This document shows, piece by piece, positions 1 to 39,382 of a stretch of DNA of 39,382 nt. Below the pieces are notes generated by a model. That model worked only from the letters and a program-made list of their open reading frames with translations, ran no database searches and was not told the origin of the DNA. This DNA comes from Winogradskyella sp. (GTDB lineage: Bacteria > Bacteroidota > Bacteroidia > Flavobacteriales > Flavobacteriaceae). Numbering within the stretch: position 1 is the first letter of the stretch; each line of letters opens with the position of its first letter. The DNA lies in NCBI GenBank assembly GCA_030149175.1, contig JASBSA010000084.1:1-39382 (forward strand), read 5' to 3'. A program made the translations under genes and the position numbers.

Positions 1-159
1 CTCGCGTTTTATAACGTCTAAAAGCGAATTCATAAAGCCCATAATAGCTGAGGTATCTTCTCCTTTAGAGTTAATTCTTGGGTTTTTTATAAATGCATAA
101 TACCCACGAAAAATAAGCGCGTAAGCATCGACTAAAAAGAGACGTTTTTGTTCTGACAT
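1..159 (-). CDS. polA: DNA polymerase I, N-terminal fragment
   Basis: Only the first 53 codons are inside the window; the gene runs off the left edge. The translation begins MSEQKRLFLVDAYALIFRGY and continues with a KNPRINSKGEDTSAIMGF stretch. This is the start of the 5'-nuclease (FEN-like) domain of bacterial DNA polymerase I, where LxDaxaLifRgYyA carries the first metal-binding aspartate. The polymerase fills gaps and removes RNA primers in replication and repair. The ATG at 157-159 is the only start compatible with the family's N-terminus. The polymerase and 3'-5' exonuclease domains cannot be seen. The gene is transcribed away from the rest of the window and appears functionally unrelated to it. 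Confidence 0.93.
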   Translation of the reverse strand, partial: MSEQKRLFLVDAYALIFRGYYAFIKNPRINSKGEDTSAIMGFMNSLLDVIKRE

Positions 160-231
160 TTTCTAGAATTTTGAAGTCTATAAAACTACAAAACTTAAGC
201 TATGCAATGAAAGAATGTTGAAGTAAAAAAT

Positions 232-264
232 AAAAAAAGAAAGCCGCTCCCTACTGCGACTTTC
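232..264 (-). terminator. Intrinsic terminator, loop AGTAGGGA (copy 1)
   Basis: Stem 239-247/256-264 with an 8-nt loop at 248-255, followed in the minus-strand transcript by a run of seven T (232-238). Read on the minus strand the stem is complete with one U-G pair. Read on the plus strand the same position is a C/A mismatch. The hairpin therefore fits RNA from the surface-protein gene that ends at 300. The loop is the one shared by the hairpins at 9340, 9473 and 14848. Confidence 0.85.
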
Positions 265-299
265 CTTCTCTAAAAAATAATTGAAGACAATCAATTATA

Positions 300-2864
300 T
301 TATCGTATCCTTTGAATTTCAAACCATGACCTTGATGGATTATTGTCCATTAACAGGCCATTGAAGGTGGTATAGATATAGAATTCAATATAATCTGAGG
401 CATTGAGCTGAACTAAACAGTTTAGGTTTCGACTGACTTGGCCAGCCAGTTCGTGGAGATACAGTACTTCTTTAAATAATGTGCCATTTTTATAGACAGC
501 TAAGCCAATATCACTTGGTACAGATGGCCAGTTTACGGTTTTAAAGGTTGCATTTATTTGGTAATAACCAGTTGTATTGGCAATAAATCTATTGTTAGGG
601 GTATTAAATTCAGATTGTGTATCAATAGCAACGAAATCTAACGGTAATTTCTCGTACCCTGTACCACCGTGAGTCCAGATCAAACTGCGATAAACAACCA
701 AAAGAGAGAAATTATTTACGTTAAAGCTTAAGTTGTTTAGGTTTACGGTTTGTACTGGTTGGCCGTCATCTTCTATGGATAGTCCCAAAGTATTCCCAAC
801 CAAATCAAAATTATCTATTTGCTGGTCGTCGGTTCCTGTGCCATCTTGCAAAGAAGCCAGATCTACAGTTGCTGGTGCTACACCATCATTATCCAGAGAG
901 ATTCCTAGTACAGTACCAACAAGAGCAATATTATCTATGGCTTGATTATCAGTGTTAATCGTTGCATCTTGAAACGAAACATTACCAGCACCATCTGTAG
1001 TCATTACTTGGCCAGCTGTACCATCGTTTCCTGGTAAGAAATAGCGGTTTAATGCTGGATCATTCCCAACAGATACTCTTCCTGAAAAGAATGCTGCATA
1101 ATCGGTTGAATTGTTATCAGCACGAGAGTACACTCCGTAATCTGTCCCAGTTGTAGAGACTACATTGTAGGTTCCATAAGCTTCGTTGCTCACGGATGCT
1201 CCACTAAAAAAAGTTCTATTGCCGTACAGATAACTTGAACTATGTGTCGAGAAAGCCTGGTTATAAACTCCAGTATTATAAGACGATGGATTGGTGGTGT
1301 CAAATGTATTGGTAATACCGGTTGCTCCATCAATGCCAGTATTGTTAAAATAATTTACAACGCCTCTGGCTGTACCAGAAAATCCGAAAGTAAAGAAATT
1401 GTACATGCCTGTTTTAGTTCCGCTACCTGATCCTGAAAAGGAATTACGTATAGCTTGTATAGAAGACCCATTGCTATTGCCGCCAATACTATTGCTTAAA
1501 AGATAAGCATTGGTAGTACCATTTAAAGTTGCACTATTCTCTATACCCTTAACTAGTCCTGAAGAGACAGGTGTTAAAACATTGGATATAGACGTACTAT
1601 TTATAGATGGATTGGTTTCAACATAAAATGTTTTTCCAGAACTGGATGTGTTACCAATTGCTACATTTCCTTGCGTAAAGATATTATCGTTAATGCTTGT
1701 TGGTGATGAGGCACTACCTTGTATATGCCAATCACTATCTTCTGATGAAATATCTTGAAAAGTTACATTACCAGCACCATCTGTGGTCATTACTTGTCCA
1801 GCTGTACCATCAGTAGCAGGCATTAAATAACGATTTGTGGTTGCATTTCCTAATGAGGTTCTACCAATAAAGTAACCTGCATAACCAGTTACGCTAGGGG
1901 TGTAACTATAAACACCATAGTGAGTACCACCTGCTGAACTACTAATATTAGAATAAACACCATATTTATTTCCAGAACCAGAACCAGTTAAACTATTATA
2001 GGCACCATAGTGAGTTCCATTTCCAGAATTAGATATTGAATTTAAAATCCCATATTGTTGTCCATTATTTGTACTTAAGTTTTGACTATAAAATCCATAA
2101 ACGTTCCCAATATAATTACTGGCATTTGTAATTTGAGCTTCATATACCCGAACATCATGATTTGTTTGTGTTGAAATACCATTCATACGAGCACTATAAG
2201 CTTTTGTTCGAGTCGAAACACCAGATGAAGAACTGTTATCGACAACGTAAACTCCATCTAGATTACCTCCAATATTTGAATTGTCTCCGGTTAAATTAAT
2301 TTGAATGCCATCTTCTGATAAAGTATTTAATTCCATTACAGGATTTGTAACACTGCCATTACCTGTACTTTGAATGTCTATCATAGAGCTAGGATTTATA
2401 GTATTAAAACCTATTCTATCGTTATCACCACGAACATAAAATAAATTGTTGAAGTTTTGGCTGTCTATACGTAATCCGTCACCTCCTTGAATTTCAACAG
2501 GACCACTATCTGCTGTAATTATCCTTCCTAACCCAGTACCACCTTCATCATAAGCTTCGTCTAAAGTGTTTTTAGTTCCTAAAATGGAAACCCATGCAGC
2601 ACTCCCATTATCCCAATAATAAAAACCTTTGGTTGGTGTACCATTTCCAGTAGCAAACACCATCATACCATCCTGGTCTACTGTTGGGTTTGTTGATGGA
2701 AAATTGTCTATTCTAGGAATCAAAATCCCATCTTCGTTTGTTGGCGAAGTAGTACTAGAAGCCGAAATATCTAAAGTAGATTTTGGGTCAGTATTGCCAA
2801 CGCCAACCTGAGCGGTAGTAAAAAAACTAAAGCATAAAAACGCTATGATTGTAATTGTCTTCAT
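300..2864 (-). CDS. Exported tail-fibre-like surface protein with C1q-like C-terminal domain
   Basis: 854 residues. Residues 1-18 are a standard signal peptide ending TTA, and the mature protein starts QVGVGNTDPKSTLDIS. This head is shared with the proteins at 9564-12065 and 14973-16088. A WDNGSAAW stretch follows near residue 85. Two large modules then alternate YGVYS-type short repeats with a sequence ending DGTAGQVMTTDGAGN (about residues 350-370 and 612-632). Next come two units of the form DxQxIDNxxLVGxxLxLSL (about 640-710). Residues 715-854 resemble a C1q/TNF jelly roll: a TGYYQINATF strand, IGLAVYKNG, and a final FEIQRIR. The likely role is an extracellular fibrous adhesin or appendage; the ligand is unknown. 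No type IX secretion C-terminal domain is seen. It lies 26 bp downstream of a small exported protein, probably in the same transcript. Confidence 0.85.
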   Translation of the reverse strand: MKTITIIAFLCFSFFTTAQVGVGNTDPKSTLDISASSTTSPTNEDGILIPRIDNFPSTNPTVDQDGMMVFATGNGTPTKGFYYWDNGSAAWVSILGTKNTLDEAYDEGGTGLGRIITADSGPVEIQGGDGLRIDSQNFNNLFYVRGDNDRIGFNTINPSSMIDIQSTGNGSVTNPVMELNTLSEDGIQINLTGDNSNIGGNLDGVYVVDNSSSSGVSTRTKAYSARMNGISTQTNHDVRVYEAQITNASNYIGNVYGFYSQNLSTNNGQQYGILNSISNSGNGTHYGAYNSLTGSGSGNKYGVYSNISSSAGGTHYGVYSYTPSVTGYAGYFIGRTSLGNATTNRYLMPATDGTAGQVMTTDGAGNVTFQDISSEDSDWHIQGSASSPTSINDNIFTQGNVAIGNTSSSGKTFYVETNPSINSTSISNVLTPVSSGLVKGIENSATLNGTTNAYLLSNSIGGNSNGSSIQAIRNSFSGSGSGTKTGMYNFFTFGFSGTARGVVNYFNNTGIDGATGITNTFDTTNPSSYNTGVYNQAFSTHSSSYLYGNRTFFSGASVSNEAYGTYNVVSTTGTDYGVYSRADNNSTDYAAFFSGRVSVGNDPALNRYFLPGNDGTAGQVMTTDGAGNVSFQDATINTDNQAIDNIALVGTVLGISLDNDGVAPATVDLASLQDGTGTDDQQIDNFDLVGNTLGLSIEDDGQPVQTVNLNNLSFNVNNFSLLVVYRSLIWTHGGTGYEKLPLDFVAIDTQSEFNTPNNRFIANTTGYYQINATFKTVNWPSVPSDIGLAVYKNGTLFKEVLYLHELAGQVSRNLNCLVQLNASDYIEFYIYTTFNGLLMDNNPSRSWFEIQRIR
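979..1025. repeat. Intragenic direct repeat, copy 1
   Basis: This 47-bp block differs from the block at 1765-1811 by two bases. Both encode the DGTAGQVMTTDGAGN junction that closes each large module of the C1q-like surface protein. Near-identity at DNA level suggests recent duplication or gene conversion between modules. Confidence 0.85.
1765..1811. repeat. Intragenic direct repeat, copy 2
   Basis: Partner of the 47-bp block at 979-1025, 786 bp apart, in the same reading frame and orientation. Recombination between the two copies would delete 786 bp (262 codons) in frame, which is one complete module. Confidence 0.85.
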
Positions 2865-2868
2865 TATT

Positions 2869-2875
2869 GTAGGGT
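2869..2875 (-). promoter_or_regulatory. CCCTAC element 4 nt before start codon
   Basis: The minus-strand leader reads ACCCTAC, then four bases, then the ATG of the C1q-like surface protein. CCCUAC is complementary to six bases of the AGUAGGGA loop in this gene's own terminator. Equivalent elements precede the starts at 12065, 14729 and 16088. A function in translation control is inferred. Confidence 0.45.
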
Positions 2876-2890
2876 ATTAAGGTTGAGAGG

Positions 2891-3088
2891 TTAAAGTTTA
2901 ACCTCTACATCAAATGTGTTTCTTACATCTTTAAGAATTTTATTGACATAGTAAAGTAGTCCGAGAAAAATTTCACTTCCTCCCAGAATTAGTGGGTTTA
3001 CATTTCCAAATAATTGAATGGAAACATGCCCTGCTAAAAAGCTAGAGTTGATGACTAAAAGCGACACAAGAAATGTAGAGGTTTTCAT
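2891..3088 (-). CDS. Small hydrophobic exported/membrane protein (hypothetical)
   Basis: 65 residues starting MKTSTFLVSLLVINSSFLAG, which looks like a signal peptide or first membrane segment. A second hydrophobic stretch, about residues 34-48 (ILGGSEIFLGLLYYV), is followed by a charged tail ending DVEVKL. I do not recognise a family. Support for its being real: an ATG start; a leader with the CTATTAATC element and a TAGTTTTG -7-like box, both found at the expected distance; and a position 26 bp upstream of the large surface-protein gene, which has no other obvious promoter. It may be a dedicated partner, anchor or leader peptide of that protein. The call is moderate because short hydrophobic ORFs can occur by chance. 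Confidence 0.55.
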   Translation of the reverse strand: MKTSTFLVSLLVINSSFLAGHVSIQLFGNVNPLILGGSEIFLGLLYYVNKILKDVRNTFDVEVKL

Positions 3089-3104
3089 CTCACAGAGATT
3101 TAAT

Positions 3105-3126
3105 GATTAATAGCTCTTCAAAACTA
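3105..3126 (-). promoter_or_regulatory. Promoter -7 box and CTATTAATC leader element of the 3088/2864 operon
   Basis: Minus strand 3126-3119 reads TAGTTTTG, matching the Bacteroidetes -7 consensus TAnnTTTG. GCTATTAATC (3114-3105) follows at the expected transcription start, 16 nt before the ATG at 3088. No TTTG -33 box is seen at the usual 19-21 nt spacing, as expected of an activator-dependent promoter. Confidence 0.5.
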
Positions 3127-3150
3127 GTTTCGATGTCTAAAAATACTCTT

Positions 3151-3220
3151 GATTATTTTTTCAAAAACAAGGAGTATTTTGTCAAAATGAAGAAGAATGA
3201 CAAGGATTATTTATTCAAAA
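3151..3220. promoter_or_regulatory. Three phased direct repeats, probable activator sites
   Basis: Three 16-bp direct repeats: GATTATTTTTTCAAAA (3151-3166), GAGTATTTTGTCAAAA (3172-3187) and GATTATTTATTCAAAA (3205-3220). Starts are 21 and 33 bp apart, close to two and three helical turns. The last two are also preceded by ACAAG. They lie 25-95 bp upstream of the -7 box of the leftward surface-protein operon and just after the stop of the AraC-output hybrid sensor gene. AraC-family proteins commonly bind paired direct half-sites about 21 bp apart, so that sensor is the natural candidate to bind here (inference). Confidence 0.55.
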
Positions 3221-3244
3221 TTAAAATAAATGACTGAAAATAAA

Positions 3245-6200
3245 TTAGTTGCGAAATTCAGAAGGGCTTTTTTCAAACTCCTCTTTAAAGGTCTTGCTGA
3301 AATAATTTGGATCGTTAAAACCGACAGCATAAGCAATTTCCGAAATGGATAAATCGGTAGTTTTTAGTAGTTCTTTGCCTTTTTCCAATCGTACTTTTCT
3401 AATAAATATGGCTGTACTGGTATTGGAAATGGCCTTTAATTTTCTGTAGAGTTGCGAGTCGCTCATAGCCATAGCTTTTGCCAATTCCGTGGCACCGAAA
3501 TTTGAATCGTCAATATGGTCTTGAATGTGTTGAATAACGGAATTTAAAAAGATGAGGTTTTTATCTTTTGGTTTAGGTTCTTCTTCCTTTTGCTCCACAA
3601 TAGTATTGACAGCATAACGCTTTTGTAATTGCTTTCTCTTAGCAATAAGCATTTGCATACGCAGCTGTAATTCTTGTTTTTGGAAAGGTTTGGTTAAATA
3701 CGCATCAGCACCACTTGTAATGCCTTCCAGTCGGTCTTCTTGCAAAGCCTTTGAGGTCAACATGATGATAGGAATATGATTGGTGTTGGCATCAGCTTGT
3801 AGCTTCTGGGTTAATTCAAAACCATCCATTATGGGCATCATTACGTCAGTGACAATAATATCTGGGATTTGCGCACTTGCTATTTCCAAGCCTTCTTTTC
3901 CATCCTTGGCAAAGGTGACTTTATAGTTTGGTTTTAAGCACGATGCGACGTAACGTGCCATATCTGCATTGTCTTCAACAATAAGTACAGAGTTGGCATC
4001 GTCATCTGAAATGGCATCATCTATTTGAGGTACAACCGTACCAATGGTCATTTCCCTTTCAATTTGGGCAGCAGGTTTAGTGGCAGCGTTGTTGGTTACG
4101 GGCAGATGAATGGTAAACGTTGTGCCTTTATTTACTTTAGATGTTACGTTGATGTTTCCATTGAATAACTCAACCAACTCTTTGGTTAGAGCCAAGCCAA
4201 CTCCTGTACCTTGCGATACTTTATGTTCGGTATTTTCAACTTGGTAAAAGCGGTCGAAGATAAAAGGTAGCTCGTTTTCATCGATACCGTAGCCTTGATC
4301 GGCAACTTGGATTTGTAACGTGGAAGCATCTTTTTTATTCAGGTTAATATGCAATTCGGAATGTTGAGGTGAAAACTTTATGGCGTTAGAAATGAGGTTG
4401 GTCATTATTTGGCGAATTTTTTCAGCATCAAAATCCATTATAACCTTTTGAGGAGTCGCCGAAAATTTTAAAGACACAACTTTGTCTTTGGCAATACTTT
4501 TAAAGCTTTCTACAATATGCCTTATAAAGTCAACAATATCATTTTGAATAAGATTGACGCTAAGTTGTCCTTTTTCGAGCTTTGCCAGATCGAGCATCTG
4601 GTTAACCAAATCCAGAAGATTATGACTGTTTTGCTCAATGGTTTTTAAAGACGTATTAACATCGTCTTTTTCTGAAAAGCGTTCCTTTAGATTTCCTAAA
4701 TAGCCTAAAATAATGGTTAAGGGTGTTCTAAACTCGTGCGTAATGTTAGTGATGAAACGTGATTTTAAATCATCTAAATCCTTTAGGCGTTTTGATTCTT
4801 GTCCTGCGATTTGACGTTGCAAACTTATTCTGTAGAAGGCATACACAATACCCAAAAATAAAAGCAAATAGGATAGGTAAGCGATATTGCTTTTGTACCA
4901 AGGCGGTGTTACGTTTATTTTTAATTGTAATGGTGGTTTTTGCCAGAGGTCGTTTCTAGATTTTCCTTGAATTTGAAGCGTATAAGATTTTGATGATAAG
5001 TTTAATAACTGAATATTGTTTTCGCTACCTAAAGCATTCCAATCGGTATCGTCAGGTAATAGCTTATATACATAATTAATATTACTGTTTGGCCTAAAAT
5101 CTAACGCCGCAAAATTTAAATTTACTGGGAAATCATCATGGTTAAGGTTGATTTCTTCAGCACTGCTTATGGATGTAGCAAGGATTTCTGAAGTATTGGG
5201 TAAAATATAATCGTCTTTAATCTTAAGACTTGTGAATTTAAGGGTTCCTTCCTTGTCTAATTCTGAAATTCGATTCGGATCAAAAATATTTAGGCCATTA
5301 ATGCCACCAAAATAAAGGTGTCCTGTTTTTTCATTTTTAAATGTTGCACCAAGGTTAAACTCTGTGCTTTGCACGCCATCTTTTGGATTGTAATTGGTAA
5401 ATTCCTCGGTTGTTTTATTGAATGTAAACAAACCACCATTGGTGGATAGCCAGAGGTTACCGAGATCATCTTCGTTAATATTATAAACAAAGGTATTGGT
5501 AAGACCTTCTCGTTTGCCGTATGATTTAAACGTATCGGAAACCGAATCGTATTTGTTAAGTCCTTTTCTACTAGCAACCCAAAGGGTGTTTTCAGAGTCA
5601 ATAAAACTGCTTAAAACCCCTCTCGTAACAAGACCAGAAGATTCGTCATAATTTTTTACCGAAATTAACTCACCATCCTTAAAGTTAAGCTTACTCAATC
5701 CTTTTTGGGTACTCATCCAATAATTCTTTGTAGCATCTTCAACCATAGAAAGTGTGAATACCGAAGCCAAATCTTTAGAGTTGTAGGTTTTGAATCTTAA
5801 ATCATTTGAGGTGACATTACCAATAAATTTTGAAAATCCAGCGTTGAATGTCGTTACCCAAATGTTTCCTGATAGGTCTTTATAAACACTCCGCATATTT
5901 TCTGCTGGAAGTTGAGTGGGATTATTAGCATCAATTGGACATTTAATGATTGTTGGATTTTCAATATCTAAATTCTTTAAAGGAATAATAAACGCACCTT
6001 TATTGGTCACAAACCAGATATTGTTTTCATCATCTCTTGTGATGCCTCTAACTCTATTGTGATGGGTTAAAACGTTAAATTTTGAATTGTCATTATTGCT
6101 AGAAATTACCAATCCGCTTGAAGAGCCTGTAAATAGAAAATCTTCGGTGTCGTAAACTGCAAAAACGGATGGGTTATCTAGATTGAAATTATCCGTAGGT

Positions 6201-7234
6201 TGTTTAAAAACATCTTGTGCTTCAATAGCCGTAATGTCTAAGTTGATGTTGCCAATAAAAAGCAAATTATCATTTATGAAAAGTTCATTAATACCATCGG
6301 AATTTATGGTTGAAGCATCGTATTTTTTATCAGCTATAAAATGTTGTTTTACTTTAAATTGATTACTGTTGAATTCTGAGACTAACAATCCATTTGATCT
6401 TGTGCCTATGTAATAACTACTGTTGGCATAAGCCATTGTGTTGATGTTGTACTTTGAGTGAAGACCATCTTCTATAATCGGAATTTCAGAAAAGCTTTTA
6501 GTATGTTCGGAATATTTTAAAACGCCTTCACTAGTTATTGCCCAAAGGTAATCGTTAAGATATTCAAGGTTGTTGATAGGTGTTTCAAACTTCGCGATTA
6601 GTTCATACGAAAAATCATAACCAGAGTTATTGAGGTCACTTAGTATTACTTTGTAGATATGCCCTTCATCGGTACCAACAAAAATAGTATTGTTTTTAGC
6701 GGCAATACCAGTGATTTTTTCTGGTATATCTTTTTGAAAGTTATTAGAGTAAAAGTCGTGATGTTCGTCAATTACAGCAATGCCATTATCATAAAACGTG
6801 GTAATGATTTTATCATCATATTTAATTAAACGCGTGCAATTAGAGTTAGGCTCGCCAAATTGTGTAATGGTTTCAGTTTTTAGGTTGTATCTTATTAGCC
6901 CGTTTTGACCAGTACCCACATAAAGATAATTGTCTTTAGAAGTTAACGTGCCAATACGATAACCAGCAATATCTAATCCGCTGTTAAGGTCTTGTTGAGG
7001 TACAAAAAAATCTTGCCCATCAAAGCGAACCACACCGTCAGATGTGCCAAGCCAAATAAAACCATTGGCATCTTTTTCTATGCAGTGAATCGTTTCTTGC
7101 GGTAGCCCTTCGTCTAAACCATAATGCGAAAACGTTAAATTTTGGGCACTAGCAATTAAGCTGACTAAACATAAAAGTAGGGAAAGGTTAGTGTTACTTA
7201 ATCTAAGAGAACAAATAGTTATAAAATTCGTCAT
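3245..7234 (-). CDS. Hybrid two-component system sensor/AraC regulator (HTCS)
   Basis: 1329 residues from the ATG at 7232-7234. A TTG eight codons upstream is in frame but less likely, because the ATG is preceded by the CTATTAATC leader element. Domain order: signal peptide or membrane anchor (about 15-32, ending IASAQ); two beta-propeller halves of repeats such as GNLWLSTNGGLFTF; a Y_Y_Y domain before a membrane helix (about 781-805); a HisKA domain with H833 in THEFRTP; an HATPase with an N-box near 945 (LISNAIKFSP) and GTGVGLAL; a receiver with D1130 in VTDVMMP; and a C-terminal AraC-type HTH (about 1230-1329). The family senses an extracellular ligand and controls nearby genes, usually SusC/SusD loci. 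Here the adjacent target appears to be the surface-protein operon, whose upstream repeats follow directly. Confidence 0.95.
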   Translation of the reverse strand: MTNFITICSLRLSNTNLSLLLCLVSLIASAQNLTFSHYGLDEGLPQETIHCIEKDANGFIWLGTSDGVVRFDGQDFFVPQQDLNSGLDIAGYRIGTLTSKDNYLYVGTGQNGLIRYNLKTETITQFGEPNSNCTRLIKYDDKIITTFYDNGIAVIDEHHDFYSNNFQKDIPEKITGIAAKNNTIFVGTDEGHIYKVILSDLNNSGYDFSYELIAKFETPINNLEYLNDYLWAITSEGVLKYSEHTKSFSEIPIIEDGLHSKYNINTMAYANSSYYIGTRSNGLLVSEFNSNQFKVKQHFIADKKYDASTINSDGINELFINDNLLFIGNINLDITAIEAQDVFKQPTDNFNLDNPSVFAVYDTEDFLFTGSSSGLVISSNNDNSKFNVLTHHNRVRGITRDDENNIWFVTNKGAFIIPLKNLDIENPTIIKCPIDANNPTQLPAENMRSVYKDLSGNIWVTTFNAGFSKFIGNVTSNDLRFKTYNSKDLASVFTLSMVEDATKNYWMSTQKGLSKLNFKDGELISVKNYDESSGLVTRGVLSSFIDSENTLWVASRKGLNKYDSVSDTFKSYGKREGLTNTFVYNINEDDLGNLWLSTNGGLFTFNKTTEEFTNYNPKDGVQSTEFNLGATFKNEKTGHLYFGGINGLNIFDPNRISELDKEGTLKFTSLKIKDDYILPNTSEILATSISSAEEINLNHDDFPVNLNFAALDFRPNSNINYVYKLLPDDTDWNALGSENNIQLLNLSSKSYTLQIQGKSRNDLWQKPPLQLKINVTPPWYKSNIAYLSYLLLFLGIVYAFYRISLQRQIAGQESKRLKDLDDLKSRFITNITHEFRTPLTIILGYLGNLKERFSEKDDVNTSLKTIEQNSHNLLDLVNQMLDLAKLEKGQLSVNLIQNDIVDFIRHIVESFKSIAKDKVVSLKFSATPQKVIMDFDAEKIRQIMTNLISNAIKFSPQHSELHINLNKKDASTLQIQVADQGYGIDENELPFIFDRFYQVENTEHKVSQGTGVGLALTKELVELFNGNINVTSKVNKGTTFTIHLPVTNNAATKPAAQIEREMTIGTVVPQIDDAISDDDANSVLIVEDNADMARYVASCLKPNYKVTFAKDGKEGLEIASAQIPDIIVTDVMMPIMDGFELTQKLQADANTNHIPIIMLTSKALQEDRLEGITSGADAYLTKPFQKQELQLRMQMLIAKRKQLQKRYAVNTIVEQKEEEPKPKDKNLIFLNSVIQHIQDHIDDSNFGATELAKAMAMSDSQLYRKLKAISNTSTAIFIRKVRLEKGKELLKTTDLSISEIAYAVGFNDPNYFSKTFKEEFEKSPSEFRN

Positions 7235-7239
7235 AAAAA

Positions 7240-7250
7240 GATTAATAGTC
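7240..7250 (-). promoter_or_regulatory. CTATTAATC leader element of the HTCS gene
   Basis: Minus strand reads GACTATTAATC, ending 5 nt before the ATG at 7234. The same 9-mer CTATTAATC lies just upstream of the starts at 3088, 12065 and 16088. It supports the ATG at 7234 over the upstream TTG and hints at a common transcription start or control element. Confidence 0.4.
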
Positions 7251-7334
7251 CTGTACAAAATAATAAATCTTTGATTTATAAGAAAATACTTAATACTAAT
7301 GTCAACAAACTAATCTTCATTTTTAATGATGTCA

Positions 7335-7365
7335 TAAAAAAAGCCGAAACAAACGTTTCGGCTTT
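7335..7365 (-). terminator. Intrinsic terminator of the small exported protein gene
   Basis: Perfect 11-bp stem 7340-7350/7355-7365 with a 4-nt loop, followed in the minus-strand transcript by a T-rich run. It lies 22 bp past the stop at 7387 and upstream of the HTCS gene, so the two minus-strand genes are separate transcription units. Confidence 0.88.
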
Positions 7366-7386
7366 ATATGGTTAATAGCATATTAA

Positions 7387-7653
7387 TTAACAGAGTTTTA
7401 CAGTCTTCATTTTAATTTGGAGACTTTTTCTGTAGGCTTTAATACTTATAATCTCGTTACTTTTTTTGTGATTCATTTTCAAAACTTTTGCCTTTGCTCT
7501 AGCAGAGATAGTAGTTTTGCTAGCTTCTGGCTTTTCAGATTTAATAGTTTCAACTAACTCAGTCTCATTATTGCTTACCACATCTTGCTGAGCAAATCCT
7601 GCTAGAGACATTATTAAGAAAGCTAATATGACTAAACTTTTTTTCATTGTCAT
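7387..7653 (-). CDS. Small basic exported protein (hypothetical)
   Basis: 88 residues. MTMKKSLVILAFLIMSLAGF followed by AQQ is a convincing signal peptide, cleaved after about residue 21. The mature part is about 67 residues, acidic at first (ETELVETIKSEKPE) and then strongly basic (KAKVLKMNHKK, then KMKTVKLC at the end). It has a single C-terminal cysteine. I do not recognise a family. A second ATG (7645-7647, MKKSL) is an equally good start. The strong hairpin terminator directly downstream and the signal peptide support a real, monocistronic gene. Its location is periplasmic or extracellular; the function is unknown. Confidence 0.65.
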   Translation of the reverse strand: MTMKKSLVILAFLIMSLAGFAQQDVVSNNETELVETIKSEKPEASKTTISARAKAKVLKMNHKKSNEIISIKAYRKSLQIKMKTVKLC

Positions 7654-7795
7654 TAAACCGTTTTGTTTTAATTTCGATTCAAAGAAACATAGGTTTGTTT
7701 GATTATGGTGAATTTTTTGGACGAAACCAGGCGATAATTAGATAACTGACATTTGTTAGTCAAAAACATCGATGAAATACATAAAATGAGCTCGT

Positions 7796-7825
7796 AGCCC
7801 TTTAAAAACGCTATTTTGTAGGGCT
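7796..7825. repeat. Inverted repeat upstream of the aldehyde dehydrogenase gene
   Basis: AGCCCT (7796-7801) and AGGGCT (7820-7825) form a 6-bp inverted repeat around an AT-rich 18-bp centre, about 90 bp before the ATG at 7913. It could be an operator or a chance palindrome. Confidence 0.25.
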
Positions 7826-7912
7826 GAAATAAAGTGAATTTCAACCTAAAAGAGATGCTTTACAGATATCATCGACAAACTACACTAAATACTAATTGAG
7901 ATAGAAAATATT

Positions 7913-9337
7913 ATGGATGTGAATAGCACGGACTTTAACGATAACCCTTATTATCAATTGTTTCTAAAGCAACAATCTCAACAGCTCAATATAGGAACCG
8001 TACCTTATAGTGCTCGAATAGAGAAACTAAAAAAACTGAGGACTGCAATTGAAGTAACCTTTAGAGATCAAATTATTGAAGCGTTACACAAAGATTTAAA
8101 CAAGCCTAAAGTAGAAGTAGAGCTCACCGAGATTTATCCGATTATTAGTGAGATTAAATTTGCTAAATCTAATTTGCGTAAATGGATGCGTAAGCAAAAG
8201 GTAGATACACCTATGTCAATGCTTGGTTCAAGTTCTTACTATATTTACGAGCCTAAAGGAGTTTGCTTAATTATTTCGCCATGGAATTTTCCGTTTAATT
8301 TAACGTTTGGGCCTTTGGTGTCTGCAATTGCAGCAGGTAATTCTGTAATTATAAAACCATCGGAGATGACACCAAATTCTTCAGCATTAATGGAAGAAAT
8401 TGTAAAAACTGTTTTTGAAGAGGAGGATGTTGCACTAGTAGAAGGAGAAGTCAAAACATCCACTCAATTATTACAATTACCGTTTAATCACATCTTTTTT
8501 ACAGGGTCGCCTAATGTTGGAAAAATTGTGATGTCTGCAGCTGCTAAACATTTAGCCTCAGTAACACTTGAACTAGGAGGGAAGTCTCCAACAATAATAG
8601 ATAATACTGCTAATGTTGATAAAGCAGCAAAACGTATCGTTTGGGGAAAGTTTATGAATGCAGGACAAATATGCGTATCGCCAGATTATGTGTTGATAGA
8701 TGAAAGTATTAAAGCGAAGTTTATTGAAGCATGTAAAAAATGGATAGAGCGCTATTTTACCAATCAACCTAAAGCATCAGATTCTTACGCAAGGATTGTA
8801 ACCCAAAAGCATTTTGAACGGTTACAATCTCATCTGCAAGATGCAAAAAGCTTAAAAGCTAAAGTAGATATTGGTGGTGAGTTAGAAGCCGATTCAAAAT
8901 ATATAGCGCCAACCTTAGTTTCTAATTTAATTGATGAGGCAACATTATTAGATGAAGAAATTTTTGGGCCTATTTTGCCAATAGTTACTTATAAAACATT
9001 AGACGAAGCGATTGCTTATATTAACGAAAAAGAGCGTCCTTTAGCACTTTATATTTATAGTAGCAGTAAAAGAAATACAAAACACATTATCAAAAATACT
9101 AGAGCAGGTGGTACATGCATTAATAACAACGTGATTCATTATGCTAATCATAACTTACCTTTTGGTGGTGTAAATAATAGTGGTATAGGTAAAAGCCATG
9201 GTTTTTATGGTTTCAAAGCTTTTAGCAACCAACGCGCTGTGGTAAAGCAACATACCTTTGGTATTAATGAATTGCTGTTTCCACCATACACTAATTTTAA
9301 GGAGAAACTTGCCAAACTCACTATAAAGTGGTTTTAA
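7913..9337 (+). CDS. Aldehyde dehydrogenase, ALDH3-like
   Basis: 474 residues. It oxidises aldehydes to carboxylates with NAD(P)+. The ISPWNFPFNL motif (about residue 122), IKPSE, FFTGSPNVGK, the general base E220 in LELGGKSP and the catalytic nucleophile C254 in GQICVSPDY are all present and correctly spaced. Length, the LPFGGVNNSGIGKSHG motif and the C-terminal PPYTNFKEK region fit the ALDH3/fatty-aldehyde branch. No signal peptide, so cytosolic. The substrate cannot be told; medium or long-chain aldehydes from lipid turnover are likely for this branch. It stands alone between an upstream divergent gene and a hairpin that starts 3 bp after its stop. No clear link to the surface-protein genes was seen. 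Confidence 0.93.
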   Translation: MDVNSTDFNDNPYYQLFLKQQSQQLNIGTVPYSARIEKLKKLRTAIEVTFRDQIIEALHKDLNKPKVEVELTEIYPIISEIKFAKSNLRKWMRKQKVDTPMSMLGSSSYYIYEPKGVCLIISPWNFPFNLTFGPLVSAIAAGNSVIIKPSEMTPNSSALMEEIVKTVFEEEDVALVEGEVKTSTQLLQLPFNHIFFTGSPNVGKIVMSAAAKHLASVTLELGGKSPTIIDNTANVDKAAKRIVWGKFMNAGQICVSPDYVLIDESIKAKFIEACKKWIERYFTNQPKASDSYARIVTQKHFERLQSHLQDAKSLKAKVDIGGELEADSKYIAPTLVSNLIDEATLLDEEIFGPILPIVTYKTLDEAIAYINEKERPLALYIYSSSKRNTKHIIKNTRAGGTCINNNVIHYANHNLPFGGVNNSGIGKSHGFYGFKAFSNQRAVVKQHTFGINELLFPPYTNFKEKLAKLTIKWF

Positions 9338-9339
9338 GC

Positions 9340-9376
9340 AAAAAAGGGAATTGCTCCCTACTGCAAATTCCCTTTT
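9340..9376 (+). terminator. Bidirectional terminator hairpin (copy 2 of the shared loop)
   Basis: Stem 9346-9354/9363-9372 with a one-base bulge, loop TCCCTACT on the plus strand, flanked by A6 and T4. It begins 3 bp after the aldehyde dehydrogenase stop. On the minus strand it could be a backup terminator for the S74 surface-protein gene, with loop AGTAGGGA and a T6 tail. It has the same loop as copies at 248, 9486 and 14858. Confidence 0.8.
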
Positions 9377-9438
9377 AATGATTTTTCTGTACTAAATTAA
9401 TAGCAATACAAATGTATTTTAAATAAGTTATTAAGGTC

Positions 9439-9457
9439 TCATCCTTTTGGGTGATTT
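9439..9457. repeat. Imperfect palindrome TCATCCTTTTGGGTGA, copy 1
   Basis: A 19-bp sequence, TCATCCTTTTGGGTGATTT, identical to 12125-12143. The first 16 bases form an imperfect palindrome (6-bp arms, T4 centre). This copy lies between two terminators at the 3' side of the S74 surface-protein gene and the other copy lies at its 5' side. Confidence 0.5.
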
Positions 9458-9472
9458 ATTAAATATTGAAAT

Positions 9473-9502
9473 AAAAAAAAGCCACTCCCTACTGCGGCTT
9501 TT
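9473..9502 (-). terminator. Intrinsic terminator, loop AGTAGGGA (copy 3)
   Basis: Stem from 9481-9485 paired with 9494-9498, extended by A/T pairs, with loop 9486-9493. A run of eight A (9473-9480) becomes the U tail on the minus strand. One position pairs as G-U only in the minus-strand RNA and is an A/C mismatch on the other strand. It therefore ends the leftward S74 surface-protein transcript, about 60 bp after its stop. Confidence 0.85.
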
Positions 9503-9563
9503 CCGCCCAAAAACATAATTGCTCCTTTTAAACAATTAGTATTAAATTTTGATTAACAACAGA

Positions 9564-12065
9564 TTAATCTTCAGTAGTATTATTGCTGACTGATGTACTA
9601 TAAGAGTTATTATTTTCTAATGCTAAAATTCTTGCCTCTAGTTGCTCTAATCTGCTTAATTTTTCTTTTAAAATGGTATTTTCTGTTTTTAGTGTTTCAA
9701 TTTTTGTGTTTAATTCTTGAATCGCTTTTACGGTAACAGGAATTATATCAGAATAGTAAACACCAAGATTAGTAACTGGTCGCATTTCTTCTACACCTGT
9801 TTCTTCATCTATAGTTACGGATTCTTCGGTAACAACAACTTCTGGTAGTACTTCTAATAAATTTTGTGCAGAGAAGCCTATTTTAGTAGCTGGATTAGAT
9901 GATTTTTTCCAACTAAATGTTAATGTTTCAACCTGCATTAATTCTTCTAAACCATATTCTAAAGGTTTAATATTTTTCTTTTGACGTAAGTCACTGGTAT
10001 TTATAGTACCATCTCCTGCCCAAAGTGCTTGCCACCTCCAATTAGAAGTACCTAAAGATCTAACGTTATCATCAAAAGGTAATAGTCTACCATGAAGCAT
10101 CATGTAAAGGTTGCCAACATCAAATAAAAATTCCGTACTACCTATTCCTGTTGTTGTATTTCTATTTATTCCATCAATTTCAAAATCAGCTACGTAATTC
10201 ACTGTTGCTGTCACACCATTTACTACTCTGGTGTTACCATTCTCTGCCAATCCAAGTGCCGTACTTTGTCCAATTCTAACTACATTTTCACTGGCATCTA
10301 CCCAAAACATATGGCTTCTGGTATCAGATTCTATTCTAAAATCGGCATTATTGTTTCCTTGATCATTAAAAACAGTTATGCCATTGCCATGTATCCTGTG
10401 ATTCACAGTATTATTTTGGTAAATATCTAAAACGCCGTCATCACCACTATCATAAAGTCGAGCCAAAATATCACCTGAATTTACGGCGCCATCTCGAAGC
10501 CATAAATCATCTGAATAAAATGAATTGCCTGTTACATTAAACGTTCCTGCAGTATTTGTGGCTCCTATTGAGACTCTATTTATTCCAGCATCAACCAAAA
10601 ACATATTTTCATTAGTATTGGATTCTACTCTAAAGTCTCTGTCTAAACCTTGTTGGTTAAAGACAGCTGCAGTGTTAGCATTTAAGTCTATAGATACTAT
10701 TCCGTTTTCATAGATTTGAAGTCTACCATCATCATCCATATCTATAAACCTTGCTAAAATTGTAGATGATGCATCAGAGTTTTCATCCCTTAAATATAAA
10801 TCACCACCAAAAACAGCATCACCAAAGGCATTCATCTCGAATTTGTCTACGCCAGCATCTTGTACTTTAAATGTGCCTGAACTGTTGACATTGAAGATCA
10901 TGTCAAACGTATTATTGGTAATAGTAGTGTTCTGATTTAGAGTTCCTCCTAGCCTAACTTGGTTTCCTGTAGCTGACAATCCATTGAGAGCAGTTACTAC
11001 TCCAAGAGTACTCGGGTTTGTCCAACTAGCGGTTCCATTAGCGTCTGTTGTTAATACATAACCGTTTGACTGGTTTCCATCTGTATATTGAAGATTGCCG
11101 TTGATGTCTAAGGTTGCATCTGGAGTCGGATCACCAATACCAATATTGCCATCACCTGTTACTACCATAATGTTACCAGTACCAGTATGGAACAGATTGA
11201 AACGACTGTTAGCAGCTATATTATCAGTGTCCCCAAAAAAAGTCCATACATTACCATTAGTTGTACCTGTATTGGTGAAATTTACACGAGCACCGCTAGA
11301 TCCAACATCTACTAAGTTAATATGTGGTTGAGCGCCAGTATTATTAGCCAGAATATCTAAAAACCCATTACCAATTGTTTGGCCTATTGCTACTTTACCT
11401 TGAGTATAGATATTATCATTAATACTATTGGGTTCATTAGTTGTACTCTGTGTATACCAATCGTGATCAGAATTGTCGAGTGAGGAAAGATTAACGTTTT
11501 GGGGTGTTCCGTTTTCAATACCAACAGTTAGAATATTTGTAGAATTATTAAATGATAAGTTTTGTATGTTTTGATCATCAGTACCTGTTCCATCTTGTAA
11601 TGAGGCTAAGTTTACCGTTTGTAACGGTTGACCATCATTTATAAGAGATAACCTAAGTGTGGTGCCAACAAGGCTAAAATTATCAATGGTTTGATTATCT
11701 TGATCAATACCTGCGTTTATTTTAATCCAATCATTAGCAGTGTCGTCCCAATAGTAAAAACCTTTACCATCTTCACCAGTATTGTCATAAAACACCATCA
11801 TACCATCTTGGTTTGCAGTCATAGAGACATCTGCTGGTAAATTGGTAACACGAGGTATCAATATACCATCTTGATTGGTTGGTGAAGTTGTGTTAGAAGC
11901 ACTAATATCCAATTGTGCTTGTGGGTTGGTATTGCCAACACCTACTTGGGCCAATAGACTGTGGCCAATTAAAAAGATAAGGATTACTATAACACCTATG
12001 GCAAAGTTCTTAAACGGAGTTTTACTTAATGTATCTTTTGAATCATTTGGGTTAGTAGTATTCAT
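9564..12065 (-). CDS. Exported tail-fibre-like protein with peptidase S74 (endosialidase chaperone) domain
   Basis: 833 residues. An unusually long n-region of about 22 residues precedes the hydrophobic segment and an LLAQ cleavage site; the mature head QVGVGNTNPQAQLDIS follows. Repeats of the DNQTIDNFSLVGTTLRLSL type come next (about 122-200), then two tandem modules of about 85 residues (LYLRDENSD...VDAGINRVSIG and LWLRDGAVN...VDASENVVRIG). The C-terminus is an S74 chaperone of endosialidase domain with NTSDLRQKKNIKPL. S691 and K696 match the Ser/Lys dyad (SDxRxK) of self-cleaving tail-fibre chaperones. A coiled coil follows (about 785-825). By family analogy the C-terminal part assists trimer folding and may then be released. 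It is transcribed leftward, divergent from the TPR kinase gene. Confidence 0.88.
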   Translation of the reverse strand: MNTTNPNDSKDTLSKTPFKNFAIGVIVILIFLIGHSLLAQVGVGNTNPQAQLDISASNTTSPTNQDGILIPRVTNLPADVSMTANQDGMMVFYDNTGEDGKGFYYWDDTANDWIKINAGIDQDNQTIDNFSLVGTTLRLSLINDGQPLQTVNLASLQDGTGTDDQNIQNLSFNNSTNILTVGIENGTPQNVNLSSLDNSDHDWYTQSTTNEPNSINDNIYTQGKVAIGQTIGNGFLDILANNTGAQPHINLVDVGSSGARVNFTNTGTTNGNVWTFFGDTDNIAANSRFNLFHTGTGNIMVVTGDGNIGIGDPTPDATLDINGNLQYTDGNQSNGYVLTTDANGTASWTNPSTLGVVTALNGLSATGNQVRLGGTLNQNTTITNNTFDMIFNVNSSGTFKVQDAGVDKFEMNAFGDAVFGGDLYLRDENSDASSTILARFIDMDDDGRLQIYENGIVSIDLNANTAAVFNQQGLDRDFRVESNTNENMFLVDAGINRVSIGATNTAGTFNVTGNSFYSDDLWLRDGAVNSGDILARLYDSGDDGVLDIYQNNTVNHRIHGNGITVFNDQGNNNADFRIESDTRSHMFWVDASENVVRIGQSTALGLAENGNTRVVNGVTATVNYVADFEIDGINRNTTTGIGSTEFLFDVGNLYMMLHGRLLPFDDNVRSLGTSNWRWQALWAGDGTINTSDLRQKKNIKPLEYGLEELMQVETLTFSWKKSSNPATKIGFSAQNLLEVLPEVVVTEESVTIDEETGVEEMRPVTNLGVYYSDIIPVTVKAIQELNTKIETLKTENTILKEKLSRLEQLEARILALENNNSYSTSVSNNTTED

Positions 12066-12068
12066 AAT

Positions 12069-12088
12069 GTAGAGAATTGATTAATAGC
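12069..12088 (-). promoter_or_regulatory. Leader with CTCTAC element and CTATTAATC
   Basis: The minus-strand leader contains GCTATTAATC (12088-12079), then TCTCTAC (12075-12069), then three bases to the ATG. The UCUCUAC heptamer can pair with GUAGGGA of the terminator loop with one G-U pair. The same arrangement precedes the collar-domain gene at 16088. Confidence 0.45.
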
Positions 12089-12124
12089 ATGGTGTAAAAT
12101 TCTTAAATTGTATTAGGTTTCATT

Positions 12125-12143
12125 TCATCCTTTTGGGTGATTT
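12125..12143. promoter_or_regulatory. Imperfect palindrome TCATCCTTTTGGGTGA, copy 2 (candidate operator)
   Basis: Identical to 9439-9457. It sits in the 123-bp divergent region between the S74 surface-protein gene and the TPR kinase gene, about 20 bp upstream of the latter's -7 box. A half-site GGGTGATTT also occurs at 14736-14744, before the LuxR-type regulator gene. That regulator could plausibly bind here (inference). Confidence 0.4.
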
Positions 12144-12162
12144 TAGAAGTCAATAGGTTTGT

Positions 12163-12170
12163 TAACTTTG
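12163..12170 (+). promoter_or_regulatory. Promoter -7 box of the TPR sensor kinase gene
   Basis: TAACTTTG matches the Bacteroidetes -7 consensus TAnnTTTG and lies 18 bp before the ATG at 12189. No good TTTG -33 box is visible at the usual spacing. Confidence 0.45.
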
Positions 12171-12188
12171 TGTTACTAATAATTTTAC

Positions 12189-14111
12189 ATGAAAATCAAT
12201 CACATATTCCTTGGTATATGCTTGGCATTCAGTTATCTAGCGTATTGCCAAGATGCACCTGTGGATTCCTATCAGAATAGTTTACAGAAGGTTATTGATA
12301 GCGATATATCTAAAAGTGTTAAAAAAGAATCGTTGTTCTTATTGGGAGAGTATTTGGTTCAGCGAGACCCAGATAAAGCCGAACTAATTGCTAAAGATTT
12401 AGAGGCTAATTACATTGAAAATGATAGTAATGAGATACGTCGTAACAACTATATTTTTGCAGCCAGTCACAGATGGCATGGAGATTATAAAACCGCATTA
12501 GACTTTTATAGAGATATAAACTCTTTTTCCAAAAAGCGTAATGATTCTATAGATATTGCCAAGAGTGCACATTTTATAGGAACAATCTCAATGTTTTTAG
12601 GGAATAATGTAGAGTCTCAAAATATGCTTTTAGAAGCGGCATCTATTTATGATAAAATAGGAAGTGCAAAACAAAAAGCCAGAATTAATAATACACTTGC
12701 AGGTTTTTACCTTAACGTAGATCAGCTTGAAAAGGGAAAACAACAATATTTAAAAGCTTTAAAGCAGTTTGAAGTCTTGCAAGACAGCTCTGGTTTGGCA
12801 AGTGTTAATGCTAATCTTGGAATGTTGTATACTGACTTGGGAGAATACGATAAGGCAGAATATCATCTAATGAAGCAAAAGGAATACAATGTGGTGTTTC
12901 CAACATTGAGAGAAATGGGCTTTCATCATGATTTTCTTGGGTTGTTAAGGCAAGAACAAAACCGACTAGATGAAGCTTATGAAGAACATTTAAGGGCTTT
13001 AAAAATCCGTGAAAATTTAAGTAGTACTTACAACCTATGTGAATCTAAAATTCATATGGGTGAAATCTTAATAAAGCTAAAAAGATATGATGAAGCCATA
13101 GATCAACTTAATGATGTATTTTCTTTTGAAGAACATGAATCTTTAAACCAAGAGCAACGTGCTTATGATCTGCTAGCTGAGGCTTATGAAAAAAAAGGAG
13201 ATTACAAATCGGCACTCAATAACTTCAAAGCTTACAAAACGATGACTGATTCAATCTATACAAAAGAATCGATTGAAATCATCGCTGAGAAAGATGCACG
13301 ATACAATCAGCAAAAGAAAGACGCTAAAATTGCATTGCTAAATAAGGAAAAGGAAATCTCACAGACCAAATTATCGCGTTCTAGATCTATAATGATTATT
13401 TCTTTGATTGGTCTTGGTTTACTAGCCATTGCAGCTCTAGCCTTGTTAAAGATGAATCGAAAAATAAAAAGTAAAAACGAAACGATTTCCAAAGCTTTAA
13501 AGGATAGAGAGTTACTGTTGCACGAAACCCATCATCGTGTAAAGAATAATCTTCAGATGATTTCAAGTTTGCTTAATCTGCAATCTAAATATGTGAAGGA
13601 TGATAATGTTTTAGAAGTGCTTCAAAATGGGAGAAACCGTGTACAATCTATGGCTATTCTACATAAAAATTTATATGTAGGAGAGGATCTAAATATGGTG
13701 AATATTCAACATTATTTTGAAGGATTGGTAGACAGCATTTTAAATTCTTATAACAAGACAGAGAATGATATAGACTTAAGGATTGATGCAGAAAAAGTTA
13801 CCATGGATGTAGAGTCTGTAATTCCTCTTGGTTTAATTGTTAATGAGTTGGTTACTAATTCATTAAAGCATGCTTTTCCGAAGGATATTAAAACTAAGCC
13901 TGAGATAACTTTAAAAATGTCTGAACGGGAGGATTTTTATACCTTAAAGGTTGCAGATAATGGTGTTGGTATACAAAACGATATTATAGAAAATGGTAAT
14001 AAGGAGTCTTTTGGTCAACGTCTTATAAAATCGCTTTCCAAAAAACTAAAAGCATCTATTAGTATTACTAACGATAACGGAACTTCAGTCTCTTTTGAGC
14101 TTCCAAAATAA
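12189..14111 (+). CDS. TPR-containing sensor histidine kinase, HisKA_2 family
   Basis: 640 residues. Residues 1-20 are a signal peptide ending AYCQ. Several tetratricopeptide repeats follow (about 95-360, e.g. ASVNANLGMLYTDLGEYDKAEYHL), then a coiled coil, a membrane helix (about 400-422), and a cytoplasmic kinase core. The HisKA_2 phosphoacceptor is H448 (or H449) in THHRVKNNLQMISSLLNLQS. The ATPase N-box is LIVNELVTNSLKHAF, followed by DNGVGI and FGQRLIKSLSKKLKA. The periplasmic TPR region probably senses a protein or peptide partner. The response-regulator gene lies tail-to-tail with a 3-bp gap, so the pair converges rather than forming an operon. It is paralogous to the kinase at 16964-18889. 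Confidence 0.92.
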   Translation: MKINHIFLGICLAFSYLAYCQDAPVDSYQNSLQKVIDSDISKSVKKESLFLLGEYLVQRDPDKAELIAKDLEANYIENDSNEIRRNNYIFAASHRWHGDYKTALDFYRDINSFSKKRNDSIDIAKSAHFIGTISMFLGNNVESQNMLLEAASIYDKIGSAKQKARINNTLAGFYLNVDQLEKGKQQYLKALKQFEVLQDSSGLASVNANLGMLYTDLGEYDKAEYHLMKQKEYNVVFPTLREMGFHHDFLGLLRQEQNRLDEAYEEHLRALKIRENLSSTYNLCESKIHMGEILIKLKRYDEAIDQLNDVFSFEEHESLNQEQRAYDLLAEAYEKKGDYKSALNNFKAYKTMTDSIYTKESIEIIAEKDARYNQQKKDAKIALLNKEKEISQTKLSRSRSIMIISLIGLGLLAIAALALLKMNRKIKSKNETISKALKDRELLLHETHHRVKNNLQMISSLLNLQSKYVKDDNVLEVLQNGRNRVQSMAILHKNLYVGEDLNMVNIQHYFEGLVDSILNSYNKTENDIDLRIDAEKVTMDVESVIPLGLIVNELVTNSLKHAFPKDIKTKPEITLKMSEREDFYTLKVADNGVGIQNDIIENGNKESFGQRLIKSLSKKLKASISITNDNGTSVSFELPK

Positions 14112-14114
14112 AAG

Positions 14115-14729
14115 CTAATGTAATAAGGTGTGTACTAAGGCAATTGTTTCAGAGCGTGTATGCGTATTCATTTTTTCGTAAATATTCTTAATGTGTGTTT
14201 TTACAGTATTAACACTTACAAATTGAGATTCTGCTAATTGTCTGTTGGTTTTACCTTCATATAAGCCTTCTAAAATTTCAAACTCTCTTTGTGTTAGCGG
14301 AGTATTGATTTTAGAATTTATCATTTCAATTTTAAGTGAAACAGGTAATACGAACTTTGAAAAGTTATAAAGTGCCACTTCAATATTAGAATAAAGCTCT
14401 TTTTCATTAAAGGGTTTTACGATATAACCCATTGGCATTGTTGGTTTAGCACGTTCAAGAATTTCTTTACCAGAATACGATGTAAGATATAAAAAAGGGA
14501 CTCTACGTGTTTTATTAATGTGTGCAGCAACTTCAAACCCTTCGTAATTACCATCTAGATTAATATCTAAAAGTACTAGGTCTGGTTGCTCATCATTAAT
14601 ATAATCTATGGCTTCTGCTTTAGAATATGCCACAGCTACAACGCTATAATCTACATTTGTAAGCATATCATGAATATCCTCTCCAATGATTGGGTCATCT
14701 TCAACAATAAGCACTCTTATAGTAGACAT
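14115..14729 (-). CDS. Response regulator, receiver plus LuxR-type HTH
   Basis: 204 residues. The receiver (1-125) has the acidic pocket E10-D11-D12, phosphoacceptor D55 in LLDINL, T83 and K105 in YIVKPF. A GerE/LuxR-type DNA-binding domain occupies about 140-204, with LTQREFEILEGLYEGKTNRQ and VSVNTVKTHIKNIYEKM. It is a phosphorylation-controlled transcription factor, most likely partner of the HisKA_2 kinase that converges on it (stop codons 3 bp apart). Its receiver is closely similar to that of the LytTR regulator at 16194 (both have PxGYIxKPF and a following SNI). Its leader carries the CCCTAC element seen before the surface-protein genes. Confidence 0.94.
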   Translation of the reverse strand: MSTIRVLIVEDDPIIGEDIHDMLTNVDYSVVAVAYSKAEAIDYINDEQPDLVLLDINLDGNYEGFEVAAHINKTRRVPFLYLTSYSGKEILERAKPTMPMGYIVKPFNEKELYSNIEVALYNFSKFVLPVSLKIEMINSKINTPLTQREFEILEGLYEGKTNRQLAESQFVSVNTVKTHIKNIYEKMNTHTRSETIALVHTLLH

Positions 14730-14732
14730 GTT

Positions 14733-14739
14733 GTAGGGT
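14733..14739 (-). promoter_or_regulatory. CCCTAC element 3 nt before the LuxR-regulator start
   Basis: Minus strand reads ACCCTAC, three bases, then ATG. The gene is not homologous to the surface-protein genes, so the element here is unlikely to be mere shared ancestry. Six bases are complementary to the AGUAGGGA terminator loop. Confidence 0.42.
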
Positions 14740-14847
14740 GATTTAAAAAAGTTTACAGCAAGTTACTAAGCAGAACGTGAGTTTCAAAAAAAGACGATAT
14801 AAATCTGATTTTATTGATAAATAGTAGATTAGATTTTAAATAAAATG

Positions 14848-14875
14848 AAAAAGCCGCTCCCTACTGCGGCTTTTT
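14848..14875 (-). terminator. Intrinsic terminator, loop AGTAGGGA (copy 4)
   Basis: Perfect 10-bp stem AAAAAGCCGC/GCGGCTTTTT around the loop at 14858-14865. It lies 98 bp after the stop of the leftward collar-domain gene. The A/T-rich stem ends make it usable in both directions. Confidence 0.88.
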
Positions 14876-14972
14876 CTGTTATCCGACTTAATTTTATAAT
14901 GTCGGTCTCAAAACATAGTTGTTGTGTTTTAATAATCAAAGATTGTTTGTTTTTGCCTTGTTAACTCATCTT

Positions 14973-16088
14973 TCAATATTTAATGCAATAAACGACAGAT
15001 ATATTAACAGGTCTGGTTTCGGAGGATCCTGTAAGGGATGAATTAAAAGCTGGTATATTAATAGTATGGCTATGATTAACTGAAGCGTTAGTATTAAATG
15101 AAGGAATAGTAATAGTATGGCTGTGTATTCCTGTTGAATTTGTATTTAGAGCAGGTATGTTAACTGTGTGGAAGTGATTGCCTGTGGTTGTGGTGTTAAT
15201 TACGTCTGGGCCACTAGTGCCAAAATCATCGACAACAAAATCGGGACTGGAAAAAGTACTGTAATCGATGTTTCCTTCGACACCTCTAACTTGGTGCGAA
15301 TGATTCCCTGAAGTACTTGTGGTCGTTGTTGTTGGGTTTATAATGTGTTGGTGTCCACCTGCATTAGAAGTTGCAACACCAAAGCTGTTTACACTATGGC
15401 TGTGATTTCCGCTAAAACCTGAAGTGGAAGAAGGTGTGTTTATTTCATGTAGGTGGCTCGCCATTTCAGCATCTTGTGTGGTTCCAACCGCATCTCCAGT
15501 TGTTCCGTCTCCTCTATCTTGGCGTGTAGCAGCATCAGGGTCGTTACCAGCACCATCGTCATATCCTCTTAAAAACTTGCCCCTGTAATCGGGTAAGTTA
15601 AATGTTGTAGAACCATCACCTGACCCATATGTGGTTCCTAAAACGGCAAAAAGTTCAGCGTAGGTAGTCCTACTTACAGCACTTCCATCACAAACTAAAT
15701 ATCCTACTGGAGGGGTTTCTAATGGAAAACTAAAAATAGCGCCTGTGGGTACAGGGTCTTTACTTTCTTTAAGTAATCTGTCCCATGAAGAACCATCATA
15801 AAAATAAAACCCTATTACATCATTGGTTTGATAAACCATAAGGCCATCTGCTGGAGTGGCAATTGCTAAACGTTCGCTCACAGTCATTCTAGGTATTAGA
15901 ATACCCTTATCGCTAGACTCTATATCCAAAGCACTTGATGCATTTGGATTAGTAGTACCAATGCCAACTTGTGCAAATAGGCTGTGTCCTATTAAAAAGA
16001 TAAGAATGACAAAAACACCTATGGCAAAATTTTTAACAGGATGTTTACTCAATGTTTTATTTGAGTCGTTTGAGTTGCTTGTATTCAT
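14973..16088 (-). CDS. Exported tail-collar domain protein with histidine-rich repeats
   Basis: 371 residues. The extended N-terminus is nearly identical to that of the S74 protein: MNTSNSNDSNKTLSKHPVKN, then a hydrophobic segment and LFAQ, then mature QVGIGTTNPNASSALDIES. A YDGSSWDRLL stretch leads to a phage tail-collar domain (about 112-180: GAIFSFPLETPPVGYLVCDG, then FNLPDYRGKFLRGYD). Residues about 205-355 are a low-complexity array with seven HxH motifs. It includes three tandem units of the form HSHTIxIPxFN, and the protein ends SVVYCIKY. In T4-type fibres, HxH motifs coordinate metal along a trimer axis; a similar metal-stabilised fibre tip is inferred. No other phage genes are nearby, so this is read as a cellular surface protein. 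Confidence 0.87.
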   Translation of the reverse strand: MNTSNSNDSNKTLSKHPVKNFAIGVFVILIFLIGHSLFAQVGIGTTNPNASSALDIESSDKGILIPRMTVSERLAIATPADGLMVYQTNDVIGFYFYDGSSWDRLLKESKDPVPTGAIFSFPLETPPVGYLVCDGSAVSRTTYAELFAVLGTTYGSGDGSTTFNLPDYRGKFLRGYDDGAGNDPDAATRQDRGDGTTGDAVGTTQDAEMASHLHEINTPSSTSGFSGNHSHSVNSFGVATSNAGGHQHIINPTTTTTSTSGNHSHQVRGVEGNIDYSTFSSPDFVVDDFGTSGPDVINTTTTGNHFHTVNIPALNTNSTGIHSHTITIPSFNTNASVNHSHTINIPAFNSSLTGSSETRPVNISVVYCIKY

Positions 16089-16091
16089 AAC

Positions 16092-16106
16092 GTAGAGATT
16101 AATAGC
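16092..16106 (-). promoter_or_regulatory. Leader with CTCTAC element and CTATTAATC
   Basis: Minus strand GCTATTAATCTCTAC, three bases, then ATG. It matches the leader of the S74 gene apart from a short insertion there. TAGTTTTA (16118-16111) just upstream resembles a -7 box. Confidence 0.45.
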
Positions 16107-16193
16107 TATGTAAAACTATTTTAAAACCAGTATTTTAAAACTTTGTTTTTAGTAAAACGGCATTTTTATTTAGTAAATGCAGATAACCAGCAA

Positions 16194-16886
16194 TTAAATG
16201 CCTTTTAGCTTACTTACTACTAAGTTCTTTTGAGAAGCACTCAAAGGAATATTGTCATTGTTTTTTAGTACAATGTTATTTTTACCAACACTTAGAATAT
16301 GTTTTAGATTAACAACATAAGATCTATGGGTTCTTAAAAAATTAGTACTCCCTAATTGTTGAAGCGTATGTTTTAAGGTATGAGGTACTAAGTAGGTTTT
16401 GGTTTTTGTTACTACGTAACAATAATTATCGTATGCTTTAAGATAATAAATAGTTTCTTGATTTATTTGGTGAAGACGACCTTTGTCTTTTATGGTCAAA
16501 TAATGCTGTTCTGATGTCTTGTAATTATGCCATGAAATATCAATATTGCTTCTAAGTCCTGTTTCTGTGAAAGGTTTAGCAATATACCCAATAGGCTTTG
16601 TGCCTTTTATCCGTTCTATCGTTTGGGAATCGGTTTGAGAGGTAAGGTAGATATAAGGTTGTCTAAGTTCATCAAGGTCTAAAGCGAGGTCAACACCATC
16701 CTTACTTCCCTCTAATTGAATATCCAATAATACCAAGTTAGGCCTTAAAACCATAATTTCATTCAAAGCAGAGATAGCCTCATCTGATTCACCAACAACC
16801 TTAAAGCCCTGCTTTAAAAGTGCTGTTTCAATTGTGGCAGCTATTAAAGGTTCATCTTCTACTATATATATTGTAAGTTGTTTCAC
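16194..16886 (-). CDS. Response regulator, receiver plus LytTR DNA-binding domain
   Basis: 230 residues from a GTG start (16884-16886) giving MKQLTIYIVEDEPLI. An in-frame TTG at 16907 would add seven residues, and the nearby ATG at 16897 is out of frame. The receiver has D55 in LLDIQL and YIAKPF; the LytTR domain covers about 135-228, with YLKAYDNYCYVV and FLRTHRSYVVNLKHI. LytTR proteins bind direct repeats as dimers. It is 77 bp downstream of a HisKA_2 kinase gene, or 56 bp if the TTG is used, probably in one operon, so that kinase is the expected partner. The receiver is paralogous to that of the LuxR-type regulator at 14115, with the output domain exchanged. Confidence 0.92.
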   Translation of the reverse strand: MKQLTIYIVEDEPLIAATIETALLKQGFKVVGESDEAISALNEIMVLRPNLVLLDIQLEGSKDGVDLALDLDELRQPYIYLTSQTDSQTIERIKGTKPIGYIAKPFTETGLRSNIDISWHNYKTSEQHYLTIKDKGRLHQINQETIYYLKAYDNYCYVVTKTKTYLVPHTLKHTLQQLGSTNFLRTHRSYVVNLKHILSVGKNNIVLKNNDNIPLSASQKNLVVSKLKGI

Positions 16887-16963
16887 TTTTTTTGCATGGA
16901 AGTTCAATACTAATTTTTATTCTCAAAAACATGTTATTAATGCCAAAAACTAGTTGACATAGA

Positions 16964-18889
16964 CTAAGAAATTAAATTAAACTTTTTTATTTCCAAGATG
17001 GCTTCAGTCCCCTCATCGGGCTTGGAATGGTAATCGATAGTAGCTTTTAATTTCTTAGAAAGTGCTTTTATTAATTTAATACCAAACGAATTTGGTTTAA
17101 TCTCACCTTCAAATCCAGATCCATTATCTTTAACTTTTAGCACAAGTGCTTCATTTTCATGATGTAAGTTGATGGCGAGCTTACTTTTTTCATCTACTAC
17201 CTTAAAAGCATGCTTAAGTGTATTAACAATAAGTTCATTAAGTATTAGGCCCAAAGGGGTAATGGTTTCAATATCAAGTACCAAAGGTTCTACATCTAGT
17301 TCGTAGGCTATCGGAACTGTCTTAAATTGATGGCTTTCAAAGATGTCCCTTACTAAGTCTCCAAAATATTCTTCGGTATTTATACCTACCAACTCATCTT
17401 TACTATATAATTTTTGATGGACGAGAACCATGGACCGAACTCGATTCTCTGCTTCCTTAATGGCAAGCTTAGCTTCCTTATCTTCAATATTTTCTGATTG
17501 TAAATAGAGTAAACTGGAAACTATCTGAAAACTGTTTTTAACACGGTGATGAATTTCTTTTAGCAAAATATTTTTCTCGTCTACAGTTCGTTCCAAAAGC
17601 TTGTTTTGTTCGCTCAACAATTTAGACTTCATTGCATTTTTCCTCAGAAAATAAATAATTACCGTAAAAACAATAAACACTAAAATTCCAATAATAGTGA
17701 AAAGGTTTTTTTTCTGGTTTTCCTTTTCCTTTTCTAACTTTAAAAATTTTAGCTGGGCTTCCTTTTTCTCTGTTTCATATTTTACTTTAGAGTCTGCAAT
17801 CTCTACAATCATTTTCTGTGTTCGCAATGAATCTATTAATGATGCCTTAATTCTTGCCGCTTCCAAAGTATTGTTACAATCATTAATTTGAGAATATGCT
17901 TCTTCCAACAATTGATAGCTCAACAATTTGTGGATAATCGGAATAGTATCGTTGTCCTTTACATAATACTCTAAATATTGTATAGCCTCTTTGGGTTTAT
18001 TGGCCTTAATTAGCCCTTCTGCTAAATCGTTTAAATGCAAACGTTGTTCTAGTGTAAGGCTAGATTTAGCACTATTACCAATAGCCTTTTTTAAGGCTTC
18101 TAGTTGATCTTCGGAATCTTCGAACTCCAGAAAGCTGGATATGTTTAAATGAGTTTTTGGATTGTTGTAACCACCATTTCTAAGATAATAAGCTTTGAGT
18201 TTTTGACTGTAATAAGCATGTTTTAAATAATTCTTGGTTGTTTTAAAGTGTAGTGCAACAGTTGCTAAGACGTAAGCATTGTTTTTGTCATCTGGATAAG
18301 GTTCTAGGCTCTTTACGGCATTTTCGTATTCTAATGAACCTTGTTCCTCATTACCTAACAAAATCTCAATTTCAGCTCTAAGTAAGAATACTTTATAGTG
18401 GTATCTTCCGAGTAAGGTCGAATTATTTGTTACAAGCTTCTCGGCTTTGTTTGCATATTCTAAGGCAGAATCTAATTTAGAGGTTACAAGATAACCGTAA
18501 GATTTTATTTGTGAATATTCAAAGTTAAATCGGTCAAATTGGAATTTCTCTGATAGTTGTATTGCTATATCCGAGAGTTTGAGAGCTTTTGAAGTACTAT
18601 TTATTCGAATCAAATAGCCAATATATTTATTATAAAATAAAAGTTTAGATTTTTGAGTTGGAGCGATACTATCCATATATTCATACAAATCCAAAGCATT
18701 TTTTTGGGCGTCAATCTTTGAACAGATTTTTAAGATATCATTATCAAATGAATTGCCAACAGATTTAATTTTTCCGAAAATGGAATTGATAGAATCTTTA
18801 GTAATTTTTTGAGCTTGTAATTGCGAAATGTTAGATAAAACAACTAAAGAAAAACAGATATATAAAGACAAGGATTTTTTAATCAACAT
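16964..18889 (-). CDS. TPR-like sensor histidine kinase, HisKA_2 family
   Basis: 641 residues. The signal peptide ends SQLQAQ (about 27). A helical repeat region of TPR type (about 30-350) is followed by a charged coiled coil (KEKENQKK), a membrane helix (about 395-416), and a kinase core. H447 and H448 lie in IHHRVKNSFQIVSSLLYLQS, with N-box LILNELIVNTLKHAF, DNGSGF and FGIKLIKALSKKLKA. KNSFQ replaces the family's usual KNNLQ. It probably phosphorylates the LytTR regulator encoded next in the same direction. Length, architecture and motif order match the kinase at 12189-14111, so the two signalling sets look like an old duplication. Confidence 0.92.
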   Translation of the reverse strand: MLIKKSLSLYICFSLVVLSNISQLQAQKITKDSINSIFGKIKSVGNSFDNDILKICSKIDAQKNALDLYEYMDSIAPTQKSKLLFYNKYIGYLIRINSTSKALKLSDIAIQLSEKFQFDRFNFEYSQIKSYGYLVTSKLDSALEYANKAEKLVTNNSTLLGRYHYKVFLLRAEIEILLGNEEQGSLEYENAVKSLEPYPDDKNNAYVLATVALHFKTTKNYLKHAYYSQKLKAYYLRNGGYNNPKTHLNISSFLEFEDSEDQLEALKKAIGNSAKSSLTLEQRLHLNDLAEGLIKANKPKEAIQYLEYYVKDNDTIPIIHKLLSYQLLEEAYSQINDCNNTLEAARIKASLIDSLRTQKMIVEIADSKVKYETEKKEAQLKFLKLEKEKENQKKNLFTIIGILVFIVFTVIIYFLRKNAMKSKLLSEQNKLLERTVDEKNILLKEIHHRVKNSFQIVSSLLYLQSENIEDKEAKLAIKEAENRVRSMVLVHQKLYSKDELVGINTEEYFGDLVRDIFESHQFKTVPIAYELDVEPLVLDIETITPLGLILNELIVNTLKHAFKVVDEKSKLAINLHHENEALVLKVKDNGSGFEGEIKPNSFGIKLIKALSKKLKATIDYHSKPDEGTEAILEIKKFNLIS

Positions 18890-18973
18890 ATTCCAATATT
18901 ACATATTCGCATGTAATTTATCTTTTTAGATTTAGTGAACATATCTTTTTTTCTAGTGAATCTACTAAAACAC

Positions 18974-19987
18974 TTAACCTTTATTATAAAAATCAGATTG
19001 AAATTGCTCGTTTTTACCATCTTGAAATTTGGTCATACTAAACCATTGATGTATTGAGTAACTTCCTGTTTCACCTTTTTTGTTAACTGCGATATAACCA
19101 ACCTGAAAATCTTTGTAGTTACTGTTGGGTTTATTTACAATTCTGCTAATAGCTTCTTCACAAGCTTGTTGAGGTGATTTGCCTTGTCGCATTAATTCCA
19201 CCACCAAAAAGCTGCCAACGGTTTTAACCACTTCTTCGCCTAAACCTGTAGCAACACAGCCACCAATTTCATTGTCAATAAATAAACCTGAACCAATGAT
19301 TGGTGAGTCGCCAACACGACCTTGCATTTTGTAAGCCAATCCACTTGTGGTACAAGCACCAGCAATATCTCCATTTTTGTCAATGGCTAGCATACCAATG
19401 GTGTCATGATTTTCGATATTAATTATCGGTTTGTACTCGCTTTTTACTTTCCAGTCTTCCCAGGCTTTTTTAGAACTTTCGGTAAGTAGGTCTTCAGCTT
19501 CAAAACCATTTGATAGCGCGAATTGTTTGGCGCCTTCACCAGCCAACATAACATGTGGTGTATCTTCCATTACTTTTCGGGCAACAGAAACAGCGTGCGT
19601 TATATCTTGAAGATAAACTACCGAGCCGCAATTACCGTGTTTGTCCATAATACAGGCATCTAGCGTCACATTGCCATCTCTATCTGGTAAACCACCTTTA
19701 CCAACAGAACTATTTTTAATGTCTGCTTCTTCAACCATACAACCTTGCTCTACAGCATCGAGCGCATTTCCACCAGATTGCAATACTTCCATTGCTTTCG
19801 CAGTAGCATTTTTAACGTCCCAAGTAGCAATCACTAAAGGTAGACTAAGTTTTGAATTGTCTACTGTACCTGCCGTAGTCGCATTTGTGTTTTTCGATGG
19901 GTTTTGGTTACATCCAATAATGGAATTGCCCAAGGTTAAACCGGCTCCCGTTAGCGCAGTATTTTTTATAAATTTTCTACGGTTCAT
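18974..19987 (-). CDS. N4-(beta-N-acetylglucosaminyl)-L-asparaginase (glycosylasparaginase)
   Basis: 337 residues. An N-terminal Ntn hydrolase that splits GlcNAc from asparagine, the last linkage of an N-glycan. The start MNRRKFIKNTALTGAGLTLG has a twin-arginine motif and ends in IIGC, a likely lipobox, so a Tat-exported lipoprotein is predicted. The nucleophile is T196 in NHDTIGMLA; autocleavage between D195 and T196 would make alpha and beta chains, as in the flavobacterial enzyme. The RVGDSPIIGSGLF and ATGLGEE motifs are typical. It is the last gene of a leftward operon after the sugar transporter (12-bp gap) and the GH92 gene. Plain isoaspartyl peptidase activity is the main alternative, but the context favours glycoprotein turnover. 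Confidence 0.92.
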   Translation of the reverse strand: MNRRKFIKNTALTGAGLTLGNSIIGCNQNPSKNTNATTAGTVDNSKLSLPLVIATWDVKNATAKAMEVLQSGGNALDAVEQGCMVEEADIKNSSVGKGGLPDRDGNVTLDACIMDKHGNCGSVVYLQDITHAVSVARKVMEDTPHVMLAGEGAKQFALSNGFEAEDLLTESSKKAWEDWKVKSEYKPIINIENHDTIGMLAIDKNGDIAGACTTSGLAYKMQGRVGDSPIIGSGLFIDNEIGGCVATGLGEEVVKTVGSFLVVELMRQGKSPQQACEEAISRIVNKPNSNYKDFQVGYIAVNKKGETGSYSIHQWFSMTKFQDGKNEQFQSDFYNKG

Positions 19988-19999
19988 TTTCTTTTGAAT

Positions 20000-21670
20000 T
20001 TAATAGTCAACCCCTTGTTTGTCTAAAACGGTCTTAGTTCTAAACGCATAAAAGAGTAAGTAAACAAAACAAATAACAGCTATCCAATAAGACGATTGTA
20101 TGTTAAATACATCTGCTAATTTTCCTTGTACAGGCGGAATAATTGCTCCACCCAAAATCATCATAATTAAAAATGCAGAACCTTGTGAGGTGTATTTTCC
20201 TAAGCCAGCGATACTCAGGGTGAATATACAAGGCCACATTATTGAACAGAATAAACCACCTGATAAAAATGCAAATAGGGCGACATTTCCTGAGGCAAAT
20301 AAGCCAATAAGCATTGCGATAATCCCCAATAAACTAAAAATTTTCAAGGTCTGGACTGGATTGTCCTTAGCCAAGAAAAAGCCTCCAATTTGGACTGCAA
20401 TGCAAATAGCGAAAAATAAAATTTCATCAGAACTGAAACTGTATTTTATGGAATTGACTAATATAATGACACCAAAGGCAACGTAAGGTACAATGATAAG
20501 CAACGCCTTTTTCAAGCCTTTACTTGGATTAAAGACCGTAATAGCTCCTACCCAACGACCAATCATTAATCCGCCCCAATACAATGAGATGTAAGAACCT
20601 AATTGGGAATCATTCAAAACAGGTAAGCCTAAGGCATTAAGACCAGAGTTTTCAAACTCTTGCTTTAAGAGTTCACCCAGATTACTTCCTACTGTTACTT
20701 CTACACCAACATAGGTAAATATGGCAAGCATTCCTAAAACCAATTGCGGGTATTTCATTGCTCCCCAACCTTGGGGTTTTTTTGTTGCGCTAGAGTTTGC
20801 AATAAAAACAGCAGCAATTACAGCTAATAATGCTATAAATAAAACAATTAAACGTGTGTGTTCTAAGTCGTCGGAAGCAGTAACATCACCAGAATAGGTG
20901 CTAAAAATATAGCCGAAGCAACCAACAATGACAAGCGTTAAAATAATGAGTAAGTTTCGGGCTTTATTAGCGGGCTCAAAAGCAGTTTCAGATTTTAATG
21001 CTGGTAATTTTTTAGAAAAGTAGAATAAAGCAGCAGCAGCTAAAAATAATCCACCAACTCCAAGATAGAGTTGTTGTATAGTCATCAAGGTGATTTCATT
21101 ATTAGCAATCATCAATGCCAATTCATCTGTGCTCCAACTGGCAGAACCAAAGATGACCAAACTGACCACAACAGGACCGATGGTAGTTCCGAAGGAATTA
21201 ATACCACCTGCTAAATTCAAACGATGCGATCCTGTTTTAGGGTCACCAAGGGCGATTGCAAAAGGATTGGCGGCTGTCTGCTGAAGCGAAAATCCCAAGG
21301 CCACAATAAAATAAGCGATGAGCACCAAATAGAATACACCAGTTTGCCCTTGTTCTGCACCTGCTGTGACAGGATACATTACAAAAGCACCAACAGCAGA
21401 AAGTAATAACCCATATATTATCCCATTTTTGTATCCCCAATTATTCATAATGTCTTTCTTCATAGAACCTGAAAGAATAAATAGAAGTAACGCTCCGATG
21501 TAATAGGCACCATAAAATGCAAAATCTACCAATTGTGATTGAAATTGGTCAATGTTAAAATAGGTTTTACAAAACGGAATAAATACACTGTTTGAAGCGG
21601 CTATAAAGCCCCAGAAAAAGAATACGGTCACTAAAGTGGCTAAAGCAGATTTGTTGTTTTGATTGCTCAT
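20000..21670 (-). CDS. MFS sugar transporter, FucP/NagP-like
   Basis: 556 residues with about 12 or more membrane segments. The start [20 protein letters not shown] and the region [20 protein letters not shown], then [13 protein letters not shown], are hallmarks of the FucP/glucose-galactose/NagP branch of the major facilitator superfamily. This branch imports monosaccharides with H+ or Na+ across the inner membrane. It is longer than the usual 410-440 residues because of additional segments in the middle (about 235-300). It lies between GH92 (19-bp gap) and glycosylasparaginase (12-bp gap), so mannose and/or N-acetylglucosamine released by the neighbouring enzymes are the likely substrates (inference). 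Confidence 0.9.
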
Positions 21671-21689
21671 ATGGTCTTGTTAGTTAGAT

Positions 21690-24641
21690 TTATTTAATTG
21701 AAATTTCATCAGCAAAAATCCAGCTTCTACCGTCCATTGGATAGCCTAAATGCCATTCCGGTAGTTTGCCCAGTTTCTTGGCTATGATTTTTACGTATTT
21801 GTATTCGGTCATTGGAATTTTAAACTCTACGGTTTTAATTTCAATTTCATTGTTTTTGTTTTCTGCATTTATCTTTTGGGAAGGTAAGGCTTTAAAATCC
21901 TTTCCATCTTTAGAAACCAAACACTGCACTTCGGTTGGGTAAAAAATCCAAGCCCCTTGATCTTGCAAAAAGTTTACTGAAATGAGGTTAATAGGTTTTA
22001 GTCTTCCTAAATCTACAGTGGCCACCAAATCAGTATTGTGGTAACCTTGCCAACTCCCTGTCCGGTAATTTTTAGTACTTCTTATGCCGTCAATTAATGC
22101 ATCATTTCCACCTGCGGAATATTGATTAGCAAATTCACTTTCTAAAATGATACTTAAGTTTGGATCAATCTTGTAAAAAGGTGTTGTTAACACAGGACTT
22201 TTTAAGTTACCTTTTTCTGAATATAATCTCACTTTTGTATCTTCTGTTATGGTAAAAGGCGTTTCGTATAGTTGAAAATCTTCATCATTAATCGCATAAA
22301 AAATCTTTGTATCTTTTTCAGAAGTATTTAAAACAACTTCTGTAGAACCTCTAAAAGTGATGTCACCTTTTTCAATAAATGGTGACGGTAAAATAATATG
22401 ATTTGTTATTTCGATTTTTGGCTCTTGACCCTCTCGACTTCCCCAAATTGCTGGATTGTCATTCATATAAAATTCCAAAACACCACCGTCCATGATTTCT
22501 TGATGGGTAAGATAAGTTCTATTCAGTTTTTCGCCATTTAGATACACGTATTCAACATACTTATTTATATCGCTTAAATCATAACTTTTTATGGTGAAGG
22601 TTTTTCCGTTTTCAAGATTAATAGACACTTTGTCGAAAAATGGTGCACCAATGATATATTGATTAGAGCCTGGCGTTACGGGATAAAAGCCCATTGAGCT
22701 TAATACGTACCAAGCGCTCATTTGTCCGCAGTCTTCGTTACCCGAAACACCATCAGGATCATTTTTATAGAGTTCGGTTAAGATTTGATGTACTTTTTCT
22801 TGCGTTTTGTGAGGTCTGTTAACAAAATTGTAGAGGTATGCCATATGATGGCTAGGTTCGTTGCCGTGCGCATATTGGCCAATTAACCCTGTGATGTCTG
22901 CTTGGTCTCTTCCAGAAGTTTTTACTTTGGTAGAAAACAACTCATCGAGTTGAGCTTCCAAAGCGTCTTTTCCACCCAATAAATCTATGAAGCCAGAAAT
23001 GTCCTGCGGCACATAAAAACTGTATTGCCAAGCGTTGGCTTCGGTATAATTGAAGTTGACTTCATAAGGGTCGAAAGGCGAAAACCACGTATTTCTAAAA
23101 CGCCCACGCATAAATTTGCTACTTGGGTCAAACACATTTTTGTAGTACTGTGCACGTTGAATATACGTTTTATAATCGTCTTCCTTATTCATCGCTTTTG
23201 CCATTTGGGCAATCGTCCAATCATCATAAGCATATTCTAAGGTTTTTGAAACCGATTCGCTTTCTTCATCCACGGGAATAAAACCATAGTTTTTGTAAGC
23301 TTCTAAACCGAATTTGTCACGAGTTGCCGAATGTTTCATTGCTTCAAACGCTTTTTCGGTGTCGTAACTTCTTATCCCTTTTAAATACGCATCGGCGATA
23401 ACTGGCACAGCGTGGTAACCAATCATACAATCGGTATAATTTCCTGATAAATCCCACATTGGCATTATGCCGCCTTCCTCATATTTTGCTAAAAATGTAT
23501 TGATAAAATCATTGGTTTTCTCTTGTTCTATGATGGTATAAAGTGGGTGAGCCGCTCTGTATGTATCCCAAAGCGAAAACACCGTGTAATAGTCAAAATC
23601 CTTGGTTTCGTGAATTTCCAAATCCATACCTCTATAACGTCCATCCACATCTTGGTAAATGTTTGGTGCAATCATCGTATGGTAAAGTGCCGAATAAAAA
23701 TTGGTTTTTTTGTCTAGATTATCACTTTCAATAACAATTTTTTCAAGTTGAGATTCCCATTCTTGTTGTGCTTCTTTCTTTACGGTCTCAAAATCTTTGG
23801 TTAAAACTTCAGCTTCGAGGTTTTTGTATGCACCAGCTTCATCAACGGCAGAAATTCCTGTTTTAATGAGGATTGGTTCGTTGTTTGGGTTTTCAAATTG
23901 AATGACGGCTTTCTTGCTTTCAAACTTGTAATTTTTACTTATTGCAACCCCATCACCATCATCGTAAAGGATAGCTTTTATTGGATGCGAAAAGGTAATA
24001 TGATAAAATAAACGTTGGTCTTTTGCCCAAGCCAAAGAATGTCTTAAACCATTAATTTCAAAATCATTCAGTTTATTAATTTTATAATCCAGAAGTTTAT
24101 CTCTATGGTCTAAGTCTAACACTACATATTGATTTTCAGCCGAAGGAAATTGATATTTATGAATACCACTTCGTTTGGAAACCGTTAACTCAACATCAAT
24201 ATTAGTTGAATCTAAATGGACTTTATAATAACCAGGTTCAGCACTTTCGTTCTCGTGCGAAAAATGGGCACGATAACCAGCTTTCCCATCTGAACCATTA
24301 TTAAAATTCACTTTGTTGGTTGGCATTAAAAGGACATCGCCATAATCACTAATACCTGTGCCGCTAAGGTGGGTGTGTGAGAATCCGTAGATGTATTCGT
24401 CTGTGTAATGATAACCAGAGCAGCCATCCCAACCCTCTAAACGTGTGTCCGGACTCAATTGCATCATACCAAAAGGCATCGTCGCACCTGGATAGGTGTG
24501 ACCGTGACCACCAGTGCCAATAAAGGTGTTGACATAGTTGGTTAGTGGTTGGTCTTTTTCGGCTTTTGTAACTGAAGAGGATTCTTTACAGCTAAAAAAA
24601 GAAAGCAGAACGATTAAAACGAAGGCGGATTTAATAGGCAT
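21690..24641 (-). CDS. GH92 exo-alpha-mannosidase lipoprotein
   Basis: 983 residues from the ATG at 24639-24641; an in-frame TTG one codon upstream is less likely. A lipoprotein signal ends SFFSC (about 18). The GH92 core opens NYVNTFIGTGGHGHTYPG and PFGMMQLSPDTR, with GYHYTDEYIYGFSHTHLSG. The GNEPSHHMAYLYN (E595) and GNEDCGQMSAWY (D637) motifs carry catalytic-site residues of this calcium-dependent inverting family. Extra C-terminal parts not found in minimal GH92 enzymes are a chitobiase-C-like beta domain (about 770-835) and an F5/8-type-C/discoidin-like domain (about 845-983). It should trim alpha-mannose from high-mannose N-glycans at the cell surface or in the periplasm. First gene of the leftward operon. 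Confidence 0.94.
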   Translation of the reverse strand: MPIKSAFVLIVLLSFFSCKESSSVTKAEKDQPLTNYVNTFIGTGGHGHTYPGATMPFGMMQLSPDTRLEGWDGCSGYHYTDEYIYGFSHTHLSGTGISDYGDVLLMPTNKVNFNNGSDGKAGYRAHFSHENESAEPGYYKVHLDSTNIDVELTVSKRSGIHKYQFPSAENQYVVLDLDHRDKLLDYKINKLNDFEINGLRHSLAWAKDQRLFYHITFSHPIKAILYDDGDGVAISKNYKFESKKAVIQFENPNNEPILIKTGISAVDEAGAYKNLEAEVLTKDFETVKKEAQQEWESQLEKIVIESDNLDKKTNFYSALYHTMIAPNIYQDVDGRYRGMDLEIHETKDFDYYTVFSLWDTYRAAHPLYTIIEQEKTNDFINTFLAKYEEGGIMPMWDLSGNYTDCMIGYHAVPVIADAYLKGIRSYDTEKAFEAMKHSATRDKFGLEAYKNYGFIPVDEESESVSKTLEYAYDDWTIAQMAKAMNKEDDYKTYIQRAQYYKNVFDPSSKFMRGRFRNTWFSPFDPYEVNFNYTEANAWQYSFYVPQDISGFIDLLGGKDALEAQLDELFSTKVKTSGRDQADITGLIGQYAHGNEPSHHMAYLYNFVNRPHKTQEKVHQILTELYKNDPDGVSGNEDCGQMSAWYVLSSMGFYPVTPGSNQYIIGAPFFDKVSINLENGKTFTIKSYDLSDINKYVEYVYLNGEKLNRTYLTHQEIMDGGVLEFYMNDNPAIWGSREGQEPKIEITNHIILPSPFIEKGDITFRGSTEVVLNTSEKDTKIFYAINDEDFQLYETPFTITEDTKVRLYSEKGNLKSPVLTTPFYKIDPNLSIILESEFANQYSAGGNDALIDGIRSTKNYRTGSWQGYHNTDLVATVDLGRLKPINLISVNFLQDQGAWIFYPTEVQCLVSKDGKDFKALPSQKINAENKNNEIEIKTVEFKIPMTEYKYVKIIAKKLGKLPEWHLGYPMDGRSWIFADEISIK

Positions 24642-24681
24642 CAAAAAAGATTAGTAATTTTAATGCATCTAATATACTAAA

Positions 24682-26958
24682 ATGCACATCAAGAAATTAA
24701 TCGGTCTTTTTATTTTGTCGTTGGCACTTGTGAATTGTAAGGAAGAATCAATTCAAATTACACAGACGCAGATTATTCCAATCCCAAATTCTATAGAGTT
24801 ATCAGACTCTTTTTTTACAATCGATGAAAACACAGGCGTAACTTACGACGACAACCTTAAAGTCAGTGCTCAATTTCTGAAGAATTTTATTGAAACAGGA
24901 AGTCAAATAACCTTAAAACAAGGGAATGCTATTCAGTTTTTAATTGATGAAACTCTTGAGCCTGAAGCGTATAAATTAACGGTATCAAAAAAAGAGATTA
25001 AAATTGAAGCCTCAACAGATCAAGGTGCGTTTTATGCGGTTCAAACCTTACGACAATTAATGCCTGTTGGTCTTGAAAACGGTGCGTTTTCAGAAAATGA
25101 AATTTTAATACAGGCTGTAGTTATAAATGACAAACCACAATTTTCATATCGTGGTATGCATCTCGATGTGGCAAGACATATGTTTTCAGTGGAATTCATT
25201 AAAAAATATATCGATGCCTTAGCAATGTTGAAGTTAAACACCTTTCACTGGCATTTAACGGACGACCAAGGTTGGCGCATTGAGATTAAGAAATATACAA
25301 AATTGCAGGAAGTTGCAGCATACAGAGATGAAACTTTGGTTGGGCATTACAGTGACCGGCTACACCAATTTGATGGTAAACGTTATGGTGGTTATTACAC
25401 ACAAGAGGAGGTCAAGGACATTGTTCAATATGCCAAAGAACGTTTTGTGACTGTAATTCCCGAAATTGAAATGCCAGGACACGCGCAAGCGGCTATTGCG
25501 GCTTATCCAGAATTGGGATGTTCAGATCAACCCGTTGAGGTGGCTAAAAAATGGGGTGTTTTTGAAGAGATTTATTGCCCAAATCAAAAAACCTTTGCGT
25601 TTTTAGAAGATGTTTTAGATGAGGTTTTAGAGCTGTTTCCCAGCAAATACATTCACATTGGTGGCGACGAAGCGCCAAAAACACGTTGGAAAAATTGTGA
25701 ACACTGCCAAGCCTTAATCAAAGAAGAAGGCTTAAAAGACGAACACCATTTACAAAGCTATTTTATAACCAAAATGGAAAAGTACCTTAACTCAAAAGGG
25801 CGACAAATTATTGGTTGGGACGAGATTTTAGAAGGCGGATTGGCACCTAATGCAACCGTTATGTCTTGGCGAGGCACGAGTGGAGCAGTTGAGGCGGCTA
25901 AATCTGGCCATAACGTGATTATGACACCAACATCACATTGTTATTTTGATTATTATCAATCTGAAAATGATGATGAACCCTTGGCTATTGGTGGTTTTTT
26001 ACCCTTGGAAAAAGTCTATGGTTTTAATCCGATTCCAGAAGAGCTTACAGAAAATGAGCGTCAATATGTTTTGGGAGCGCAAGGTAATATTTGGACAGAG
26101 TATATTCCAACAGAAAAGCATCTGGAATATATGGCGTTTCCGAGAATGTTGGCGCTGAGCGAAGTGGTTTGGTCTCAACCAGAACGCAAAAATTACAAAG
26201 ATTTTGTTTCGAGGTTAGAAAATTTTCATCAGCGTTTAGATGCTTTGAAAATGAATTATGCGAATCATCTTTATGATATTGAATATGAAACTGAAAGGAT
26301 TAATGATGAAGTTTATTTTAAACTCGATTCTAATTTATCAGAGGATAAAATAATAAGATTAGAGTTGAATGGTTCAGAACCTGATTACGAGTCTAGAGTT
26401 TATACAGAGCCAATTCTTATTGATAAATCAATGGAAGTTAAGGCAGCAGTTTATAAGTTTAATTCAAAAGAAAAACTCGGAAGAACTTTTACTCAAAACA
26501 TTAATTACCACAAAGCAGTTGGAGCAAAAATCACGATTAATAAACAACCATACAAAGCCTATTCGGGTAGTGGAGCACAAGGTTTAATTAACGGTATTTC
26601 AGGAAGTGATTCGCGATATGGAGATAAAGAATGGTTAGGATTTTGGGGAGAAGATATTTTGATTGAAATAGATTTTAGGGAGGAATTAGAAATCAATTCT
26701 ATCAAAACACGTTTTTATAATAGTAATGGACAATGGATTTATGCACCAGAGAAAATTTTAGTGGCTTTTGACAATAACCAATACCAAGAATTTAATTTAG
26801 CTAATGATGAATTATTGATAAATTTTGAGTTCAATGTTGCAAATCAAAGAGCGAAGAAAGTTTATATCAAAGTGCAAAATTACGGCACAATCCCAGAAGG
26901 CAAACAAGGTGCAGGTAATAAAGCTTGGACGTTTATTGATGAGATTATAATTAACTAA
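24682..26958 (+). CDS. GH20 beta-N-acetylhexosaminidase lipoprotein
   Basis: 758 residues. Signal peptide ends LALVNC, a probable lipobox at about residue 19. Order: an N-terminal GH20b domain; a catalytic barrel with YRGMHLDVARHMF, FHWHLTDDQGWRIEI and the catalytic pair D329-E330 in HIGGDEAPKTRW, with AQGNIWTEY near the end; a chitobiase-C-like domain (about 540-615); and an F5/8-type-C-like domain to the end (FIDEIIIN). Substrate-assisted catalysis removes terminal beta-GlcNAc (or GalNAc). In this locus it would cut GlcNAc-beta1,4-GlcNAc and complex-glycan antennae. The start is 40 bp from the divergent GH92 start. The accessory domains match those of the GH92 protein. Confidence 0.95.
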   Translation: MHIKKLIGLFILSLALVNCKEESIQITQTQIIPIPNSIELSDSFFTIDENTGVTYDDNLKVSAQFLKNFIETGSQITLKQGNAIQFLIDETLEPEAYKLTVSKKEIKIEASTDQGAFYAVQTLRQLMPVGLENGAFSENEILIQAVVINDKPQFSYRGMHLDVARHMFSVEFIKKYIDALAMLKLNTFHWHLTDDQGWRIEIKKYTKLQEVAAYRDETLVGHYSDRLHQFDGKRYGGYYTQEEVKDIVQYAKERFVTVIPEIEMPGHAQAAIAAYPELGCSDQPVEVAKKWGVFEEIYCPNQKTFAFLEDVLDEVLELFPSKYIHIGGDEAPKTRWKNCEHCQALIKEEGLKDEHHLQSYFITKMEKYLNSKGRQIIGWDEILEGGLAPNATVMSWRGTSGAVEAAKSGHNVIMTPTSHCYFDYYQSENDDEPLAIGGFLPLEKVYGFNPIPEELTENERQYVLGAQGNIWTEYIPTEKHLEYMAFPRMLALSEVVWSQPERKNYKDFVSRLENFHQRLDALKMNYANHLYDIEYETERINDEVYFKLDSNLSEDKIIRLELNGSEPDYESRVYTEPILIDKSMEVKAAVYKFNSKEKLGRTFTQNINYHKAVGAKITINKQPYKAYSGSGAQGLINGISGSDSRYGDKEWLGFWGEDILIEIDFREELEINSIKTRFYNSNGQWIYAPEKILVAFDNNQYQEFNLANDELLINFEFNVANQRAKKVYIKVQNYGTIPEGKQGAGNKAWTFIDEIIIN

Positions 26959-26960
26959 TA

Positions 26961-27064
26961 CGTCAGTTCGAGTGAAATTGCTTTTTTGCAATTTTGTATC
27001 GAGAACCAATAAAAGTACTTCTCGATACGATTTGCTAGTGCTCCGCAAATCATTCGAAGTGACG
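26961..27064. repeat. Cloverleaf-forming palindromic intergenic repeat
   Basis: Part of the only gene-free stretch longer than 300 bp (26959-27284). The outer arms 26961-26975 and 27050-27064 match at 13 of 15 positions. Inside are hairpin 26975-26981/26988-26994, a central arm 26994-27005/27019-27030 (11 of 12), and hairpin 27029-27035/27045-27051 (perfect). The whole folds as a three-armed leaf on a common stem. I read it as a REP-like mobile repeat, not a gene. Confidence 0.65.
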
Positions 27065-27072
27065 GCTTTGTT

Positions 27073-27195
27073 TGTCATTCAGAGCGTAGCGAAGAATCTC
27101 TTTGAAATTGACAGAAAAAATCCTGCAAGGTTTTAGAAACCTTTCAGGTCAGAGACAATTAAGAGATTGCCGCGTCCTACGTCCTCGTAATGACA
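27073..27195. repeat. Composite inverted interspersed repeat
   Basis: The left arm 27073-27100 begins TGTCATTCAGAGCGTAG. The right arm 27163-27195 is a diverged copy in opposite orientation (its complement begins TGTCATTACGAGGACGTAG). Between them lies an imperfect hairpin, 27122-27148 (CCTGCAAGGTTT...AAACCTTTCAGG). Repeats beginning TGTCATTC/GCGAGG are widespread in Bacteroidetes intergenic DNA. Confidence 0.65.
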
Positions 27196-27203
27196 GTTGT
27201 TTT

Positions 27204-27278
27204 TGTCATTCCGCACTTGATGCGGAATCCATTTTAAAGAAATAAGTATAATTAATGAGATTCCTGCTTTCGCAGGAA
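27204..27278. repeat. Two short hairpin repeats directly before cutC
   Basis: First hairpin: 8-bp stem 27208-27215/27221-27228 (ATTCCGCA/TGCGGAAT) preceded by TGTC. Second: 7-bp perfect stem 27261-27267/27272-27278 (TTCCTGC/GCAGGAA) with a TTTC loop, ending six bases before the cutC ATG. Its right arm contains AGGAAG (27274-27279), the only purine-rich ribosome-site candidate. Confidence 0.6.
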
Positions 27279-27284
27279 GTAAAT

Positions 27285-27974
27285 ATGAAACTAGAAATCT
27301 GCGCCAACTCATACCAATCAGCAAAAAATGCCCAAGAGGCAGGAGCACATCGCATAGAATTGTGTCAGGAATTGTCGGTTGGTGGCATTACACCATCTTA
27401 CGGTTTATTAAAAAAGGTCATTGCAGAATTGGATATTCCAGTCTTTGTATTGATACGTCCTCGAGGTGGTGATTTTGTATATTCCGATAATGAGTTTCAA
27501 GTGATGAAAACCGATATTCAACTCTGCAAAGATTTGGGCTGTAAAGGTATTGTGTCAGGAGTGTTAAATTTAGACAAAACAATTGATATTAAAAGAACAA
27601 AAGAATTAATTGAATTGTCAAAACCTTTGGAATTCACATTTCATCGCGCGTTTGATGAGGTTAGAAATCCGAAAGAAGCCTTATTGCAACTTATAGAACT
27701 TGGTACAGATCGCGTGCTAACATCAGGTCAAAAAACAACGGCAGAAGAAGGCTTAGAGCTCTTAATAGAATTGAATGTTTTAGCCGAAAATAGAATCACG
27801 ATTGTAGCCGGAGGAGGAGTTTCTGCAGAAAATGTAATGCTATTTAAAGAGGCAGGTTTAACTGAAGTTCACGCGTCAGCATCAACAACAAAAGAAGATG
27901 GTAATTCTATGTTTTCTTTACCAATGACTTTTTCAGACCCAATAAAAATTAAAGCCATTCTAGATGCGATATAG
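27285..27974 (+). CDS. cutC: CutC-family TIM-barrel protein
   Basis: 229 residues starting MKLEICANSYQSA. The in-frame ATG at 27255 lies in a repeat hairpin and would add ten residues foreign to the family, so it was rejected. Family motifs seen: RIELCQELSVGGITPSYGL, PVFVLIRPRGGDFVYS, FHRAFDEV, RVLTSGQ and IVAGGGVSAENV. CutC was named for copper homeostasis, but its biochemical role is unsettled. Here it overlaps the GH2 beta-mannosidase gene by 11 bp and follows GH20. Tight translational coupling to a glycosidase suggests a role in sugar or glycan metabolism rather than metal handling (inference). Cytosolic; no signal peptide. Confidence 0.92.
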   Translation: MKLEICANSYQSAKNAQEAGAHRIELCQELSVGGITPSYGLLKKVIAELDIPVFVLIRPRGGDFVYSDNEFQVMKTDIQLCKDLGCKGIVSGVLNLDKTIDIKRTKELIELSKPLEFTFHRAFDEVRNPKEALLQLIELGTDRVLTSGQKTTAEEGLELLIELNVLAENRITIVAGGGVSAENVMLFKEAGLTEVHASASTTKEDGNSMFSLPMTFSDPIKIKAILDAI

Positions 27975-30453
27975 CCTACTGTTGTTAATAGTTTTTTGTT
28001 TTAGTTGTCAGCCCAAACACGATTTGCCAACAACGATCAATCTCGATGAGAATTGGCAGTTCAAAAAAGTGTCAGATTCAGTGTGGCATTCGGCTTCAGT
28101 GCCTGGAAATGTGTTTTCAGACTTATTGCATCATCAACTTATAGAAGATCCATTTATTGGAAATAATGAAGAAAACTTACAATGGGTTTCAGAAAACGAT
28201 TGGGAATACAAAACCAATTTTTCATTAAGTGAAGACTTCCTCAAAAACAAGCATTTTGAACTTAATTTTGAAGGATTAGATACCTACGCTTCGGTTTATT
28301 TGAATGACAGTCTCATTTTAAAAGCCAACAATGCATTCAGAAAATGGGAGGTAGATGTAAAACCATATTTAAAAGTTGATAATGAATTACGTTTGGTTTT
28401 TGAAAGTACCTCTAAATACGAAGCAAAAGCACAAGAAAAATTACCTTACGAACTACCAGAAGGCGAACGGATTTTTACCAGAAAAGCGCAATTTCAATAT
28501 GGTTGGGATTGGGGACCAAAATTGAATACAAGTGGCATTTGGAGACCGATAAAGTTAGTGGTTTGGAATGAAGTTTATCTTAAAAAAGAGAACACTTATA
28601 TTGTGCAGAGACAGCTCACAGATTCTATAGCTGATTTTAATATTTTGCTCGAAGATTACCCTTCAACAGAGTATTCTTATGAAGTTTATGTGAATGACGA
28701 GCTCAATCAACTGTACGAAAATTTGCCTTCTGATAAGACAGGAGTTGTTCCTTTTCAAATCAAAAACCCAAAACTCTGGTGGCCGCATAATATAGGAGAA
28801 CCATACTTGTATGATATTAAAGTTGTGGTAAAAGAAGGCGAAAAAATAATGGATAGCATTTCAACCAAATATGGCATTCGCGAAATTGAATTGGTAACCG
28901 AGAAAGACAGTATTGGTGAATCATATTATTTTAAGGTTAACAATATTCCTGTTTATGCCAAAGGCGCTAATTATATTCCACAGCACAGTTTTCATAATGA
29001 AGTAAAACACAAACATTACGAAAGACTCTTAAATGATGTTGTAGACGCCAATATGAATATGCTCAGGGTTTGGGGTGGCGGTATTTACGAGAACGACATA
29101 TTTTATGAGCTGTGTGATGAAAAAGGGATTTTGGTTTGGCAAGATTTTATGTTTGCCTGTGCGATGTATCCTGGTGACAAAGCATTTTTAAATAATGTTG
29201 CTAAAGAAGCTGAAAACAATGTGAAAAGATTGAGAAATCATCCATCCATTGCACTTTGGTGTGGTAATAACGAAAGCTCTGAAGGTTGGAATCGTTGGGG
29301 TTGGCAAGGTGATAGAAATGAGGAAGAAAAAGAAGAAATTTGGAATAATTATTTAAAAGTTTTTGATTCCATTTTGCCAAAAACCGTAAACAAATTTACA
29401 GATACACCATATTGGCAAACATCGCCAAAATACGGAAGAGGTAATCCATTGTACAAGTCAGAAGGTGATGCGCACGATTGGTGGATTTGGCACGATGGAT
29501 ATCCTTTTGAACATCTCGAAACCAATGTACCACGCTTTATGAGTGAGTTTGGGTTTCAATCCTTTCCGAGTTACGAAGCCATTCGTTTTATAAATCAAAA
29601 GGATAGTTTAGATATTACTTCCGAAGGTTTTAAAAATCATCAAAAACATTCCAGAGGATTTCAAATCATTGATGATTATATGCAACGCGATTTTCCGGTT
29701 CCTGAGGTTTACACTGAGCACAGTCGAAGTGCAGAAGATTACGTCTATATGAGTCAACTATTGCAAGCCTACGGCATAACTAAAGGTATCGAAGGACACC
29801 GGCGAGCAAAACCAGACAATATGGGTACATTATATTGGCAACTTAATGATTGTTGGCCTGCTATTTCGTGGAGTAGTATTGATTATTTTGGCAATTGGAA
29901 AGCCTTGCATTATAAAGCTAAACGCAGTTTTGAGAATGTTTTGGTGTCTTCAAAAGTTGAAAATGATATTTTAAAAACATGGATTGTTAATGATAAATTA
30001 GATGAGATAACAGGTCAGTTGACTTTAAAATTAATGAATTTTTCAGGCGAAGTGATTTTGACTTATAAAGAGGAAATAAGGGTAGACCCACTTTCAAGTG
30101 AAATAAAATTTCAATTAGATTTAAATACCTTAAAGTTTAATAAAAAGGAGACGGTTTTAGTTTCAAACTTCAATGGCAAAACTTCATATTTCTATTTCGC
30201 AAAACCTAAAGCGTTGAAGTTACAACAAGCCGAAATTCAAAAAACAGTCACTAAAACTAATGATGGTTTTTCCATAGAGCTGTCTTCATCAACACTTCAA
30301 AAAGATGTGTTCTTGTTCTCGGATACCAAAGGTCATTTTTCTGATAATTTCTTCGATTTATTGCCAAATGAACCAAAAACGATTCAGATTGAGACTGATG
30401 CTAAAAACCTTGATGAACTACAAATAAAAACCTTTAACACTTTCATAAGATAA
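27964..30453 (+). CDS. GH2 beta-mannosidase lipoprotein
   Basis: 829 residues. A short lipoprotein signal ends VFCFSC (about residue 15). A GH2 sugar-binding beta-sandwich follows (NLDENWQFKKVSDSVWHSASVPGNV; LNFEGLDTYASVYLND), then FQYGWDWGPKLNTSGIWRP, an immunoglobulin-like domain, and a TIM barrel. The acid/base is E437 in LWCGNNESSEGW and the nucleophile is E528 in FMSEFGFQSFPS; both match the beta-mannosidase branch. It should hydrolyse the Man-beta1,4-GlcNAc bond of the N-glycan core, a linkage the GH92 and GH20 neighbours cannot cut. The start overlaps the cutC stop by 11 bp, so translation is probably coupled. Beta-mannan oligosaccharides are an alternative substrate. Confidence 0.94.
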   Translation: MRYSLLLLIVFCFSCQPKHDLPTTINLDENWQFKKVSDSVWHSASVPGNVFSDLLHHQLIEDPFIGNNEENLQWVSENDWEYKTNFSLSEDFLKNKHFELNFEGLDTYASVYLNDSLILKANNAFRKWEVDVKPYLKVDNELRLVFESTSKYEAKAQEKLPYELPEGERIFTRKAQFQYGWDWGPKLNTSGIWRPIKLVVWNEVYLKKENTYIVQRQLTDSIADFNILLEDYPSTEYSYEVYVNDELNQLYENLPSDKTGVVPFQIKNPKLWWPHNIGEPYLYDIKVVVKEGEKIMDSISTKYGIREIELVTEKDSIGESYYFKVNNIPVYAKGANYIPQHSFHNEVKHKHYERLLNDVVDANMNMLRVWGGGIYENDIFYELCDEKGILVWQDFMFACAMYPGDKAFLNNVAKEAENNVKRLRNHPSIALWCGNNESSEGWNRWGWQGDRNEEEKEEIWNNYLKVFDSILPKTVNKFTDTPYWQTSPKYGRGNPLYKSEGDAHDWWIWHDGYPFEHLETNVPRFMSEFGFQSFPSYEAIRFINQKDSLDITSEGFKNHQKHSRGFQIIDDYMQRDFPVPEVYTEHSRSAEDYVYMSQLLQAYGITKGIEGHRRAKPDNMGTLYWQLNDCWPAISWSSIDYFGNWKALHYKAKRSFENVLVSSKVENDILKTWIVNDKLDEITGQLTLKLMNFSGEVILTYKEEIRVDPLSSEIKFQLDLNTLKFNKKETVLVSNFNGKTSYFYFAKPKALKLQQAEIQKTVTKTNDGFSIELSSSTLQKDVFLFSDTKGHFSDNFFDLLPNEPKTIQIETDAKNLDELQIKTFNTFIR

Positions 30454-30482
30454 GTCATAAGGCTTATGTTTAAATTTGCTTT

Positions 30483-31709
30483 ATGACGCGTTGGATTATT
30501 TTTATCATTATATATGTTTTGCTTACGGCTTATGGATTTCAGGCCATAAAAACACTGACCAAGCAGAGTTGGATTCACTATCTTTTTTTAGGTATAGCGG
30601 TTATCGTTGTGGGGAATTTTATTTTTCAGTTTACAGTAACAAGTGAAGGGCGTGTTTTAAATCCTGCAAAAAGCTATGCCTTTGGGTTTCTACTAACATT
30701 TATGTCTGTGAATTTGGTTTTAGTCCCTATTCTTTTGGGTGAGGATATTATTAGGGGCTTTTATGGGCTTTACGATAGGTTTATAGCTAAAAATGAAGTT
30801 TTATATATACCTAGTCGTCGTAAGTTTATTAGCCAAATAGGCTTAGGGTTGGCAGCCATACCTTTTGCGTCGCTTTTATACGGAATGTTTAAAGGGAAGT
30901 ACAATTTTAGAGTACTCAATTACACTTTACATTTTGAAGACTTACCTGATGCCTTTGATGGCTACAGAGTTACCCAGATTAGTGACATACACTCTGGTAG
31001 CTTTGATAATAAAGAAAAGATTGAATATGCTGTTGATTTGGTAAATGAGCAGGAATCGGATGTAATATTATTTACTGGTGATATGGTAAACAATAAAGCT
31101 TCTGAAATGCTGCCCTGGAAAGAAACCTTCAGCCGATTAAAAGCTAAGGACGGAAAGTTTTCTGTGCTTGGGAATCATGATTATGGTGATTATGTAGATT
31201 GGAGCTCTAAAGAAGAAAAAGTACAAAACCTTAAGGATTTAAAGGCGATTCAAAAAGAAATAGGTTTTGATCTTTTGCTTAATGAACATCGCTATCTAGA
31301 AAAGAATGGGGAAAAAATAGCTATTGTTGGAGTAGAGAATTGGGGAAAAGGTTTTAAACAGAAAGGTGATTTAAAAAAGGCGTCCTCTCAAATAAATTCA
31401 GATGATTTTAAAATATTAATGACACATGATCCTAGTCATTGGGATGCTGAGGTTGTTAATGACGATTATCACTACCATCTAACCTTAAGTGGTCATACAC
31501 ACGGTATGCAATTTGGTATTGAAATACCTGGTTGGATAAAATGGAGTCCAGCAAAATGGCGATACAATCAATGGGCTGGTGTTTATGAGGCTTTGGGGCA
31601 ATACATCAACGTTAACAGAGGTTTTGGCTTTTTAGCTTATCCTGGTAGAGTTGGGATATGGCCAGAGATTACCGTAATAGAACTCAAAAAAGGAATAAAA
31701 GAAGCATAA
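30483..31709 (+). CDS. Membrane-anchored metallophosphoesterase (YkuE-like)
   Basis: 408 residues. Three or four N-terminal membrane segments (about 4-90) and a further hydrophobic stretch (about 118-136, preceded by SRRKFI) come before a calcineurin-like phosphoesterase domain (about 155-400). The metal-site motifs are in order: DIHSGS, GDMVNN, GNHDYGDY, THDPSHW and LSGHTHGMQFG. The family hydrolyses phosphodiesters or phosphomonoesters, including lipid or nucleotide substrates; the specific substrate is not evident. It starts 29 bp after the beta-mannosidase stop and may be read from the same transcript, but it looks like a separate core gene. Confidence 0.92.
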   Translation: MTRWIIFIIIYVLLTAYGFQAIKTLTKQSWIHYLFLGIAVIVVGNFIFQFTVTSEGRVLNPAKSYAFGFLLTFMSVNLVLVPILLGEDIIRGFYGLYDRFIAKNEVLYIPSRRKFISQIGLGLAAIPFASLLYGMFKGKYNFRVLNYTLHFEDLPDAFDGYRVTQISDIHSGSFDNKEKIEYAVDLVNEQESDVILFTGDMVNNKASEMLPWKETFSRLKAKDGKFSVLGNHDYGDYVDWSSKEEKVQNLKDLKAIQKEIGFDLLLNEHRYLEKNGEKIAIVGVENWGKGFKQKGDLKKASSQINSDDFKILMTHDPSHWDAEVVNDDYHYHLTLSGHTHGMQFGIEIPGWIKWSPAKWRYNQWAGVYEALGQYINVNRGFGFLAYPGRVGIWPEITVIELKKGIKEA

Positions 31710-31816
31710 TTGATAACAATTGCTTATTTTTATATAGTTCATAATGAACTTACTATACTTTTTGAATTAAAATTTTACGTAGGTTTGTAAAACTCGTTTG
31801 ACTAAAACAACAGCAT

Positions 31817-32113
31817 ATGTCAAAATTTGGGGAATTAATAGATGTCGATATTCCGGTACTATTAGACTTCTATACAGAAGGAAATGATCAGTCTGTTGCC
31901 ATGCATCCTGTCCTCAGAGATGTTGCAGCAGCGTTAGGCGATAAAGCTAAAGTCATTAAGATTGATGTAGATAAAAACAAGGAGCTCGCTGAAGCATTGC
32001 GAGTAAAAGGATTACCTACATTAATTATTTATAAAAATGGAGAAATGAAATGGCGTCATAGCGGTGAACAAGATGTTGATTCCTTAATAAGCATTATTCA
32101 AGAGTATTTTTAG
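31817..32113 (+). CDS. Thioredoxin-fold protein lacking all cysteines
   Basis: 98 residues and clearly a thioredoxin fold: VLLDFYTEG, PVLRDVAAALGDKAKVIKID, the cis-proline loop GLPTL (P67), and IIYKNGEMKWRHSGE. The position of the redox motif CGPC is occupied by N23-D24-Q25-S26, and there is no cysteine anywhere. It therefore cannot act as a thiol-disulfide oxidoreductase. A scaffold, chaperone or protein-binding role is inferred. No signal peptide, so cytosolic. TAGGTTTG at 31780-31787 is a possible -7 box, about 30 bp before the ATG, although a TTTG at 31761 is closer than the usual -33 spacing. The 3' end overlaps the convergent deacetylase gene by 20 bp. Confidence 0.9.
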   Translation: MSKFGELIDVDIPVLLDFYTEGNDQSVAMHPVLRDVAAALGDKAKVIKIDVDKNKELAEALRVKGLPTLIIYKNGEMKWRHSGEQDVDSLISIIQEYF

Positions 32114-32759
32114 TTAATGCTTTAAACGTATACCCTTTTTTTGTATAAAATTCTAAAACTCTTGGTAAGGAGTATTTTAAATTTTGAGAAGCTTTAATAC
32201 TATCGTGAAATACAATGATGCTTCCCTCCGTAGCAGCAGGTATAATATTCTTTAAACACGCTTCTTTGCTTACAGATTTATCCCAATCGTACGAAAGCAC
32301 ATCCCAAAGAATAATTTTATACCCTAACTTTTGTAATTTATAACTTTGCTTACTTTTAAATTTGCCGTAAGGTGGTCGGAAAAGGTTTTTGAATGACGAA
32401 TGATGGTTTTCGATTTTTGAATTGATTAAATCCTGATTGCGTTCTACATCATTTATATAATCCTTAGTTTTTGTTTTCCAACCTTTGAGGTGATTGAACG
32501 TATGGTTACCAACACTATGACCTTGTTTTAAAATAGACTTAAAAATGTCTGGATGAGATTCAACATTCTTCCCAATACAAAAGAACGTGGCTTTAGCATC
32601 ATATTCTTTTAAAGTCTGAAGCACCCAATCCGTGATTTCAGGTGTAGGACCATCATCAAAAGTCAAATAAAGCTCCTTTTTTTGAGTGTTGACATTCCAG
32701 ACAAATTTTGGAAATAACGATTTTACAAATCCAGGTGTCTTAGCAGGAATGATTTTCAT
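32094..32759 (-). CDS. Polysaccharide deacetylase, CE4/NodB family
   Basis: 221 residues comprising essentially one NodB homology domain. Motif 1 is TFDDGPTPE (catalytic base D35, metal ligand D36), motif 2 HTFNH (H86 and H90, metal ligands), motif 3 RPPYGKF, motif 4 LWDVLSYDW, and motif 5 IIVFHDS. It removes N- or O-acetyl groups from a polysaccharide, peptidoglycan or chitin-like substrate. No clear signal peptide is seen; the N-terminus MKIIPAKTPGFVKSLFPKFVW is only amphipathic. It starts 5 bp after the stop of the DUF2723 gene, probably in the same operon. It overlaps the thioredoxin-like gene tail-to-tail by 20 bp. Confidence 0.93.
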   Translation of the reverse strand: MKIIPAKTPGFVKSLFPKFVWNVNTQKKELYLTFDDGPTPEITDWVLQTLKEYDAKATFFCIGKNVESHPDIFKSILKQGHSVGNHTFNHLKGWKTKTKDYINDVERNQDLINSKIENHHSSFKNLFRPPYGKFKSKQSYKLQKLGYKIILWDVLSYDWDKSVSKEACLKNIIPAATEGSIIVFHDSIKASQNLKYSLPRVLEFYTKKGYTFKALTKNTLE

Positions 32760-32764
32760 TTGTT

Positions 32765-35700
32765 CTATTCTTCTGGTACTATAGAATCCTTTATAGTGTT
32801 GTTTAAAATCGTATTGATATCAACATCATTTATTGGTTCTTCTTCGTCAGAGTCCATTAGCTTTAGTAAGCTTAGATAGCTGTTAAACTTCTTGGTTTCT
32901 TCTAAAGCAAAATCTTTGTCATTGTATATCACCAGAAGATCTACTAGGGCTCTATAACGTTGTATATCTAAATAAATCTCATCGATTAGTCTTATTTGGT
33001 CATATTCCTCTAAGCCACCATAATATACTAAATTCTCTTGATAGATTTTAGCAACGTCTTTATATAGTGCTCTTCCTTTTTCTATGTTGCCAACTTCATA
33101 ATAAGCACTAATGTATGGTTCTAAAAGCGAGTGATAACCAAATTTTTCAACTGGCATTTTTTCCATTGCTATATCGGCAATCTCTTCAGCTTCTTTTAAT
33201 TTATCTTCATTAATAAGCGCTTCTATTAGTCGTGCAAGATTACCTCTATATGTAATACCATTTCTTCTGGTTTCAATATCATGATAGATGTCTTCTCCGC
33301 TTCCGCCCCAATTCCATTCCTTTACCATATTGTACATAAGGTCGGGATCGACACGACCCATATCGTAAGGGTTGGCTCGGTCTACAGGAGTTTTTATAGG
33401 CACTAGTTTATAGCACATGCCATCTAATTGTAAATAGTCTTTTAACCAGACATAATCATCGGCACCAAATGCACCTCCAGTAAAATAGATTGGTCGTTCC
33501 CAATTATTATTGGCTATAATATCTAGCATTAATAGCCTGTTTTTGTAGATATAACTTCCTTCTATTTCTGCATATAAATTATCTTCTATTTTATCAGCAT
33601 CTTTAGCTTTAACAGTACCGTTTTTAAGAACTTCTTCTTTATTGACAGGAATGCTTATGTGTCTTGTAGGGAAATAATTCGTATTTAGTATATGCTTAGG
33701 ATATTGCCTAGGATCTTCACCTTGAGCTTTTACCACATACTCAAACTTGGTTTTTGGATCATCGTTAGATACAAAATCCATAAACTCCTTTATGTCTAAA
33801 GTGTCGTTTGCAATTTGTCGAGTTATTTCTCTGTAAATAATTACATCTCTATTACTACCTCTATATTGGTTGTGTGTTAATTGTGAAGGTATAGGTTCGC
33901 TCTCGTATGCCTTGCGTTTCATTTGGTCTATGTACCAGTCTGTTTGAAATAAACTGGTATTAACCACACGAACGTCTGTTCTTACACCTTCTATTTCCTG
34001 TAAGTACCATAATGGAAAAGAGTCATTATCGCCAATAGTAAACAATATGGCATTTGGTGCACACGATTCTAAATATTTACGTGCCATGGCATTGGCAGTA
34101 TATTTTCCTGAACGGTCATGGTCGTCCCAGTTGTTTGCTGCTAAAATACCAGGAACAATAATTAAGCAAACTAAAGTTATGGCAGGCGCTAGTAGTTTTG
34201 TTTTTATACTTGATTTTAAAAGATCATATATGGCATAAACTCCAAAGCCTATCCAAATAGCAAATACATAGAAAGAACCAACAACAGAATAGTCACGCTC
34301 ACGAGGTTCAAAAGGTCTAATGTTGGTATAGAACTGAATAGCTAAACCAGTCATTAAAAAAAACACTAATAACACCCAAAAGCGTTTTGCGTCTGTGTAT
34401 AACAAAAAGAAAAATCCGACTAAACCAAGCAGCAGTGGTAAAAAATAATAGGTGTTACGAGCTTTATTTTCTAAAACTTCAGTAGGTAAATTATCTTGTG
34501 ATATGCCTAAATGTAACTCATCTATAGGTTTAATACCAGAAATCCAATTGCCGTTAAAGTCATCATATTTGCCTTGAATGTCGTTTTGTCTTCCTGTGAA
34601 ATTCCACATAAAATAACGCCAATACATATAACCAAATTGGTATTGAAACATGTAAGCAATATTATCTGCAAATGATGGTTTTTCTACAACTAAATATTGT
34701 TGGCCATAGCGTCTCAAAAATTTATCGTAGTCTTCGTAGTCAACTTCTCCTTCTCTAATACGTAATCTAAAATCATTTACCACTTTGTCAAAACGGCGCT
34801 TTTCTTGTAACGCATAGGAGCTCGCTTGCTCAGTAGCAATCTGGTCTGCCTCAGCTTCACCCAAGCCTTGTCTTAAAGCATCATTCATAAAAACACTATA
34901 GGCTTCGTCAAAAGCATTTTTCTGGAGGTTTGGACTGACTTTAAAGTCAATCAGACCTGTAAACATCATGTAGTTGTCGGCATGTTCACTGCTCCACATC
35001 CTTGGTAAGATAGATGCATGCTCATGGTTGTAGTTTTGTTTTGTGCCTTCCCAATCATTAATAATTACATATTTACCGGTTTTTCCATCGCGCTCATAGT
35101 TCTTTTTATCATTTACAAAAGGCTCATCTTTATCAGCTCCAGAATAAATTTCAGTAAACTGAGGTCCGTAGAATAAATGTGTTTCTGGGTATTGCTCTAA
35201 GTTGTAATACGCTAGTAATTCTCTGGCATCTGACGGGTCATTTTCGTTAATGATAACGTCTGCATTAGCACGAATTGGCAACATCATCCATGACGAAAAC
35301 CCGATAAAAATGAACATTAAGCAAAGCACTAAGGTGTTAACGTGAACCATACCTTTTTTGCGCGTATAGTCCAACCCAAAATAGAATGTTGCTATAACTA
35401 ATAACCCTGTTATTATTGTGCCTGAATTAAACGGTAATCCTATGGAATTAACAAAAAATACTTCGAGATAACCAAAAAGTTTTAAGGTTGAAGGCAGTAA
35501 TAATTTAAAAATAAATAATAGTATTGCTGCAGAAGCAACATTGGCTATGATGAAGTTTTTTATGGTAATGGTTTTATAATTCTTAAAGTAGTAAATAAGA
35601 CCAATAGCAGGTATAGTTAGCAATCCCATAAAGTGAACTCCAAATGACAACCCAATTACAAATGCAATAAGAATTAACCAGCGGTTACCTCTAGGTTTGT

Positions 35701-36208
35701 GCATGTCTTCCTCCCACCTTAGTGCTAAATAGAATAGTATCGACATAATCAAAGTCGCCATAGCGTAAACTTCAGTTTCAACAGCATTAAACCAAAATGA
35801 ATCTGTAAACGTAAATGCTAAACTACCTACAAAAGCACTGCCTAAAATAGCCATGCCTTTTCCATGGCTGGAATCTTTATTGTATTTAACAAGTTTAACT
35901 AATAATAGGCTGATGGTTAAGAACATGAATAAAATGGTGAAAGCACTGGATACAGCACTCATTAAATTCATAATCATACCTATTTGAGAGGGTTCTAATG
36001 CAAAAACAGAGAAGAATGCACCCATCATTTGGAATAAAGGTGCACCTGGAGGATGACCTACTTGGAGTTTTGATGATGTTAAAATATACTCACCTGCATC
36101 CCAAAAACTTACTGTAGGCTCTACGGTTAAAGCATAGACTGTACAAGATATTGCGAATACTAGCCATGCTAATATATTGTTCCACTTTTTAAAGTTAAAA
36201 TTTGTCAT
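32765..36208 (-). CDS. DUF2723 integral membrane protein, probable GT-C-type glycosyltransferase
   Basis: 1147 residues. The N-terminal half has about 12 membrane segments (roughly 10-300 and 585-690). The DUF2723 signature is VEPTVSFWDAGEYI, then KLQVGHPPGAPLFQ (about 28-60); its acidic residues sit in the first periplasmic loop, as in GT-C transferases. A large soluble C-terminal part (about 700-1147) contains LFTIGDNDSFPLWYLQEIEG and helical TPR-like repeats. The eukaryotic relative TMEM260 is a protein O-mannosyltransferase, so a role in protein O-glycosylation is a reasonable inference but not shown by the sequence. It is the first gene of a two-gene leftward unit with the deacetylase. 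Confidence 0.88.
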   Translation of the reverse strand: MTNFNFKKWNNILAWLVFAISCTVYALTVEPTVSFWDAGEYILTSSKLQVGHPPGAPLFQMMGAFFSVFALEPSQIGMIMNLMSAVSSAFTILFMFLTISLLLVKLVKYNKDSSHGKGMAILGSAFVGSLAFTFTDSFWFNAVETEVYAMATLIMSILFYLALRWEEDMHKPRGNRWLILIAFVIGLSFGVHFMGLLTIPAIGLIYYFKNYKTITIKNFIIANVASAAILLFIFKLLLPSTLKLFGYLEVFFVNSIGLPFNSGTIITGLLVIATFYFGLDYTRKKGMVHVNTLVLCLMFIFIGFSSWMMLPIRANADVIINENDPSDARELLAYYNLEQYPETHLFYGPQFTEIYSGADKDEPFVNDKKNYERDGKTGKYVIINDWEGTKQNYNHEHASILPRMWSSEHADNYMMFTGLIDFKVSPNLQKNAFDEAYSVFMNDALRQGLGEAEADQIATEQASSYALQEKRRFDKVVNDFRLRIREGEVDYEDYDKFLRRYGQQYLVVEKPSFADNIAYMFQYQFGYMYWRYFMWNFTGRQNDIQGKYDDFNGNWISGIKPIDELHLGISQDNLPTEVLENKARNTYYFLPLLLGLVGFFFLLYTDAKRFWVLLVFFLMTGLAIQFYTNIRPFEPRERDYSVVGSFYVFAIWIGFGVYAIYDLLKSSIKTKLLAPAITLVCLIIVPGILAANNWDDHDRSGKYTANAMARKYLESCAPNAILFTIGDNDSFPLWYLQEIEGVRTDVRVVNTSLFQTDWYIDQMKRKAYESEPIPSQLTHNQYRGSNRDVIIYREITRQIANDTLDIKEFMDFVSNDDPKTKFEYVVKAQGEDPRQYPKHILNTNYFPTRHISIPVNKEEVLKNGTVKAKDADKIEDNLYAEIEGSYIYKNRLLMLDIIANNNWERPIYFTGGAFGADDYVWLKDYLQLDGMCYKLVPIKTPVDRANPYDMGRVDPDLMYNMVKEWNWGGSGEDIYHDIETRRNGITYRGNLARLIEALINEDKLKEAEEIADIAMEKMPVEKFGYHSLLEPYISAYYEVGNIEKGRALYKDVAKIYQENLVYYGGLEEYDQIRLIDEIYLDIQRYRALVDLLVIYNDKDFALEETKKFNSYLSLLKLMDSDEEEPINDVDINTILNNTIKDSIVPEE

Positions 36209-36312
36209 TGAAAACCTTGGTTAATGATGCTGGCGAATTTACTAATTATTATAGTAATGCCTACATTTTTAAGTTAACGTTAAGTAATTTGAATTATTTT
36301 TTTACTTTTTTT

Positions 36313-36342
36313 TTGCCCAAGACAACTTTTGTATTAAATTTG
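36313..36342 (+). promoter_or_regulatory. Promoter of tRNA-Gln
   Basis: TTG (36313-36315, in a TTTTG run) and TAAATTTG (36335-36342) are separated by 19 bp, matching the Bacteroidetes TTTG-N19-TAnnTTTG promoter. It lies 19 bp before the tRNA 5' end. Confidence 0.7.
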
Positions 36343-36361
36343 CACCCTCAATTTAAGAGAT

Positions 36362-36434
36362 TGGCCTATGGTGTAACTGGCAACACGTCTGGTTTTGGTC
36401 CAGAAGAGTCTAGGTTCGAGCCCTAGTAGGCCAA
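36362..36434 (+). tRNA. tRNA-Gln (anticodon UUG)
   Basis: 73 nt that fold as a standard cloverleaf. The acceptor stem TGGCCTA pairs with TAGGCCA (36427-36433), with discriminator A36434. The D-stem is GTGT/ACAC, the anticodon stem TCTGG/CCAGA with loop TTTTGGT (anticodon TTG at 36395-36397), and the T-stem CTAGG/CCTAG with loop TTCGAGC. CCA is not encoded, so it must be added after transcription. A promoter lies upstream and a terminator directly downstream, so it is a single-gene unit. Confidence 0.97.
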
Positions 36435-36438
36435 CAAG

Positions 36439-36469
36439 AAATCCTAATCATAATGATTAGGATTTTTTT
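36439..36469 (+). terminator. Intrinsic terminator of tRNA-Gln
   Basis: AAATCCTAATCAT (36439-36451) pairs with ATGATTAGGATTT (36453-36465), leaving a tight loop, followed by a T run to 36469. It begins 4 bp after the tRNA. It may also serve the convergent stress-protein gene ending at 36493. Confidence 0.9.
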
Positions 36470-36492
36470 ATTTTCAGAATATTTATTCTCAA

Positions 36493-37317
36493 TTATATCT
36501 TAAAAGTAATCACTGGTCGCTTAGCATGATTTACCAAATCTTCACTTATACTACTATTGAAGAAATGCGCAATACCTTGCCTGCCATGAGTACTAATACC
36601 AATAAGGTCTGCGTCGATTTCAGCAGAGAAATTTAAGATGCCTTCTTCCACACTTGTATCGTTGAGAACATTTACTGTATAGTTTTCAAATGTTTGTCCA
36701 GAAATAAAATCATCAATTAGGGTTCTAGATTCATAAGTGGTTATAAAATTGTTTGCAGTATTTACTAATAGCAAATGAATTTTTGCATCAAATAATTGTG
36801 CAAATTTCACTGCTTGCTTGTAGGTCTCTCTATTGTCGTTTTTAAAGTCAGAAGCAAAGACAAAGTTTTTGATATCAAAACTTTCATGATGGTTTTTTAT
36901 GACTAATACAGGAACGTCAGATGATCGTACAACCTTTTCGGCATTAGAGCCAATAAACATTTCTTTTAATCCAGATGCTCCGTGAGAACCCATTACAATC
37001 AAATCAATGTTAAACTCCTTGCAGGCATCTTTTATTTCGTTGAATGTAATATCTGCCTTAACGGTTTCGTGTACCGTAATGCCCTCCAAAAAATCACTAT
37101 CCAAAAGATCTTCAAACTTTTTATGCGCTAGTTTCATAAAAAATAATGTCTCAGGGATGTCGCTTTTCACAGCACCAGGATCTATATGTTGCATCGGAAT
37201 TTCCATCATATGCAAAAGATAAATATCGGCATCATATTTTTTAGCTAACATAGCGGCGACTTTCAAAGCGTTGGTTGCTTGCTCGGAAAAATCGGTAGGG
37301 ACTAGGATTCTGTTCAT
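36493..37317 (-). CDS. Tandem-domain universal stress protein (UspA family)
   Basis: 274 residues forming two Usp domains. Domain 1 (about 1-142) starts MNRILVPTDFSEQATNAL and has an intact ATP-binding motif, G-2x-G-9x-G-S, in GSHGASGLKEMFIGS. It is probably nucleotide-binding. Domain 2 (about 150-274) starts NFVFASDFKNDNRE. Its equivalent motif (STHGRQGIAHFFNSS) lacks the first and last glycines, so it is probably degenerate. Proteins of this family are cytosolic and respond to starvation or stress; the target is unknown. It is divergent from the rimP operon, with 153 bp between the two start codons. Confidence 0.93.
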   Translation of the reverse strand: MNRILVPTDFSEQATNALKVAAMLAKKYDADIYLLHMMEIPMQHIDPGAVKSDIPETLFFMKLAHKKFEDLLDSDFLEGITVHETVKADITFNEIKDACKEFNIDLIVMGSHGASGLKEMFIGSNAEKVVRSSDVPVLVIKNHHESFDIKNFVFASDFKNDNRETYKQAVKFAQLFDAKIHLLLVNTANNFITTYESRTLIDDFISGQTFENYTVNVLNDTSVEEGILNFSAEIDADLIGISTHGRQGIAHFFNSSISEDLVNHAKRPVITFKI

Positions 37318-37378
37318 TATTTTGAATGATTTTATATTAGTCTTATAAATCTACGAAAATAAATCCACTTTGTATGGC

Positions 37379-37409
37379 TTTGAAAAGTTCATATAATGTT
37401 GTATATTTG
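37379..37409 (+). promoter_or_regulatory. Promoter of the rimP-nusA-infB operon
   Basis: TTTG (37379-37382) and TATATTTG (37402-37409) with a 19-bp spacer, an excellent match to the Bacteroidetes consensus. The expected start of transcription is near 37416, giving a leader of about 55 nt before the rimP ATG. Confidence 0.78.
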
Positions 37410-37433
37410 CACCATTGTTTACGGAAGAAAACG

Positions 37434-37460
37434 AGAGAGGACGAAAAGTCCTCTCTTTTT
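37434..37460 (+). terminator. Terminator-like hairpin in the rimP leader (possible attenuator)
   Basis: AGAGAGGAC (37434-37442) pairs perfectly with GTCCTCTCT (37448-37456) around a GAAAA loop and is followed by a T run to 37460. It has the form of an intrinsic terminator but lies between the promoter and the start codon of rimP, 10 bp before the ATG. Transcription of the operon could therefore be controlled by read-through. Confidence 0.72.
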
Positions 37461-37470
37461 ATATCAAGAA

Positions 37471-37935
37471 ATGTTTAAGGATACGGTAAAAGATTTATTA
37501 GATCAGGCGCTAAATCAGCGTATGGATTTGTTTCTTATAGATTTTGAAATTTTATCAGACAACACAATTAGAGTTGTTTTAGATGGTGATAATGGCGTGT
37601 TAGTAGAAGACTGCATCTTTGTTAGTAGAGCCATAGAGCACAATCTCGATAGAGAAGAACAAGATTTTTCTTTAGAAGTTACATCTAGCGGAGCAACATC
37701 GCCTTTGCAATTGCCAAGACAATACAATAAACATATTGGTAGACATCTAGAGGTGAAAACTGTTGAGGGAGATAAGCTAGAAGGGCAGTTAGTAGATGTT
37801 AATGATGAAGATATCACGTTAAAGTGGAAAACAAGAGAGCCAAAGCCAGTTGGTAAGGGCAAAGTAACAGTAACAAAAGAAGTTAATATTGCTTTTGAAA
37901 ACATTAAAGAAGCAAAAGTTAAAATAAAATTTTAA
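37471..37935 (+). CDS. rimP: Ribosome maturation factor RimP
   Basis: 154 residues from MFKDTVKDLLDQAL. An upstream in-frame ATG at 37396 lies inside the promoter and was rejected. RimP aids assembly of the 30S subunit. The N-terminal domain has DLFLIDFEILSDNTIRVVLD and DCIFVSRAIEHNLD, then FSLEVTSSGATSPLQLPRQY, which matches the family's LEVSSPG region and its KN/RR-type basic stretch. The C-terminal SH3-like domain is about 85-154 (GQLVDVNDEDITLKWK). Length is normal. It is the first gene of a conserved operon with nusA (12-bp gap) and infB. Confidence 0.95.
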   Translation: MFKDTVKDLLDQALNQRMDLFLIDFEILSDNTIRVVLDGDNGVLVEDCIFVSRAIEHNLDREEQDFSLEVTSSGATSPLQLPRQYNKHIGRHLEVKTVEGDKLEGQLVDVNDEDITLKWKTREPKPVGKGKVTVTKEVNIAFENIKEAKVKIKF

Positions 37936-37947
37936 TTCATTTCAATT

Positions 37948-39180
37948 ATGGAAAATGTAGCGTTAATAGAGTCATTTTCAGAATTTAAGGACGACAAGTT
38001 AATTGATAGAGTGACGCTGATGGCGATTCTAGAAGATGTGTTACGTAATGCTTTAAAAAAGAAGTACGGAGACGATGACAACTTTGATATCATTATCAAC
38101 CCAGACAAAGGAGATTTAGAAATATGGAGAAATCGTATCGTTGTTGCAGATGGTGAAGTAGAGGATCCAAATCAAGAGATTGCATTGTCAGAAGCTCAGA
38201 AAATAGAACCAGATTTTGAGGTTGGTGAAGACGTTGCAGAAGAAGTAAAATTGGTTGATTTAGGAAGACGTTCAATTTTAGCATTAAGACAAAATCTTAT
38301 TTCTAAAATTCATGAGCACGATAATACTAACATCTATAAGCAATTTAAAGAGTTAGAAGGTGAAATTTATACTGCTGAGGTACACCACATTCGTCACAGA
38401 GCAATAATTTTATTAGATGATGATGGTAATGAAATCATTTTGCCAAAAGACAGACAGATACCTTCAGATTTCTTCAGAAAAGGTGAGAATGTAAGAGGAA
38501 TAATTGAAAGTGTCGAATTGAAAGGAAGCAAGCCAGCAATCATAATGTCTAGAACATCACCTTTGTTCTTAGAAAAGTTGTTTGAGCAAGAAATCCCAGA
38601 AGTATTTGATGGATTAATTACTGTTAAAAAAGTAGTACGTATTCCTGGAGAAAAAGCTAAAGTAGCAGTAGATTCTTATGATGACAGAATTGATCCGGTA
38701 GGAGCATGTGTTGGTATGAAAGGGTCTCGTATTCATGGTATTGTGCGTGAGCTTGGTAACGAGAATATTGATGTTATCAATTATACAAACAATATTCAAC
38801 TTTTTGTAACCAGAGCATTAAGTCCAGCAAGAGTAACGTCTTTAAAACTAGACGAAGAAAACATGCGCGCTGAAGTGTTGTTGAAGCCAGAAGAAGTTTC
38901 AAAAGCTATTGGTAGAGGTGGACACAACATTCGTTTAGCTGGTCAATTAACAGGTTACGAAATAGACGTATTTAGAGAAGGTGCAGAAGAAGATGTAGAA
39001 TTAAAAGAATTCTCAGATGAAATCGATGGATGGATTATTGATGAATTCAGCAAAGCTGGTTTAGATACAGCAAAAAGCATTCTAGAACAAGACGTAGACG
39101 ATTTAGTAAAACGTACAGATTTAGAAGAAGAAACAATATTAGAAGTCATTAGAATTCTTAAGGAAGAATTTGAAGACTAA
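37948..39180 (+). CDS. nusA: Transcription termination/antitermination factor NusA
   Basis: 410 residues. An N-terminal RNA-polymerase-binding domain (about 1-130: ALIESFSEFKDDKLID, DFEVGEDVAEEVKL) is followed by an S1 domain (about 135-200: GEIYTAEVHHIRHRAIILLD). Two KH domains come next, with RTSPLFLEKLFEQEIPEVFDG, DPVGACVGMKGSRIHGIVRE and KAIGRGGHNIRLA, and a short acidic tail. The C-terminal acidic repeats of enterobacterial NusA are missing, as is usual outside proteobacteria. NusA modulates pausing, termination and antitermination, and could act on the terminator-like hairpin in the leader of its own operon. Confidence 0.97.
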   Translation: MENVALIESFSEFKDDKLIDRVTLMAILEDVLRNALKKKYGDDDNFDIIINPDKGDLEIWRNRIVVADGEVEDPNQEIALSEAQKIEPDFEVGEDVAEEVKLVDLGRRSILALRQNLISKIHEHDNTNIYKQFKELEGEIYTAEVHHIRHRAIILLDDDGNEIILPKDRQIPSDFFRKGENVRGIIESVELKGSKPAIIMSRTSPLFLEKLFEQEIPEVFDGLITVKKVVRIPGEKAKVAVDSYDDRIDPVGACVGMKGSRIHGIVRELGNENIDVINYTNNIQLFVTRALSPARVTSLKLDEENMRAEVLLKPEEVSKAIGRGGHNIRLAGQLTGYEIDVFREGAEEDVELKEFSDEIDGWIIDEFSKAGLDTAKSILEQDVDDLVKRTDLEEETILEVIRILKEEFED

Positions 39181-39251
39181 TAGCAGTTTAACTTTAAAAA
39201 CAGAAGAAGTTAGATTGATATAAAACAGATTTAAGTATATTACAGCAATTT

Positions 39252-39382
39252 ATGGCTCAAATTAGAATTAATAAAGTATTAAGAGAACTAAATATCTCAC
39301 TAGATCGTGCAGTAGACTTTTTAGAGTCTAAGGGCATCGAAATTGAGAAAAGTCCTAATACAAAAATTTCGCAAGAGGTTTA
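39252..39382 (+). CDS. infB: Translation initiation factor IF-2, N-terminal fragment
   Basis: The gene begins with ATG at 39252 and runs off the right edge after 43 codons. MAQIRINKVLRELNISLDRA, followed by VDFLESKGIEIEKSPN, is the IF-2 N-terminal helical domain typical of Flavobacteriaceae. IF-2 is the GTPase that brings initiator tRNA to the ribosome; the GTPase domain is outside the window. It lies 71 bp after nusA in the conserved rimP-nusA-infB order. Confidence 0.94.
   Translation, partial: MAQIRINKVLRELNISLDRAVDFLESKGIEIEKSPNTKISQEV

Follow-up and report, generated by a model that had tools for sequence, protein, structure and literature searches.

A possible system of sensor-linked slots for phage-type fibre proteins in Winogradskyella

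Why would a marine flavobacterium keep three fibre-like proteins, alike at one end and unlike at the other, among its sensor and regulator genes? The question arises from a stretch of 39,382 nucleotides (hereafter the window) of a Winogradskyella metagenome-assembled genome. Bacteroidota rank among the foremost degraders of marine glycans, and how they select surfaces is little known outside the SprB-type gliding adhesins.

Three proteins with a common head and unlike ends

The three fibre open reading frames (ORFs) lie on the minus strand (Table 1), and all three products carry a signal peptide. A first-pass annotation, made from sequence alone, had claimed a common head, differing C-terminal ends and repeat units shared by two of the proteins. 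These claims held: ORFs, head and ends were confirmed, and the repeats (DGTGTDDQ and IDNFxLVGxxLxLS) are common to P0001 and P0002, with the likeness extending to the DNA (823–950 against 11572–11699, 69% identical). The leader copies of P0002 and P0003 comprise the promoter end, the signal peptide and the first head codons.

Table 1 Features of the window discussed in the text.
Feature	Positions	Strand	Basis or remarks
Fibre 1 (P0001)	300–2864	-	854 aa; signal peptide, head, repeat shaft, C1q-like end
C1q/TNF-like jelly-roll end, fibre 1	303–767	-	Modelled part; last ~135 residues confident
Mature head, fibre 1	2583–2810	-	Profile match
Conserved small ORF between HTCS and fibre 1	2891–3088	-	65 aa in 6/6 loci found by motif search
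Operator-like direct repeat C, HTCS slot	3154–3186	-	TTTGA-AAAATA twice, 21-bp step; 7 loci, 0 in controls
Hybrid two-component sensor (HTCS; P0004), pairs with fibre 1	3245–7258	-	Reg_prop, Y_Y_Y, HisKA, HATPase, REC, HTH_18; same order in relatives
Aldehyde dehydrogenase (ALDH), conserved flank of slots	7913–9337	+	Pfam; gene order in relatives
Empty-cassette-like scar	9338–9563	-	Two hairpins (~9484–9495, ~9353–9364), operator B copy between, no ORF
Fibre 2 (P0002)	9564–12065	-	833 aa; extended signal peptide, head, shaft, S74
Peptidase_S74 domain, fibre 2	9834–9995	-	Residues 691–744; S-D-x-x-x-K present
Mature head, fibre 2	11718–11948	-	Profile match
Leader copy, fibre 2	11916–12088	-	77% DNA identity to 15939–16106
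Operator-like block B, LuxR/kinase slot	12123–12144	-	Imperfect inverted repeat
TPR-HisKA_2 sensor kinase, slot B	12189–14111	+	Pfam
LuxR-type response regulator, slot B	14115–14729	-	Pfam
3' hairpin of fibre 3	14838–14873	-	Loop AGTAGGGA; kin copies 228–263, 9466–9501
Fibre 3 (P0003)	14973–16088	-	371 aa; extended signal peptide, head, Collar, 7 HxH motifs
Phage Tail Collar domain, fibre 3	15570–15743	-	Residues 116–173
Mature head, fibre 3	15771–15971	-	AF2 model
Leader copy, fibre 3	15939–16106	-	DNA comparison within window
Operator-like repeat A, LytTR slot	16147–16174	-	21-bp direct repeat ACTAAA-N15-ACTAAAA
LytTR response regulator, slot A	16194–16907	-	Pfam
HisKA_2 sensor kinase, slot A	16964–18889	-	Pfam
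Adjacent glycan gene set	18974–30453	.	Asparaginase_2, MFS, GH92, GH20, CutC, GH2; context, not proven part

Five head proteins were found in this genome, with 20 invariant head columns among them (three within the signal peptide). Across the phylum, 63 of the 296 genomes sampled (about a fifth) contain the head, and 135 complete head proteins fall into 29 C-terminal clusters. The 80 named loci are the best of at least 351 confirmed with the seed pattern QVG[VI]G[NT]T[NTD]P, and the constancy of this motif among them is biased, since they were found with it. ORFs were called with our own caller (minimum 95–100 aa) and gene labels are BLAST-based; the fibres of relatives were chosen by hand from the best listed matches, and proteins with identical C-termini, as well as L060, L064, L090 or L108 (on the same contigs as other loci), were removed before counting, by hand or in some of the scripts only.

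The head could not be assigned to a known family: Pfam, NCBIfam and PDB sequence searches gave no match to it and PHROGs gave only a weak one over the head of P0001 (phrog_9563, E 0.12). The titles and abstract starts listed from the open-licence literature showed nothing on this head or fibre family. Structure comparison suggested a resemblance of the head core to phage-fibre and collagen XV trimerisation domains, with Z at most 4.5, in the tool's inconclusive range; VIA assigned no clear family (Z under 5), which is not evidence of a new fold. The idea of a purely cellular domain was rejected, its fold and up to 46% identity being found in predicted phage proteins. A head scan of viral contigs returned two loci: L058, whose contig is labelled viral, encodes a protein with a signal peptide, and L059 is without that leader. 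PDB searches with the three fibres and two profiles did not return the Bizionia argentinensis tail-fibre tip named in a reference list.

The end of P0001 has a C1q/TNF-type jelly-roll fold in its predicted structure. An AF2 monomer model of the last 155 residues had a mean pLDDT of 89.7 (the first 17 of these poor), Foldseek matched it to 394 PDB chains of C1q/TNF folds at E ≤0.001, VIA gave Z of about 18 against C1q domains, and a 13-row profile reached cerebellin and C1q (E 3.9e-21 for the best fused-trimer entry, 3.2e-7 for the best single-domain one). Pfam gave no match for this end, and in a relative its C1q model scored 20.1, short of the 23.7 cut-off. Across the superfamily (Caprin-2, C1QL, cerebellin, collagen X and the phi812 spike knob), Z was about 16–19 over ~130 aligned residues, but the P0001 end is bacterial, closes a phage-like shaft and shares about 7–15% identity. 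C1q, Collar and S74 families form trimers; trimeric assembly of the P0001 end is inferred.

The Peptidase_S74 domain of P0002 scores 46.2 bits in Pfam (cut-off 22), and its S-D-x-x-x-K motif occurs in 39 of the 45 members of its cluster; the Ser/Lys pair of this family is catalytic. The domain is likely to be a removable assembly chaperone, cut off after folding (self-cleavage is inferred), and the tip of P0002 would therefore be the part preceding it. The Collar domain of P0003 scores 85.2 bits (cut-off 24) and matches T4 gp12 at E 2e-7. Its end is 39% identical over 98% to a Sinorhizobium phage fibre, and seven HxH motifs occur in four of the five members of its group, P0003 included (five in the remaining one); metal binding is inferred, and an HxH needle is known from T4 gp37. 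The first-pass assignment of C1q-like, S74 and tail collar (HxH) ends was thus upheld, with S74 corrected from tip to probable chaperone.

Such Collar and S74 domains liken the proteins to phage tail fibres, and S74 is borne by phage fibres and tailspikes. The window could hold remnants of a prophage or phage-like particle (tailocin or contractile injection system) retaining only tail-fibre genes, in favour of which stand tips and a head fold common to phage fibres. Against it, all three fibres carry Sec signal peptides; no portal, terminase, capsid or baseplate gene was detected by Pfam in the 22 main ORFs of the window or by PHROGs in 13 ORFs (four overlapping ORFs of ≥90 aa lay outside the scan); metabolic flanking genes are conserved in several genera; and tblastn with a leader-plus-head query gave weak matches to part of the query in 15 phage records, none covering 80% of it. 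The earlier claim that phage structural genes are lacking held in the scanned ORFs, and no prophage context was seen at the locus in the relatives fetched. We reject this explanation as very unlikely; unlike phage tail fibres, the window fibres are chromosomal, with no particle genes seen and a two-component sensor beside each.

Sensors and repeats beside the fibres

Three sensor/regulator modules had been described as interleaved with the fibres, and this also held: an HTCS (slot C), a kinase with a LuxR-type regulator (slot B) and a LytTR regulator with a kinase (slot A). P0004 has a complete set of propeller, Y_Y_Y, HisKA, HATPase, REC and AraC-type HTH domains, with Y_Y_Y slightly under its cut-off (25 vs 26.6). 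Of 54 Winogradskyella heads, 34 have two-component genes at most two genes away; for genes of arbitrary stretches the figure is 6 of 232. The controls were 20 arbitrary 19-kb stretches from five Winogradskyella genomes, used for other genera too, and Fisher tests overstate significance, orthologous loci not being independent. The wiring of sensor to fibre is inferred, with conserved position as its only support and no regulation data.

Full domain sets align the window regulators with Bacteroidota hybrid two-component systems and LytTR/LuxR pairs, but here a fibre gene, not a SusC/SusD pair, seems to be under their control. No such pair was present in the 22 window ORFs scanned with Pfam, leaving the polysaccharide utilisation locus criterion unmet. 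Within the adjacent glycan gene set, the Asparaginase_2 gene is possibly of the glycosylasparaginase type. The small ORF upstream of fibre 1 shows third-position bias in the closer sequence pairs; its search relied on a conserved motif and gave no match in L041, L048 and L074.

Of the 14 slot-A loci, 13 have operator A upstream of their fibre (L072 lacks it), and in 8 loci it stands upstream of the LytTR gene; 7 of 33 search matches have no evident role (L090 and L108 left out). Operators A and C were absent from the 20 arbitrary stretches (380 kb, both strands), which for operator A is little informative because about two matches are expected there. The bare word gave 13 matches in its own genome against 19 for the control, so that operator A cannot be called a rare word and only its constant position is informative. 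A copy upstream of the window kinase gene (18930–18957) was rejected, having two mismatches and a frequency not above chance (14 matches vs 9.3 expected). Binding of the regulators to repeats A, B and C is inferred, without binding data.

Unlike fibres in the same slots

Slot-A loci, defined by a LytTR regulator with ≥50% identity to that of the window, number 14 and carry six end classes (S74 in 5, Collar in 3, C1q in 3, an FG-GAP type in 1 and two others in 1 each). The five slot-B loci carry S74 (4) or Collar (1), with a further Collar in L279 and S74 in L269, and slot C nearly always carries C1q. Since Collar occurs in both slot-A and slot-B loci, the Collar fibre is found beside two different sensors. 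When the P0003 locus is compared with that of an S74 fibre in genome G028, upstream and leader DNA is 65–89% identical (40-column windows), falling to ~47–65% past the signal peptide. In Winogradskyella eckloniae (L067), Collar and S74 fibres stand in tandem and the locus contains two repeats, one of 278 bp (leader, 87% identical) and one of 926 bp (ALDH, 97%), which mark a recent duplication and are a direct sign of cassette gain.

How far heads and tips part company was assessed on a head tree, which is short (~75 columns) and made with a quick method. It requires 28 tip changes, against a minimum of 9 and a mean of 68.5 for shuffled labels; head and tip are thus likely to be inherited mostly together, with partial rather than free reassortment. 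What P0002 and P0003 have in common is a leader and promoter end, not a head subtype, and as the P0003 head goes with the Collar tip, exchange often swaps the whole mature protein. The first-pass picture of a cellular modular family, in which one head goes with many ends and with linked sensors, is supported, and its proposal of tip exchange is corrected: relatives show differing tips at one syntenic slot with head-tip linkage mostly kept. Exchange of fibre bodies at slots has good support from sequence comparison.

The 3' hairpin has a conserved loop and variable stems; its word matched 34 times in 60 genomes (reversed control 0), and some hairpins lie away from fibres (L272, L275, L281, L284). 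The scar in the window contains an exact 19-nt copy of operator B (9439–9457). Hairpin-operator-hairpin stretches without an ORF were seen, and several genomes contain scars of operator plus hairpin that lack a fibre, among them one genome with no close LytTR relative. Ordinary gene turnover offers another explanation, with the scars being LytTR- or LuxR-controlled small RNAs that end in the conserved-loop hairpin. The operator, a GCTATTAAT(C) element and the hairpin are indeed spaced as for a ~60-nt transcript, and conservation of the loop while stems vary also fits. However, in G019, which has no LytTR relative at E ≤1e-20, the interval from Asparaginase_2 to ALDH lacks a fibre but holds an operator-like repeat and a hairpin, and the L067 tandem duplication with ALDH shows cassette gain directly, leaving this alternative unlikely.

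Shufflons and pilin or opa cassettes are familiar recombining cassette loci, which the slots resemble in their constant 5' end, variable 3' body and tandem cassettes. They differ in that the window repeats suit homologous recombination between lineages. DNA inversion of the shufflon kind has no support, as Pfam scans of the window revealed no recombinase and the only inverted pair of ≥20 bases is unrelated.

A proposed mechanism and the question of display

Our main reading, with a probability of roughly 0.6, is of fibres gated by sensors, with conserved cassette borders between which homologous recombination exchanges the fibre bodies. Each chromosomal slot would have its own two-component sensor; once this fires, the regulator would bind the operator just upstream and switch on the slot's fibre. 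The fibre would be exported by Sec (signal peptide, then a mature Gln) and trimerise via its N-terminal head, with folding aided by a trimer module at the C terminus (C1q jelly roll, Collar/HxH needle or self-cutting S74 chaperone) so that the binding end is exposed. Export past the periplasm may involve a type IX-secreted partner such as adjoins many sister fibres. Over evolution, bodies would be replaced, duplicated or lost by recombination between a 5' border of operator and leader and a 3' border of terminator-like hairpin and ALDH gene. Sequence shows that the head is common, that one slot can hold unlike ends, that the upstream repeats are constant and that duplication and scars occur; trimerisation, display at the surface, adhesion (to glycans or to other surfaces) and passage beyond the periplasm are inferred, with no trimer model or localisation, regulation or binding data.

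No lipobox Cys was found in 156 head ORFs by a simple pattern, so the bacterial lipoprotein criterion is unmet; Pfam found no C-terminal YadA anchor barrel in the three fibres or 29 cluster representatives (at most the last 600 residues); the type IX sorting domain TIGR04183 was absent from the three fibres at E ≤1; and a tail profile built from nine neighbours matched no head protein. As neither an outer-membrane anchor nor a type IX signal was detected, surface display remains unproven. The modular stalk-and-head plan recalls trimeric autotransporter adhesins (type Vc, YadA), and one relative has a sub-threshold YadA_head match (22.2 vs 25 bits), but no YadA anchor domain was found in the window fibres, which have another N-terminal head.

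A less likely possibility is that the fibres are soluble or periplasmic proteins acting in envelope stress or glycan uptake rather than adhesion, their regulators being neighbours by history. The missing anchor and type IX signal and the adjoining glycan-degradation genes favour this, as does the usual control of glycan use by HTCS sensors. Against it, the ends resemble receptor-binding domains, their diversity fits outside contact better, and type IX cargo genes directly precede sister fibres in 21 of 58 cases against 3 of 268 in the control, though none adjoins the three window fibres.

Beyond the main reading of sensor-gated, exchangeable fibres lies a bolder one towards which we are mildly sceptical: a flavobacterial slot-and-cassette system in which phage-type fibre bodies with a cell signal peptide move between one-sensor slots, recombining at operator/leader and hairpin borders and rewiring ends to new signals. 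On this reading a type IX-secreted protein pairs with many of the sister fibres as a two-gene unit and may serve as their carrier or anchor.

With upstream repeats this constant, the pairing of sensor and fibre is readily testable, and the head domain provides a handle on a large unnamed family of surface proteins, their display being inferred. Unlike fibre ends in the same sensor-linked slots suggest a mix-and-match kit for touching surfaces; if this is true, cells would deploy phage-type receptor-binding parts under sensor control, with natural re-pairing of ends and signals.

A shared head and its unlike ends

Three genes of the window (P0001, P0002 and P0003, or fibres 1, 2 and 3, of 854, 833 and 371 aa), whose source genome is, by its nearest named matches, a Winogradskyella MAG of 75% completeness in 160 contigs, encode proteins that begin alike once mature, with QVGxGxTxPxAxLDI...GILIPR...GLMV...GFYFYD...W (the head), and differ in their C-terminal ends. 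The first-pass annotation had observed as much, and this held; its interpretation, a cellular family of modular fibres under signal control, was supported with corrections. Gln stands at the likely mature start in 153 of 156 collected head ORFs, with no lipobox-like motif in any of them (0/156), and the first head match begins at residues 1–41 in 137 of 138 distinct ORFs and at 91 in the remaining one. P0002 and P0003 resemble each other further in having an extended signal peptide and in their 5′ DNA, 77% identical across about 170 bp; P0001 has neither.

Features of the window discussed in the text
Feature	Position	Strand	Remark
Fibre gene P0001	300-2864	minus	encodes secreted protein
Fibre gene P0002	9564-12065	minus	encodes secreted protein
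Fibre gene P0003	14973-16088	minus	encodes secreted protein
Asparaginase_2	18974-19987		border of conserved interval
ALDH	7913-9337		other border of conserved interval
Small ORF	2891-3088	minus	65 aa, hydrophobic; between HTCS and fibre 1
GCTATTAATC copies	3104-3114, 12078-12088, 16096-16106	minus	shortly before start codons of fibre 1's small ORF and of fibres 2 and 3
Hairpins	228-263, 9335-9370, 9466-9501, 14838-14873		constant loop [A/T]GTAGGGA, variable stems
Operator and hairpins without gene	9338-9563		3′ of a fibre

The structure of the head, predicted by itself from a 97-row alignment, is confident from about residue 24 onwards and poor over the first 20 residues. No PDB match was found by sequence, nor by Foldseek at E≤0.001, a threshold reached by five viral models (39–46% identity). 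A second structural comparison retrieved Mtd, tailspike, phage hyaluronidase and collagen XV/XVIII trimerisation domains with Z of 3 to 4.5, likenesses that suggest, without proving, that the head could be a small trimerisation domain. Of 60 genomes sampled from the genus and order (source genome counted), 31 have a head, as do 63 of 296 sampled across the phylum (40/139 genera). Two genomes of the same order hold 70 and 41 head matches (G038 and G048), a very large surface-protein expansion. Head genes were also met on contigs labelled as Gammaproteobacteria and Limnohabitans MAGs (loci L084 and L121), which are likely misbinned Flavobacteria.

The P0001 end is a C1q/TNF jelly roll by a confident structure model, which finds 394 PDB chains at E≤0.001, the phi812 knob and C1q-like proteins foremost among them, and has a Z of about 18 to C1q domains; a profile of this end also retrieved cerebellin and C1q (E 3.2e-7 for the best single-domain entry). 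P0002 carries Peptidase_S74 (Pfam) with the motif S-D-x-x-x-K, present in 39 of the 45 members of its C-terminal cluster. S74 of endosialidases is an intramolecular chaperone that removes itself by cleavage, and by this analogy, with cleavage inferred, the P0002 domain does not qualify as a tip; the first-pass annotation, which listed it among the tip types, is corrected on this point. P0003 has a Collar domain, matching T4 gp12, and seven HxH motifs, a number also seen in three of four relatives within its cluster; T4 gp37 uses HxH motifs to bind iron. A Sinorhizobium phage fibre is 39% identical to the P0003 end over 98% of that end's length.

Among 135 complete head proteins the ends form 29 clusters, the largest being S74 (45) and C1q-like (23), and 30 clusters were obtained from 153 proteins once more Winogradskyella loci were added. 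A Pfam scan of 30 end proteins (one representative per cluster plus one extra protein) gave no hit in 16; S74, Collar, FG-GAP_2, P_proprotein, SO2946-like_C and Lcl_C reached the cut-off, C1q, Gp10_C, YadA_head, Phage_depo_C and a second Lcl_C remained below it, and three repeat-rich ends gave scattered, apparently spurious hits. In a tree of 146 heads built by a quick method, 126 of them labelled with 10 end classes, ends change 28 times (minimum 9; shuffled-label mean 68.5), so heads are mostly inherited with their own ends, with repeated exceptions; reassortment is partial and not free. In Collar fibres, head and end travel as one.

Conserved slots, upstream repeats and sensors

Comparison across genomes, as the first-pass annotation had suggested, showed that gene order between Asparaginase_2 and the aldehyde dehydrogenase gene (ALDH) is kept in relatives and that the fibre within this interval varies. 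Slot A, after a LytTR gene and its kinase, holds S74 in 5 of 14 loci, Collar in 3, C1q in 3, an FG-GAP type in 1 and two other classes in 1 each; a 440-aa gene intervenes in L050 and L067. Slot B, beside a kinase/LuxR pair, holds S74 in 4 loci and Collar in 1, with a further Collar in L279 and a further S74 in L269. Slot C, after an HTCS gene on the far side of ALDH, holds C1q in nine loci (L048 and L074 included, with one intervening gene in L074) and S74 in one (L050, again with one intervening gene). The window has slots A and B in tandem, and the other fetched loci only one of the two; genome G017 contains another slot-A-like module farther away, and G019 has neither slot. The second slot-B gene of L269 (L269:3250-6129) also specifies a secreted repeat protein; VGIGTTTP lies close to the end of that protein, so the slot may be open to other surface proteins. 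The slot-A fibre of L270 (11830-13640) is broken up over two or more frames, and hairpins flank its module on either side.

Upstream of 13 of the 14 slot-A fibres lies a direct repeat, ACTA-N17-ACTAAAA with a 21-bp step (putative operator A), 58–137 bp before the fibre start regardless of end class; it was not found at the L072 fibre, and 8 loci have it ahead of the LytTR gene as well. None occurred in 20 arbitrary stretches of five Winogradskyella genomes (380 kb, both strands). The word is not rare in the source genome (13 matches vs 19 for a control word), so about two would be expected in 380 kb, and what carries weight is its constant position; 7 of the 33 matches among the fetched loci (L090 and L108 excluded) have no evident role. 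Slot C has an upstream direct repeat, also with a 21-bp step, in 7 loci and in none of the control stretches. The slot-B counterpart is an inverted repeat of imperfect form, TCACCC-AAAA-GGATGA, kept in five fibres, one of them Collar; a perfect form, found by eye, precedes the second slot-B gene in L269. LytTR regulators go with direct repeats of about 21 bp and LuxR-type regulators with inverted ones; binding here is inferred.

A two-component gene lies at most two genes away from 34 of 54 scorable Winogradskyella heads vs 6 of 232 arbitrary-stretch genes, and from 22 of 73 heads in other genera (same Winogradskyella control); P values are only indicative because the compared loci share ancestry. 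In fibres 1 and 3 the word GCTATTAATC follows a putative −7 box; it occurs 29 times genome-wide (reversed word 5), with many other copies not at evident promoters. The small ORF before fibre 1 has identical length in all 6 loci found, and closer pairs differ mostly at third positions.

Probable body exchange, hairpins and gene-less stretches

P0003 and an S74 fibre of G028 have slot, promoter and leader in common and diverge after the signal peptide. In W. eckloniae (L067), Collar and S74 fibres stand in tandem; a 278-bp repeat in the leader region is 87% identical, and a 926-bp part of ALDH is present twice at 97% identity. We infer that this arrangement is what homologous recombination would leave, by which fibre bodies would be exchanged.

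Fibre 3′ ends carry a constant-loop hairpin, with 27 distinct matches to G[CT]NGTAGGGAG[CT] in the fetched loci. Of these, 25 lie at the 3′ ends of fibres or ALDH, including two at fibres in other parts of the genome (L182 and L184); the control stretches have none. The word GC[A/T]GTAGGGAGCGRC matches 34 times, in 17 of 60 genomes (reversed word 0), and the looser GCAGTAGGGAG 20 times vs 5; hairpin matches in L272, L275, L281 and L284 are remote from fibres. A constant loop on variable stems, as in the window, is unusual for plain terminators.

Operator and hairpins without a gene lie 3′ of a fibre in the window, L038, L063 and L277; in the window and in L063 the operator copy is partial and was found by eye or DNA self-comparison. 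In G019 (99% complete), an operator-like repeat and hairpin lie between Asparaginase_2 and ALDH with no fibre, and no LytTR relative was found at E≤1e-20. We prefer to read these stretches as scars of lost cassettes; that they encode a small RNA stands as a rival.

Export, possible function and novelty

No fibre carries a type IX sorting tail. A type IX cargo gene lies directly upstream on the same strand of 21 of 58 Winogradskyella heads (3/268 arbitrary-stretch genes) and of 8 of 85 heads in other genera, and downstream of 2 of 58 (3/268); all eight cargo neighbours scanned reach the TIGR04183 cut-off, and NCBIfam gave no hit for a ninth neighbour, the 440-aa gene of L050. The fibre may therefore be carried or anchored by a partner exported through type IX, this being the least settled step; the three window fibres have no such neighbour. 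In several Winogradskyella (L189, L191, L193, L199, L066, L085, L091) a type IX cargo gene (about 640 aa where read) is repeatedly followed, 40–135 bp on, by a head fibre.

GH92, GH20, GH2 and Asparaginase_2 adjoin the fibre locus and resemble a set of enzymes for N-glycans, and glycans are what HTCS sensors usually detect; on these grounds we guess, without binding data, that the window fibres might bind glycoprotein-rich surfaces. Phage-type fibre modules and adhesin cassettes are already known, and in the literature searched nothing turned up on the combination described here: fibre modules paired with one sensor per slot, behind constant upstream repeats, with whole bodies inferred to be exchanged, in a large Bacteroidota family.
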